From: Anaerolineaceae bacterium
Lineage (GTDB): Bacteria > Chloroflexota > Anaerolineae > Anaerolineales > Villigracilaceae
Assembly (NCBI GenBank): GCA_003598975.1
Contig: QZIJ01000056.1
Location: forward strand, 1 to 48,800
Direction of reading: 5' to 3'
DNA length: 48,800 nt
The position numbers and the translations under genes are program-made. Of this stretch, positions 1-48,800 are shown piece after piece; within the stretch, counting starts at the first letter, position 1, and each line of letters starts with the position of its first letter. The notes below the pieces were generated by a model that saw only the letters and a list, made by a program, of their open reading frames with translations, was not told where the DNA came from and made no database searches.

Positions 1-37
1 CATTCGTTTCGCAAATTGGCAATTTGCGCTACATGCC

Positions 38-802
38 ATGATTCGACTCCAGACCCTAGCCTTCAGTTACCCACACACGCCTCCCATCTTCCAGAATTTC
101 AACTGGGATGTTCGACGCGGCGAGACGTGGACGGTGCTCGGTCCCTCGGGGTGCGGCAAAACCAGCCTGCTCTATTTGCTGGCGGGACTGCTCCAACCAA
201 TCAGTGGCGAGGTGCTCATCGAGGGCCAGTCGCTGACGCGTCCGCGCCCGCGCACGGGACTTATCCTGCAAGATTACGGACTGCTCCCGTGGGCGACGGT
301 CCGCGACAACGCCGAGTTGGGTTTGCGCGTCCGCGACTTCTACGGCCCCGACGGGACTCACGCCCCGCGCGACCACCAGTCCGCGGACGCGACTCCCTGG
401 CTGGCGCGTCTCGGCCTCGCGGAACACGCCGACAAATTCCCCGCGCAACTTTCGGGCGGACAACGTCAACGCGCCGCCATCGCCCGCACCCTCGCCCTCG
501 AACCCGACCTGCTCCTGATGGATGAACCATTCTCGTCCCTCGACGCCATCACGCGCGAAGACCTGCAAAACCTGACCCTTTCTTTGTGCGCCGAACAAAA
601 CCTGACGCTGGTGGTGGTCACGCACGCCATCGAGGAGGCCGTCGCGCTTGGGCGAAAGATCCTCCTGCTCGGCGCCGCGCCGAATTCGATGGCGCGCGTT
701 TTTGACAACCCGAACGCGGGCATGAGCAATCATCGCAACAGCGATGAGTATAGCGAGTTGTGCGTCACATTGCGGGCGGAGATGCAACGTGAAACGGCGT
801 GA
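38..802 (+). CDS. NitT/TauT-family ABC transporter ATP-binding protein
   Basis: Cytoplasmic ATPase that would power an importer for a small anion such as nitrate, sulfonate or taurine, or for a related nutrient. The 254-residue protein shows Walker A at residues 35-42 (GPSGCGKT), the signature LSGGQ at 138-142, Walker B at 157-163 (DLLLMDE), the D-loop SSLD and a switch His in VVTHAIEEA. QDYGLLPW is the Q-loop segment typical of the SsuB/TauB group. A short Gly/Pro/His-rich insertion lies at about 101-120. The permease gene overlaps its 3' end. The substrate-binding protein is not in the window and may lie to the left. Substrate cannot be read from the ATPase. A second ATG at 33 is out of frame. 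Confidence 0.93.
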   Translation: MIRLQTLAFSYPHTPPIFQNFNWDVRRGETWTVLGPSGCGKTSLLYLLAGLLQPISGEVLIEGQSLTRPRPRTGLILQDYGLLPWATVRDNAELGLRVRDFYGPDGTHAPRDHQSADATPWLARLGLAEHADKFPAQLSGGQRQRAAIARTLALEPDLLLMDEPFSSLDAITREDLQNLTLSLCAEQNLTLVVVTHAIEEAVALGRKILLLGAAPNSMARVFDNPNAGMSNHRNSDEYSELCVTLRAEMQRETA

Positions 803-1529
803 CGTGCTCTTTGCTTCACTCGGACTCGTCATCGTCTGGCAGGTTACAGCGATAATCGTGAACCGTCCCATTTTGCCCGCGCCGTGGGTAGTGGTCGTGG
901 TTTTCTTCAAGGAGTTGGGGAAGGGTCTCCTTCTTCACTTCGGGTGCAGCCTGTGGCGCGTCACAGTGGGGACAACCCTGTCTGTGCTGGCCGCCGCGCC
1001 TGTGGGACTCGCCATCGGCGGGTCGAAGACGTGGAATCGAATCCTGTCCCCTGTAATTTATCTGCTGTATCCCATTCCGAAAGTGGTGCTGGTCCCGATT
1101 GTGTTTTTGTTTTTAGGAATTGGCGACACGGCCAAGATCGCCATCATCTTTCTGATTTTGTTTTTCCAGATCGTGGTGCTGGTCCGCGACCAGGCCGCGA
1201 ATATTCCCCCGCAATTGATCCAAAGCCTGCGCAGTCTCGGCGCAGGACGGCGCGCCCTTTTCCGTTTCGTCTACTTCCCCGCCAGCCTGCCCGCCATCCT
1301 GACCGCCCTGCGACAATCTATTGGGACAGCGGTGGCAGTGCTGTACGTGACCGAATTATTCGCCACCAAATACGGACTCGGCTATTACATCTACTACAAC
1401 GGCAGTACCCTGCTCAATTATCCCGCCATGTACGCGGGTGTGATCGCGATGAGTTTGCTTGGGCTTGGAATGTACTTTGCGGTGGATTGGATGGAACGAA
1501 AATTATGCAGGTGGAAGTTTGTGAGTTAG
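789..1529 (+). CDS. NitT/TauT-family ABC transporter permease
   Basis: Membrane component paired with the upstream ATPase. The frame is open from 744, but a GTG at 789 preceded by a GGCGGAG-type ribosome site gives a 246-residue protein of normal length, overlaps the ATPase stop by 14 bases and removes an implausible Cys-rich N-terminus. About six hydrophobic segments are visible. The cytoplasmic EAA-like loop (SLGAGRRALFRFVYFPASLP) is the expected ATPase contact. SsuC/TauC-like. The overlap implies translational coupling. Confidence 0.9.
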   Translation: MKRRDVLFASLGLVIVWQVTAIIVNRPILPAPWVVVVVFFKELGKGLLLHFGCSLWRVTVGTTLSVLAAAPVGLAIGGSKTWNRILSPVIYLLYPIPKVVLVPIVFLFLGIGDTAKIAIIFLILFFQIVVLVRDQAANIPPQLIQSLRSLGAGRRALFRFVYFPASLPAILTALRQSIGTAVAVLYVTELFATKYGLGYYIYYNGSTLLNYPAMYAGVIAMSLLGLGMYFAVDWMERKLCRWKFVS

Positions 1530-1605
1530 TTTGGTAGTTCAATAGTTCGGTAGTTGGCAGAAGAAACTACAAAAACTGCGTAACTACAAAACTACATAAC
1601 TGAGA
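1527..1605. repeat. Imperfect short repeat of GTTTGGTAGTT-like units
   Basis: Directly after the permease stop, the intergenic DNA consists of degenerate copies of AGTTTGGTAGTT followed by AACTACAAAACTAC-like units, so the two halves are roughly inverted. A related stretch in the opposite orientation lies in frame inside the molybdenum hydroxylase gene at about 16063-16110. Confidence 0.55.
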
Positions 1606-2492
1606 AACATCCCTGCCCAAAACAACAAACTAAACAACAATGCGATCTTCCCCGTCCCTGCGAGCGCGGCGTTGAGCGGACGTCCATTCTGCGTGGCAAC
1701 CACGCGCCAGGTTTTCCACGCCAGCGGAATCGAGAACCAGGCCAGCATTGACCATGCGGGGACTATTTTCGTCACAACCAGCGCGGGCAAAATCAAATAA
1801 GCAGTAACCATGCACATTGCATACTCAACGCGCGTCCCGCGTTCGCCAAGCCGCACAGCCAGCGTGCGCTTGCCTGCCTGTTTGTCACTTTCGATGTCGC
1901 GCAAATTATTGACGACCAAAATCGCGGTGATGATGAGTCCCACAGGCACAGACATCCACCACGCCGCGACGCTGACCGTACCGACCTGCACGAAATACGT
2001 CCCTGTCACGGCCGCGACGCCGAAAAAGATGAAAACGAAAATATCGCCGAGGCCGTAATAGCCCAGCGGAAACGGTCCGCCCGTGTAGGCAATCGCGGAG
2101 AGAATCGCGGCCAGCCCAATCGCGACCACCACCCAGCCGCGCAGGAAGGTGAGGTAGAGTCCGCACAGCGCCGCCAGCCCGAAGATGACCCACATCCCAA
2201 ACTTCACCTGCGCGGGCGTCAGCAGTCCCGCCTGAGTCACGCGCAGGGGTCCCTGCCGCTCGGACGTGTCCGCGCCGCGCTCAAAGTCGAACACATCGTT
2301 CGCCACATTACTTCCGATTTGCAAAAGAAGCGCAACCACCAGCGCGGCCAGCGCGGGCAAAGGTTGAAACGAACCATCGCGCCAAGCGAGGGCACAGCCC
2401 ATCACCACACCAGAGGCTGCGGCAGGCAGGGTCTTCGGTCGAATCGCCAGCCACCAGATTTGAAAGAGAGAAAAATTTCCATGAAGGGACAT
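1584..2492 (-). CDS. menA: 1,4-dihydroxy-2-naphthoate polyprenyltransferase
   Basis: Integral membrane UbiA-superfamily prenyltransferase that joins 1,4-dihydroxy-2-naphthoate to a polyprenyl chain, giving demethylmenaquinone. The 302 residues begin with the MenA-typical RPKTLPAAASGV (18-29). The first Asp-rich prenyl-diphosphate site is at 62-75 (N..NDVFDFERGAD). The second is NNLRDIESDKQAGKRTLA at about 196-213. Eight to nine hydrophobic helices fit the family. It starts 7 bases after the stop of the upstream minus-strand membrane protein gene, so the two are probably co-transcribed. menG/ubiE, the next pathway step, is divergent 2 kb away. Confidence 0.93.
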   Translation of the reverse strand: MSLHGNFSLFQIWWLAIRPKTLPAAASGVVMGCALAWRDGSFQPLPALAALVVALLLQIGSNVANDVFDFERGADTSERQGPLRVTQAGLLTPAQVKFGMWVIFGLAALCGLYLTFLRGWVVVAIGLAAILSAIAYTGGPFPLGYYGLGDIFVFIFFGVAAVTGTYFVQVGTVSVAAWWMSVPVGLIITAILVVNNLRDIESDKQAGKRTLAVRLGERGTRVEYAMCMVTAYLILPALVVTKIVPAWSMLAWFSIPLAWKTWRVVATQNGRPLNAALAGTGKIALLFSLLFWAGMFLSYVVL

Positions 2493-2499
2493 GATAATT

Positions 2500-4482
2500 T
2501 CACCGATCGCAGTTTAAAGATTGAATGACTTCACGGATTTGTGTTTCCAGTCCCATCCGATCCGCTTCCCGGATGTACCGCCAGACTGCACATACGCCGC
2601 GTTGAATTTTTGCTCCCGAAGCAAGCGCGTCAACAGAAAGCCGCCGGGCGGTTTGTAAATCACCAGTCAATGCATAGGCTTCGATAAATACCAACCATTC
2701 GTTTTCATCCTGTGGATGAAAACCCAGGGAAATAGCCTCATTTCCAAGCGAAACAACCTTCTGACAATCGCCCTGTTGCTGGGCCAGTTCCGCCTTCGCA
2801 TGATAATAACACCACTGGTGGGCAGGCTCTGGAAAGTACACAGGCCTAGCAGGCGAAGCAGGTTGAAGAATGATGCGGGAAAGATCAGACGATGGAATGG
2901 CATCCGGTAAACGGGCGGGCAGGCCGGCATAAGTCTGCATATCCACGCGTGAAGAATCCAACACGCGCAGACACCCATTGGCAGGCATGTAAATTACCAC
3001 AACGTTGGATGTGGAACTGCGAAAATGTACCGTACGATACAAATACGAGATTTCTGTACCTGGCTCTAGGTTTGGCAAGGTGGGGCCGCCCAGCCGCTTT
3101 TCTGTATAAAGAAGCATGAACGGAAGGTCTGAGCGCGTATAGTCGGGGGCATACATCCAATTGATCGGCGCAGTGAATGATAGATCGGTCTCATATTCAA
3201 CTGGCAATTCGTTTGTAAGCAGAACAGTGCCGGGTTCCAATCCCGGCATGCGCCATACCATTTGCCAGTAAATTTCCGCCTGTTTTTCCCAGTCGCGGCG
3301 AAAGATATTGGCATTGAAAAATTGTTGACCAATGCCAAACGCAACCAGGATTGCAATGACGAGAAGTTTCGTTCGCTGATTCTTGATCAAAGCCTCGATC
3401 AATCCTGCCGCAAACAAGCTTCCCCCGATCATCATGGAAATCATTAACCTGTCATACCCTGTCTGCAATTTTATGGGCAGGTCTGCAACAAGGGAGGGCA
3501 GTCTGCCTAATAAAATCCCGGCAATACCAAGGATCGTTAGAGAAACAAAAACTGGTCTCTCTACGTGTTCATCTGTTTGTTCGAAACGAAACAGATAACG
3601 TGCAAGAAACATGAACGAGATTGCGATTAACCCCAACGTAAAAAGGGAGACGGGTGAAGGCAGAGATGAAAATGATAAGACCAGAACCTGAACCCAGATA
3701 TAAACCCCGGCTTTCCAGAGCGCGTCCAGTACCTGGCCGAACAGGTATCCAGGTGGAAGTTGGGAAACAACCACGCCGTAAGAATCATAGGAACCAAACG
3801 CATAATAATAAAACAGCCATACGGCATTAAGAATCCAGACCAAAAAATAAGGCGCCCACGCGCGGAAAGCCTTTCCAAAGCGCAGAACCATGTTGCCCCG
3901 GAAATGGAAAAATAAAAACATGAAACGCAACCCCTCCAGAGCGAAGAAATACTCGGTGGGAAAAATCCCGCAAATTTGCAGAAGCACCGCGATGGCAATG
4001 AATGGAACAGGATTTTGGACGCGTAATGCCTTGAATGTGAAACCAAAGGAAAGCAGATAAAAAATGAAGGGAATCAGTTCCTGATTAATGTGTGTCAACG
4101 CCACCCAGTGCTGGCTGTAACCGGGGAAAACAAGCATGAACAGCGCAAGAGTCAAAACAAGGCGATGCTGATTGGGAAATATCTGCTTGAAACTCCACCA
4201 GGCCGTCAAACCAATGATAAACCGAATGACCAGCGCAAAAATCTGCCAATACACAGGAATTGGAGGGATGAGGCTGGTGGTGACAAAGAAGATCGGACCG
4301 AGAAAAGGTCGGAACGGCAGGAAGGCCGATACGAACTCGGCCGGGCCAAGAAATTCCGCAATCCAGGCAAAAGGCCAGTCATCCCAATAAAAACCTGTCC
4401 ACGGCAGAAGCAATCCGTAGGCTACAAGTGTGATGATTGCAAAAAGCAAAATGCGGCGAAAACGCGATACCAGCAAAAACAT
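2500..4482 (-). CDS. Large polytopic membrane protein with soluble C-terminal region
   Basis: Not recognised by name. About 660 residues. The N-terminal two thirds hold roughly ten hydrophobic segments with long loops, in the general style of GT-C glycosyltransferase-like membrane proteins. The last ~130 residues are hydrophilic and helical (for example HAKAELAQQQGDCQKVV and EAYALTGDLQTARRL), resembling TPR repeats. The frame is open to an ATG at 4497, but that start would overlap a TATAAT hexamer on the same strand. The ATG at 4482 (MFLLVSRFRR) lies 6 bases after the hexamer and fits a leaderless start. No catalytic motif is certain. Upstream of and probably co-transcribed with menA. Confidence 0.75.
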   Translation of the reverse strand: MFLLVSRFRRILLFAIITLVAYGLLLPWTGFYWDDWPFAWIAEFLGPAEFVSAFLPFRPFLGPIFFVTTSLIPPIPVYWQIFALVIRFIIGLTAWWSFKQIFPNQHRLVLTLALFMLVFPGYSQHWVALTHINQELIPFIFYLLSFGFTFKALRVQNPVPFIAIAVLLQICGIFPTEYFFALEGLRFMFLFFHFRGNMVLRFGKAFRAWAPYFLVWILNAVWLFYYYAFGSYDSYGVVVSQLPPGYLFGQVLDALWKAGVYIWVQVLVLSFSSLPSPVSLFTLGLIAISFMFLARYLFRFEQTDEHVERPVFVSLTILGIAGILLGRLPSLVADLPIKLQTGYDRLMISMMIGGSLFAAGLIEALIKNQRTKLLVIAILVAFGIGQQFFNANIFRRDWEKQAEIYWQMVWRMPGLEPGTVLLTNELPVEYETDLSFTAPINWMYAPDYTRSDLPFMLLYTEKRLGGPTLPNLEPGTEISYLYRTVHFRSSTSNVVVIYMPANGCLRVLDSSRVDMQTYAGLPARLPDAIPSSDLSRIILQPASPARPVYFPEPAHQWCYYHAKAELAQQQGDCQKVVSLGNEAISLGFHPQDENEWLVFIEAYALTGDLQTARRLSVDALASGAKIQRGVCAVWRYIREADRMGLETQIREVIQSLNCDR

Positions 4483-4488
4483 TCTCAG

Positions 4489-4494
4489 ATTATA
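4489..4494 (-). promoter_or_regulatory. -10 hexamer for the membrane protein-menA unit
   Basis: TATAAT on the minus strand, 6 bases before the ATG at 4482. No convincing -35 hexamer and no Shine-Dalgarno sequence are seen. The position predicts a transcript starting at or next to the start codon. Confidence 0.5.
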
Positions 4495-4570
4495 CATTCA
4501 TGGTGGGAACATGCGCTTATAATAGCTCTTTTGTAGGATAAGTCTGCAAACTTGTCCACCTGGAGACCTC

Positions 4571-5263
4571 ATGACCCAATTGACAGGACACGAGCGCGCC
4601 GCCTATGTGCAAAACATGTTCACGCGCATCGCCAAACGCTACGATCTGATGAACCGCCTGATAACGGGATTTCAAGACGTGCGCTGGCGACGGCGGGTGA
4701 TTCGACTGGCTGACCTGAAACCCGCATCGCGCCTTCTGGACCTCGGGGCGGGGACGGGCGATTTGGCGCGTGAGGCCCTTCGACAGCAACCCGCGGCACG
4801 CGTCACCGCCGCGGACTTCACCCTCGAAATGATGCGCGTCGGACAGCGCCGCGGCCCACTCGATTTTTCCGCGGCGGACGCGTTGCGCCTCCCGTTCGCG
4901 AACGTGTCCTTCGACGCGGCCGTCTCGGGGTTCCTGATGCGAAACGTGATAGACATCCACAAAGCGCTGGAGGAGCAGTTCCGCGTCCTCAAACGCGGCG
5001 GACGGATCGTCATCCTCGACACGACGCGCCCGAAGAAAAACATCCTTTCGCCGTTCATCTGGATTCACATGCATTTCATCATCCCCACACTCGGACGAAT
5101 CATCTCTGGCGAGCGCGACGCGTACAAGTATCTGCCCGACACCACCGAAAATTTCGTCACCGCCGAAAAAATGGCCGCATTGATGGCCTCGGTGGGCTTC
5201 CAAGAAATCGGCTGCCAGCGCCTGATGTTTGGCACGATTGCCATCCACTGGGCGGAAAAATAG
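4571..5263 (+). CDS. ubiE: Demethylmenaquinone methyltransferase (UbiE/MenG family)
   Basis: SAM-dependent C-methyltransferase that makes menaquinone from demethylmenaquinone, the last step of the pathway. The 230-residue protein has the family N-terminus with FTRIAKRYDLMN (17-28), the SAM-binding loop LDLGAGTGD at 56-64, the acidic/DFT motif ADFTLEMM, and the UbiE signatures SGFLMRNVID and RVLKRGGRIVILD. TTENFVTAEKMAALM near the C-terminus is also characteristic. The ribosome site GGAG lies 6-8 bases before the ATG. Because menA is nearby, the menaquinone (MenG) role is more likely than ubiquinone. Confidence 0.95.
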   Translation: MTQLTGHERAAYVQNMFTRIAKRYDLMNRLITGFQDVRWRRRVIRLADLKPASRLLDLGAGTGDLAREALRQQPAARVTAADFTLEMMRVGQRRGPLDFSAADALRLPFANVSFDAAVSGFLMRNVIDIHKALEEQFRVLKRGGRIVILDTTRPKKNILSPFIWIHMHFIIPTLGRIISGERDAYKYLPDTTENFVTAEKMAALMASVGFQEIGCQRLMFGTIAIHWAEK

Positions 5264-5302
5264 TTTCGTGAATGCGACGCACCCTCAAAGAAGGACTCAT
5301 CC

Positions 5303-5770
5303 ATGAAAACCAAACAACCGAATTCCCGTCAATGCTTCGTGTGCGGACTCGAAAACCCCATCGGTTTGCACATGCACTTCTACGAAACCGCGCCCGATGA
5401 AGTGACCGCCGAGTACACGGCGCCTGAAAGTTATCAGGGCTATCCAGGCATTTTGCACGGAGGCATTACCGCCGCCATCCTGGACGAAGCCACAGGCCGC
5501 GCCTTCATGGGCAGCAACCCGAAGACATCGAATTTCATGTACACCGCTGAATTGAAGGTGAAATACAAAAAGAAAGTGCCAGTGGGACAGCCGCTCAAAA
5601 TCGTGGGCAAACGCGGCAAACGCATGCGCTGGACAGCCGAAGCGACTGGAGCAATTTACGACGCGCACGGAACCCTGCTGGCCGAAGCCTCCGCCATCCT
5701 CGTGGATTTGCCCGAACAACTCCCCGCCGAAGATTTAGAACGGCTCGGCTGGAAGGTTTATCCAGATTAA
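5303..5770 (+). CDS. PaaI-like hotdog-fold thioesterase
   Basis: 155-residue protein of the 4HBT/PaaI hotdog superfamily, which usually hydrolyses acyl-CoA or aryl-CoA thioesters in the cytoplasm. The core motif is HGGITAAILDEATGRAF (52-68), with the catalytic acidic position at D61/E62. The N-terminus carries the pair C11 and C14 in CFVCGLENPIGL, common in this subgroup. It follows ubiE by 39 bases on the same strand. A link to menaquinone synthesis through DHNA-CoA hydrolysis is possible, but nothing in the sequence proves the substrate. Confidence 0.85.
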   Translation: MKTKQPNSRQCFVCGLENPIGLHMHFYETAPDEVTAEYTAPESYQGYPGILHGGITAAILDEATGRAFMGSNPKTSNFMYTAELKVKYKKKVPVGQPLKIVGKRGKRMRWTAEATGAIYDAHGTLLAEASAILVDLPEQLPAEDLERLGWKVYPD

Positions 5771-5773
5771 TCC

Positions 5774-5833
5774 GTAGGGGTGACCCGTCAGGATGAGCAG
5801 GGCGCCTGACAAACAATGGCGGGTCACCCCTAC
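5774..5833. repeat. 60-bp palindromic element (GTAGGGGTGACCCG arms)
   Basis: A perfect 14-base inverted repeat (GTAGGGGTGACCCG at 5774-5787 and its complement at 5820-5833) encloses a second pair, GTCAGG and CCTGAC. It would fold into a long hairpin after the thioesterase gene. The arms resemble dispersed palindromes seen in other bacterial genomes. There is no T-tract, so it is not a standard terminator. Confidence 0.85.
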
Positions 5834-5914
5834 TTCAATATTTCCCTGTTACGTTTCTCCCGCCTCCTGCAACATATTACTGTGCGCACACAACAGGAGG
5901 CCCGCCTGCCTCTC

Positions 5915-6475
5915 ATGCCCCAAACCATCGAACCCACCCCAGATGAACAACTGGCGCAACAGGCGCACATCAACAAAAACGCCTTCGCCGAGTTGTATCA
6001 CCGCCACGTGACGCGCGTCTATCGCTATCATTTGGCGCGCACGGGCAACATTCACGACGCGGAAGACCTAACCTCGCAAACCTTTCTGGCCGCGCTGGAG
6101 GGCATCCGCTCGTTTCGCGGGGATGGTTCCTTCGCGGCGTGGTTGATGGGAATCGCTTCCAGACGCCGCGCCCTCCTTTTTCGCGGACGCAGGCCCGAGG
6201 TCCCGATTGAGGCGGCGCTTCACGTCCCGACCTCGGAGGCGTCTCCCGAAACTAACGCGTCGAATCGCCTGCAAATGGAATCCGTCTCCCGCGCGCTGAG
6301 ACAAATCTCCCGCGACCGCGCCGAGGCGATCCTGCTGTGCCTCATCAGCGGCCTGACGTGCGCCGAGGCGGCCAAGTCCATGCAAAAAAGTGAAGCCGCC
6401 GTGAAAATGTTGCTCTCGCGCGGACTGCGTGATCTGCGCGAACGGACCTCCCTTGCATTGGAGGTGGAAAAATGA
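5915..6475 (+). CDS. ECF-type RNA polymerase sigma factor
   Basis: Sigma-70 family extracytoplasmic-function factor of 186 residues if started at the ATG at 5915. Region 2 is seen in YHRHVTRVYRYHLARTG, then HDAEDLTSQTFLAAL, then FAAWLMGIA. Region 4 is the C-terminal helix-turn-helix LTCAEAAKSMQKSEAAVKM followed by LLSRGLRDLRE. The frame is open from 5816, but that ATG lies inside the 5774-5833 palindrome. AGGAGG at 5895-5900 is 14 bases before 5915, rather far, so the start is not certain. The stop overlaps the next ATG by 4 bases. The downstream membrane protein is its likely regulator. Confidence 0.88.
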   Translation: MPQTIEPTPDEQLAQQAHINKNAFAELYHRHVTRVYRYHLARTGNIHDAEDLTSQTFLAALEGIRSFRGDGSFAAWLMGIASRRRALLFRGRRPEVPIEAALHVPTSEASPETNASNRLQMESVSRALRQISRDRAEAILLCLISGLTCAEAAKSMQKSEAAVKMLLSRGLRDLRERTSLALEVEK

Positions 6476-9327
6476 TGGACAATAATTTTCTCCCGCCCGA
6501 AGACCGCGAACTTGCCGAACAACTTGAATCGCTAGCCAAACGCGTAACACCCAGTGTGACCTTCGAACGGGAACTGGAAAAACAACTCATGCAAACGCAA
6601 TCCCCCGAACCGAAAGCGAGGGGATTTATCGCCCGTGCCATGCCCGTCATTGGATTGGCGCTGGGATTGCTCGTGCTGGCATTGGTATTGACGCGCATCC
6701 TGCGTACCATACCACCCCAGCCTGCCGCGGGCAACACGCCTGCCATCTGTCCCGTCACCGAACCCAATGGAAGCCTGCCGCCCGGTGGAACCATTGAATC
6801 GGTGAATTATCTCGGCAACGATGAATTGTGGACCGGTTTGTGGCCCAACGGGAAAGTGTACATGCAACTCGAAAATAAAAACCCCGACGGCTCATTCAGC
6901 ATGAAATGGTGGTGGTGGCGCGGCGTAAGCGGCGCGCTGACCATTGAAGGGCGCCGCCTGGATGGTGAGGCTGACCCATTGCGCGCAAACATCCCTGAAG
7001 GGTATGGTGAGACAGGTTTTCAAGTTGCAGAGTTAATCTTCCCCACCACCGGCTGCTGGCAAGTGATGGGGCGCGTTGGCAATTCTTCCCTGACGTTTGT
7101 TACGGAAGTCGTATTTGGCGAACCCACCCCCACGCCCGAACCCATCATCGTTACTTCCGTAGTTACTCAGCCTAGCGGCGAGACCTACGATTGGCACGGC
7201 ACACCGCTGACCCTCAATGTGCCCCTGCCCGACGCACCCGCAGAGGCCGCGGTCTACAACTACCAATCTGAGAAACTTGCTTCACTGGACGATGCCCGCG
7301 CGCTGGCCGCACAATTCGGCATGAACGGACAAGTCTACGAGACCAACGGCGAAATTCCCACCACGAAAGACTTCCTCATCGTGGATGGAAACCAGCGCCT
7401 GCACGTCCGCTCGGACCAGTATTTCCAATACTTTCCAGATTACCCGCGTTACATCGCGGCAGTCAACGGCGGGACCCCGCCCAAAAATGCCGCCGAACTC
7501 ATTGACGAGTTCATGAAAACGCACGGCTTCGATTTTGCCTACGAAATTCGGCGGAGCGAAGTCTATGGCGGTTACGTGGCCGCGCCGCTCACACCCGATG
7601 GTCACATCATTTGCTACGAATACTTCAAATGTGCGGGACTTCATTTCCAGTTGGACGCGCAAGGTATTCTCTACATGGATAGCATGTTGCCGAAATACGA
7701 GACCATCGGTCAGTACGGGATCATCAGCGCAGAGGAAGCCTTCCAGAGATTCATTGACCCCGAATCGATGGCGAATCAAGGAATGGGCGGCATGATGGAA
7801 GGGATGAACTCGTTTGCGCCTCCCTACCAGACCTGGTTGCGGCCGCGTCCCCTCGACACGACGATCACCCTCTTCGGCTGGCTCAACTCCATCCCCTCGC
7901 TGGAAGGCGGCGCGCCACTCGTCTCGCTGGACGGCTACACCACGACTGGCAACACCGCCGACATCCCCGCCGCGTTCGACAACACATTCGTCGAGGCGAC
8001 TGGTCAATTCCACGAGACGGTTGGCTTGCGGACATTCGAACTTGAATCATGGAAAGTCTACGATGGATTCGAGGATGGTCTGCTCGGCACGATCAACCAG
8101 CAGAACGGACAAGTTATCTTGAACACGGTCGATGATGAAATTCTCGTCCTGCCCGACGCGTCCGACCTGCCTCTCCCGTTGGATAACGCCTTCGTTATTG
8201 GCGTGCGCGTCGGAGACACCTTCGAGTGGAAATCCATTGATCTGCGCAACATGCAAGGCGGCGGGGGCGGCGGAGGCGGCTCAGGTTTCTACAGACTCAA
8301 TCTCACGGGCACGCCTGTCCCGTTCCCCACGGCCATTCCGAGAGTGGAAGGAGGCGGCGGTGGCGGTGGCGGAGGTTCCATCAAATCCTATCTGGTGCAG
8401 GAAGGCGACACCATCAACTCCATCGCGGCCGCGAACGGGATCACCCCCGAGGAGTTGATGCGACTCAACGGAATGACCGACGCGTCCCAACTGCAAGTTG
8501 GTCAAACGCTCACCATCCGTAGCGAGACCATGTCCCTGCCGCAAAGTGTGGAAGGTCTGCGCGGATACCTGTCCATCACCATTTACAAACAGACTGACGG
8601 CAATCAGCGCGCGGACTACGGCTTCATCAATGACACCATCCCCTTCCCTTACATGACACTGGAAGGCGAAGACCTGGAGGCGCTGCAAGCCTATCAAAAT
8701 CTTCCCGTGGATGTTTGGGGAACGATGGAAATAAGAGAAGGGCAGATTGTCTTGAAAGTGGAACGCTACGAGATTCCCTTCCCCGACCTGCAATTCCAAA
8801 TCCTGCGCGGCAAGCAAACGCCCGTCACGCTCGACGGCGAAACCGCTACGTTGTTCACCACCGACGATGGAAAAACCTACGTGCAGTTCAATCCTGGCGG
8901 CGGCACGGACGGGTCCACTGTCGGCAACCTGGATGACGAGGTTCTGATCGAAGCGCTGATCGTCCCCGAGGAATCTTTTGGCGGCTATCCTGCCCTGAGG
9001 GTTTTCTCCGCGGCTTCGGCGATCAATCCCAAAAACGGCGAGGCGCAGGAACTACAAATTTCGGCAGACAAAATCTACATCGTGGATGAAGCGATGGAAG
9101 GTCCGCCCACTCAGCCGACGCTGGTCATCGAGCGCGTGCAACTAGTCTACTACATGCCCGAACCGCGCTATCAGGTGAACGAACTCAGTCCCGACCAGCG
9201 CTATCTGCAACCCGCCTGGTTGTTCACGGGTCATTACAGCAACGGGACAGGGTTCTTCGTGCTTGTTCAAGCACTACAACAGGAATTCCTCCTGCCAGAA
9301 ATGATGCCATTTGCAGAACCTGGATGA
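6472..9327 (+). CDS. Large membrane-anchored LysM protein, probable regulator of the ECF sigma factor
   Basis: 951 residues. A short charged cytoplasmic head (1-50, QLESLAKRVTPS, FERELEKQL) precedes one membrane helix (about 54-77) and a very long outer part. That part contains a Thr/Pro linker (PTPTPEP), a region resembling all-beta domains, two poly-glycine linkers at about 596-603 and 627-635, a LysM domain at about 640-682 (YLVQEGDTINSIAAANGITPEELMRLNG) and a further C-terminal domain. LysM modules bind peptidoglycan or related polysaccharides. Overlap with the sigma factor gene and the topology suggest an anti-sigma role similar to RsgI-type sensors. No classical ZAS motif (HxxxCxxC) is present, so this is inference. 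Confidence 0.85.
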   Translation: MMDNNFLPPEDRELAEQLESLAKRVTPSVTFERELEKQLMQTQSPEPKARGFIARAMPVIGLALGLLVLALVLTRILRTIPPQPAAGNTPAICPVTEPNGSLPPGGTIESVNYLGNDELWTGLWPNGKVYMQLENKNPDGSFSMKWWWWRGVSGALTIEGRRLDGEADPLRANIPEGYGETGFQVAELIFPTTGCWQVMGRVGNSSLTFVTEVVFGEPTPTPEPIIVTSVVTQPSGETYDWHGTPLTLNVPLPDAPAEAAVYNYQSEKLASLDDARALAAQFGMNGQVYETNGEIPTTKDFLIVDGNQRLHVRSDQYFQYFPDYPRYIAAVNGGTPPKNAAELIDEFMKTHGFDFAYEIRRSEVYGGYVAAPLTPDGHIICYEYFKCAGLHFQLDAQGILYMDSMLPKYETIGQYGIISAEEAFQRFIDPESMANQGMGGMMEGMNSFAPPYQTWLRPRPLDTTITLFGWLNSIPSLEGGAPLVSLDGYTTTGNTADIPAAFDNTFVEATGQFHETVGLRTFELESWKVYDGFEDGLLGTINQQNGQVILNTVDDEILVLPDASDLPLPLDNAFVIGVRVGDTFEWKSIDLRNMQGGGGGGGGSGFYRLNLTGTPVPFPTAIPRVEGGGGGGGGGSIKSYLVQEGDTINSIAAANGITPEELMRLNGMTDASQLQVGQTLTIRSETMSLPQSVEGLRGYLSITIYKQTDGNQRADYGFINDTIPFPYMTLEGEDLEALQAYQNLPVDVWGTMEIREGQIVLKVERYEIPFPDLQFQILRGKQTPVTLDGETATLFTTDDGKTYVQFNPGGGTDGSTVGNLDDEVLIEALIVPEESFGGYPALRVFSAASAINPKNGEAQELQISADKIYIVDEAMEGPPTQPTLVIERVQLVYYMPEPRYQVNELSPDQRYLQPAWLFTGHYSNGTGFFVLVQALQQEFLLPEMMPFAEPG

Positions 9328-9369
9328 GTTGGACAAGTAGACACGTAAAAAAGTAGACACGTGCACAGG

Positions 9370-9402
9370 AAAAATGCCGTCATCAAAAGTGGCGGCATTT
9401 TT
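9370..9402 (+). terminator. Rho-independent terminator after the LysM gene
   Basis: Stem AAAAATGCCG / CGGCATTTTT with a 13-base loop, ending in a run of T. It separates the sigma/LysM unit from the next gene. Confidence 0.85.
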
Positions 9403-9407
9403 GATTG

Positions 9408-9413
9408 TATAAT
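9408..9413 (+). promoter_or_regulatory. -10 hexamer of the FAD-subunit gene
   Basis: Exact TATAAT just downstream of the terminator and 22 bases before the start codon at 9436. No good -35 hexamer is visible. Confidence 0.5.
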
Positions 9414-9435
9414 GGACAGCGCAGAAGGAGTTTCC

Positions 9436-10179
9436 ATGATTACCAACTATCACCGACCCCAGACTCTTGATGAAGCCCTGACCATCCTCACCCAACCGAA
9501 TACCATCCCCCTCGGCGGCGGGACGCTTCTCTCTCGCCCCTCGCCTGATCCTATTTCCGTGGTTGATCTCCAAACCCTCGGCTTGAACCGCATCCACAAA
9601 AAAGGCAATAATCTCGAAATCGGCGCGACCGCCACGCTCCAGCAGTTGCTCGAATCGGAGCATTGCCCCGAAGCGTTGAAACCCGCCATAAAGTTGGAAG
9701 CGCCGCTCAACTTGCGAAATTCCGCCACCGTGGCAGGGACGCTGGTGACGTGCGAGGGTCGTTCCACGTTTTCCTGCGCGTTGTTGGCGTTAGATGCAAA
9801 AATCACAGTGATCAGTAAGCAGCCATCAGTGGCCAGTATCGGCGAATTTCTGCCCTTGCGCCCACGCGGACTGATTACACAGATCGTCCTGCCCCTCAAC
9901 ACCAAATTTGCATTTGAATACGTTGCGCGGACACCCTCCGATAAACCCATCGTCAGCGCCGCGCTCGCCCAGTGGACAGGCTCGCGCACTCGTTTGGCAA
10001 TCGGCGGCTGGGGCAAATCCTCATCACTGGCCATGGATGGCACCGAAGCCGAGGGAATCGAATCTGCCGCCCGCAACGCCTGTCACGAAGCGACCGATGA
10101 ATGGGGCTCGGCAGAATATCGCATGGATGTCGCGGCCACTTTAGCGAAACGATGTCTGCAGGCAATTCAAAAAGGATAA
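9436..10179 (+). CDS. FAD-binding subunit of a molybdenum hydroxylase (CoxM/XdhB type)
   Basis: Medium subunit of xanthine dehydrogenase/CO dehydrogenase-like enzymes, which passes electrons from the Fe-S clusters to an acceptor through FAD. About 247 residues from the ATG at 9436, which has AGAAGGAG upstream; the frame runs back to 9361 through the terminator. FAD motifs are PLGGGTLLSR near the N-terminus and RNSATVAGTLVTCEGRS in the middle. Shorter than the usual 280-300 residues. The Fe-S/Mo partner may be the fused protein at 15520, 5 kb downstream, with XdhC at 21992. These genes are not contiguous, so the pairing is inferred. Confidence 0.88.
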   Translation: MITNYHRPQTLDEALTILTQPNTIPLGGGTLLSRPSPDPISVVDLQTLGLNRIHKKGNNLEIGATATLQQLLESEHCPEALKPAIKLEAPLNLRNSATVAGTLVTCEGRSTFSCALLALDAKITVISKQPSVASIGEFLPLRPRGLITQIVLPLNTKFAFEYVARTPSDKPIVSAALAQWTGSRTRLAIGGWGKSSSLAMDGTEAEGIESAARNACHEATDEWGSAEYRMDVAATLAKRCLQAIQKG

Positions 10180-10183
10180 TCGC

Positions 10184-10371
10184 ATGGCCGAAGAACAGAA
10201 ACCTCCTCAATCTGAAAAACCGAAAACCCAACCGATGGGATTTTGGATCGCCATTGGCGCCGCGATTGGAGCAGGGATTGCGTGGCAATGGACAACATCG
10301 CCGTCGGCGTTGCGATTGGGATAGCCTTGGGCGCGGCTATCGGCGCGGCGCAGAATCGGAAGAGCAAGTGA
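10184..10371 (+). pseudogene. Frameshifted small glycine-zipper membrane protein gene
   Basis: The frame from ATG 10184 (MAEEQKPPQSEKPKTQPMGF) runs into GAAIGAGIAW and stops early at TAG 10321-10323. From about 10281 a second frame continues as VAMDNIAVGVAIGIALGAAI and ends at TGA 10371. Joining them by adding one G near 10279-10281 gives a typical small protein of about 62 residues: hydrophilic tail, then two Gly/Ala-rich helices around a DNIA turn. I read this as one gene with a one-base deletion, either real or a sequencing/assembly error. It follows the FAD gene by 4 bases. Confidence 0.7.
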
Positions 10372-10434
10372 AGCGCACTGCGATGCGGGCGAAGAGTTGC
10401 CTAGGTAAACTATCGAATAAATACGGAAAATAAA

Positions 10435-11553
10435 ATGCCGAAAAAATTACCGCTTAACCAGATTGTACCTGGTGATTGTGTTGAAATTCTTAATTCATTA
10501 CCGGAAAAATCAATTGATTTAATTTTTGCCGATCCCCCTTACAATCTACAACTTCAACAAGAGTTGTGGCGCCCAAATATGACCAGGGTCGACGCCGTTG
10601 ACGATGAGTGGGACAAATTTTCGAGTTTCGGGAAATATGATGAGTTCACAGAAAAATGGCTTGTAGCTTGCAAACGCGTGTTGAAAGACAGTGGCACAAT
10701 TTGGGTTATTGGCTCATATCATAATATATATCGAGTTGGAAGAATAATGCAAGACTTGGGTTTTTGGATTCTCAACGATATTATTTGGATAAAGACAAAC
10801 CCAATGCCAAATTTTCGTGGTACACGATTTACAAACGCTCACGAAACACTGATTTGGGCGCAAAAGAAGCGCGGTGTTCGCTATATTTTCAATCACCACA
10901 CTATGAAAGCGCTTAACGACGATAAGCAAATGCGTAGCGATTGGGAAATCCCAATTTGTTCAAGCACAGAACGAATAAAACTGAAGGGCGAAAAGGTGCA
11001 TCCAACACAAAAACCTGAAGCCCTACTATACAGAGTAATTCAATCAAGTTCAAATCCGAACGAAGTGGTTTTGGATCCGTTTTTCGGCACGGGCACCACT
11101 GGCGCTGTTGCCAAAAAACTCAACAGACACTGGATAGGAATCGAGAGAGACAAAAAATACATTCAAGCGGCAAAAAAGCGTATCAACTCGATTCCAAAAC
11201 CGATAACCGATATCGCGGTCTTTAAGACTAAGGCAAGAAATGATGGTTACAAAATTCCATTTGGAAAAGTGGTCGAAATGGGTTTAATAAAACCAGGTCG
11301 AAAAATTTACCTTAATGACACTGGCGATACAGCAGTGATACTTGCCAACGGACACATTTTGTCTGGGACAATTGAAGGCTCAATTCATGCGGTGGCTTCA
11401 ACTCTTGTTGGCGCGAGGTGCAATGGATGGACACATTGGCAATTTAGAGATTTAAAATCCAAAAAACTTCAGCCGCTTGATGAATTAAGGAAAATGGCCG
11501 AGAAACTATCAAATCAAAAATCGTCACAAGGAGGAATTGATGAAAAAAGATGA
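10435..11553 (+). CDS. N6-adenine DNA methyltransferase, HinfI/CcrM-like (beta class)
   Basis: 372 residues. Motif IV DPPYNL at 33-38 precedes the SAM motif DPFFGTGTTG at 214-223, the order of beta-class adenine methyltransferases. The segments VDAVDDEWDKF, NFRGTRFTNAHETLIW and HPTQKPEALLYRVI closely follow the M.HinfI/CcrM group, which methylates GANTC. The C-terminal ~100 residues look like the DNA-binding extension of that group (GSIHAVASTLVGARCNGWTHW). The gene is AT-rich compared with its neighbours, pointing to transfer. It overlaps the next gene by 14 bases, as in a restriction-modification pair. GANTC specificity is inferred from similarity. Confidence 0.93.
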   Translation: MPKKLPLNQIVPGDCVEILNSLPEKSIDLIFADPPYNLQLQQELWRPNMTRVDAVDDEWDKFSSFGKYDEFTEKWLVACKRVLKDSGTIWVIGSYHNIYRVGRIMQDLGFWILNDIIWIKTNPMPNFRGTRFTNAHETLIWAQKKRGVRYIFNHHTMKALNDDKQMRSDWEIPICSSTERIKLKGEKVHPTQKPEALLYRVIQSSSNPNEVVLDPFFGTGTTGAVAKKLNRHWIGIERDKKYIQAAKKRINSIPKPITDIAVFKTKARNDGYKIPFGKVVEMGLIKPGRKIYLNDTGDTAVILANGHILSGTIEGSIHAVASTLVGARCNGWTHWQFRDLKSKKLQPLDELRKMAEKLSNQKSSQGGIDEKR

Positions 11554-12406
11554 AGCCATTCGGCATTCCTACGATTTTCTCAAAACAAATAGCGGAAAAG
11601 TAATATCTGCATCTGACCTGGCAGAGTACGCTGGCTGGACATTGCTAAACACGCGCACGAACATATCAAAGAGAATTAGACAATTCCTTGAAGATGACAA
11701 AAAGCAATCTGGAAAATATAAAGTAAAAGCCAATATTCACGACACTGAATATGCGGATTACGCGAGTTTATTCAAACAAGCGGATGTGCTCGTACACGAA
11801 TACGACGAACATCATCATCCCGATGTTGTGGTTTACGAATTATTTATGCCACTTACATGCGAGGACAAATTAAAAAGAGCACTGGATAGGCTTTTTTATA
11901 AAGACACAATTCTCCCCAAACTTCGGAGTCTGGAAGAAAAGAAAATTCGAGAAGTTTTCAAACCAAAAGAAGGCGAATCGGACAACTTTTATTTCGAACG
12001 CATTTGCAAACTCGCGGGAAATCGATTTGGGGGATATTCAATTAGTCACGTTACAGGCAGGTTTCGCGCCTATGATTTAATGTCAAAAAAAGAAGCATGG
12101 AATACTAGCGAGGAGCAAAATTTGGACTACCTGATGGATGAGACTACAGCTGTAGTCAGGTTTATTTTCCCAATAAACGCTACTGAAGAATTAGTGGAAT
12201 ATCAGGAAGATGGCCTACCACTACAAATGCAAATGAAATTCCCAGGTCTTCAAGAAAACGTAAACGATGAAATGAAGCAAATACAATGGCTTTTTCGGAA
12301 TCTGTTTATGACCACCATACTGAACACTGTAGGGCAAGAGGAAATTTGGGTTCTTGAAAGCGGAAAACGATCCCAATTAACAAGATTTGTGGCATCTGGA
12401 AAATAG
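11540..12406 (+). CDS. Unrecognised protein coupled to the methyltransferase; candidate restriction or accessory factor
   Basis: 288 residues, AT-rich, not recognised. The ATG at 11540 has AAGGAGG upstream, and the gene overlaps the methyltransferase end. The N-terminal ~60 residues (AIRHSYDFLKT, VISASDLAEYAGW, NTRTNISKRIRQFLEDD) look like a winged-helix DNA-binding domain. The middle is charged, with DEHHHPDVVVYE and LKRALDRLF. The C-terminal third is mixed alpha/beta (TAVVRFIFPI, EEIWVLESGKR). It does not resemble the HinfI endonuclease as I recall it, and no clear PD-(D/E)xK or HNH motif is visible. The context suggests a cognate endonuclease or specificity/control protein. Confidence 0.8.
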   Translation: MKKDEAIRHSYDFLKTNSGKVISASDLAEYAGWTLLNTRTNISKRIRQFLEDDKKQSGKYKVKANIHDTEYADYASLFKQADVLVHEYDEHHHPDVVVYELFMPLTCEDKLKRALDRLFYKDTILPKLRSLEEKKIREVFKPKEGESDNFYFERICKLAGNRFGGYSISHVTGRFRAYDLMSKKEAWNTSEEQNLDYLMDETTAVVRFIFPINATEELVEYQEDGLPLQMQMKFPGLQENVNDEMKQIQWLFRNLFMTTILNTVGQEEIWVLESGKRSQLTRFVASGK

Positions 12407-12496
12407 CACCTCGATCTAACGTTGTCCATTCGTGTCCGCATCCCCAATTTCCTTCTCGCATCTCCTATCTCTCACCTTGATAATTTCGGAGCCCCC

Positions 12497-15406
12497 ATGT
12501 CAAAATCCTTCACCCTCGTAAAAGAACAGGCCATCCCCGAACTGAACGCCACCGTCCAACTTTACACGCACAAGCGCACGGGTGCGCGCCTGCTCTCCGT
12601 CATCAATGACGACGATAACAAAGTCTTCAGCATCAACTTCCGCACCACGCCGAAAGATTCCACGGGCGTGGCGCACATCCTTGAACATTCGGTACTGAAT
12701 GGATCGCAGAAATATCCCGTCAAGGAGCCGTTCGTGGAGTTGCTGAAAGGCTCGCTGGCTACCTTCGTCAACGCCTTCACCTACCCCGATAAGACCTGCT
12801 ATCCCGTCGCGAGCCAGAACGCGGAGGATTTCTACAACCTGATCGATGTGTACATGGACGCCGTCCTGCACCCGCTCATCAGCGAAGAGACTCTCATGCA
12901 GGAGGGCTGGCACTACGAGATCAACGACCCGTCCGAGCCGCTGACATACAAAGGCGTGGTCTTCAACGAAATGAAGGGCGCGTATTCTTCGCCCGACAAC
13001 TTATTGGCGCGCACCATCCAGCAATCCGTCTTCCCCAAACACACCTATGGCGTGGACTCGGGCGGCGATCCGCGCGACATCCCCAACCTCACCTATGAAG
13101 CCTTTAAAGCCTTCCACGAAACCTACTATCACCCATCCAACGCGTTCGTCTTCTTCTACGGCAACGATGATCCCGAACAGCGCCTGAAACTCATGGAGGG
13201 CTATCTCAAGCCATACAAGAAACTACGCGTCAAATCCGACATCAAACCGATCAAGCCGTTCAAGCGCTCCAAGACCATCAAATACTTCTACGATGCCGGT
13301 CAGGACAAGGATATCAAGAAGAAACACTACCTCACCGTCAACTGGCTCCTGCCCGATACATCCGATCCCACGCTCGATCTCAGCCTGCAGATTCTCGCAC
13401 ACATCCTGATCGGCACGCCCGCTTCGCCGCTCAAAAAAGCCCTGCTCGATTCAGGACTCGGCGAAGACCTGGCAGGCATCGGTCTCGAAACCGAACTGCG
13501 CCAACAAATCTTCTCCACCGGTCTCAAAGGCACCAAAGCGCGCGACGCCAAAAAGATCGAGGCGCTGATCATTGGCACCCTGCAAACCCTCGCCCGCGAC
13601 GGCATCGACCCCGACATGATCGCGGCCTCCATGAACACCATCGAGTTCCGTCTGCGCGAAAACAACACCGGCTCCTTCCCGCGCGGCATCTCGCTCATGT
13701 TGCGCGCCCTCACCACCTGGCTCTACAATGATGACCCGTTCAAATTGCTCGCCTTCGAAGCCCCGTTGGAAGCCGTCAAAGCCCGACTGAAAAACGACAA
13801 CCGCTACTTTGAAAAACTGATCCGGACCCACCTGCTGGACAACGTCCACCGCACAACGCTTCGCTTCATCCCGGACCCGGAGTTGGCGCGCCGTCTCGAA
13901 GAGGATGAGAACTCCCGACTGGCAAAAGCCCGCGAGTCGCTGACCCCCGAGCAGATCGTCGCTCTGGTCGAAACAACCCAGTCCCTCAAACTCCGCCAGG
14001 AGACTCCCGATACATCCGAGGCTCTCGCCACCCTGCCCATCCTGAAACTCTCAGACCTCGAGAAGACCAACAAAACCATTCCCATTCAGGCCACGAAATT
14101 GCAGAACGTTGAGGTCCTGTACCACGACCTGTTCACCAACGGTATCCTCTACATCGACCTTGCCTTCGACCTGCACGCCCTCCCCAAGGATCTGCTGCCG
14201 CTGGCGGGCATCTTCACGCGCGCCCTGTTCGAGATGGGCACCGCCACCGAGGATTTCGTTAAACTGTCCCAGCGCATCGGAAAAAGCACGGGCGGAATCC
14301 ACGCCTCGACGGAGGCAGTAGCCCGCCGCGGGTCAAGGGAGAGCGTGGCGAAGTTCATCGTGCGCGGCAAAGCCACGGTCGAGCACGCGTCCGATTTGCT
14401 GAACATCCTCAGGGATGTCCTGCTCACAGTCAACCTCGACAATCGCGAACGTCTCAAGCAAATTGTGCTGGAGGAGAAATCGGGGTTGGAGTCGGCACTG
14501 GTCCCCAGCGGACACGCCTTCGCTCTGTCGCGCTTGAATGCCCAACTCAATGAGGCGGGCTGGATCGAGGAGCAGACGGGCGGCGTGGCATATCTCTTCG
14601 CCCTGCGCGAACTGGCGGATGAGATCCAGCACAAATGGAAATCCGTTTTAAAGAAGTTCGAAACGGTGCGCGAGGCGCTCATCAACCGCAACGCGTTGAT
14701 CGTCAACGTGACCGTGGATGGCGCGAATTGGAAAATTGTCCAGCCGCAACTCGACGCGCTCCTTGGCGCGCTGACCGCCAAACCGTTCAAACCGAATGAT
14801 TTTGGATTTGCACCCGAACCCGAAAAAGAGGGCCTGACCATTCCCGCACAGGTCAACTACGTGGCGAAGGGCGCCGACTTGTACAGCCTGGGTTACGAAT
14901 TCGATGGCTCGGCGCGTGTGGTGACGGGCTACCTGGGTATGACCTACATCTGGGACAAACTGCGTGTGCAAGGCGGCGCTTATGGCGGATTCAGCATATT
15001 CAATGATCGTTCGGGTGTGTTTGCTTTCTGCTCCTATCGTGACCCGAACCTGGCCGCCTCCCTCGAAAACTATGACGGCGCTCCTGCCTTCCTAAAAGGA
15101 CTCGACTCGTCGCGACTGACCGACTCGGAGCTGACCAAAGCCATCATCGCCGCCATCGGCGAGATGGACACTTACCGTCTGCCCGACGCCAAGGGCTACG
15201 TTTCCATGATCCGCCATCTCACCGGCGAGACGGACGAGTTCCGCCAAAAAATCCGCGAGCAGGTACTGTCCACCAACGGCGAAGACTTCATCGCATTTGG
15301 CGAAGCGCTGGAGAAGGTTGCGCAATCCGAGGCGGTGACGGTGATCGGTTCGCAGACTGCAATTGAAAATGCGAATGTTGGATTGAAAGTGACGAAAGTT
15401 TTGTAA
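12497..15406 (+). CDS. M16C-family zinc metallopeptidase (PreP/Cym1-like)
   Basis: 969 residues from ATG 12497; the frame extends upstream to 12422 without support. Inverted zinc site HILEH at 60-64, with the third ligand E158 in VFNEMKGAYSS. This is the PreP layout: two homologous halves forming a closed chamber that degrades unstructured peptides. The second half shows the FTRALFEMGTATEDFVKL segment typical of the family. No signal peptide is seen, so it probably acts in the cytoplasm. It follows the AT-rich methyltransferase island. No clear ribosome site was found (GGAGCCCCC is at 10 bases). Confidence 0.93.
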   Translation: MSKSFTLVKEQAIPELNATVQLYTHKRTGARLLSVINDDDNKVFSINFRTTPKDSTGVAHILEHSVLNGSQKYPVKEPFVELLKGSLATFVNAFTYPDKTCYPVASQNAEDFYNLIDVYMDAVLHPLISEETLMQEGWHYEINDPSEPLTYKGVVFNEMKGAYSSPDNLLARTIQQSVFPKHTYGVDSGGDPRDIPNLTYEAFKAFHETYYHPSNAFVFFYGNDDPEQRLKLMEGYLKPYKKLRVKSDIKPIKPFKRSKTIKYFYDAGQDKDIKKKHYLTVNWLLPDTSDPTLDLSLQILAHILIGTPASPLKKALLDSGLGEDLAGIGLETELRQQIFSTGLKGTKARDAKKIEALIIGTLQTLARDGIDPDMIAASMNTIEFRLRENNTGSFPRGISLMLRALTTWLYNDDPFKLLAFEAPLEAVKARLKNDNRYFEKLIRTHLLDNVHRTTLRFIPDPELARRLEEDENSRLAKARESLTPEQIVALVETTQSLKLRQETPDTSEALATLPILKLSDLEKTNKTIPIQATKLQNVEVLYHDLFTNGILYIDLAFDLHALPKDLLPLAGIFTRALFEMGTATEDFVKLSQRIGKSTGGIHASTEAVARRGSRESVAKFIVRGKATVEHASDLLNILRDVLLTVNLDNRERLKQIVLEEKSGLESALVPSGHAFALSRLNAQLNEAGWIEEQTGGVAYLFALRELADEIQHKWKSVLKKFETVREALINRNALIVNVTVDGANWKIVQPQLDALLGALTAKPFKPNDFGFAPEPEKEGLTIPAQVNYVAKGADLYSLGYEFDGSARVVTGYLGMTYIWDKLRVQGGAYGGFSIFNDRSGVFAFCSYRDPNLAASLENYDGAPAFLKGLDSSRLTDSELTKAIIAAIGEMDTYRLPDAKGYVSMIRHLTGETDEFRQKIREQVLSTNGEDFIAFGEALEKVAQSEAVTVIGSQTAIENANVGLKVTKVL

Positions 15407-15414
15407 TCCATTTT

Positions 15415-15501
15415 GTACACAGATTTCGCGGATTGTGCGGATTGACACAGGGATTGTAAGAAAATCCGTGAAAATCCCTGCGTTCCGTGAAATCCGTGTA
15501 C
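15415..15501. repeat. Palindromic element with GTACAC(A/G)GATT ends
   Basis: Left end GTACACAGATT (15415-15425) and right end AATCCGTGTAC (15491-15501) form an imperfect inverted repeat around GGATTG/AATCC-rich DNA. A second element with matching ends lies at 27892-27961. Confidence 0.8.
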
Positions 15502-15519
15502 CGAAAGCAAGGAGCAAGT

Positions 15520-18486
15520 ATGAACCTCACACTGCACATCAACGGCATTGACCACGAGATCGAAGCGCCTGTCCACACCACCCTCCTCTCCGCCCTGCGC
15601 GGACTGGGATTCCACGGTGTCAAATTTGGCGACGAACAGGGGCTGTCTGGCGCGGATACCATCCTGCTGGATGGCCGCCCCGTCAACGCGGGATCGTTGC
15701 TGGCCGCGCAGGCCGAAGGTCACAAGGTTGCGACCATCGAAGCACTAGGCGAACATCCTGAACAGGGCTGGAAAAAAACTGACGGTCTTCATCCACTTCA
15801 ACAGGCATTTGTCGAAAACGGCGCGATCCAGTGCGGATACTGCACACCCGCGCAGATTCTTGCCGCCAAGGCCTTGCTGGAAAAGAATCCGAATCCCAGC
15901 GAAGCGGAAGTTCGCGAAGCGATTTCTGGTGTGCTGTGTCGTTGTACGGGCTATCTCAAGCCTGTCCAAGCGGTGCTGAACGCGGCAGCCGTCATGCGTG
16001 GCGAAGAGCCTGTAAGCTGGGAATCGGTCAATTGGGACTTGGGGAATCGAGGAGATCTTAATCCCGACAACCAAACTACCAATTTACCAAGTGACCAATT
16101 CACCAACGTGATGACGCGCCCGAAGGTGGTCGTCACGCCCGATAAACAGACATGGCAGACGGTTGGCAAACCAGAAATTAAACTGGACGCGGTGAAACTT
16201 GTGCAAGGCAAACCTGCATTTACTGCGGACATCGAAAAGCGCGGATTGCTCCACGCCAAAGTCCTGCACTCGCCGCACGCGCACGCCCGCATCAAGCGGA
16301 TAGACGTTCGCAGCGCGCGTGACCTCGAGGGGGTCGCAGCGGTGCTGACGTGGCAGGATATCCCGCGCGTCGCTTACTCCACTGCGGGTCAGTCCGACCC
16401 GATTCCCGGGCCACTGGATACGTTCTCGCTGGACAATAAAGTCCGCTTCGTGGGCGACCGCGTCGCGTTCGTCGCGGCAGAGACGCCCGAAATTGCGGAA
16501 AAAGCCCTGTCGCTGATCGAAGTCGATTACGAAATCCTGCCCGCCATTTTAGACTCGCGCGAAGCGATGGCCAGTCCGATTCGGATTCACGATGAGCCTG
16601 AGTACGTCAATTTTGCAGATTCGCATCCCGAAAAAAATCTCGCCGCTGAAATCCGCATCGACATCGGCAACGTGGAAAAAGGATTCGCCGAAGCCGACCA
16701 GATCTTTGAAGCAGAATACACTGTGCCAAAAGTCCAGCAGGCGCACATCGAGCCGCATGTGGCAGTCACGTATTGGGACGAAGATGATCGCCTTGTGATT
16801 CGCACGTCCACGCAAGTGCCGTTCCACGTCAGGCGGCAACTCGCGCCCGTGCTGGGATTACCCGTCAAGCGCATCCGCGTCATCAAGCCGCGCATCGGCG
16901 GCGGGTTCGGCGGCAAGCAGGAAGTGTTGATGGAAGACGTGGCCGCGCATTTGACGATTGCCACCAAACGGCCTGTACTTTACGAATATACACGCGAGGA
17001 AGAATTTGTCGCTTCGCGCTCGCGCCATCCCATGCGAATCAAAATGAAGACGGGCGTGAAGCGCGATGGCACGATCACAGCCAACGAAATGTATGCGCTT
17101 TCGGACACGGGCGCCTACGGATGTCACGCGCTGACCGTGACGGGCAACACGGGGCATAAGTCCATGGCGCTGTACGTTGGCGATGGCGAGTATCGGAAGA
17201 GTCCCAACATCCGCTTCTACGCGGACATCGTCTACACCAACACGCCGCCGTCGGGCGCGTATCGCGGTTACGGCGTGCCGCAGGGATATTGGCCGCTGGA
17301 CCGTCACATGGAAAAAATCGCGCGCGCGCTGAATCTCGACCCGCTTGAATTCCGTCTCAAGAACGCGCTCCGCCCCGGCGAGTATCATCCGTTCAGCACC
17401 GCCTGGAACGAGGGGCGCGAGCCGCGTCCCGAAATCATCCACACGGTTGGACTCGAACAATGCGTCGCGCAAGGTCGCGCCGCAATTGGATGGGATGATA
17501 AGTTCGGTAATGAGGCATGGCATGGGGACAAAACGAAAAGCGTAAAACGTAAAGGGGTGGGCGTCGCGCTGGTCATGCAGGGAACCGCGATTCCGTATCT
17601 GGATATGGGCGGCGCTTCGATAAAAATGAATGACGATGGATCGTTTAACCTGCTCGTCGGCGCGACAGATTTGGGGACGGGTTCGGACACCGTCCTGGCG
17701 CAGATGGCCGCTGAAGTATTAGGCGTCCCCGTGGACGACATCATCTGCTACTCGTCCGATACGGATTTCACCCCGTTCGACAAGGGCGCATATGCTTCCT
17801 CCACGACCTACATCTCAGGAACAGCGGCGACGAACGCGGCGAAGATTGCGGCAGAGAGAATCAAGATTCGTGCGGCAAAAATGCTGAACGTGGATGATCC
17901 TAATTCCATCTTGTTGCGTGACCGCAAAGCACATGCCCCCGATGGTCGCACAGTGACTCTGTCCGAGATCGCCCTTGACACACTCCACAAAAGTGAACAG
18001 GAACAAATCATGGGCGTCGCGAGTTACGTCTCGCCGTCATCACCGCCTCCATTCGCGGCGCAGTTCGCCGAAGTGACCGTGGACACGGAAACAGGCGCGG
18101 TGACGGTGGACAAACTCGTCATGGCGGTGGACTCGGGCGTAATCGTAAATCCGTCCACAGCCTCGGGACAGATCGAAGGCGGGATGACGCAAGCCCTCGG
18201 CTACGCGGTCTGCGAGGAGATGCGCTACGATGAGAAGGGTCAGGCCCGCGAACGCGATTTTGACCGCTATCACATCTTCCGTGCGGACGAAATGCCCGAG
18301 TTGGAAACCATCTTCGTGGAGACCTTCGAGCCGAGCCACCCGTTCGGGGTCAAGGCTGTGGCGGAAATCCCGATGGACGGGGTCGCGCCCGCAGTCGGGA
18401 ACGCCGTTCTCGACGCGGTCGGCGTCAACGTGGACGAGAATCCAGTCACGCCTGAGAAGGTGTGGAGGGCGCTCAAGGTAAAATAG
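15520..18486 (+). CDS. Fused Fe-S/molybdopterin hydroxylase (XdhD/Se-dependent xanthine dehydrogenase-like)
   Basis: 988 residues from ATG 15520, with AAGGAG upstream. The N-terminal ferredoxin-like domain keeps the fold (GVKFGDEQGLSGADTILLDG), but the usual cluster cysteines are D38, S43, D46 and G58. The second cluster is intact (C105, C108, C140, C142). A linker at about 160-200 is encoded partly by a repeat. The Mo domain shows GGGFGGKQE, GAYRGYGVPQG, GATDLGTGSDT and DKGAYASS. The catalytic Glu lies in FGVKAVAEIPMDG near the C-terminus. The arrangement matches E. coli XdhD (YgfN) and selenium-dependent xanthine dehydrogenases. The likely substrate is a purine or other N-heterocycle. Confidence 0.9.
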   Translation: MNLTLHINGIDHEIEAPVHTTLLSALRGLGFHGVKFGDEQGLSGADTILLDGRPVNAGSLLAAQAEGHKVATIEALGEHPEQGWKKTDGLHPLQQAFVENGAIQCGYCTPAQILAAKALLEKNPNPSEAEVREAISGVLCRCTGYLKPVQAVLNAAAVMRGEEPVSWESVNWDLGNRGDLNPDNQTTNLPSDQFTNVMTRPKVVVTPDKQTWQTVGKPEIKLDAVKLVQGKPAFTADIEKRGLLHAKVLHSPHAHARIKRIDVRSARDLEGVAAVLTWQDIPRVAYSTAGQSDPIPGPLDTFSLDNKVRFVGDRVAFVAAETPEIAEKALSLIEVDYEILPAILDSREAMASPIRIHDEPEYVNFADSHPEKNLAAEIRIDIGNVEKGFAEADQIFEAEYTVPKVQQAHIEPHVAVTYWDEDDRLVIRTSTQVPFHVRRQLAPVLGLPVKRIRVIKPRIGGGFGGKQEVLMEDVAAHLTIATKRPVLYEYTREEEFVASRSRHPMRIKMKTGVKRDGTITANEMYALSDTGAYGCHALTVTGNTGHKSMALYVGDGEYRKSPNIRFYADIVYTNTPPSGAYRGYGVPQGYWPLDRHMEKIARALNLDPLEFRLKNALRPGEYHPFSTAWNEGREPRPEIIHTVGLEQCVAQGRAAIGWDDKFGNEAWHGDKTKSVKRKGVGVALVMQGTAIPYLDMGGASIKMNDDGSFNLLVGATDLGTGSDTVLAQMAAEVLGVPVDDIICYSSDTDFTPFDKGAYASSTTYISGTAATNAAKIAAERIKIRAAKMLNVDDPNSILLRDRKAHAPDGRTVTLSEIALDTLHKSEQEQIMGVASYVSPSSPPPFAAQFAEVTVDTETGAVTVDKLVMAVDSGVIVNPSTASGQIEGGMTQALGYAVCEEMRYDEKGQARERDFDRYHIFRADEMPELETIFVETFEPSHPFGVKAVAEIPMDGVAPAVGNAVLDAVGVNVDENPVTPEKVWRALKVK
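16063..16110. repeat. In-frame repeat inside the Mo hydroxylase gene
   Basis: Tandem-like CCAAACTACCAATTTACCAA sequence encodes a low-complexity Asn/Thr/Gln linker (residues about 182-197, DNQTTNLPSDQFTNV) between the Fe-S and Mo domains. It resembles, in inverse orientation, the intergenic repeat at 1527-1605. Confidence 0.5.
17528..17553. repeat. In-frame GTAAAACGTAAA repeat inside the Mo hydroxylase gene
   Basis: Lys-rich, A-rich patch coding DKTKSVKRKG at about residues 669-678 in an otherwise GC-rich gene. It shares GTAAAACGTAAA with a patch in nnrDE at 25551-25580. Confidence 0.5.
18479..18484 (+). promoter_or_regulatory. -10-like hexamer of the pyrophosphatase gene
   Basis: TAAAAT overlaps the end of the hydroxylase gene and lies 6 bases before the ATG at 18491. 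There is no Shine-Dalgarno sequence. The spacing fits a leaderless transcript. Confidence 0.4.
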
Positions 18487-18490
18487 CGAT

Positions 18491-19834
18491 ATGTTAAATC
18501 AAACCTACGTTATCGGTCACGTCAATCCTGATACAGATTCCATCGCATCGGCCATGGGATACGCCTGGCTCCTAAGCGAACGTGACGGTGCCAACACCAT
18601 CGCCGCGCGCGCGGGCGCGCTCAACCCACAGACCGTCTGGGTGTTAAAAACGCTCGGCCTCGACGCGCCCACCCTCCTTACGGATGCATCGCCGCGTTTC
18701 GAGTCGGTGATGAAGCGCCTCGACACGCTCACCCCCGAAGCCCAACTCGGCGCGGCCTGGGCCCTCGCCAGCAAAACAGGCGGCATCGCGCCCATCGTCA
18801 GCGAAGACGGAAAACCCTACGGCCTGATCAACGGCCTCAGCCTCTTCAAATATTTCTCCGACATCCTCGGCCCGCGCCCCGGCGAGACCACCGTGCGTGA
18901 GATGATGTCCGCTCCCTGCCGCGAGGCCGCCGATACCGCCGTCCCGAAGTACGAGGCGAATGCCCACATCCGCGATTCGCTCAATAAAATCCTGCGCGGC
19001 GATTACGATGATTACTGGATCGTGGACGAGAACGGCCGCTACCTCGGCATCGCCCGCCAGCGCGATACGCTCAATCCGCCGCGTCTCAAGATCATCCTCG
19101 TGGACCACAACGAACCGCGCCAGGCCATTGCCGCGCTCGAGGAAGCCGAACTGCTCGAAATCCTCGATCACCATCGCCTCGGGAATCCGCACACGCACAC
19201 ACCAATTCGCTTCACGGTGGACATCGTCGGCTCGACCTCCACGCTGGTGACGGAGCAGACCGCCGAGGCGGGACTCTCCATGCCGCCCGCGCTGGCAGGC
19301 ACGCTTCTCGCGGGACTGTTGGCGGATACGCTCATCTTCACATCTCCCACCTGCACGCCGCGTGACAAGATCGCCGCGGACAGGTTGTCGCGCTGGGCCT
19401 TCGTGGGCGGGAGTCCGCTCAACGGCGAGACGCTCGAATCGTACGGCAAGAAGGTACTCTCCGCGGGCGCGGGACTCTCCAACCGCGATCCAAAGGATGT
19501 GGTCAGCAATGACATCAAACCCTTCGAGGTGGGCGGATTCAAATTCGCGGTCGCACAGGCCGAAGTGACCGACCTCCTGCAACTCAGCGAGCATCTGGTC
19601 CCGCTCACCACCGCACTCGATGCGCTCAAAGACAAGCGCGGCCTCGATTTCGCCATCCTGCTCATCACGGACGTGGTGCGCGGCACCAGCCGATTGATCG
19701 TCTCATCCAATTATCCGCCCATCCTCAACGATCTGCCCTATCCGCCCCTCCCCGACGGGACGCGCGACGCGCAAGGCGTGGTTTCAAGGAAGAAACAGTT
19801 ACTGCCTGTGGTGTTGGGATTGCTGGAGAGGTGA
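18491..19834 (+). CDS. ppaC: Manganese-dependent inorganic pyrophosphatase with CBS domains
   Basis: 447-residue family II pyrophosphatase that hydrolyses PPi in the cytoplasm. The DHH-family start is VIGHVNPDTDSIASA (residues 7-21) with metal-binding H and D residues. Two CBS modules follow (GGIAPIVSEDGKPYGLI and DYWIVDENGRYLGIA). The core then resumes with ILVDHNE, EILDHHR and a DHHA2 domain with SRKKQ near the C-terminus. The DRTGG insert of longer forms is absent, as expected at this length. CBS domains in this family bind adenine nucleotides and control activity. It starts 4 bases after the hydroxylase stop. Confidence 0.93.
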   Translation: MLNQTYVIGHVNPDTDSIASAMGYAWLLSERDGANTIAARAGALNPQTVWVLKTLGLDAPTLLTDASPRFESVMKRLDTLTPEAQLGAAWALASKTGGIAPIVSEDGKPYGLINGLSLFKYFSDILGPRPGETTVREMMSAPCREAADTAVPKYEANAHIRDSLNKILRGDYDDYWIVDENGRYLGIARQRDTLNPPRLKIILVDHNEPRQAIAALEEAELLEILDHHRLGNPHTHTPIRFTVDIVGSTSTLVTEQTAEAGLSMPPALAGTLLAGLLADTLIFTSPTCTPRDKIAADRLSRWAFVGGSPLNGETLESYGKKVLSAGAGLSNRDPKDVVSNDIKPFEVGGFKFAVAQAEVTDLLQLSEHLVPLTTALDALKDKRGLDFAILLITDVVRGTSRLIVSSNYPPILNDLPYPPLPDGTRDAQGVVSRKKQLLPVVLGLLER

Positions 19835-19838
19835 AACC

Positions 19839-20669
19839 ATGTACGAAGAAAAAGAATTAGGGAAAATCTTGGGATTTTGGTATAGAGTAAAACACTATCA
19901 ATGGCTGACAACCTTCAATGCGGCTATCTTAATATTGTTTATAGGAATTATTGTCATTGCAAAAGGTTTTGCTATCCAATATCCAGATGGATTTAACTTG
20001 AAACAGTTCATAAATGATTTTTATGCAAACGCGGGTACCGAATTAATCAGCATTGCAATAACCGTCCTCATTATCGACACCTTAAACAGACGGCAAGCAG
20101 ATAAGTTTGAAAAACGAAGACTGTTACGAGAATTAAGTAGTTCCCACAATGAAATTGCATTACGCGCGTTGAAAGAAATAATGGCAAATGGATATCACGT
20201 TGACGGATCGTTAGTATCTGCTGATTTATTTGGTTCAGATTTGAGAGGTGCAGAATTCTTTGGTGGCGATCTTAGAGAGGCAGGTTTGCATTTTGCCAAT
20301 CTAGAGGGGGCAGATTTATCGGGAGTGAATTGCACAAGAATTGTATTTTGGAAAACAAATCTAAAAAACGCACGTCTTGACCAAGCCACCCTAAAAGACG
20401 CAACAATGATTTATTGCGATTTAAGAGGAGCAAGAGTTACACGCACACAACTATTTACCGTGCGTTCTCTAAGAGGTACTACATTGCCTAACGGGAGATT
20501 ATATGAAGGAGAATTCGGTTTAGAAGGTGATACTAAACAAGCACGCGCAGATGGAGTTAATATTAACGACGCTAATGCGCTCACTCAATGGTACAAGATT
20601 AGTTATGAGGATTTCTACCGATCACTTGACTTGAGGAAGAGTCGGCCTGAAATAACCGACTGGGAGTGA
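19839..20669 (+). CDS. Membrane-anchored pentapeptide-repeat protein
   Basis: 276 residues. Two hydrophobic helices near the N-terminus (about 24-45 and 70-85), a charged segment (NRRQADKFEKRRLLREL), then about a dozen pentapeptide repeats A(D/N)LxG (ADLFGSDLRGAEFFGGDLRE) that would form a right-handed beta-helix, and an Asn/Tyr-rich tail. No enzymatic motif. Much richer in AT and rare codons than both neighbours, so probably acquired. The ribosome site GGAGAGG overlaps the end of the pyrophosphatase gene. Function unknown. Confidence 0.85.
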   Translation: MYEEKELGKILGFWYRVKHYQWLTTFNAAILILFIGIIVIAKGFAIQYPDGFNLKQFINDFYANAGTELISIAITVLIIDTLNRRQADKFEKRRLLRELSSSHNEIALRALKEIMANGYHVDGSLVSADLFGSDLRGAEFFGGDLREAGLHFANLEGADLSGVNCTRIVFWKTNLKNARLDQATLKDATMIYCDLRGARVTRTQLFTVRSLRGTTLPNGRLYEGEFGLEGDTKQARADGVNINDANALTQWYKISYEDFYRSLDLRKSRPEITDWE

Positions 20670-20742
20670 AATACGGTGATAGCACAATACAAGGAAAAAA
20701 TTTTCTAGCAACAAAACACTATTCGGCAAACCTCTTCAACCT

Positions 20743-21807
20743 ATGTCCCTCCCCAACCTCGACGGCAAGTACACCTCAGGCAAGCGCCGCAAAAAATTGT
20801 TCAGCGAACCAGCGCGTCGTAAAGCCGCAATTCCTCTCAGCCTGATTCTCCTTGGGGCAATTATCCTCATCTTCTGGCTCGTCCCCGTTTACCGCGTCGA
20901 ACCCGTCCTGCCTCTCCAGCCTGAAGACCTACCCACCACCACCCCCATCCCAACGCACACGCCCACGCCAACTGCCACTTCGGCATTCACCTCCTTCGGC
21001 GGGCGGATCGTGTTCACCTGTACCCGCGAAGAGATCAATCAGATCTGCGCCGTCAACGCGGATGGTTCTGGCTATACGCAAATCACGGACGACTTCCGCA
21101 ACAAGTACTATCCCGCCTTCACGCCCGACATGACAGGCGTCCTCTTCGCCAAAAACGAGGGCGATTACTTCGATCTGCACCTGCTGAACTTTTCCGACTC
21201 GAAAACCATCCAACTCACCTACTACATCGGCAACGCCTTCTCGCCCAAATTCTCCCCCGATGGAAAACAAATCCTCTTCCTCAACCAAATCAAAGACGCG
21301 CCCACCGCCATCTGGATCATGGGGCCGATGGGCGAAGAGCCGCGCGAACTCTACGCGAGTAAACACACCATCGTCGGTGCGGACTGGTCGCCTGATGGAA
21401 AAACCATCGCCCTCGCTATGTCCACGGGGCAGTTCAACACCTTCGAAATTTACCTGCTCGACATGACCCGTCCCGACCAGCCGCCGCGTCGACTCACCTA
21501 TGCGGTCGAAGGCGCGACAGGAAGCCTGGATTGGTCGCTGGACGGGATGTCCCTGCTGATCTGTCTCGGCCCCGCAGGCGACAAGAACGTCTTCCGCCTC
21601 GACCTTGCGACGGGGAACGCGTCCCAACTGACCTTTGGCGGGAACAACGCTTCGGCCTCCTACTCGCCTGACGGACAGTACATCGTCTACAACTCCCTCC
21701 GCAACGACGGCCAGGCCGACCTCTTCATCATCCGTGCGGACGGCCACTCCACGCGCCTGCTCCTCGACCATCCCGAACCAGATTGGCAACCTGTGTGGGG
21801 GCCGTAG
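20743..21807 (+). CDS. TolB-like beta-propeller protein with N-terminal membrane anchor
   Basis: 354 residues. A basic head, one membrane helix (about 27-47, IPLSLILLGAIILIFWLVPV), a Thr/Pro linker (TTTPIPTHTPTPTATS) and then repeated blades with the TolB/WD40-like sequence FSPDGKQILFL, WSPDGKTIALA, YSPDGQYIVYN. The propeller would sit outside the membrane and probably binds a protein or cell-wall partner. No enzyme motif. The GC content returns to the local norm after the AT-rich pentapeptide gene. No clear ribosome site. Confidence 0.87.
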   Translation: MSLPNLDGKYTSGKRRKKLFSEPARRKAAIPLSLILLGAIILIFWLVPVYRVEPVLPLQPEDLPTTTPIPTHTPTPTATSAFTSFGGRIVFTCTREEINQICAVNADGSGYTQITDDFRNKYYPAFTPDMTGVLFAKNEGDYFDLHLLNFSDSKTIQLTYYIGNAFSPKFSPDGKQILFLNQIKDAPTAIWIMGPMGEEPRELYASKHTIVGADWSPDGKTIALAMSTGQFNTFEIYLLDMTRPDQPPRRLTYAVEGATGSLDWSLDGMSLLICLGPAGDKNVFRLDLATGNASQLTFGGNNASASYSPDGQYIVYNSLRNDGQADLFIIRADGHSTRLLLDHPEPDWQPVWGP

Positions 21808-21814
21808 TGGTCTC

Positions 21815-21965
21815 CGTCATTGCGAGCGAGCGCTGGTCGAGTAGGCGGAAGTACTCCGAGGCCGTACACCTGCATGCAAGTGCAGGTGTCGAGACCAAGC
21901 GAGCGAAGCAATCTCCCTACCCGCCGCGAGGAGATTGCTTCGGGAAAAACACCCTCGCAATGACG
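21815..21965. repeat. 151-bp composite palindromic element (CGTCATTGCGAG ends)
   Basis: Ends CGTCATTGCGAG (21815-21826) and CTCGCAATGACG (21954-21965) are a 12-base inverted repeat. Inside lies a second palindrome of TGGTCGAGTAGGCGG...GTCGAGACCA type with a CACCTGCATGCAAGTGCAGGTG core, then GAAGCAATC / GATTGCTTC. The outer ends match the element at 43752-43884. The inner palindrome matches parts of 24101-24232 and the coding patch at 39765-39801. Confidence 0.85.
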
Positions 21966-21978
21966 GGCGAATGTGCGA

Positions 21979-21984
21979 TAGAAT
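21979..21984 (+). promoter_or_regulatory. -10-like hexamer of xdhC
   Basis: TAGAAT ends 7 bases before the ATG at 21992. No Shine-Dalgarno sequence and no good -35 hexamer. It fits a leaderless transcript starting just after the repeat element. Confidence 0.4.
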
Positions 21985-21991
21985 CAAACCA

Positions 21992-22834
21992 ATGATCTCC
22001 ATCTATCAAGCCCTCTCTGAAATCGAGACCACCAACGAATCCGCCGCGCTGTGCACAGTGGTGAAAAGCGAAGGCTCCACGCCGCGGCATGTGGGGAGCA
22101 AGATGCTGGTCTATCCCGATGGACGCTTCCTCGGCACCGTCGGCGGCGGGGACCTGGAGCACCGCGTCCTCGACGAGGCATGGATGGCAATTGCAGACGG
22201 TCAGCCGCGGCATTTGCATTACAACATGTCTGACCCATCGCGCGGGGATGTGGGTGTGTGCGGCGGACAAGTGGAGGTGTTTGTGGAACCGATATTGCCA
22301 GCCCCGATGGTGATCGTCATCGGCGCGGGACACGTGGGCAAGGCGGTGGCGCATCTCGCCAAGTGGCTGGGTTTCCGCGTGGCTGTCAGCGATGACCGCG
22401 CCGAGTTCTGCAACGCGGAGACTGTCCCTGAGGCGGACGCGTTCTATCCCGTCCCAATGGAGAAGTTAACGGAACACGTCAAAATGACGCGGCAGACTTA
22501 TTTGGTGCTGACGACTCGCGGGTCGAATGTGGACGCGGTAGGACTGGGTCCGCTCCTCGAAACGGAGGCAGGCTACATCGGCGTCATCGGATCGAAGCGC
22601 CGCTGGCTGGAGACGGTCAAGGCGTTGAAGAAGCAGAGAGTCTCCGAAGAGAAGATCGCGCGCATCCATTCGCCAATCGGACTCGAATTGCAAGCCGAAA
22701 CACCCGAGGAGATCGCGGTCAGCATCATGGCGGAGATTTTGATGGTGAGAAATAAGGGAACGGGGAGGAAGATGTCGGATGCAGGAAAAAAGCAGGCAGA
22801 AGGCGGAAGTCGGCCCGAAGGGCTTCGTCGCTGA
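21992..22834 (+). CDS. xdhC: XdhC/CoxI-family molybdenum-cofactor maturation protein
   Basis: 280 residues from ATG 21992. XdhC proteins bind molybdenum cofactor, help its sulfuration and insert it into xanthine dehydrogenase-type enzymes. The N-terminal XdhC/CoxI domain shows TVVKSEGSTPRHVGSKMLV and GTVGGGDLEH, followed by the DVGVCGGQVEVFVEP segment. The C-terminal Rossmann-like domain has VIGAGHVGKAVAHLAKWLGF and YIGVIGSKRRW. This gene supports the molybdenum hydroxylase genes at 9436 and 15520. The last ~15 residues (KKQAEGGSRPEGLRR) are hydrophilic and appear to be encoded by a repeat at the 3' end. The frame extends back to 21935 through another repeat, so the later start is preferred. 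Confidence 0.9.
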   Translation: MISIYQALSEIETTNESAALCTVVKSEGSTPRHVGSKMLVYPDGRFLGTVGGGDLEHRVLDEAWMAIADGQPRHLHYNMSDPSRGDVGVCGGQVEVFVEPILPAPMVIVIGAGHVGKAVAHLAKWLGFRVAVSDDRAEFCNAETVPEADAFYPVPMEKLTEHVKMTRQTYLVLTTRGSNVDAVGLGPLLETEAGYIGVIGSKRRWLETVKALKKQRVSEEKIARIHSPIGLELQAETPEEIAVSIMAEILMVRNKGTGRKMSDAGKKQAEGGSRPEGLRR

Positions 22835-22837
22835 GCG

Positions 22838-22853
22838 CGGGGATTAATCCCCG
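22838..22853. repeat. 16-base perfect palindrome at the xdhC 3' end
   Basis: CGGGGATTAATCCCCG lies immediately after the xdhC stop, within GC-rich DNA containing CCCGAAGGG and GCGGCGCC. Probably part of a dispersed element that also supplies the last xdhC codons. Confidence 0.6.
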
Positions 22854-22939
22854 TCGCGGCGCCCCTCGAAACAGAACCCCGCGAAGCATCAGGAATGAGG
22901 CGCAACGTCCAGAGGAATGATTCGTAGACAAAATGGTTC

Positions 22940-22968
22940 TTGTAACCAAAAGTCGGTTCGACTATAAT
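22940..22968 (+). promoter_or_regulatory. Sigma-70-like promoter of the SPFH gene
   Basis: TTGTAA (22940-22945), a 17-base spacer and TATAAT (22963-22968), 32 bases before the start codon at 23001. Confidence 0.75.
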
Positions 22969-23000
22969 GCAAGTGTTATCCAAGAAAAAGGAGAAAACTC

Positions 23001-24032
23001 ATGGCAAGGATTTTTGACGTCATTGAATACCCGAATGAGATGAAGGACGAGATCGTCCATCGCTTCCCCGAAACAGGCATCGGCGATTTTCGCATCGGCT
23101 CGCAGGTGATCGTGCGCGAAAGCCAGAGCGCGGTGTTCTTCCGCGACGGGAACGCGCTGGACGTGTTCAAGGCTGGTCGTCACACCATCACCACCGCCAA
23201 CATCCCGCTGTTGATCGACTGGATCGGCAAAGCCTTTAATGACCGCACGCCGTTCCCCGCGGAAGTCTATTTCGTTTCGCGCAAGGAATTCGCGAATCAG
23301 AAATGGGGCACACCGCAACCAATCCTCGTCCGCAACCCGGGCATGGGACTGGGTGTGGCGCTTTTACAGGCCTTTGGCACGTACTCCTTCCAGGTCAAGG
23401 ACCCGCAACAATTCGTGACACAGATCGTCGGCACGCAGGGCGCGTATCGCACCACCGACATCGAAGAACGGCTTCGCTCCATGCTCATCTCGAAACTCCA
23501 GGATGTGCTCGGCGAAACCGCCCTGAAAAACGCCATGGACATGATGAGCGGCATGAACGAGGAAATCGGCGCGGCCGTGCGCGCGAAAGCGCAGGATGAT
23601 TTCGAAGCAGTCGGCCTCACGCTGAAATCCTTCTACATCGGCAACCTCAAACCCTCCAGCAAATCGGCGCAGGAATTGCGCGACATGGGCGTACTCGATA
23701 TGGCAACCTACACTCAACTGCAAGCCGCAGACGCGATGCGCGAAGCGGCATCCAATCCCAGCGGCGGCGCGGGCCTCACAGCTGGCATCGGCGCGGGCAT
23801 GGGCATCGGCAACTTGATGCAACAGGCCACGCAAGGCGCGACGCAACAACCCGCAGGCGGCGCCAAGGCGACTATCCCCGATGTGATGACTCCCTCCGAA
23901 GCCGCGGCTTACATGAAAGTCACCGAAGAAGACGTGATGGCGGCCATCAAGGATAAGAGCTTGAAGGCGAAGAAAGTCGGCAATGCCTATCGCATCAGCA
24001 AAGCCTCGGTGGATGAATTCCTGGCAAGTTAG
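23001..24032 (+). CDS. SPFH-domain protein fused to an excisionase-like helix-turn-helix
   Basis: 343 residues with AAAAGGAG ahead of the ATG. Residues ~1-215 form an SPFH (band-7) domain of the soluble type often annotated as virion core-like (IGSQVIVRESQSAVFFRDG, FPAEVYFVSRKEF, FGTYSFQVKDP). A helical stretch follows, then a Gly/Ala-rich linker (GAGLTAGIGAGMGIGNLM), then a C-terminal MerR/excisionase-type DNA-binding domain at about 290-343 (MTPSEAAAYMKVTEEDVMAAIKD, then KKVGNAYRISKASVDEFL). No membrane helix is obvious. SPFH proteins build oligomeric scaffolds. The DNA-binding tail is unusual; its target is unknown. Confidence 0.88.
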   Translation: MARIFDVIEYPNEMKDEIVHRFPETGIGDFRIGSQVIVRESQSAVFFRDGNALDVFKAGRHTITTANIPLLIDWIGKAFNDRTPFPAEVYFVSRKEFANQKWGTPQPILVRNPGMGLGVALLQAFGTYSFQVKDPQQFVTQIVGTQGAYRTTDIEERLRSMLISKLQDVLGETALKNAMDMMSGMNEEIGAAVRAKAQDDFEAVGLTLKSFYIGNLKPSSKSAQELRDMGVLDMATYTQLQAADAMREAASNPSGGAGLTAGIGAGMGIGNLMQQATQGATQQPAGGAKATIPDVMTPSEAAAYMKVTEEDVMAAIKDKSLKAKKVGNAYRISKASVDEFLAS

Positions 24033-24050
24033 TATTGCGTAACTGAAAGC

Positions 24051-24082
24051 AAAGGAGTCTGGTAAATGCCAGACTCCTTTTT
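24051..24082 (+). terminator. Rho-independent terminator after the SPFH gene
   Basis: Perfect 12-base stem AAAGGAGTCTGG / CCAGACTCCTTT with a 6-base loop and a following T-run. Confidence 0.92.
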
Positions 24083-24100
24083 GATTCAAACCACCATCTT

Positions 24101-24232
24101 GAGCGGAGGGTCGAGTAGGCGGTGTTCGTCCGCCGTACCGAGACCCACAGTCGAAGGACGGGCCACATGAGCACGCACTGTTCCGTGGACTTGCCCTTCG
24201 ACTTCGTTCGCAACTTACGCTCTCTCCGCTCA
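24101..24232. repeat. Nested palindromic element between convergent genes
   Basis: Outer ends GAGCGGAG / CTCCGCTC. Inside are GGTCGAGTAGGCGG...CCGCCGTACCGAGACCC and AGTCGAAGG / CCTTCGACT. The latter motif, with CGCTCAGG, recurs in frame within the radical SAM gene at 42541-42578. Confidence 0.8.
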
Positions 24233-24265
24233 GGGCAGTGAGCCTTTAGATTCTATTCCCCACAA

Positions 24266-25819
24266 CTAACCGGATAATTCCACCATTACATCATTGATGC
24301 AATCGAGGACATCGCCCGCCAACACGGACGCGGCGCTTCCAGCTTCGCTGAGGGCGGCCAGCCCGGCCTGTGCGTGGATCCACGCCCCTGCGACGGCGGC
24401 CTCGAACGCGTCCATGCCCTGGGCGCGCAGGCCAACGATGATGCCTGCCAGCACGTCCCCTGTCCCTGCGCGGGCGAGCGCGGCGGAAGCAAATGGCAGG
24501 ACGGCGATTCTCCCGTCAGGCACGGCGATGACGGTGAACGCGCCTTTCAGCACGACGATGTGTCCCCATTCTTTCGCGTATTTCTCAGCGACGAACTCGC
24601 GGTTGTTTTGAATGTCTTCTTTCGATAATCCCGTCAGCACGGACATTTCGCCTGGGTGCGGAGTCAGCACAGAGAGCGCGGGGAGTTTCGCGTGCCAGTC
24701 GGGAATCTGTGCGAGGAGTTTCAGCGCGTCCGCGTCCGCGACGAAGGTAGGTAATTTTGCTTCGAGCAATTTGGCGAGGAAATCTTTGGTGGTCTCTTCG
24801 AGGCCGAATCCGCAGCCGACAAGGAGGGCGGTGGCGCGTCCGAGATTCTGCGCGACGGCAATCGCGCCCGCGCGGGCGATGAATCCGTTTTCGTGCGGGA
24901 GGGGAATCCACGTGGCTTCGGGGAGGTGGCCTGCCAGCGCGGCATGAAGAGGCGCGGGGACAGCCAGTGTAACAAGTCCCGCTCCGACGCGATAGGCGGC
25001 TTTGGCGGAGAGGTAGGCCGCGCCTGTGTAGGCGATTGATCCCGCCGCGATGAGGGCTGTGCCAAACGTCCCTTTGTGCGCGTCGTCGGGACGCGGCGGC
25101 AGATGGTCAGTGACCCACTCCACGTCAGGGGCGAAGCGAGGAATGTCCGCGAGCGCGGGGAGGTCGGGAGGCAGGCCGATGTCCACCACGTCGAGTTCGC
25201 CCACGAGGTCGAAGGCGGGGAAGCGGAGCAATCCCTGTTTGACACATGCCATCGTGACGGTGAGGTCGGCGGGGAGGGTTTCGTCGGCGACCTCGCCTGT
25301 GTCGCAGTCCACGCCCGAGGGACAGTCCACGGCGACAATGAAGGGCGGCTCGTCCAATGAGGCGAGGATGGATTGCACGCTGAAGAGCAGGTTGGCAATT
25401 TCGGGTTTGAGCGGGAGTTGGATGCCCGTACCGAGCAAGCCATCGAGGAGCAGGTCGGATGTTTCGAGGAAGGCCGCGAGGGAATCGGATTCGTCGTCTT
25501 CCTCGGCAAGGATGATCTCGCCGCCCGAACCGAGAAGGCGTTGCACCAACTCATCTTTTTTCGTTTTACGTTTTACACAATATGCCCTTGCGCGCCAACC
25601 CGCGCGGGCGAGACGTGCGAGGGCAACGAGGGTGTCGCCGCCGTTATTGCCTGGCCCGACGAGGCCGAGGACTTCCTCCCAGCCATTGTCTTCCCCCAGC
25701 GCATGGACGATATCCGCCAGCCCGCGGCCCGCGTTTTCCATCATTTGCTCGTATGTGAGTCCGCTGGCATCGGCTTGGGATTCGATGACTTTCATTTCAG
25801 AGACAGTGACGAGTTTCAT
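24266..25819 (-). CDS. nnrDE: Bifunctional NAD(P)H-hydrate epimerase / ADP-dependent dehydratase
   Basis: 517-residue fused YjeF protein that repairs hydrated NADH and NADPH. The N-terminal epimerase domain (about 1-220) shows VIESQADASGLTYEQMMENAG, VGPGNNGGDTLVALARL and VAVDCPSGVDCDTGE. The C-terminal ribokinase-like dehydratase domain has HKGTFGTALIAAGS, LTPHPGEMSVL and the nucleotide-site ARAGTGDVLAGIIVG. Cytoplasmic. A Lys-rich patch (CVKRKTKKDE, about residues 79-88), encoded by an A-rich repeat-like segment, interrupts the epimerase domain in a surface position. The upstream minus-strand DNA has TATAAT at 25840-25845. Confidence 0.95.
   Translation of the reverse strand: MKLVTVSEMKVIESQADASGLTYEQMMENAGRGLADIVHALGEDNGWEEVLGLVGPGNNGGDTLVALARLARAGWRARAYCVKRKTKKDELVQRLLGSGGEIILAEEDDESDSLAAFLETSDLLLDGLLGTGIQLPLKPEIANLLFSVQSILASLDEPPFIVAVDCPSGVDCDTGEVADETLPADLTVTMACVKQGLLRFPAFDLVGELDVVDIGLPPDLPALADIPRFAPDVEWVTDHLPPRPDDAHKGTFGTALIAAGSIAYTGAAYLSAKAAYRVGAGLVTLAVPAPLHAALAGHLPEATWIPLPHENGFIARAGAIAVAQNLGRATALLVGCGFGLEETTKDFLAKLLEAKLPTFVADADALKLLAQIPDWHAKLPALSVLTPHPGEMSVLTGLSKEDIQNNREFVAEKYAKEWGHIVVLKGAFTVIAVPDGRIAVLPFASAALARAGTGDVLAGIIVGLRAQGMDAFEAAVAGAWIHAQAGLAALSEAGSAASVLAGDVLDCINDVMVELSG
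25551..25580. repeat. In-frame GTAAAACGTAAA-like repeat inside nnrDE
   Basis: On the coding (minus) strand this reads GTGTAAAACGTAAAACGAAA, unlike the GC-rich gene around it. It shares the GTAAAACGTAAA core with 17528-17553. Confidence 0.5.
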
Positions 25820-25839
25820 GGGAGCCTCTTTTCAGGGAT

Positions 25840-25845
25840 ATTATA
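25840..25845 (-). promoter_or_regulatory. -10 hexamer of nnrDE
   Basis: TATAAT on the minus strand, 20 bases before the ATG at 25819, which is also preceded by a GAGG ribosome site. No clear -35 hexamer. Confidence 0.5.
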
Positions 25846-25917
25846 GTGCGAATGGGGCGCGGAGAATACGGATTTACGCGGAAGAACGCGGATTCGATTA
25901 TCATTATGATGTTCGAC

Positions 25918-25923
25918 TATAAT
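25918..25923 (+). promoter_or_regulatory. -10 hexamer of the small membrane protein gene
   Basis: TATAAT within GTTCGACTATAAT, the same context as at the SPFH promoter (GTTCGACTATAAT at 22956-22968). It lies 21 bases before the start at 25945. Confidence 0.55.
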
Positions 25924-25944
25924 TCGCGCCCAAAGGAAAATCTT

Positions 25945-26349
25945 ATGAACATGAAACGCTACTCAGCAATCTTGTATGCAATTATCTCAGCATTGGTCAT
26001 CGCCTTTCAAATTGCACTCGCGGCTGGCGCGCCTTGGGGAGCGTACGCTATGGGAGGCGCATTTCCAGGACAATTTCCTCCACCGATGCGAGTCGGCGCT
26101 GTTGTGCAAGCGATCATTCTTGCTGGGCTGGCAGGAGTGGTACTGGCGCGGTCGGGTGTTACTTTGAGTAAATGGTCGCGGGTCTCACGCTGGCTAATCT
26201 GGGTCGTGGTCGCGTTTTCGGGATTGAGTCTCGTACTGAATCTGGTCACCCCCAGCGCAGGTGAACGCGCCATCTGGGCACCCGTCGCGTTTGTGATGCT
26301 GGCCAGTAGTCTCGTGGTCGCAATTCTGAGCCGCCCAGAAAGCACGTGA
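25945..26349 (+). CDS. Small four-helix membrane protein
   Basis: 134 residues from ATG 25945, with AAAGGA upstream; the frame is open back to 25846 across the promoter. Four hydrophobic segments: AILYAIISALVIAFQIAL, VVQAIILAGLAGVVL, WLIWVVVAFSGLSLVLN and APVAFVMLASSLVVAIL. No charged catalytic motif. Family not recognised. It is alone between nnrDE (divergent) and the next membrane protein. Confidence 0.8.
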   Translation: MNMKRYSAILYAIISALVIAFQIALAAGAPWGAYAMGGAFPGQFPPPMRVGAVVQAIILAGLAGVVLARSGVTLSKWSRVSRWLIWVVVAFSGLSLVLNLVTPSAGERAIWAPVAFVMLASSLVVAILSRPEST

Positions 26350-26470
26350 TGATGACAGATTAGCACCGATAGGCGATGCGACAACGATGTGCAACCGACA
26401 GGTCAAAACCGTGTTAAACGAGACAGTATGTTCCAATTGATGAATTACCAAATCCAAGGAAATTATTGCT

Positions 26471-27502
26471 ATGGCTGAACCGAGACCCTACCCGCCGAGT
26501 TTTCTTGACCGCTTCATGGACTTTGTCCAACGAGGGCGCGTCCCTTATTGGCTCACCTATTTAATCCTGCTCATTGTACAAGTCACCATCCTCCACATCC
26601 TCGCCTGGATGGACGGTTGGATGCCGGTCTTTACTTTCAATCCGATCATGGCCGTTTTTCCGATCTGGCTTTGGATCCCCATGATCGTCATGACCTACGT
26701 GGATTCGGTCGCGTTGGATGCGCTCAACAGTTTCCGTCCACTGTTAAAGATCGAAGATGAGGAATTGAACAGGCTCAGATACGAATTCACAACCATGCCG
26801 CCGCGAGGGGTATTCCTCAGTGGCCTGTTTTGGGGAATCAATTACCTGCTTCTGACCTATTTAGGCTACCAGGTGGGTTACGAGGCATATGGACTGGATG
26901 CCTTCCTCGGTTCAGTCACCTTCATAGTGGGATTGATCTCCTACCTGACGGGGAGCGCCATCTACTATCACTCCCTAAGGCAACTCAGCCTCATCAATCG
27001 CACGGTTCGGACGGCGAGGCAACTCAACCTGTTCCGCCTCGACCCCGTCTATGCGTTTTCGCGCGTGACGTCCCTGATCGGCATCTCGTGGATGCTCATG
27101 CTGACACTGACCCTGCTGACTCTCCCCATCCGTCTCGCCACTGGACTGGGATTGGCGATCATGGCCGTACAGATTCTCCTGGCAATCGTGGCTTTTGTCC
27201 TGCCACTTTGGTTTGTACATCGTCGTCTCGAATCAGAAAAACTAAAACTCGTTGCGGAACACAACCTACGTGTCGAGTCGACGATCAAACTTCTGCATGA
27301 GACGCTCGATAACAAGAAATTAGAGATCTCCGCCCATTTCAACGACGCGATGGCCAGCCTGGCCGCAGAACGCGAAGTGCTGAGCGCCATCCCCACCTGG
27401 CCATGGCGCGCAGGCACATTGACAGGTTTTCTGTCCGCGATTGTATTGCCAATCATCATCTTCCTCATCCAGTTCGCTGTTGAAAAGTGGCTGGGTGGAT
27501 GA
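26471..27502 (+). CDS. Polytopic membrane protein with helical cytoplasmic segment
   Basis: 343 residues, family not recognised. Hydrophobic segments occur at about 22-45, 55-75, 115-135, 145-165, 195-220 and 225-245. A charged helical stretch (HRRLESEKLKLVAEHNLRVE, about 252-310) is likely coiled coil. A final membrane helix (GTLTGFLSAIVLPIIIFLI) lies near the C-terminus. The ribosome site AAGGA is about 10 bases before the ATG. The next gene begins 16 bases after its stop, so the pair is probably one operon. Confidence 0.82.
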   Translation: MAEPRPYPPSFLDRFMDFVQRGRVPYWLTYLILLIVQVTILHILAWMDGWMPVFTFNPIMAVFPIWLWIPMIVMTYVDSVALDALNSFRPLLKIEDEELNRLRYEFTTMPPRGVFLSGLFWGINYLLLTYLGYQVGYEAYGLDAFLGSVTFIVGLISYLTGSAIYYHSLRQLSLINRTVRTARQLNLFRLDPVYAFSRVTSLIGISWMLMLTLTLLTLPIRLATGLGLAIMAVQILLAIVAFVLPLWFVHRRLESEKLKLVAEHNLRVESTIKLLHETLDNKKLEISAHFNDAMASLAAEREVLSAIPTWPWRAGTLTGFLSAIVLPIIIFLIQFAVEKWLGG

Positions 27503-27518
27503 AGAGGAGGCTGTCACC

Positions 27519-27887
27519 ATGAGTCCCGTCCGTTTGTCAAAAATCGAATTGGGGGTCCGCACCATCATTGAATTCAACGAGGCCTTCAACCGTCACGATG
27601 TGCACGGGATGATGTCACTGATGAGCGAGGACTGCGTGTTCGAGAACACGCATCCCGCGCCCGATGGGACGGCCTACAAAGGCAAAGAAGCCGTCACACA
27701 GTTCTGGCAGGATTTCTTCCGCGAATCTCCGCAGGCGCATATCGAGATCGAAGAGATTTTCGGGTTGGGATTCCACGTTGTCATGCGCTGGAGATACACG
27801 TGGGGAGACGGTCATGTCCGCGGTGTGGATGTGTTCAAATTGAAAGATGGCCTGATCTGCGAGAAATTGTCTTATGTGAAGGGGTAA
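27519..27887 (+). CDS. SnoaL-like (NTF2-fold) protein
   Basis: 122 residues from ATG 27519, with GAGGAGG 8 bases upstream; an earlier in-frame start at 27441 would overlap the previous gene by 62 bases. It shows the SnoaL/NTF2-like pattern IIEFNEAFNRHDVHGMMSLMSEDCVFENTHP, then YKGKEAVTQFWQDFF, ending in GVDVFKLKDGLICEK. Such proteins are small cytoplasmic pockets acting as isomerases or binding small molecules. The substrate is unknown. Confidence 0.85.
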   Translation: MSPVRLSKIELGVRTIIEFNEAFNRHDVHGMMSLMSEDCVFENTHPAPDGTAYKGKEAVTQFWQDFFRESPQAHIEIEEIFGLGFHVVMRWRYTWGDGHVRGVDVFKLKDGLICEKLSYVKG

Positions 27888-27891
27888 TGTG

Positions 27892-27961
27892 GTACACGGA
27901 TTTGACGGATTTTCTTAAATTCTTTCCGTGTGAATCTGTGTAATCCGCGTAATCCGTGTAC
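27892..27961. repeat. Palindromic element with GTACACGGATT ends
   Basis: Perfect 11-base inverted ends GTACACGGATT (27892-27902) and AATCCGTGTAC (27951-27961). Same family as 15415-15501. It separates convergent genes. Confidence 0.85.
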
Positions 27962-27968
27962 AAAGAAT

Positions 27969-29786
27969 TCATCCCCACAAGCCGCGCGAAATCTCTTCCA
28001 ATCCCAATTCCAGCAATTTCTCTTTTGACGGTTTTCCTGTCGCCTTGTCCCAATCCCGCGCATCGTAATAGGCTTCGAGCATCTCCTCGAACGGGATGAT
28101 GTATCCCGCCGCGCCGCCATTCGGATAAGGTTCGAGCAGACCTTTTGGCAGTTTATCGTTGGCGCGTGTCAGGCCAAGCCGGTTGTTGATGGCGCGCTTG
28201 AGATTCCAGGCGCGCTCGCCGCTTTTCATCATGTCTTCGATTGTCCAATTCAAGCCGCAAGCAGAATTAATCAAATCCACCACCGTCTGCGGCGGGACAT
28301 TGGCAAAGATGCACATCACGAGAGCGTTGAAGACAGTCCGCCAGTTTTGATGAATTGCAACGTTGGCCGATTTCTCCGCGCCTGCCTGCCGCCCGAAGAC
28401 TTTCAGGCCGATGGCTTCCTCCACCTGTCCCCACTCCACAAAGTAATAATCCGACTGGTTATGGCATGCGCCGCGCGGGCTGGTGGCATATGCCAGCGCC
28501 ATACCTGAAACACCGCGCGGATCGTGATAGGCCACCTCCAGCCCATTGACTTGCACCGCTTCCTCTTCCGCGTTGAAATGCTTACCCAACACACGTGAGC
28601 CGCGCGCCAGCAGGTCGCCGAATCCTGTGCGGTGTGCGGTCATTCGAATCAGATTTGCAACCGTTTCTTCGTCGCCCCATTTCAAAATCATCCCACCCGT
28701 GTCTTTTTCTGAAATAATGCCTTGGTCAAAAAGTTGCAGGGCAAGCCCAATCGTATTGCCCATGCTGATCGTGTCCATGCCGAGGCGGTCGCACAAATCC
28801 ATCAAACGAACAATTGCGCCCAAATCGCGAATGAGCAGATTCGGGCCGAGCCCCACGATCGTTTCATACTCTGGCCCCTTCTGTTTGCCCGCGCCGATAT
28901 CCACCACGCGGCCGCAGGCGATCACGCATCCGTGGCAGGCGCTCGTCCCACGCAAAATCGTCTCGGCCATTGTCGAGCCAGAGACTTTGTCCACGTTGTC
29001 AATTTCGCCGAGAGTGTAATACATCTTAGGCATCGAACCGAGATAATCGGCGTAATCCGCCACACTGGCTGTGCCGAGTTCATGCGCCACACGCGTCTGG
29101 GTATCTTTTTTCAGCGCGTGATTGGACGCGGAACGAATCGCGTTATAGCCCTCCGCATCCGACAATGGAATTTTGCCTTTTCCGCGAACAGCAATTGCCT
29201 TAAGATTTTTCGACGCCATCACCGCGCCCAGTCCCGTACGGCCAGCCGTCCGTCCGTGATCGCAGAAGATTCCTGCGAATAGGACTCCGTTTTCCGCGGC
29301 AGGACCAACGCAGGCGACGCGCGTCCCCGTGACACCCAGTTCCTTTTTGATGGACTCCTGCGTCTGATACGTATCCTGCCCCCACACGTTCGCACCATCG
29401 CAGACCTCGAGACGGCCTCCGTTTAACCAGAGGTACACTGGCCCGGGCGACCGTCCCGTGATCCACAAGCCGTCGTAACCCGCGAAACGCAGTTCGGGGC
29501 CCCAAAAGCCTCCGCAGTTGGATTCCGCCCAAAGTCCGGTGAGAGGCGAAAGCCCACAGACGACAAAGCGTCCGACCGTTGGACCGAGAGTCCCGCTGAG
29601 AGGGCCGTTGATGAACAGGAGCGGAGCGTCCGCAGAAAGCGGATCGAGGTCCCGCGTGAGCGAAGAATAGAGCAGGCGCGCTGCCAGCGACGCGCCTCCC
29701 AAATAATCCCGTTGCCATTCTTCGGGAACAGCATATTCGCTTGTTTCGCCAGTGGCGAGGTTGATTTTGAGGATGGGTTGCAACAT
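27969..29786 (-). CDS. aor: Tungsten/molybdenum aldehyde ferredoxin oxidoreductase
   Basis: 605 residues from the ATG at 29786, the usual family length; the frame is open upstream to 29897 with no support. It oxidises aldehydes to carboxylic acids (or the reverse) using a bis-pterin tungsten centre and one [4Fe-4S] cluster, with ferredoxin as partner. The N-terminus LKINLATGETSEY and DYLGGASLAARLLY is typical. Cluster cysteines are in TSACHGCVIACGRVV, with a fourth in ACGLNWTIEDM. The pterin-binding segments include YLWLNGGRLE and GLEVAYHDPRGVSG. A ferredoxin gene lies at 37654. Substrate not predictable. Confidence 0.93.
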   Translation of the reverse strand: MLQPILKINLATGETSEYAVPEEWQRDYLGGASLAARLLYSSLTRDLDPLSADAPLLFINGPLSGTLGPTVGRFVVCGLSPLTGLWAESNCGGFWGPELRFAGYDGLWITGRSPGPVYLWLNGGRLEVCDGANVWGQDTYQTQESIKKELGVTGTRVACVGPAAENGVLFAGIFCDHGRTAGRTGLGAVMASKNLKAIAVRGKGKIPLSDAEGYNAIRSASNHALKKDTQTRVAHELGTASVADYADYLGSMPKMYYTLGEIDNVDKVSGSTMAETILRGTSACHGCVIACGRVVDIGAGKQKGPEYETIVGLGPNLLIRDLGAIVRLMDLCDRLGMDTISMGNTIGLALQLFDQGIISEKDTGGMILKWGDEETVANLIRMTAHRTGFGDLLARGSRVLGKHFNAEEEAVQVNGLEVAYHDPRGVSGMALAYATSPRGACHNQSDYYFVEWGQVEEAIGLKVFGRQAGAEKSANVAIHQNWRTVFNALVMCIFANVPPQTVVDLINSACGLNWTIEDMMKSGERAWNLKRAINNRLGLTRANDKLPKGLLEPYPNGGAAGYIIPFEEMLEAYYDARDWDKATGKPSKEKLLELGLEEISRGLWG

Positions 29787-29906
29787 TGAGAGCGGCCTTG
29801 CAGTTTGGAAGTCGTGATTTCTATTTTCGATTTTTGCCTTATAATTCCAACCGGCACAAGATGGTGTCATTTTATCCTTGATGCAGGTGAAAGGCAAGTC
29901 TGTGCC

Positions 29907-30048
29907 TCTAAAGCCTGCAGGTGTGTGTGGCTTTATTTTAGCGGCAAGATTGACACATAACTCAACCTCTGGAAAGGAGGTGATTGGCAGTCAGCTTTCT
30001 TGCACAGGTAAGTCATTCGACCAAAATACATTGAGGAGACAAATCACC
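29907..30048 (+). promoter_or_regulatory. Leader region of the amino-acid ABC operon
   Basis: Contains AAAGCC / GGCTTTATTTT (29910-29938), a short stem with a T-rich 3' side that could act as an attenuator, a TTGACA at 29950-29955 with no matching -10, and GGAAAGGAGGTGATT, which is fully complementary to the 16S anti-Shine-Dalgarno but lies about 70 bases before the true start. Function of the leader is not settled. Confidence 0.35.
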
Positions 30049-30948
30049 ATGAAGAAAATGCTCGTTCTGTTCAGTCTGCTGGTCATCGCCTCGCTTGCAC
30101 TTACAGCCTGTGGCGGCGGGGGACAAACCAGCAACGATTTGCTGACCATCATCAAGGAGCGCGGCTACGTAATCGCTTCCACCGACCCGAACTATATGCC
30201 GCAATCGGGCATGAACCCGGAAGGCAAGCGCCCGGCTGATACCAAATGCCCGTCCGACACCTTCACAGCCGCGGAAATGCAAGGCTTCGATGTGGCTGTT
30301 GCGGCCGAAGTCGGCAAACGCCTCGGCGTGGAAACCTGCTTCGCCACCCCGGACTGGGATGTGGTCACCGCCGGCAGTTGGGCGGATAAATGGGACATGA
30401 GTGTCGGTTCCATGACCGTCAAACCTCCGCGCCCCGATTTCCTCTACTTCAGCACCCCCTACTACGCCCCAACCGCGGTTGTTGGCGTGCCAGCCGATTC
30501 CACGCTGACCTCCATTGATGAGTTGGCCGGGCAATCGGTCTGCGTGGCAACCTCCACCACCTACCTCGACTGGATCAACAACGCCCTCGACCTGAACCCC
30601 GACGATATTTACGCCATGCCGCCTGAGGGCATCAAGATCGTCGAACTGCCCACCGACCAGGAATGTCCGCAAGCCCTGGCCGCTGGCCGCACCGAATTCG
30701 TCGCCTACGTGACCTCGATCACGGTTGTGGAGTCGAATATCGCTGGGGGCCTGCCGGTTAAACAACTGGGCGGCGCGGTGTTCAAGGAAAAGAACGCCAT
30801 CGCCATTGACAAGGCATCCAGTTTTGATACAGCCGCGTTCGTGAAAGCCGTGGATGACGCCGTCAAAGCCATGCACGCCGACGGCACACTGAGCGCCCTT
30901 TCCATCGAATGGTTCGGCTCCGACCTAACCCAGGACCTCGTCGAGTAA
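30049..30948 (+). CDS. Polar amino-acid ABC transporter substrate-binding lipoprotein
   Basis: 299 residues from ATG 30049, with GAGGAG upstream. Signal peptide MKKMLVLFSLLVIASLAL and lipobox LTAC, so anchored to the outer face of the membrane. The mature part is a family-3 (SBP_bac_3) periplasmic binding fold: IIKERGYVIASTDPNY, MQGFDVAVAAEVGKRLG, WDMSVGSMTVKPPR, FSTPYYAPTAVVGV and ELAGQSVCVATSTTYLDW. It heads the operon with permease and ATPase. A stem-loop after the gene may favour its higher expression. Ligand likely a polar or charged amino acid, not determined. Confidence 0.93.
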   Translation: MKKMLVLFSLLVIASLALTACGGGGQTSNDLLTIIKERGYVIASTDPNYMPQSGMNPEGKRPADTKCPSDTFTAAEMQGFDVAVAAEVGKRLGVETCFATPDWDVVTAGSWADKWDMSVGSMTVKPPRPDFLYFSTPYYAPTAVVGVPADSTLTSIDELAGQSVCVATSTTYLDWINNALDLNPDDIYAMPPEGIKIVELPTDQECPQALAAGRTEFVAYVTSITVVESNIAGGLPVKQLGGAVFKEKNAIAIDKASSFDTAAFVKAVDDAVKAMHADGTLSALSIEWFGSDLTQDLVE

Positions 30949-30968
30949 CCCATCGCGTTCGAATCACA

Positions 30969-30993
30969 GGGGAGCGGTTGACACCCGCTTCCC
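30969..30993 (+). terminator. Intercistronic stem-loop after the binding-protein gene
   Basis: GGGGAGCGG (30969-30977) pairs with CCGCTTCCC (30985-30993) across a 7-base loop. No T-run follows, so it more likely protects or partly ends the mRNA than stops it fully, raising binding protein over membrane components. Confidence 0.6.
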
Positions 30994-31015
30994 TGCATTC
31001 ATTACAGGATGCGCC

Positions 31016-31852
31016 ATGAAACTTTTTGGAAGTAAACAGACGACCGAACCAAAGTCTCAGGCAGAACTACTCTACGAATTACAACAACGCAAGGAACGCA
31101 TCTTCCGAACCAACGTCGGCGCTTCGTGGGTTTTCCTGCTTTTGTTCCTGTATGTCGTCTTCAGCGGGGATAGCCTGGGCTTGGACGCGATCAGTCTTGA
31201 TTCCAAGTTCATCGCGGATAATTTCGCGTTCATCGGTAAAGGGCTGGGGGTTACGATCTACATTTCGCTGTTATCCATCGCACTGGCAATTGTTTTGGCC
31301 CTCTTTGCCGCGCTGGGCCGTCTGTCCAGATTTCCTCCCTTTTATGCGCTCAGCACCTTCTACGTTTCGTTGATGCGCGGCACGCCCCTCTATCTGCAGA
31401 TCTTCTTTTTCTTCCTGGCCCTGCCGCAATTGGGCATTGTCATGCCGCCGATTATGGCAGGCGTGCTTGCGCTGGGAATGAACTACGGCGCCTACATGAG
31501 CGAGACATTTCGGGCGGGGATCGGTTCCGTGGGCAAAGGACAACGCGAGGCCGCTATCGCCCTCGGCATGACCTCGGGGCAGGTCATGCGCCGCATCGTC
31601 ATGCCACAGGCCCTGCGCTTCGCCATCCCTCCGATGGGTAATGATTTCATTGCCATGACGAAAGACTCCGCCATGGTCGCCGCGACGGGTTTTGTTCACG
31701 AGTTGATGTGGCGGGCCACCCGCCAGGGACGCGCCACTTTCCACAATCTCGAAGCGCTGATCATGGCCGCCGTTTTCTACTGGGGCATGACCCTCCTTCT
31801 GACTGCCATCCAAAGCCGCATCGAAGCCCGCCTGGGGAAAGGAGACCGCTAA
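31016..31852 (+). CDS. Polar amino-acid ABC transporter permease (HisMQ family)
   Basis: 278 residues. The N-terminal 35 residues are charged and cytoplasmic, then about five to six membrane helices follow. Family motifs are [42 protein letters not shown] and the EAA loop [19 protein letters not shown], followed by [21 protein letters not shown]. Single permease gene, so the transporter probably uses a homodimer. It ends one base before the ATPase start codon. Confidence 0.93.
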
Positions 31853-31853
31853 C

Positions 31854-32615
31854 ATGGGCACACCGATCATCAAAGTGACCAATTTGTCCAAGTATTTCGG
31901 CCGCCTGCATGTTCTAAAAGGCATCAACCTGGAAGTCCAGCCGCGCGAGGTGGTCTGCGTCATCGGGCGCAGTGGATCGGGGAAAAGCACCATGCTCCGC
32001 TGTATCAACTTCCTCGAGGAACCTTCGGAGGGAGAGATCGAGATCCATGGACTCAAGATCCCTGCGGGCGGAAAAGGCCGGGAGCACTACAAACTTATTC
32101 ACGAAGCGCGGTTGTTGACAGGCATGGTCTTTCAGGAATTCAACCTGTTCCCGCACATGAGCATCCTTGAAAACGTGATGGAAGCCCCTGTCATCGTCAA
32201 AGGCATGGATCATGCCAAGGCGAAGGAAATCGCCGAAATGAACCTGGCGCGCGTTGGCATGTTGTTCAAAAAGGATGAGTACCCGAATCGCATCTCTGGC
32301 GGACAAAAACAGCGCGTTGCCATTGCCCGCGCCCTGGCCATGCAACCCGAAGTCATGCTCTTCGACGAACCCACCTCCGCCCTCGATCCCGAACTCATCG
32401 GCGAAGTGCTCGAAGTCATGAAGGGACTCGCCAAGGAGGGCACCACCATGTTGGTTGTGACCCACGAAATGGGTTTCGCCCGCGAAGTGGCCGATCGCAT
32501 GGTTGTCATGAACGAAGGCGAACTTATCGAAGAGGGTGAACCCAGCGAGGTTCTCGCCCATCCAAAACACAAACAGACCCAGGCTTTGCTCGACCGCTAT
32601 CGCACAGCGGATTAA
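31854..32615 (+). CDS. Polar amino-acid ABC transporter ATP-binding protein
   Basis: 253 residues. Walker [10 protein letters not shown] near residue 40, Q-loop [21 protein letters not shown], signature [15 protein letters not shown], Walker [15 protein letters not shown] and switch [15 protein letters not shown]. The GlnQ/ArtP/HisP subgroup pattern is clear. A short insertion ([17 protein letters not shown]) before the Q-loop is common in this group. Last gene of the operon. Confidence 0.95.
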
Positions 32616-32758
32616 AAAAACACGAATCACCCCAAACTTAAGAAATCTACCACTGCAAAGAGGCGGCCAAATCTGTGCAAATCTGTGACATCGTGCCCGA
32701 AGGGTAAATCCGTGGCTAAAGATTAAATTCGGGGTGAGCCGTGTTTGAAAACGATCAA
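32616..32758. other. Intergenic stretch with degenerate AATCTGTG/AATCCGTG repeats
   Basis: Between the ABC operon and the convergent SCP2 gene. Contains CAAATCTGTGCAAATCTGTG and TAAATCCGTGG, resembling the interior of the GTACACGGATT elements but without their ends. No gene or terminator is obvious. Confidence 0.45.
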
Positions 32759-33166
32759 CTACAGAATTTCAGAGGTGATCTCGCGCGCACACCGCACAAA
32801 ATCCAGCACCGTCGGCACCGAGCGCATCATCACCGCCATATTCCCCTTCACCGACAGCTTGCGCGTCAACATGGCCTGCATCGGGTCGAGCTTTCCCGTC
32901 ATGATAAGTTTGATATTGTCGTAACTTGATGTCAGCACAAAGGCGGCTTTCTTTTCCTCCACATCCTTTAGTTCAGCCACGCCGCGGCACTTACCGTGCC
33001 ACAGATCCAGATAAAAAACTCTTCGCTCCTTCAAATTCCCCTGTGGCTCGATCACGACGGTCATGTCGCCCTCCCACTTTTTGGCGATGTTGGCGTAACG
33101 TTCGTCGCTGTTGAGCTTGGCGTCCAACTCATTCAACCAATCCATCGAAGGAAAAATGGCACTCAT
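32759..33166 (-). CDS. SCP2 sterol-transfer-like domain protein
   Basis: 135 residues from the ATG at 33166, which has AAGGAG upstream on its strand; the frame continues to 33244 without a site. SCP2-fold features are WEGDMTVVIEPQGNLKERRVFYLDLWHGKC and a C-terminal IKLIMTGKLDPMQAMLTRKLSVKGNMAVMM pattern typical of the family. The fold binds lipids or acyl-CoA in a hydrophobic tunnel. Divergent from the hydrolase gene at 33218. Partner and ligand unknown. Confidence 0.87.
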   Translation of the reverse strand: MSAIFPSMDWLNELDAKLNSDERYANIAKKWEGDMTVVIEPQGNLKERRVFYLDLWHGKCRGVAELKDVEEKKAAFVLTSSYDNIKLIMTGKLDPMQAMLTRKLSVKGNMAVMMRSVPTVLDFVRCAREITSEIL

Positions 33167-33217
33167 GATTTTCTCCTTATTGTTTTTATCAATTCTACCA
33201 CCTACGGAAAGGCAAAC

Positions 33218-33718
33218 ATGACAGGTAAAGTCTACTTCAATCACGGAAAAGAAAGCGGCCCCTGGGGCGACAAAATCACGCGTCTCGCGGACGTGGCGCG
33301 GGGTCGCGGTTTCGAGGTGCAGAGTCTCGACTATCAGGGCATGGACGATGTCTCCGAACGCGTGACCAAATTGCTGGACTCAAACGCGCGGGACGCGCGT
33401 CCGCTCGTTTTGGTGGGATCCAGCATGGGGTCGTACGTGGCGGCGGTCGCGTCCGCTTCGCTCCGACCGAGGGGGCTGTTCCTGCTTGCCCCCGCGTTCT
33501 ACCTCCCCGAATTCCCGATCCAGGAACCCATCCCCCACGCGGACGTGGCCACCCTCATCCACGGCTGGAACGATGAGTTGATTCCATTCAGCCACAGCAT
33601 CCGCTACGCAGAAAAGTTCAAAGCCACTCTGCATCTCGTGGATAGTGACCATCGTCTCAGCAGTCAATTGCCGTTGATCGCCTCGCTATTCGATGCGTTT
33701 CTCACTCAAATCGTTTAA
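33218..33718 (+). CDS. Small alpha/beta-hydrolase (YcfP/YqiA-like)
   Basis: 166 residues from ATG 33218, with GGAAAGG upstream; the frame is open from 32996 over the divergent SCP2 gene. Nucleophile elbow VGSSMGSYVA (GxSxG), acid HGWNDELIPF and His DSDHRLSS form a likely catalytic triad. FNHGKESGPWGDK is the oxyanion-side loop typical of the UPF0227-type group. Cytoplasmic esterase of unknown substrate. Confidence 0.87.
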   Translation: MTGKVYFNHGKESGPWGDKITRLADVARGRGFEVQSLDYQGMDDVSERVTKLLDSNARDARPLVLVGSSMGSYVAAVASASLRPRGLFLLAPAFYLPEFPIQEPIPHADVATLIHGWNDELIPFSHSIRYAEKFKATLHLVDSDHRLSSQLPLIASLFDAFLTQIV

Positions 33719-33721
33719 ACA

Positions 33722-33747
33722 AAAAATCCCCGCGAACGGGGATTTTT
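33722..33747. terminator. Bidirectional terminator
   Basis: AAAAATCCCCG / CGGGGATTTTT with loop CGAA. It can end the hydrolase transcript on the plus strand and the tRNA-Leu transcript on the minus strand. Confidence 0.93.
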
Positions 33748-33748
33748 G

Positions 33749-33830
33749 TGCGCTGGAGAGGACTTGAACCTCCACGCCTTGCGGCACATGGCCCTCAACC
33801 ATGCCTGTCTGCCAGTTCCAGCACCAGCGC
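33749..33830 (-). tRNA. tRNA-Leu (anticodon GAG)
   Basis: 82 bases. Acceptor GCGCTGG pairs with CCAGCGC. The anticodon stem CATGG/CCATG holds the loop TTGAGGG with anticodon GAG. A long class II variable arm (GCCGCAAGGC) and T-loop TTCAAGT are seen. The 3' CCA is not encoded. It reads CTC/CTT leucine codons. Confidence 0.96.
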
Positions 33831-33861
33831 AAGCCTTGCTCACTTACTGAGGGCAGGCCGT

Positions 33862-33889
33862 ATTATAATCGGCTTATCTTGCCTGTCAA
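33862..33889 (-). promoter_or_regulatory. Promoter of tRNA-Leu
   Basis: On the minus strand: TTGACA, a 16-base spacer and TATAAT, both exact consensus, 32 bases before the tRNA 5' end. Confidence 0.88.
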
Positions 33890-33957
33890 GCAGACATTTC
33901 AAGAAACTTGAGCAACTCGTTTTCTGGGAAAAAACAGGTTTCTAAACAGGAGACATC

Positions 33958-34971
33958 ATGACCCGCATTGTTGTTGACGCTATGGGCAGTGACGATCACC
34001 CTCTCCCCGATGTGGAAGGCGCAGTGATGGCCGCACGCGAATACGGCGTGGAAATTATTCTGGTCGGGAACGAGGCGAAGATTCAACCCGTTTTGGCCGC
34101 GCAAAACACAACAGGACTCTCCGTACGCGTGGTCCATGCGCCCGAGATGCTGACAATGGAAGACAAGGGCGAGGGCCTGGCCTTCAAAGCCCGCCACAAG
34201 GACGCGAAGAATTCGATGGCGGTCGGCATTGACCTGGTCAAGCGCGGCGAAGCAGACGCATTCGTCACCGCGGGCAACACGGGCGCGGGAATGGTCACGG
34301 CACTGTTTCGCCTCGGGCGAATTCGCGGCGTGGAGCGTCCCGCGCTGGCCCCCATCTTCCCCACTGCCACAGGGACATGTGTTGTGCTCGACATTGGCGC
34401 CAACCCCGATTGCGAGCCGATCCATCTTTTGCAGTTTGGAATCATGGGAAGTATTTACGCCGAAAAAGTGCGCGGTGTGAAAAACCCTAAAGTCGGGCTG
34501 GTCTCGAACGGTGAGGAGGAAGGCAAGGGCAACCACCTCGTCAAGGAAGCGACCCTGCTGTTCAAAAACTCCAAACTGAATTATTTCGGTAACGTGGAAG
34601 GCAAGGAAGTCATCGGCGGTAAAGTGGATGTGGCCGTGACGGACGGCTTCGTTGGCAACGTCATGCTCAAGACATCGGAGGCGGTCGCCAAACTGATCGT
34701 GGAAAAAATCAAAGAGGCCATCAAAAGCGGAGGTCCGCTGGCGATGATCGGCGGATTGCTTGTCAAGCCTGCGCTCGGCAGGATCAAAAAACTGCTTGAT
34801 CCCAGCGACCAGGGCGCGGCGCCTCTGCTCGGCGTGAACGGGCTGGTCTTCATCGGTCATGGCCGCTCAGATGCAATCGCTATCAAGAACGCCGTCCGCG
34901 TGGCGAAGAACGCCGTCGAATCGAAAGTGCTGGATGCAATGAAATCCGCCATCGAGGCAAGTTTGAAATAG
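33958..34971 (+). CDS. plsX: Phosphate acyltransferase
   Basis: 337 residues. PlsX makes acyl-phosphate from acyl-ACP, feeding PlsY in phospholipid synthesis; it is a peripheral membrane enzyme. Motifs are RIVVDAMGSDDHPLPDVEGA at the N-terminus, KNSMAVGIDLVKRGEADAFV, SAGNTGA-type VTAGNTGAGMVTA, NPDCEPIHLLQF, and NVEGKEVIGGKVDVAVTDGF followed by VGNVMLKTSEA. Normal length. AGGAGA lies before the ATG. The usual fabH/acpP neighbours are not present here. Confidence 0.95.
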   Translation: MTRIVVDAMGSDDHPLPDVEGAVMAAREYGVEIILVGNEAKIQPVLAAQNTTGLSVRVVHAPEMLTMEDKGEGLAFKARHKDAKNSMAVGIDLVKRGEADAFVTAGNTGAGMVTALFRLGRIRGVERPALAPIFPTATGTCVVLDIGANPDCEPIHLLQFGIMGSIYAEKVRGVKNPKVGLVSNGEEEGKGNHLVKEATLLFKNSKLNYFGNVEGKEVIGGKVDVAVTDGFVGNVMLKTSEAVAKLIVEKIKEAIKSGGPLAMIGGLLVKPALGRIKKLLDPSDQGAAPLLGVNGLVFIGHGRSDAIAIKNAVRVAKNAVESKVLDAMKSAIEASLK

Positions 34972-34983
34972 ACAAGGTCTGGA

Positions 34984-35033
34984 TGCGTCGCACCTTATCG
35001 GGTGAAGTTTCCCCCAGGTTTAGGTGCGACTCA
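34984..35033. repeat. Palindromic element with TGCGTCGCAC-like ends
   Basis: TGCGTCGCACCTT...TTAGGTGCGACTCA between plsX and the next gene. Related to 39153-39204, with the same GTGCGTCGCAC / TTAGGTGCGAC ends, and to a half copy near 5271 (ATGCGACGCACC). Confidence 0.75.
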
Positions 35034-35060
35034 TTCGCGCACATTCACAAACAGGACACC

Positions 35061-35783
35061 ATGAAAATCAACAAAAACGAAAAACTCATCAAACGCAACG
35101 CTAAAATCGGACAGTACACCAACATCGCCGGCCTGCTATTGGTTGTCGGTACGATTTTCCTGCTCATGCAATTGGTCAACAATCCCGAATCCGCCACCCA
35201 GAACAACACCTTCCTTATATGGGGAATCCTGTTCCTGGGGATCGCCCTCTCGCAAATCAGCATGTACTTCGGTTCGCGCTTTGGCCGCCGTCCAGACGAG
35301 GCGCTCGACAAGGCACTCAAGGGCCTGCCCGGCGAACACGCCATCTACCATTACGCTTCACCCGTCCCACACCTGTTGGTGGGCGCGTCGGGCATCTGGC
35401 TCCTGCTTCCCTACTTTATACGCGGCAAGATTACCTACAAAAAGAACCGCTGGCGCGTCGCGGGGGGCGGTTTCGCACAAAGTTACCTGCGGCTCTTCGG
35501 GCAGGAGACCATTGGCCGACCCGACCTCGAGACGGAAGGCCAGACAGCAACCCTCGAAAAGTTTCTCAAGAAAAAACTCGAAGAGGGAGAGGAAATCCCG
35601 CCCATCTCTGCCATCCTCGTGTTTCTGGACGAAAAAGTTGAAATCGACGCGGAAGGCTCCCCCCTGCCAGCCGTGCAAGCCAAAAAACTGAAAGAGTTTC
35701 TTCGCAAGATCAGCAAGGAACAACAACTCCCGTCTGACGATGTGGAACGCGTCAAAGCCGCGCTGGCCGACGGCAAAAAATAA
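35061..35783 (+). CDS. Membrane protein with nuclease-like soluble domain
   Basis: 240 residues from ATG 35061, with ACAGGA upstream; the frame runs back to 34983 through a repeat. Two membrane helices (TNIAGLLLVVGTIFLLMQLV and TFLIWGILFLGIALSQISM) are followed by a cytoplasmic region. HAIYHYASPVPHLLVGASGIWLLLPYFIRGKITYKKNRWRV vaguely recalls NERD-type proteins, but no catalytic pattern is certain. Charged helices rich in Glu/Lys end the protein. Function unknown. Confidence 0.82.
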   Translation: MKINKNEKLIKRNAKIGQYTNIAGLLLVVGTIFLLMQLVNNPESATQNNTFLIWGILFLGIALSQISMYFGSRFGRRPDEALDKALKGLPGEHAIYHYASPVPHLLVGASGIWLLLPYFIRGKITYKKNRWRVAGGGFAQSYLRLFGQETIGRPDLETEGQTATLEKFLKKKLEEGEEIPPISAILVFLDEKVEIDAEGSPLPAVQAKKLKEFLRKISKEQQLPSDDVERVKAALADGKK

Positions 35784-35806
35784 AGCGGGATCAAAACCCG
35801 CTTCTT
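35783..35806 (+). terminator. Hairpin terminator
   Basis: AAGCGGG / CCCGCTT with loop ATCAAA, followed by CTTTCC, starting at the stop of the membrane protein gene. Confidence 0.7.
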
Positions 35807-35817
35807 TCCTGACTTTC

Positions 35818-35849
35818 AGCCTGCTCCCGTTTCGAGCAGGCTATTTTTT
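35818..35849. terminator. Second hairpin terminator, shared by convergent genes
   Basis: AGCCTGCTC / GAGCAGGCT followed by ATTTTTT. It overlaps the last codons of the minus-strand Cys-rich gene, so serves mainly the plus-strand transcript. Confidence 0.88.
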
Positions 35850-36170
35850 CACTTCAAAGATTTCTGGCAGTGGATGGCACTGCCCGCAACCGATGTGCGG
35901 CTCAGGGACGGCTGTCTCACTCTTCTCGCACCACGCGCTGACCTGCACCTGCTTACGAAACCCCGAAAACAGCGAGCGCGTCACCCGCGGCTTCAAACGG
36001 ATGAACTGGCAGGCGTTGGCGCGTCGAATCCCGGGCACGGGACAGCCGCGGCACAGGGATGCGTCCCATTCAAGCCCCGCGGCGTCCAGCAGGCGGCATT
36101 CTTCGCGGCTTCGTCCGCGCAGATAATCGCCATAAAAATATTCGCATTCAATTCCATTCGGCGTTCTCAT
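35841..36170 (-). CDS. Small cysteine-rich protein, possible metal-binding
   Basis: 109 residues with eight cysteines in pairs: C9 (ECEYFYGDYLRGR), C25, then SLCRGCPVPGIRRANACQF, AWCEKSE and GCGQCHPLPE near the C-terminus. The spacing suggests zinc or Fe-S ligands; CGQCH could be read as a CxxCH haem motif, but there is no signal peptide. It begins 7 bases after the stop of the TrmH gene, with AGGAG ahead, so it is co-transcribed with it. Family not recognised. Confidence 0.75.
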   Translation of the reverse strand: MRTPNGIECEYFYGDYLRGRSREECRLLDAAGLEWDASLCRGCPVPGIRRANACQFIRLKPRVTRSLFSGFRKQVQVSAWCEKSETAVPEPHIGCGQCHPLPEIFEVKK

Positions 36171-36177
36171 TCGACTC

Positions 36178-36972
36178 CTATTTGTAAATAGAGAATTCGT
36201 AAAGCAATATCCCCGCGGCCACAGACAGGTTCAGGGAACTGGCGCGTCCACGCATGGGCAGGGAGACGGTCAAATCGCAGGCGGAGAGTGGAGAGGATGA
36301 CAACCCTTTTTGTTCAGAGCCGAGGAGCAAAACCCAGGGGCGCTTCACCTGAGCACTGTAATAATCGGTTTCCGCGCGGGCAGACGTGCCGATCAATTGC
36401 ATTCCATGCTGTTGCACCCAGGCGATAAATTCATCAAACGATGCTCGGATGATCCGCTTCCAGAAGATCGCTCCCATGCTAGCGCGGACGACGGACGGGT
36501 GAAACTCGTCCACGCCGCCATCGAGCAGGAAAAGAGCGTCCACACCAACCGCGTCCATCGTCCGCAGGATGGAACCGACGTTGCCAGGATCCTGCGGTGA
36601 GACCAGCGCAACAGCGGAAGAAACGTCCGCGGCGGAGAGTCCAGCCAAAGTCCATGTGCGTTGCGAAAGGAGGGCGAGGAGTCCCGTTGGGTTGTCTTTG
36701 TCCGCGAGAGAGTCCATCACTTGCGCAGAGACGGGCTGAGTCCGCACACGATTCTTTTCGAGGTGCGCGATCAGGTCGCGGGCAAAGTCACTGGTCAGGA
36801 GGTCGGGAGCGTACAGAACGGATTGGATATCCCAGCCCGCTTCGACGGCCTCACCCACATGATGAATGCCCTCGACGATGAAGAGCCCCGCTTCGGCCCG
36901 CGCCTTTTTCTGGCGCAGGGATCGGGCTTGTTTGACGACTGGATTGGAAAGACTTGTGATGAGTTCGGGCAT
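36178..36972 (-). CDS. TrmH/SpoU-family RNA 2'-O-methyltransferase
   Basis: 264 residues. The N-terminal substrate-binding domain (SLRQKKARAEAGLFIVEG) precedes the SPOUT knot: motif 1 LVSPQDPGNVGSILRTMDAVGVD, motif 2 WVLLLGSEQKGLS, motif 3 SLPMRGRASSLNLSVAAGIL. The enzyme methylates a ribose in rRNA or tRNA; the exact site cannot be told. The ATG is 6 bases after a TACAAT hexamer with no Shine-Dalgarno sequence, a possible leaderless start. Confidence 0.93.
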   Translation of the reverse strand: MPELITSLSNPVVKQARSLRQKKARAEAGLFIVEGIHHVGEAVEAGWDIQSVLYAPDLLTSDFARDLIAHLEKNRVRTQPVSAQVMDSLADKDNPTGLLALLSQRTWTLAGLSAADVSSAVALVSPQDPGNVGSILRTMDAVGVDALFLLDGGVDEFHPSVVRASMGAIFWKRIIRASFDEFIAWVQQHGMQLIGTSARAETDYYSAQVKRPWVLLLGSEQKGLSSSPLSACDLTVSLPMRGRASSLNLSVAAGILLYEFSIYK

Positions 36973-36978
36973 ATCCCC

Positions 36979-36984
36979 ATTGTA
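36979..36984 (-). promoter_or_regulatory. -10-like hexamer of the TrmH-family gene
   Basis: TACAAT on the minus strand, 6 bases before the ATG at 36972. No good -35 hexamer. Confidence 0.4.
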
Positions 36985-37005
36985 ATCAGAAACCAGATTT
37001 CAGGT

Positions 37006-37047
37006 CAGAACCCCGTTTTCCGCCGAAGGCGAGAAAACGGGGTTCTG
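37006..37047. terminator. Hairpin with CAGAACCCCGTTTTC arms
   Basis: Perfect 15-base arms (37006-37020 and 37033-37047) with an inner CGCC/GGCG hairpin. It ends the cupredoxin transcript. One of three related AACCCCGT/ACGGGGTT hairpins in the window. Confidence 0.85.
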
Positions 37048-37059
37048 TGTCAATCAGTA

Positions 37060-37467
37060 CTACGGGGCAACCACGGTCATCGAGCCGACCATGCCAGCCA
37101 CGAAATGGCCTTCGGTACCGCAGACGATCTGGTACTCGCCCGCTTCGGGCGCCGTGAAGGTGGCGGTTGCGGATTCGCCCGGTTGAACTTCCACTTCCCA
37201 ATAGATGTTCTCTTCATCCTCGTCGCCAAAGTCCTCGCCGACCGTGGTGCCAAGTTTCATGATGACGAATTCATGCTCCACTGCGCCCGCGTTTTTGGCA
37301 GTGATGGTGATCTCCTGGCCTGCCGGCACAACGAATATATCGGGTGTGAAAGTGAAATCGGTGAATTCCACTTTCAAGTTGGTGGTGGGAGCGTTACCCG
37401 CGCCGCAAGCCGAGAGCACAAGCGACATCATCAGCACAACTACCAGTAACAGAAAAGATTTTTTCAT
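37060..37467 (-). CDS. Cupredoxin-domain lipoprotein
   Basis: 135 residues from ATG 37467; AAAGGAG lies at proper distance for this ATG rather than for one two codons earlier. Signal MKKSFLLLVVVLMMSLVL and lipobox LSAC anchor it outside the membrane. Type 1 copper ligands are visible: His in AVEHEFVI, then Cys, His and Met in VCGTEGHFVAGM. An acidic loop (EDFGDEDEEN) may contact a partner. Probable electron carrier or copper-binding protein; partner unknown. Confidence 0.92.
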   Translation of the reverse strand: MKKSFLLLVVVLMMSLVLSACGAGNAPTTNLKVEFTDFTFTPDIFVVPAGQEITITAKNAGAVEHEFVIMKLGTTVGEDFGDEDEENIYWEVEVQPGESATATFTAPEAGEYQIVCGTEGHFVAGMVGSMTVVAP

Positions 37468-37574
37468 TTGCATTCTCCTTTGGTTTGATAAGCATTTTGG
37501 AGTATATATGAATCGGCTGGTGATATTCAAGCGCCATAAAGGGTGATTTTTGTATCGCCCTGCCGATTAAAAAG

Positions 37575-37636
37575 AGAACCCCGTTTCCTTGCCCCACTCT
37601 GCTTTGCTTCAGGGGTTATAAAGAAAACGGGGTTCT
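37575..37636. terminator. Hairpin with AGAACCCCGTTT arms
   Basis: 12-base arms (37575-37586, 37625-37636) separated by 38 bases that include GCCCC / AGGGGTT. Lies between the ferredoxin and cupredoxin genes and probably ends the ferredoxin transcript. Confidence 0.75.
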
Positions 37637-37653
37637 GTATATTGTTGGCTGAC

Positions 37654-38082
37654 TTATCCGCCGCGAGCGGCCTTGGCCTCGTCAGTATCGTTGGCCTTGT
37701 AACCCGGGCCAGACTGGAAGAAGGCGGCGTTGGCTTCGGTGTCGGGAGTCAAATCCACAACCTCGCCAGCCTCGAGTTGTTTGACGGTCTCAAGCACAAC
37801 TTGAACGCCATGATCGTTGGTGCCTTCATAATGGCCTGTCAAGCCGACGCGCGAGATATATTCGCCGCCTTTGGCGGTATAGGCCGCGGGAACGTCGTCG
37901 GCGGGGAAGATGGCGTTGTAGGGGCAGGCGGGGACACATGCGCCACAATCAATGCAGGTATCAGGATCGATGTAGTACCAGGGATGCTCGCCCTGCGGAA
38001 CGCCAGGCACGATACAGTCCACAGGACAGACCTCCACACATCCGCTGTCGCGCAGGCATAGACTGGTGATTACGTGAGTCAT
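37654..38082 (-). CDS. Ferredoxin with two Fe-S cluster motifs and C-terminal extension
   Basis: 142 residues. The N-terminal part reads CLRDSGCVEVCPVDCI (residues 9-24), then PDTCIDCGACVPACPYNAI, the pattern of 7Fe or 2[4Fe-4S] bacterial ferredoxins. About 85 further residues (SRVGLTGHYEGTNDHG, QLEAGEVVDLTPD) form an extension that I do not recognise. Cytoplasmic electron carrier; the aldehyde oxidoreductase at 27969 would need such a partner, though they are 8 kb apart. Confidence 0.93.
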   Translation of the reverse strand: MTHVITSLCLRDSGCVEVCPVDCIVPGVPQGEHPWYYIDPDTCIDCGACVPACPYNAIFPADDVPAAYTAKGGEYISRVGLTGHYEGTNDHGVQVVLETVKQLEAGEVVDLTPDTEANAAFFQSGPGYKANDTDEAKAARGG

Positions 38083-38106
38083 AAGGAGTCTCCTTTGTTG
38101 AAATTA

Positions 38107-38137
38107 AAAAAGCCAGATAACTTATTATATCTGGCTT
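38107..38137 (-). terminator. Terminator of the superoxide dismutase gene
   Basis: AGCCAGATA / TATCTGGCT with a T-run on the minus strand, between the dismutase and the ferredoxin gene. Confidence 0.85.
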
Positions 38138-38170
38138 CGTGTCTATGACAAGACGAAAATTGGAAGGTGA

Positions 38171-38773
38171 TTAACCGTTATAGCGGCGGGCAACCTCATC
38201 CCAATTAACCACGTTCCACCAATTGGTCACATACTCGGCACGGCGGTTCTGGTACTTGAGATAGTACGCGTGCTCCCACACGTCAATGCCCATCACAGGC
38301 GTCAATCCTTCGGACATGGGATTGTCCTGATTGGCAGTGGAGACGATGGCCAGTCCGCTTCCCTTTTTGACGAGCCAGGCCCAGCCCGATCCAAAGCGAC
38401 CGTTGGCGGCTTTCTCGAACTCACCTTTGAACGCGTCGAACGAACCGAAGGCCGCGTCCACCGCTTTGGCCAGTTCGCCCTTGGGCGCTCCGCCCGCGTT
38501 GGGAGCCATGATCTCCCAGAACATGGAATGATTCCACGAGCCGCCGCCGTGGTTGCGGATGACCGCGCGGATGTCTTCGGGAACCGCGTTCAGGTCCGCG
38601 AGAAGCGATTCGAGCGATTTATCCGCCAGTTCGGGATGTTTTTCAATGGCGCCGTTAAGATTGGTGACGTAAGCCTGATGATGTTTGTCGTGGTGAATGG
38701 TCATGGTCTGCGCATCGATGAAGGGTTCGGGCGCATCCACAGCATAGGACAGTTTGGGAAGTTCGTAATACAT
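38171..38773 (-). CDS. sodA: Iron/manganese superoxide dismutase
   Basis: 200 residues from the ATG at 38773, with AAGGAG upstream; the frame is open to 38827. The N-terminus [18 protein letters not shown] and the ligands H in [15 protein letters not shown] in [14 protein letters not shown] and H in [17 protein letters not shown] are complete. Metal choice is uncertain. Converts superoxide to oxygen and peroxide in the cytoplasm. Together with cupredoxin and cytochrome genes it suggests tolerance of some oxygen. Confidence 0.96.
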
Positions 38774-38939
38774 CTTTTTCTCCTTGATTTGGTGATGGCA
38801 TTTTACCTGTTTATCCGTCAATGTCAAGAATTTGGATGATTTTTATACAATTATCTAACAAATTCAAAATCGCCCCTGCGCGTCTTTTCCCGTCAACCTG
38901 CGTATATTGTGAAGTAGAAAAAGATACTTGGAGGTATCC

Positions 38940-39134
38940 ATGACCACACAAAAACCATCCCTGCGCCGCTCTAAAAGCAACCGCATGATCGCGGGCGTCT
39001 GCGGCGGGTTGTCCGAATTCTTTGGCATTAGTTCATTCTGGTTCCGACTCGCCTTCCTCGTCGCTCTCATCCCTGGCGGTGTGCCTGGAATTCTCGCCTA
39101 CATCCTCATATGGATGATCGTGCCGAGCGAATAG
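38940..39134 (+). CDS. PspC-domain small membrane protein
   Basis: 64 residues from ATG 38940, with GGAGG upstream. The PspC domain is visible: LRRSKSNRMIAGVCGGLSEF, then FGISSFWFRLAFLVALIPG and a second hydrophobic part GILAYILIWMIVPSE. PspC proteins act in envelope stress responses in proteobacteria; here the role is unknown. Divergent from the dismutase gene. Confidence 0.92.
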   Translation: MTTQKPSLRRSKSNRMIAGVCGGLSEFFGISSFWFRLAFLVALIPGGVPGILAYILIWMIVPSE

Positions 39135-39152
39135 CCAGTTTTTCGTTCGCGA

Positions 39153-39204
39153 GTGCGTCGCACTTTGACGGCGAGGAAGATTCTTCCCGTTAGGTGCGAC
39201 GCAC
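39153..39204. repeat. Palindromic element with GTGCGTCGCAC ends
   Basis: GTGCGTCGCAC (39153-39163) and GTGCGACGCAC (39194-39204) are inverted copies around GAGGAAGATTCTTCCCG, itself palindromic (GGAAGA/TCTTCC). Related to 34984-35033. Confidence 0.85.
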
Positions 39205-39228
39205 CACATCTGATTCCGACCTCCGAGA

Positions 39229-39257
39229 ACATCCTCTCGGAGGTTTTCGCACTTGCA
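39229..39257 (+). terminator. Terminator after the PspC gene
   Basis: ACCTCCGAGA / TCTCGGAGGT with a 6-base loop and a short T-run. Confidence 0.85.
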
Positions 39258-39327
39258 TTACAATTACTTTTTACCTACAATCTGCCACTGGCCAATAGAC
39301 TAGCAGACCAAAGGCCAGCAGATCAAT

Positions 39328-40275
39328 ATGCCCAAATCCCGCATCGCGCTTGCTATTTTCGTCGCCATCCTGGCCGTCTCCACTGCGAGCATCTTCATTC
39401 GATTCGCGCAGGAGGACGCGCCGTCGCTGGTCATCGCGGCGGCACGCCTGACCCTCGCCAGCCTCGCGCTCGCGCCCTTCGCTCTCTTCAAACACAGGGA
39501 CGAAATCCGCTCGCTCACGCGCCGCGAATGGATTCTCGCCATTTGTTCTGGCGTTTTCCTCTCCATCCATTTCGCATCCTGGATCACCTCACTCGAATAC
39601 ACCACCGTTGTCTCGTCTGTTGTCCTCGTCAGCACAGGGCCACTGTGGGTCGCGCTCCTCTCTCCCATTTTCCTCAAAGAGACTCCCTCGCGCTGGGTAT
39701 GGATCGGCATGACTCTCGCCTTGATCGGCGGATTGATCGTTGGACTGGGCGACTCTTGCACGCTGGGTCTCGATACGCTCCCTGCGGTCACTACTCGACC
39801 AGCATTCTCCCTTGCCTGCCCGCCTCTTTCTGACCTTTTAGCGGGTTCAGCGTTCTGGGGCAATTTCCTAGCCCTCCTCGGCGCGTGGACAGTGGCCGGC
39901 TACCTGATGATCGGACGCAACCTCCGTGCCAAAATCAGCCTCGTCCCCTACATCTTCATCGTCTACGGCGTCGCGGCGATTGCGCTCCTGGTTTGTGTGG
40001 CCGTAGCAAAACAGTCTCTGCTTGGCTACCCGCAATTGACCTATCTCTGGCTTATCTGCCTCGCCCTCATCCCCCAACTAATCGGACATTCCACTTACAA
40101 CTGGGCTTTGCGCTACATGCCGGCTTCGCTGGTCTCCATCACCACGCTTGGAGAACCCATTGGTTCGGCCATTTTGGCTTTTTTTCTCCTCAGCGAAACC
40201 CCCAGCCTATTGACCCTGCTCGGCGGCGGATTTATTTTGGCGGGAATTTATTTATCAACCAAAACAAGCAGATAA
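39328..40275 (+). CDS. EamA-family (DMT superfamily) transporter
   Basis: 315 residues, ten membrane helices in two EamA halves (first half FIRFAQEDAPSLVIAAARL, second half VYGVAAIALLVCVAVAKQ and SLVSITTLGEPIGSAILAF). Exports or imports small metabolites; substrate not predictable. Between the two halves, residues about 144-172 (CTLGLDTLPAVTTRPAFSLACPPLSD region) are longer than usual and are encoded by DNA that matches a dispersed palindrome (39765-39801). The start has no strong ribosome site. Confidence 0.88.
   Translation: MPKSRIALAIFVAILAVSTASIFIRFAQEDAPSLVIAAARLTLASLALAPFALFKHRDEIRSLTRREWILAICSGVFLSIHFASWITSLEYTTVVSSVVLVSTGPLWVALLSPIFLKETPSRWVWIGMTLALIGGLIVGLGDSCTLGLDTLPAVTTRPAFSLACPPLSDLLAGSAFWGNFLALLGAWTVAGYLMIGRNLRAKISLVPYIFIVYGVAAIALLVCVAVAKQSLLGYPQLTYLWLICLALIPQLIGHSTYNWALRYMPASLVSITTLGEPIGSAILAFFLLSETPSLLTLLGGGFILAGIYLSTKTSR
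39765..39801. repeat. In-frame palindromic repeat within the EamA gene
   Basis: GGGTCTCGATACGCTC...CTACTCGACCA, the complement of the TGGTCGAGTAG...GAGACC motif of 21815-21965 and 24101-24232. Encodes residues about 146-158 in the loop between the two EamA halves. Confidence 0.7.
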
Positions 40276-40328
40276 TTCGCCCTCTCGTCTTGAAATTCGT
40301 TGTACAATATCCGCAGGAGGATGCGCCG

Positions 40329-40991
40329 ATGAAACGCCTGCTTTTTCCCCTTCTCATCTTCTGCCTCGCATTGACCGCCTGCGGAGGGAAAAAGACTGCC
40401 GCGCCCGCTGATTCCCTGATCACCAAATCGCCAGCCATTCAGATCGCGCAACCTTCCTCCACGCCCTCCCCCAGACCCACAAACACACCTGTTCCTTCAG
40501 CGACACCTATATCACCTTATACAGGCCTCTGGATATTCTTTGAAAAAATAAATGACCAAAATCTAAGCCTACTACTAGACGCCAAAGACGGAAAACAACT
40601 AACACAAGGAAGTAGCGTAACATTAGTCAGCCAACCAAACGTGACTGGCTCTTTATATGTATGCAGCCGTACTCCAGCCTCATTAACTGGCCTGGCAATA
40701 GAAGGAAGCAGAGACTACCCTTCATTCCCATCTGCCCAGATAGCAGTCCCTGGAGTTGGCGACTGCCTGAAATGGACAAACAATCTATGGTCGCTAGGAG
40801 CTCCGCAAGGAAGTTTCTTACACCTGACACTTGAACAAAGAGCAGCACAAAGCCTGACAACCTTCAACCCATTTGCCACAATTATCTTAAAATACGTACC
40901 ACCACCAGCAGTTGCTCCCCCAAGCGGCGGCGGTGGCGGCGGCGGCGGCGGACCACCAAACCCTAATGGGACACCTACACAAATAGAGTAA
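40329..40991 (+). CDS. Lipoprotein with Thr/Pro linker and atypical AT-rich C-terminal domain
   Basis: 220 residues from ATG 40329, with AGGAGG upstream. Signal MKRLLFPLLIFCLAL, lipobox LTAC and a Ser/Thr/Pro linker (SSTPSPRPTNTPVPSATP) are typical of the other lipoproteins here. From about 40500 the codon use changes to AT-rich (many CTA, ATA, ACA). That part encodes an unrecognised domain (GLWIFFEKINDQNLSLLLD, VTGSLYVCSR), then PPAVAPPSGGGGGGGGGPP. The frame is unbroken across the change. Either a native anchor joined to foreign DNA, or an assembly junction. Confidence 0.75.
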   Translation: MKRLLFPLLIFCLALTACGGKKTAAPADSLITKSPAIQIAQPSSTPSPRPTNTPVPSATPISPYTGLWIFFEKINDQNLSLLLDAKDGKQLTQGSSVTLVSQPNVTGSLYVCSRTPASLTGLAIEGSRDYPSFPSAQIAVPGVGDCLKWTNNLWSLGAPQGSFLHLTLEQRAAQSLTTFNPFATIILKYVPPPAVAPPSGGGGGGGGGPPNPNGTPTQIE

Positions 40992-41024
40992 TTACAACTT
41001 TACACAAACCATAATCACAAATTT

Positions 41025-41034
41025 TTTATACATA
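41025..41034 (+). promoter_or_regulatory. AT-rich TATA-like box before the MopE-like gene
   Basis: TTTTATACAT is centred about 25 bases before the ATG at 41054. That is the distance of an archaeal TATA box from a leaderless start. It could also be read as a poor bacterial -10 (TATACA). Speculative. Confidence 0.25.
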
Positions 41035-41053
41035 ATCCTTTAATAGTTAATTG

Positions 41054-42442
41054 ATGAAAAAAGGGATTATATTTATTTTCATTTATCTTTGCATAATCTT
41101 TTCTGTGCAAGGCAAATTAATCTATCCTTGGAGCTTTACTACAGAAAGAGGTGATACTGTTCAGGTCACAGCAATCTGGGTTGCTTGCACAGACTCTGAA
41201 TGCAAACATATAAAAAGTTCTCCCACATCAAATATCTGGACTCCAAACCCAAAAATTTTACAGACAACTGGCTCAATAAATGAAGTCCTTCCAAATTGTC
41301 CTGAAACAACTTATGGATATAACCTTTATTTTGCAGCAGAAGGATATAAGATTAATGTTGTACCTGTTTCGACTTACACTTGTTATTATCCGACCTACAC
41401 ATATCCACAATCTATAATTAATTTTTTTATGAAAGACAATTGTAAAGCAGATTTCACACTTCAAGTTCAAAGCTGTGCTGAAGCAGGAATGCCAATTTCC
41501 ATATTAACTGATACTGAGTTAAATGCGGAAACAGCTAGCGCATTCACACCTACACCAGGAATTTATTTCCCGCCAGAACTCAACGCATGGCGTGACATCT
41601 CAACCAAAGTCACAGCCACAGTAAAAAAGCAAGGCACAACAACCAACGTATTCACAGACGAAGATACCAAAAACATCTACGCAGGCACAACTGAAGACTT
41701 CTCTTTCCTCTGGCAGACTTCTAAGAACACACTGCCAGGCAACTATGTAATCACTATGAAATCTTTTGTCACAGACTTAAAATGTGACCAGAGTAATGAT
41801 GTTGTTACAACTGTCACAAATACTGTCAATATCGCAAAGTCGCTTGACGGCTGTGTCGCTCAAGTCCAAAACTTCATGTTAGAGCCTGTCTCTCCCACTC
41901 CAAACACTCAGGTATTATTCAAGGGAGAGCACAAGCATACTTATCAGGACTGGGATTGGGATGAGACATTAACAGCATGCACTGCTGGAAACGCGCAGCT
42001 TATATCAGGTGCATATCTTCCAGTGACTTACAGCCTAGTAATAAAAAAACAGCCTGCAAACACAGTAGTAGAGACACTCACTGGAACTCTTACGCCAAAT
42101 TCAGGAGGCTATGACACATTTAAGGCATTCTCTATTCCCTGGACACCGACAGCAGCCCAATGTGGAGAGTTTACAGCAACCCTTGTTACACAAACAACCC
42201 CTCTCGCAAGCTATCAATGCACTGCTGCATCAAAGACAGCTACAATCTCCAAGAATTTCAACATCGGAACAGACAATGACCATGACAATTATTATGATCT
42301 GTGCGGAGACTGTGATGACACAGCAACTGGACAGTTCACATATCCAAGCAACACAAATCAATTCTGCAACTGCGATGACACAGACGGAAAAGTGAAAGGG
42401 ACTGAGGTCCTGCGGACAGCCAAAATATCATCACTCCATTGA
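41054..42442 (+). CDS. Secreted surface protein with MopE-like Asp-rich motifs, archaeal in appearance
   Basis: 462 residues from ATG 41054. Signal peptide KKGIIFIFIYLCIIFSVQG, then a Cys- and Thr-rich extracellular chain with many beta-type segments, ending in DNDHDNYYDLCGDCDD and FCNCDDTDGKVKGTEV, the Asp/Cys pattern of MopE-type metal-binding modules. AT-rich codons and composition are unlike the neighbours and recall proteins of DPANN-type archaea. The last residues (LRTAKISSLH) break the expected Cys-Gly continuation. A one-base shift at 42411-42413 would give TEVCG, so the end may be frameshifted or cut at a junction. Confidence 0.72.
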   Translation: MKKGIIFIFIYLCIIFSVQGKLIYPWSFTTERGDTVQVTAIWVACTDSECKHIKSSPTSNIWTPNPKILQTTGSINEVLPNCPETTYGYNLYFAAEGYKINVVPVSTYTCYYPTYTYPQSIINFFMKDNCKADFTLQVQSCAEAGMPISILTDTELNAETASAFTPTPGIYFPPELNAWRDISTKVTATVKKQGTTTNVFTDEDTKNIYAGTTEDFSFLWQTSKNTLPGNYVITMKSFVTDLKCDQSNDVVTTVTNTVNIAKSLDGCVAQVQNFMLEPVSPTPNTQVLFKGEHKHTYQDWDWDETLTACTAGNAQLISGAYLPVTYSLVIKKQPANTVVETLTGTLTPNSGGYDTFKAFSIPWTPTAAQCGEFTATLVTQTTPLASYQCTAASKTATISKNFNIGTDNDHDNYYDLCGDCDDTATGQFTYPSNTNQFCNCDDTDGKVKGTEVLRTAKISSLH

Positions 42443-42467
42443 CAATTTAGCCCATATGTTCTAATAT
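42439..42467 (+). promoter_or_regulatory. Promoter for a leaderless radical SAM gene
   Basis: TTGACA (42439-42444), a 17-base spacer and TAATAT (42462-42467), then 6 bases to ATG 42474. The -35 hexamer overlaps the stop codon of the preceding gene. No Shine-Dalgarno sequence. Confidence 0.7.
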
Positions 42468-42473
42468 TGAGTC

Positions 42474-43664
42474 ATGGACGCAATTGGACGATTGAAACTG
42501 CTCTCCTCCCAAATGTCCTTCGAGGCAGATGTGGAAAACCGTCCTTCGACTACGCCGCTTCGCGGCTCCGCTCAGGACGATGTGGTTCATCCCGCCTGTT
42601 TCACGCCAAAAGAGCAAGATCAGGCCTTCGTCCACCCCGCGCAACTCCCCAACGGAAAACAAATCCTCCTGCTGAAGACCCTGCTCTCCTCCGCCTGCGA
42701 ACGGGACTGTTTCTACTGTCCCTTCCGCGCGGGGAGGGATTTCCGCCGCGCCACTTTCAAGCCCGAAGAATTCGCCAACCTGTTCGTGAAATTGAATCAA
42801 TCCAAAGCCGCGGAAGGACTTTTTATCAGTTCGGGACTGGCAGGCGGAGGCAGTCGCACGCAGGATAAACTGCTGGATACCGCCGACATCCTGCGAAACA
42901 AACTCGGCTTCCGTGGTTACATCCATTTGAAGATCATGCCAGGCGCGGAAAAGGAACAGGTCTATCGCGCCATGCAACTGGCAGACCGCGTCTCGATCAA
43001 CCTCGAAGCGCCAAACACGGATCGGCTATCCCGCCTCGCGCCGCACAAAATCTTCTTCGAGGAACTGCTACAGCCTCTTCGCTGGGTGGAAGAAATCCGA
43101 AAAACCGTCCCTGCAACCAAAGGCTGGAACGGACGCTGGCCCTCGTCCGTGACTCAATTCGTGGCGGGCGGCGCGGACGAGTCGGATCTGGAACTGCTGA
43201 CTACCACCGAGTGGCTGCATAAAAACGTCCGTTTGAGCCGCGCGTATTTTTCCGCGTTCTCCCCCATTCGCGACACTCCGCTCGAAAACAAAACCGCGAC
43301 AGATCCCCTACGCGAGCATCGTCTCTACCAAGCTTCGTTTCTTTTGCGAGATTATGGATTCGACCTCGAGGAACTTCCTTTCGTGGATGGCGGGAATCTT
43401 CCGCTCGCGTCCGATCCTAAACTGGCGTGGGCGCGGCAAAACCTGTCCGAGCGGCCGGTGGACATTAATCGGGCAGAGAAACGCGAGTTACTGCGCGTCC
43501 CGGGCATCGGTCCGAAGGGAGCCGAGGCAATTCTTCGCGCGCGGCGTGAGGGATGTCTGCGCGAATTGTCGCATCTGCGAAAACTCGGCATCGCCGTCCA
43601 GCGCGCCGCGCCTTTTGTACTGGTCAACGGGAAACGCAGTCCACAACAAATCCAGATGTTTTAA
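42474..43664 (+). CDS. Radical SAM protein with C-terminal helix-hairpin-helix (putative DNA modification/repair type)
   Basis: 396 residues. The radical SAM cluster cysteines are C75, C79 and C82 (SACERDCFYC), in a TIM-barrel domain with LFISSGLAGGG and VSINLEAPNTDRLSRLAP. The C-terminus carries a helix-hairpin-helix DNA-binding motif (VDINRAEKRELLRVPGIGPKGA). This combination fits the radical SAM family often encoded next to a uracil-DNA-glycosylase-like gene; none is seen here. Residues 23-36 (RPSTTPLRGSAQDD) are encoded by a palindromic repeat. Base composition returns to GC-rich at its start. Confidence 0.9.
   Translation: MDAIGRLKLLSSQMSFEADVENRPSTTPLRGSAQDDVVHPACFTPKEQDQAFVHPAQLPNGKQILLLKTLLSSACERDCFYCPFRAGRDFRRATFKPEEFANLFVKLNQSKAAEGLFISSGLAGGGSRTQDKLLDTADILRNKLGFRGYIHLKIMPGAEKEQVYRAMQLADRVSINLEAPNTDRLSRLAPHKIFFEELLQPLRWVEEIRKTVPATKGWNGRWPSSVTQFVAGGADESDLELLTTTEWLHKNVRLSRAYFSAFSPIRDTPLENKTATDPLREHRLYQASFLLRDYGFDLEELPFVDGGNLPLASDPKLAWARQNLSERPVDINRAEKRELLRVPGIGPKGAEAILRARREGCLRELSHLRKLGIAVQRAAPFVLVNGKRSPQQIQMF
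42541..42578. repeat. In-frame palindromic repeat within the radical SAM gene
   Basis: GTCCTTCGACTACGCCGC...GCGGCTCCGCTCAGGAC: outer GTCCT/AGGAC and inner GCCGC/GCGGC pairs. The motif CCTTCGACT...CGCTCAGG also occurs at 24195-24234 between genes. Confidence 0.75.
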
Positions 43665-43751
43665 GATTGTGGGGAAATTGTAAGAGATGTAAGAAAAGCG
43701 GGGTACGATTAATCTAATGCTTAATCTCGGATTGTATATTCGGCCAAACTT

Positions 43752-43884
43752 TTCTCTACCGTACAAATACGAGTAAATACGTCATTGCGAGGAGGGCGCT
43801 CTTCCCGACGAAGCAATCCCCACGTTGCGAGAGGAGATTGCTTCGGGAAGAACACCCTCGCAATGACGGATGTACGGTAGAGAA
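43752..43884. repeat. 133-bp nested palindromic element, MITE-like
   Basis: Outer arms TTCTCTACCGTAC / GTACGGTAGAGAA (13 bases), next arms CGTCATTGCGAG / CTCGCAATGACG (12 bases), inner arms CTTCCCGA..AAGCAATC / GATTGCTTCGGGAAG. The middle and inner arms match the element at 21815-21965; the outer arms do not. Non-coding, 24 bases before the DUF2231 gene. Confidence 0.9.
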
Positions 43885-43908
43885 CCAAGCCTTAGAACTG
43901 GAGGAACG

Positions 43909-44346
43909 ATGGACTTTATCGAGAGATTGATCCGCGCTTTGACAGAAACGCATCCGATCCACCCGATGCTGGTGCACTTCCCCATCGGGCTCACAGGCGC
44001 GGCGGCCTTCTTCATCCTGCTGGCGCTGTGGCGAAAAAGCAAAACGCTGGAACAGGCCGCATTCGCGAATATCGTACTCGCGGCCTTTGGCACCATCGCC
44101 GCCGGGCTGACGGGCATGCTGGACAACATCAATACTTACGAGGGTTCTGCACCAAACGCAAGTGCGAAAATAATTTTGGCGCTTGTGTTGCTGATCGTGA
44201 CTGCGACCACCAGCATCGCCCGCTGGCGCAATCCCAACATCTTCGACACTAAGGCAAAATCCCTCTACGCCGCCGCGTACTTTATCAGTTTCGCGTTGGC
44301 GCTCGTGCTGGCCTTCCTGGGCGGCGTCATCTTATATGGTTTTTAA
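43909..44346 (+). CDS. DUF2231-like four-helix membrane protein
   Basis: 145 residues from ATG 43909, with GGAGG upstream. The typical start is THPIHPMLVHFPIGLTGAAAFF with conserved His residues. Four membrane helices follow, ending in FISFALALVLAFLGGVILY. DUF2231 proteins are found with cytochromes and may bind haem or act in electron transport, but this is not shown. It is 10 bases upstream of a c-type cytochrome gene, supporting a shared respiratory role. Confidence 0.9.
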   Translation: MDFIERLIRALTETHPIHPMLVHFPIGLTGAAAFFILLALWRKSKTLEQAAFANIVLAAFGTIAAGLTGMLDNINTYEGSAPNASAKIILALVLLIVTATTSIARWRNPNIFDTKAKSLYAAAYFISFALALVLAFLGGVILYGF

Positions 44347-44356
44347 TGGAGACAAA

Positions 44357-44845
44357 ATGACCAAAACCGCACTCACCTTGTTTGTTCTGTTTGCGATTTT
44401 TCTGACCGCTTGCGGCGCTTCGGCTACGCCTGTCCCTGCGACGGAAACATCCGTTCCCGCCTCCCTCCCGACCGATACAGCGGTTCCGTCCATTGAACCG
44501 ACCGCCACTTTCGCCCTCCCCACCGACACCCCAGTCCCCGCCGCATCGGACACGCCCGCGGCTGTCGCCGTCAGTTTTGCGAACGACGTGATGCCGATCC
44601 TGCAAAGCCGCTGTTTCAACTGTCACGGTGGTGATGATGTCAAAGAAGGTTTAAGTTTCGCCTCCTACACCACGCTGATGGCGGGCTCCATTAACGGACC
44701 TGTGCTTGTCCCCGGAGACGCCGCCAACAGCCTGCTCATCCAGCAGATTCAAAACGGCAAGATGCCCAAGCGCGGCCCCAAGTTGACCCCTGCCCAGTTG
44801 CAAATTTTGATTGACTGGATCCTGGCCGGTGCGTTGAATAATTAG
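44357..44845 (+). CDS. Membrane-anchored mono-haem c-type cytochrome lipoprotein
   Basis: 162 residues from ATG 44357. Signal peptide with lipobox FLTAC, a Thr/Pro/Ala linker (TETSVPASLPTDTAVPS), then a cytochrome c domain of the type found in Planctomycete-like proteins (VMPILQSRCFNCHGGDDVKEGLSF). CFNCH binds the haem, and the distal Met is probably in GKMPKRGPKLT. Extracytoplasmic electron carrier, in operon with the DUF2231 membrane protein. Confidence 0.92.
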   Translation: MTKTALTLFVLFAIFLTACGASATPVPATETSVPASLPTDTAVPSIEPTATFALPTDTPVPAASDTPAAVAVSFANDVMPILQSRCFNCHGGDDVKEGLSFASYTTLMAGSINGPVLVPGDAANSLLIQQIQNGKMPKRGPKLTPAQLQILIDWILAGALNN

Positions 44846-44849
44846 CAAG

Positions 44850-44877
44850 AAGAACCCCGTCTTCAGACGGGGTTCTT
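44850..44877. terminator. Terminator with AAGAACCCCGTC arms
   Basis: 12-base perfect stem and TTCA loop between the cytochrome gene and the convergent gene at 44880. Third member of the AACCCCGT hairpin set. Confidence 0.92.
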
Positions 44878-44879
44878 GA

Positions 44880-45290
44880 TTAACCTTTCAAACTCTTATA
44901 TGCGCCTTCCCACGGTTTACCAAGACGGTGATTGTCACTAACCTGCACCTTCCCCAATTTTCCCGCAATCTGCGGCAGAAGCATGGCGATTACGCCCCAA
45001 TCATCGGCGAGCACAGCGGATTTCATTTTCTCGGCATTCGCGCCTGCCCACATCCAGTCCATGCGGAATTTGTCGGCCTTCACCCAGTAGTCACGTTTCT
45101 CCCATGCGGCTACGGAGGCGTCGATTCCCTCAGCGATGGCTGATAACGCCAGGGCAATGAACGCGGCCAGATCGCGCGCGGCCGCTGTCGGTTCGGTTTG
45201 TTTCGCCAGTTCGCGAATGGCAAGGACGATGGCTTTGGTCAGTCGGGTGCGGTCTTTCCCCGCAGAATCAGGATTGATGACGCGGCTCAA
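44880..45290 (-). CDS. Small helical protein of unknown function, TTG start
   Basis: 136 residues if started at TTG 45290, which has TTGGAG 8 bases upstream; the frame is open to 45398 but the extra part overlaps the tRNA promoter region. Helical and hydrophilic: DRTRLTKAIVLAIRELAKQ, AARDLAAFIALALSAIAEGID, KADKFRMDWMWAGANAEKM. A tail, GKPWEGAYKSLKG, ends it. No motif known to me; no signal peptide. Confidence 0.75.
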   Translation of the reverse strand: MSRVINPDSAGKDRTRLTKAIVLAIRELAKQTEPTAAARDLAAFIALALSAIAEGIDASVAAWEKRDYWVKADKFRMDWMWAGANAEKMKSAVLADDWGVIAMLLPQIAGKLGKVQVSDNHRLGKPWEGAYKSLKG

Positions 45291-45353
45291 TGAAGTTCTC
45301 CAATGTTGATGTGACGTGAAGCGAGGCGGGATTATACCTGTAAAAAACTTTGC

Positions 45354-45382
45354 TTGACAATCCTTCCATCCGCTAGTAAAAT
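45354..45382 (+). promoter_or_regulatory. Promoter of the tRNA cluster
   Basis: TTGACA (45354-45359), a 17-base spacer and TAAAAT (45377-45382), 30 bases before tRNA-Phe. Confidence 0.88.
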
Positions 45383-45411
45383 TCCGCACGCTTAACAACC
45401 GAATAAGTCTG

Positions 45412-45484
45412 GCCGAGATAGCTCAGTTGGTAGAGCACGCGACTGAAAATCGCGGTGTCCCCAGTTCGATCCTGGGTCTCGGCA
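45412..45484 (+). tRNA. tRNA-Phe (anticodon GAA)
   Basis: 73 bases. Acceptor GCCGAGA / TCTCGGC, D-arm GCTCAGTTGGTAGAGC, anticodon loop CTGAAAA with GAA, T-arm CCCAGTTCGATCCTGGG, discriminator A. No encoded CCA. Confidence 0.97.
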
Positions 45485-45511
45485 CTCCCGGCCAGAAGTC
45501 AGGCCAAAATC

Positions 45512-45585
<74 letters not shown>

Positions 45586-45596
45586 TGTTTTTAATC

Positions 45597-45667
45597 GGCG
45601 TCGTGGCCAAGTGGTAAGGCAAGGGTCTGCAAAACCCTCATCACGGGTTCGAATCCCGTCGACGCCT
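45597..45667 (+). tRNA. tRNA-Cys (anticodon GCA)
   Basis: 71 bases. Acceptor GGCGTCG / CGACGCC, anticodon stem GGGTC.. / ..ACCC region with loop containing GCA (CTGCAAA), T-arm ACGGGTTCGAATCCCGT. Its last 18 bases and one downstream base are repeated at 45726-45744. Confidence 0.96.
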
Positions 45668-45669
45668 CT

Positions 45670-45689
45670 AACGCCGAGAGGCGTTTTTC
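45670..45689 (+). terminator. Terminator of the tRNA cluster
   Basis: AACGCC / GGCGTT with loop GAGA and a T-run, directly after tRNA-Cys. Confidence 0.85.
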
Positions 45690-45725
45690 TTTTACCCTCA
45701 CAGGTTTCCCCGCGCAGGGACGACG

Positions 45726-45744
45726 CGAATCCCGTCGACGCCTC
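45726..45744 (+). repeat. Direct repeat of the tRNA-Cys 3' end
   Basis: CGAATCCCGTCGACGCCTC, 19 bases identical to 45650-45668, 76 bases downstream. Duplicated tRNA 3' ends are a mark left by site-specific integration (att sites), but no integrase is present in the short interval. Confidence 0.75.
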
Positions 45745-45877
45745 AACATCAGAGATTGACAGACGCTTGAAGACGTCTGTTTTCCCCGGAGCGATGCGCC
45801 AAGTTTTTCAACGTCCAATTACGTCGAAATGCAACACCCTTGCAATTTATATCAATCCATCAGGTGCGCTTCTAGAC

Positions 45878-45883
45878 TATAAT
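45878..45883 (+). promoter_or_regulatory. -10 hexamer of the PAS/GAF sensor gene
   Basis: Exact TATAAT, 6 bases before ATG 45890. No Shine-Dalgarno sequence and no clear -35; suggests a leaderless transcript. Confidence 0.55.
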
Positions 45884-45889
45884 TATTTT

Positions 45890-48800
45890 ATGGGTTCCGC
45901 TGAAGACTTTTACCAGTATGTTTTCAACACTACGACGCAAGGGGTCTTCCAATTCACGCCAAGGGGAAATTGTTTACGCGTTAATGCGGCCATGGCAAAG
46001 ATGTTCGGTTATGAGACGCCCTCCGAAATGATTGAGACGGTGAAGAGTGTCGCTAAACAGGTCTTTGTCCAGCCAGAATCATATAAGCAGTTCAAAAACG
46101 AATTGGAACAAAATCACGCCATCCTAGATTTCGAGGTTAAAGCCAAACGGAAAGATGGGACTGGTTTCTGGATTTTGATTAACGCCCAAACCACTCGCGA
46201 CGCGTCGGGCAAGGTCCAGTACTATTTCGGATTTGCGCGATACTTAAATTCACGGGAACAGATAACCAATCCTCACGGGCTGGCCAAGGTACATTTTCAA
46301 ACACTCGTTGAACAATCGCCAGTGGCTGTCTACATAGAAGCGCCACGGGATAATCTTCATTCCACCATTTATATAAGTTCACAAATTGAGACGATCACGG
46401 GGTACACGCCGGCCGAATGGAAATCAGTCGGGTTTTGGTATGCCGCCATCCACCCTGAAGACCAGAAGCGTTTTGCTGAAGAAAACGAGCATACAAACGC
46501 CACTGGCGAGCCCTGCGATATGGAGTACCGAATCATCCACAAAGATGGGCATATCGTCTGGGTTCGAGACCTTGCCAAATTGACCCGCGATGAAGACAAC
46601 AATCCGCTTTACTGGCAGGGCACTCTAATTGACATCACCGATCAAAAAAACCTTCAGGCCAGCATTCGTCAGAGCGAAGACCGCTTCCGAAAGGCCTTCC
46701 AAGCCAGCCCCATTGCCACCTGCATCACAACGCTGGAAGAGGGGTTGTTTTTGGATGTAAACGATGCCTATCTGCGCCTTTCAGAATTTCAGCGCGAGCA
46801 GATCGTTGGACGCACCGCCACTGAAATGATCTTCCTGGATAAACAAACCCGCGAAAAATGGGTCAGGGAATTCACGGCCGCGGGATTTTCCATGCGAAGT
46901 CAGAATTCGGTATTTGTGACAGCCAGTGGACAAAAACTGGAAACCATCGCTTTTTATGAAGGCATCGAGGTGGAAGGCAGGAAAGCCATTCTGTCCATGT
47001 TCTACGACATTACCAACCAGCAACGCGCCGAAACCGCCCTGAAAGAAAGCGAAGCGCGTTATCGCGCCCTGGTGGAACACATCCCTGCAATTTTTTACAT
47101 GGATGATGTTGATGAGTTACAAACGACGCGTTACATCAGCCCTCAAGTGGAGTCCATTACAGGGTACACGCCTCAGGAATGGATTTCTGATCCCGGCTTT
47201 TGGGAAAACCACATCCACCCCGATGACCGCAAGCGTATCCTGAGAAACGACGCGCTCACCACCCAGACCGGCGAGTCCTTTAGCGAGGAGTATCGCTTCA
47301 TTACACAGGGAGGACGGGAGATCTGGATCCAGGAAGAGGCGACGCTAATTCGAGACGAGGCAGGAGCCCCTCTTTTCTGGCAGGGTTTTATGATCGATGT
47401 CACCAGCAAAAGAGAGGCCCAGAATGCTCTGGGAGAGATTGCCAGCGCCTACCGTGGGTTGTTCGACAGTGTAACGGATGCCATCTACATCCAGGATTGG
47501 GGCGGGCGTTTCTTGGATGTAAATCTCGGCGCGGTCAAGATGTACGGGTATCCTCGTGAATTCTTCCTTGGTAAGACCCCCGAAGTGTTGAGCGCGCCTG
47601 GCATGAACGATTTCGAAGCGGTGAAAAAATCCCTGGAACGCGCATTCGAAGGTGTTACACAACAGTTTGAGTTTTGGGGAAAGCGAAAAAACGGTGAAAT
47701 TTTTCCAAAAGACGTGCATCTCTACAAAGGTACATATTTTGGACAGTCGGTCGTGTTTGCCATTGCGCGCGATATTACCGCGCGGCGAAAAGCGCAGGAT
47801 GACCGGGAACGCCAATTAAAGGAATTGTCCATCCTCCACGCCCTTGCAGTAGAAGTGACACGGGCGGCGGATGAAGATCAACTGCTCGAAAAGGCAACCG
47901 AGATTATCGGCTATACACTGTACACCGACAGTCTCGGCTTCCTGATGATTAGCGATGATGGAAAATTCTTTAGTCCGCATCCATCCTATAAAGGAATCGC
48001 GGATGCCGAAAAAATCCACCCATATCCAATTGGACGGGGTGTGACAGGAAGGGTGGCGGCTAGCGGCAAGCCTCTAAACATCCCGAATGTGCAAAAACTC
48101 AGAAATTACATTCAGATCAACCCGGACACAAGGTCGGAATTATGCGTCCCCATGAAGATCGGCAAACGCGTCATAGGAGTGATCAATTCCGAAAGTTCGA
48201 AAATGGGATTCTTCACCCAGAATGACGAGCGCCTGCTCGTTACAATCGCGGGACAGGTTGCCACCGGCATCGAACGATTACGAACCGAACGCGCTGAACG
48301 CGAACAACGCGTGCTGGCAGAGGCCTTGCGAGACATTGCATCCGCACTCAACAGTACGCTGGATTTCAACACAGTCATGAACCTGATCCTGGAAAATATT
48401 GACCGTGTTGTACCGAGTGAAACCGCCATGATCATGCTGATTCACGGCGATGTGGCTGTCCCTATCCGCCAGCGTGGATTTAAAAAGCGCGGATTGGTAA
48501 AGTGGATAAACGACTTACGCCTTCCGATTGAAACCATTCCCGATTTCAAACGCGCCGTCACTACCCATCAACCACAATTGGTTTCTGACACCGCCGCCGA
48601 TCCTGAATGGGTCAGCCTTCCCGAGACGCGATGGGTCCGCTCCTACCTGTGTGCTCCCATTATCGCAGAAAAAAAGGCAATCGGTCTCATTGCGCTTAAC
48701 CACGATAAGCCGAATTTCTTCTTTCAAAGAGACGCCGAGCGGTTGATGGCATTCGCGAATCAGGCGGCATCTGCCATCGAGAACGCGCGTCTTTTCGAGG
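45890..48800 (+). CDS. Multi-domain PAS/GAF sensor protein (3' end outside the window)
   Basis: 970 codons remain open to the window end. Starting MGSAEDFYQYVFNTTTQGVF, the chain shows five PAS domains at about 1-125, 135-260, 262-390, 392-510 and 515-640 (the second and fourth with the PAS_3 pattern YISSQIETITGYTPAEW and YISPQVESITGYTPQEW), followed by two GAF domains at about 655-805 and 820-970 (GRGVTGRVAASGKPLNIPNV; RSYLCAPIIAEKKAIGLIALN). No membrane helix, so a cytoplasmic sensor. The missing part is probably a histidine kinase or, less likely, a GGDEF or phosphatase domain. Similar PAS2 and PAS4 suggest internal duplication. Confidence 0.9.
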   Translation, partial: MGSAEDFYQYVFNTTTQGVFQFTPRGNCLRVNAAMAKMFGYETPSEMIETVKSVAKQVFVQPESYKQFKNELEQNHAILDFEVKAKRKDGTGFWILINAQTTRDASGKVQYYFGFARYLNSREQITNPHGLAKVHFQTLVEQSPVAVYIEAPRDNLHSTIYISSQIETITGYTPAEWKSVGFWYAAIHPEDQKRFAEENEHTNATGEPCDMEYRIIHKDGHIVWVRDLAKLTRDEDNNPLYWQGTLIDITDQKNLQASIRQSEDRFRKAFQASPIATCITTLEEGLFLDVNDAYLRLSEFQREQIVGRTATEMIFLDKQTREKWVREFTAAGFSMRSQNSVFVTASGQKLETIAFYEGIEVEGRKAILSMFYDITNQQRAETALKESEARYRALVEHIPAIFYMDDVDELQTTRYISPQVESITGYTPQEWISDPGFWENHIHPDDRKRILRNDALTTQTGESFSEEYRFITQGGREIWIQEEATLIRDEAGAPLFWQGFMIDVTSKREAQNALGEIASAYRGLFDSVTDAIYIQDWGGRFLDVNLGAVKMYGYPREFFLGKTPEVLSAPGMNDFEAVKKSLERAFEGVTQQFEFWGKRKNGEIFPKDVHLYKGTYFGQSVVFAIARDITARRKAQDDRERQLKELSILHALAVEVTRAADEDQLLEKATEIIGYTLYTDSLGFLMISDDGKFFSPHPSYKGIADAEKIHPYPIGRGVTGRVAASGKPLNIPNVQKLRNYIQINPDTRSELCVPMKIGKRVIGVINSESSKMGFFTQNDERLLVTIAGQVATGIERLRTERAEREQRVLAEALRDIASALNSTLDFNTVMNLILENIDRVVPSETAMIMLIHGDVAVPIRQRGFKKRGLVKWINDLRLPIETIPDFKRAVTTHQPQLVSDTAADPEWVSLPETRWVRSYLCAPIIAEKKAIGLIALNHDKPNFFFQRDAERLMAFANQAASAIENARLFE

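Follow-up and report, generated by a model that had tools for sequence, protein, structure and literature searches.

The STRR of cyanobacteria are heptamer tandem repeats. The TAACTGA repeats of Beggiatoaceae, as described in PMC4679880, are also built of tandem heptamers, and the Rickettsia palindromic elements (RPE) and the protein-coding repeats of Wolbachia are palindromes lying in frame in conserved proteins (PMC2229807, PMC3733652). REPs inside genes have already been described for several phyla (PMC3733652); in that account, recB of two Xanthomonas species is the sole gene named with different REPs at about one site, and the CGTC-tagged REPs have no known transposase partner. In the literature, we did not find a lineage-wide, multi-family exchange at one loop in print.

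Here we analyzed a stretch of 48,800 nucleotides of an Anaerolineaceae genome (contig QZIJ01000056.1), referred to below as the window. With a probability of about 0.7, we read it as one section of a load of short mobile repeats, hairpin-forming and non-autonomous, that the whole lineage carries in many families. In-frame copies occur in linkers and loops that would tolerate extra residues, and with frequent arrival and loss the small number of loops in conserved genes able to take them would be filled repeatedly, with the consequence that related species differ in the family present at one site.

The elements studied here resemble the REP/REPIN and RAYT systems (REPtrons and TIRtrons) described in PMC3733652 in being short palindromes, in forming inverted pairs, in their GTAG start, in the linkage of family to RAYT, in having in-frame copies, and in counting repair genes among their hosts. 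They differ from that description in that ten families share a single loop across 89 orthologues and in that families A, B and C are without a RAYT partner found. The earlier note on this DNA had likened the elements to those of Rickettsia; comparable in-frame palindromes in conserved proteins are present here, but the comparison is incomplete because in-gene REPs are known from several phyla (PMC3733652). Relative to the RPE and Wolbachia repeats as described (PMC2229807, PMC3733652), a comparison made without RPE sequences, the lineage is another one, the families are many, and orthologous sites carry different families. Family C begins with CGTCATTGCGAG and occurs in inverted pairs, as do the CGTC-tagged REPs, whose consensus was compared by description and not base by base (PMC3733652). 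As with STRR and the TAACTGA repeats (PMC4679880), there are dispersed arrays of 7-base units; unlike those, the arrays here, at the Mo2 loop of a molybdenum hydroxylase, are in-frame parts of the gene, often accompanied by inverted ones.

Exact patterns were counted over the window's own genome with reversed patterns as control, and the claim of several multi-copy palindromic families was borne out. The family A pattern (CCTTCGAC..GCTCAGG) had 26 exact copies, the family B pattern (GGTCGAGTA..GAGACC) 41 rows or 39 distinct places, the family F pattern (GCGTCGCAC..GGTGCGAC) 34 rows or 19 places, and the family E pattern (CGGATT..CGGATT..AATCCG) 11 rows or 10 places; the reversed control was 0 in each case, and all four are multi-copy rather than single-copy. 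In the window, the patterns start at 24195 and 42543 (A), 24109 and 39766 (B), 34985 and 39155 (F), and 15429 and 27897 (E). Between genes, on the forward strand, these correspond to family B at 24109-24145 (fold z -1.9), family A at 24195-24236, family E at 27892-27961 (fold z -5.1), and family F at 34984-35042, between a fatty-acid-synthesis-type gene and the next gene, and at 39145-39203 (fold z -4.7). A further family E element, made of 9-base units with inverted copies, lies 5' of the molybdenum hydroxylase gene (15415-15500, forward strand). The inner stems of family B kept 115 of 145 pairs, as against 73.6 with shuffling (sd 5.3, maximum 92 among 2000 shuffles), showing that pairing is kept.

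Family C is repeated inside the window as a 53-nt pair (21815 and 43781, 87%). Its elements occupy 21815-21966 (fold z -2.9 for 21816-21917) and an intergenic inverted pair at 43781-43867 (fold z -7.9 for 43776-43870). The first holds a nested family B copy (21835-21896), which was left out of the tally because its gap exceeds the limit of the pattern. The intergenic family G palindrome (GTAGGGGTGACCC..GGGTCACCCCTAC, 5774-5833, DNA fold z -6.0) was matched by its own pattern alone, with gap limits too narrow that missed known copies; a RAYT-like gene contains a second copy, and related copies occur in the Mo2 loop of relatives. A stretch of tandem and inverted 7-8-base repeats (1527-1603) stands after an ABC permease gene (744-1529, Pfam), with 1527 falling at the end of that gene. 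The stretches at 1527 and 16063 are of an octamer type, those at 17528 and 25551 of a GTAAAAC type. The heptamer tally in the own genome was 12, as against 6 for the control, overlapping matches included.

An identical sequence of 16 bases or longer was present on both flanks of 17 of 44 RAYT genes, compared to 0 of 60 other genes. This test was chosen after a palindrome test on single flanks had failed: a palindrome in a flank alone was found at 33/44 RAYT genes and 36/60 other genes, and inverted repeats in the flanks were discarded as an unspecific mark. Groups in the RAYT tree agree with the flanking repeat families. Family F is both a multi-copy palindrome (19 places, control 0, fold z -4.7) and found on both sides of RAYT genes: two 88-bp copies flank the C51 RAYT-like gene of the own genome, and the RAYT gene of G023 likewise lies between family F sequences. 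The own RAYT matches stay below the curated threshold of NF047646, with 53.5 bits at best where 80 are required, and G006 has 25 family F rows, yet its two RAYT matches both lack family F in their flanks. Palindromes of the GTAG type flank RAYT genes of the lineage, with the GGACAA and GCGCAA types at L315, L316, L318 and L328; for the GTAGGGGCG type, the sole RAYT link is a copy within a RAYT-like gene of the own genome. The suggestion of mobility can be made specific for two groups, family F and the palindromes of the GTAG type, whose link is to RAYT transposases. These two would be REPs, probably moved by RAYT transposases acting on single-stranded hairpins.

Families A and B were not found at the RAYT flanks inspected. 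A family A pair adjoins a response-regulator fusion, which is no RAYT, and we rejected the C21 Y1_Tnp protein as the RAYT of family A, its N-terminus being response-regulator-like and its Y1_Tnp domain C-terminal. For family C and the tandem families, the own C20, C21 and C51 regions were scanned by pattern and the other flanks for the best inverted repeat alone; none of A, B, C and the tandem families showed a mover at the flanks inspected.

Two in-frame elements that had been proposed from the window are confirmed by the comparison with relatives. The radical SAM gene (42474-43664) carries family A near its start (42543-42578, forward strand; proposed at 42541), and the EamA gene (39328-40275) carries family B (39766-39800, reverse strand; proposed at 39765). 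Both are palindromic inserts in conserved genes whose relatives are without the residues, as with RPE. In G006, of the same genus, the families are exchanged: the radical SAM site holds family B, with an A-like element sitting inside it, and the EamA site holds family A. G001 and G007, also of the same genus, have neither site filled. Loose pattern matches with one mismatch in the radical SAM gene of G020 (L034) and in EamA of L132, L134, L140 and L144 were judged to be chance. We saw no target-duplication junction and no within-species empty site.

The molybdenum hydroxylase (15520-18486, forward strand; Pfam, orthologues), with fused iron-sulfur and molybdopterin domains, hosts the sites Mo1, Mo2 and Mo3. 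Its loops were surveyed in 89 distinct orthologues; the choice of loops and the wording of the family motifs were both made once the sequences had been read. The chief finding comes from outside the window: at Mo2, the site of 17528, an inverted repeat or a 7-9-base tandem was present in 47/89 orthologues, compared to 2.2% of control windows from the same gene, and by motif 58 of the 89 carried one of ten families. Mo1 was occupied in 19/89 (control 4.5%). Folding energy proved a weak test for loop elements, since z was -2 or lower at Mo2 in 14 of 89 and in control stretches in 0, 5 and 4 of 89. An AlphaFold model of the hydroxylase was too poor (mean pLDDT 48) and was set aside; as to the surface position suggested in the earlier note, the comparison with homologues goes as far as placing the elements in linkers or gaps.

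In the window, tandem octamers (ACCAA...) lie in frame at Mo1, as proposed for 16063 (16063-16108, forward strand; repeat pattern D3), the linker there being variable among the aligned orthologues. The GTAAAAC-like stretch at Mo2 (17518-17551, forward strand) had been proposed as an insert at 17528. Counted from FGN to KG, its loop has 18 residues, 1 more than in G014 and G020, 2 more than in G006 and 2 fewer than in G001, and on these lengths an insert is not supported here; the same loop holds clear inserts in other species.

Occupancy of Mo2 required 17 changes on the tree, as against 25.4 for shuffled labels (sd 1.8, minimum 20), while family identity required at least 36 as against 39.1 (sd 1.9, minimum 34). 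Occupancy therefore carries tree signal and family identity little. Copies of the GTAG type begin 3 nt past one Trp codon in 17/19 rows, more precisely than random arrival needs, and, in line with a GT[AG]G start, GTA or GTG opens 17/19 rows, with G as the fourth base in most of these. Family A lies inside GTCGAAA arrays at Mo2 of L194, L226, L233 and L269. The fixed start, the occupancy that tracks the tree when family identity hardly does, and the nested copies (this one, B in C at 21835, and A-like in B in the radical SAM gene of G006) would all suit a replacement in place, in which early inserts (a GTAG-type one at Mo2, others in the radical SAM and EamA genes) persisted and were later overwritten by further families through recombination or hairpin strand exchange. 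We regard this as improbable. Compact Mo2 loops occur in 30/89 orthologues, many placed between occupied ones on the tree, the unrelated families have no common flanking homology to guide an exchange, and in G001 and G007 the radical SAM and EamA genes have nothing at these sites. We infer fresh arrival. A tentative and rather doubtful extension is that some loops in conserved Anaerolineales enzymes serve as exchange slots, at which RAYT-type processing of single strands lets unrelated hairpin families take each other's place, base position and frame unchanged, and that the slot outlives the families.

The tree signal of occupancy could also point to selection on the loop, its length or disorder being kept for a purpose of the protein and the repeats serving merely as raw material. 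That is very unlikely, given that ten families with unrelated peptides fill Mo2, that compact loops persist in 30/89, and that similar insert peptides occur in unrelated proteins, e.g., GatA and MoeA; the loops would tolerate the elements rather than use them. That low-complexity coding sequence merely looks repeat-like is true for nnrDE (25551) and may apply to the 17528 copy, but as a general account it is hardly credible beside the own-genome controls (0 each for families A, B, F and E), the radical SAM and EamA residues missing in relatives, and the 47/89 against 2.2% at Mo2.

In nnrDE (24266-25819), the GTAAAAC-like stretch (25551-25580, reverse strand) had been proposed as an insert. Relatives have VKRK and the following D, written with other codons and aligned with no gap, which rules this out; equal residues with unrelated codons were what the earlier note had named as speaking against itself. 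For the proposed xdhC tail, no XdhC gene was present among the 17 + 5 window ORFs scanned, a subset of all ORFs. Both the observation of that note (the families, with in-frame elements in the radical SAM and EamA genes) and its interpretation (palindromes of many families in frame in linkers and loops) thus hold in part, without nnrDE and 17528 as inserts and without an XdhC gene among those ORFs.

Under the reading of a lineage-wide load of mobile repeats, these loops amount to a natural repeated experiment in turning non-coding mobile DNA into protein sequence, in which ten unrelated families occupy a single loop across many species and leave the frame open. They keep a record of how small mobile DNA is gained and lost in a little-studied bacterial group, offer a measure of REP gain and loss based on gene trees, and connect some of the families with their transposases. 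Inserts like those of Rickettsia are widespread in a quite different lineage, and loop sequence in such proteins can derive from repeats, which is a warning.

Families A and B are further represented by in-frame elements in GatA, Pol IV and additional genes of the own genome. Compared to solved homologues, own-genome elements fall at gaps in GatA, Pol IV, a proline racemase-like gene and an aminotransferase IV gene; for UvrD, no solved homologue matched. Two family B elements in an E1 dehydrogenase gene (L114) are ambiguous, and some long frames that span elements, e.g., L011, L016, L020 and L100, are without a Pfam match. In the GH1, FTCD, FtsZ and Hsp70 frames, the element precedes the first Met of the frame and therefore probably lies outside the gene.

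The earlier note had proposed that the window (contig C149 of a 3.94 Mb assembly in 149 contigs, its own genome) holds several families of short, mostly palindromic repeats. Exact patterns were counted across the own genome, and each pattern was also run reversed to give a control count. Families A (26 matches), B (41 rows, 39 distinct places), F (34 rows, 19 places) and E (11 rows, 10 places) all recurred, with controls of 0 in each case, confirming that these are multi-copy families. Among same-genus genomes, family B ranged from 1 match (G002) to 75 (G003); family F gave 25 rows in G006 and, by exact pattern, 0 rows in G001 and in G003.

Several A and several B copies form inverted pairs. 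Folded as single-stranded DNA and compared with shuffles, the window's C pair (z -7.9) and its G (-6.0), E (-5.1) and F (-4.7) elements folded much better, a nested C/B element (-2.9) and two B copies (-1.9 and -2.4) moderately better, and the A copy in the radical SAM gene weakly so (-1.4). The outer arms of family B are constant, and its inner stem varies among copies yet pairs: 115 of 145 tested pairs match in 33 copies, compared to 73.6 when the 3' arms were re-dealt (sd 5.3, maximum 92 in 2000). We conclude that the family B hairpin is kept. Similar hairpin tips, such as TGTTCTT, are common to A, B and C despite different outer arms (for example, window 24109-24145 for B and 43781-43867 for C); TGTTCTT was present in 2/38 B strings, in 4/26 A strings on the other strand, and in one window C copy.

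It had also been suggested that such elements lie in frame within the window's genes. The radical SAM gene (42474-43664) has a match in 27 of 41 genomes, and among 14 aligned rows the window carries an A element, G006 carries a B element that encloses an A-like piece, and the remaining 12 have no clear element. For the EamA gene (39328-40275), the alignment of 22 rows shows B in the window, A in G006, a short A-like stretch in G021 and no clear element in the remaining 19. With most relatives lacking a clear element, the suggestion holds for both genes. Thus, two species of the same genus carry opposite families at both sites; G001 and G007, also of this genus, have neither element at either site. 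For nnrDE (24266-25819), the proposed in-frame element had to be abandoned, since relatives have the same residues with other codons.

The open-frame check covered 64 of 65 distinct A/B places in the own genome (the remaining one is the EamA copy, treated with the window genes), and the Pfam scan covered 29 element-spanning frames, mainly the longest ones. Eleven A/B elements in 10 genes appear within coding sequence: the radical SAM and EamA genes of the window, GatA, DNA polymerase IV, MoeA-PBP, UvrD, PriA, an aminotransferase IV gene (an inverted B pair), a proline racemase-like gene, and a ParA/ferredoxin-type gene. In four of these genes (GatA, Pol IV, the aminotransferase gene and the racemase-like gene), solved homologues have a gap where the element lies; the MoeA, UvrD, PriA and ParA placements were made from domain positions alone, and the structure search matched no solved homologue of UvrD. 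The elements in GatA and MoeA encode a nearly identical peptide, RPERSGAxSKG. The repair-gene hosts agree with those of the REPs described in PMC3733652.

For the molybdenum hydroxylase gene (15520-18486, + strand), we aligned 89 distinct orthologues. Orthologues of this gene are mostly from records labelled Anaerolineales, Anaerolineae, Anaerolineaceae, Villigracilaceae or Chloroflexi, with a few from other groups, which makes the window Anaerolineales-like. Insertions cluster in three internal regions, Mo1, Mo2 (17528) and Mo3, plus both ends. In these regions, which were picked for testing after inspection of the loops, an exact inverted repeat (arms of at least 9) or tandem similarity at lags 7 to 9 was found in 47/89 at Mo2, 18/89 at Mo3 and 19/89 at Mo1, versus 2.2%, 1.3% and 4.5%, respectively, of control windows (for each orthologue, 20 windows of equal length drawn at random from its own gene). 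A folding-energy test of the loops was weak. Using motifs composed after the sequences had been read, 58 of the 89 Mo2 loops could be assigned to one of ten families; of the rest, 30 are compact and 1 is of another kind. The 58 comprise GTAGGGGCG palindromes (11), GTAGGRCAA palindromes (8), family A (2), and seven tandem types with 13, 9, 5, 3, 3, 2 and 2 loops. The heptamer family GTCGAAA sits in Mo2 of G023, G003 and G008; counting overlapping matches, these genomes contain 111 (control 1), 49 (control 15) and 44 (control 0), and the own genome contains 12 versus 6. At Mo2 of L194, L226, L233 and L269, family A is nested within GTCGAAA arrays with the frame still open.

The Mo2 site is a gap relative to the solved 4-hydroxybenzoyl-CoA reductase alpha chain. 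On a FastTree phylogeny of the hydroxylase with loop columns left out, Mo2 family labels require at least 36 changes versus 39.1 when shuffled (sd 1.9, minimum 34), and occupied versus compact requires 17 versus 25.4 (sd 1.8, minimum 20). Occupancy of Mo2 tracks descent and family identity hardly does so. A less likely alternative to fresh arrival, in which an old insert was overwritten where it stood, would fit the single-base precision of the GTAG-type elements, which start exactly 3 nt past a conserved Trp codon in 17/19. The explanation that needs the fewest assumptions is that several hairpin families arrive and are lost often, and that selection spares in-frame copies located in tolerant loops.

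The literature (PMC3733652, PMC2229807 and PMC6006769) already describes REPs within genes, their linkage to RAYTs, and the inserts of Rickettsia; the first of these papers includes recB of two Xanthomonas species, with different REPs at about one site. PMC12306157 gives palindrome counts for three Chloroflexota genomes, including Anaerolinea. Searches of the open-licence literature turned up no account of REPs lying in frame in Anaerolineales genes, nor of several families exchanging at a single loop, which does not prove absence.

RAYTs, the transposase type linked to REP palindromes, were searched in 41 genomes with the NF047646 profile (E up to 1e-6). Matches were obtained in 36, above the curated cut-off in 20; all four in the own genome are under it. 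A palindrome was present in the flank of 33/44 RAYT loci versus 36/60 other genes; by itself, a flank palindrome is common around any gene in these genomes. Identical 12-mers or longer on both flanks were found at 22/44 RAYT loci versus 2/60 other genes, and identical 16-mers or longer at 17/44 versus 0/60. The RAYT-like gene on own contig C51 is flanked by two 88-bp F elements, and one G023 RAYT has F sequences on both sides too; no RAYT match in F-rich G006 is flanked by F. The inspected RAYT flanks yielded no partner for A or B, and a pattern scan of the own C20, C21 and C51 regions yielded none for C. PMC3733652 reports no transposase partner for CGTC repeats.

In a quick tree of 43 RAYTs, with flanking motifs picked by eye, sharers of a motif cluster: F (2), GTGACAGTCACC (3), AGACTTCCGAAGTCT (4), GGACAA (3 plus one GCGCAA relative), GCGGACTTC (3) and CGACTAAAGTCG (4). 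L312, L320 (second motif), L329, L304 (second motif) and L340 are exceptions carrying another group's motif. Mo2 contents include GGACAA- and GCGCAA-type elements. A RAYT of this type lies directly before the hydroxylase gene at L328 (G012), L316 (G019) and L315 (G021), and the loop of the downstream hydroxylase gene collects such elements.

The RAYT-like gene L326 (own contig C126, 1810-2376, - strand) contains a family G palindrome in frame, encoding VGATHWVAPT, and is itself a transposase gene hosting a REP. On own contig C21, L123 (5486-7141, - strand) encodes a protein of 551 residues with an IS200-like Y1_Tnp domain at its C-terminus and, as we read its sequence, a putative response-regulator-like N-terminus; just downstream, two family A copies form an inverted pair. 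The C51 RAYT-like gene adjoins L124 (3460-4974, - strand), which encodes a TIR domain plus FGE-sulfatase-type protein.
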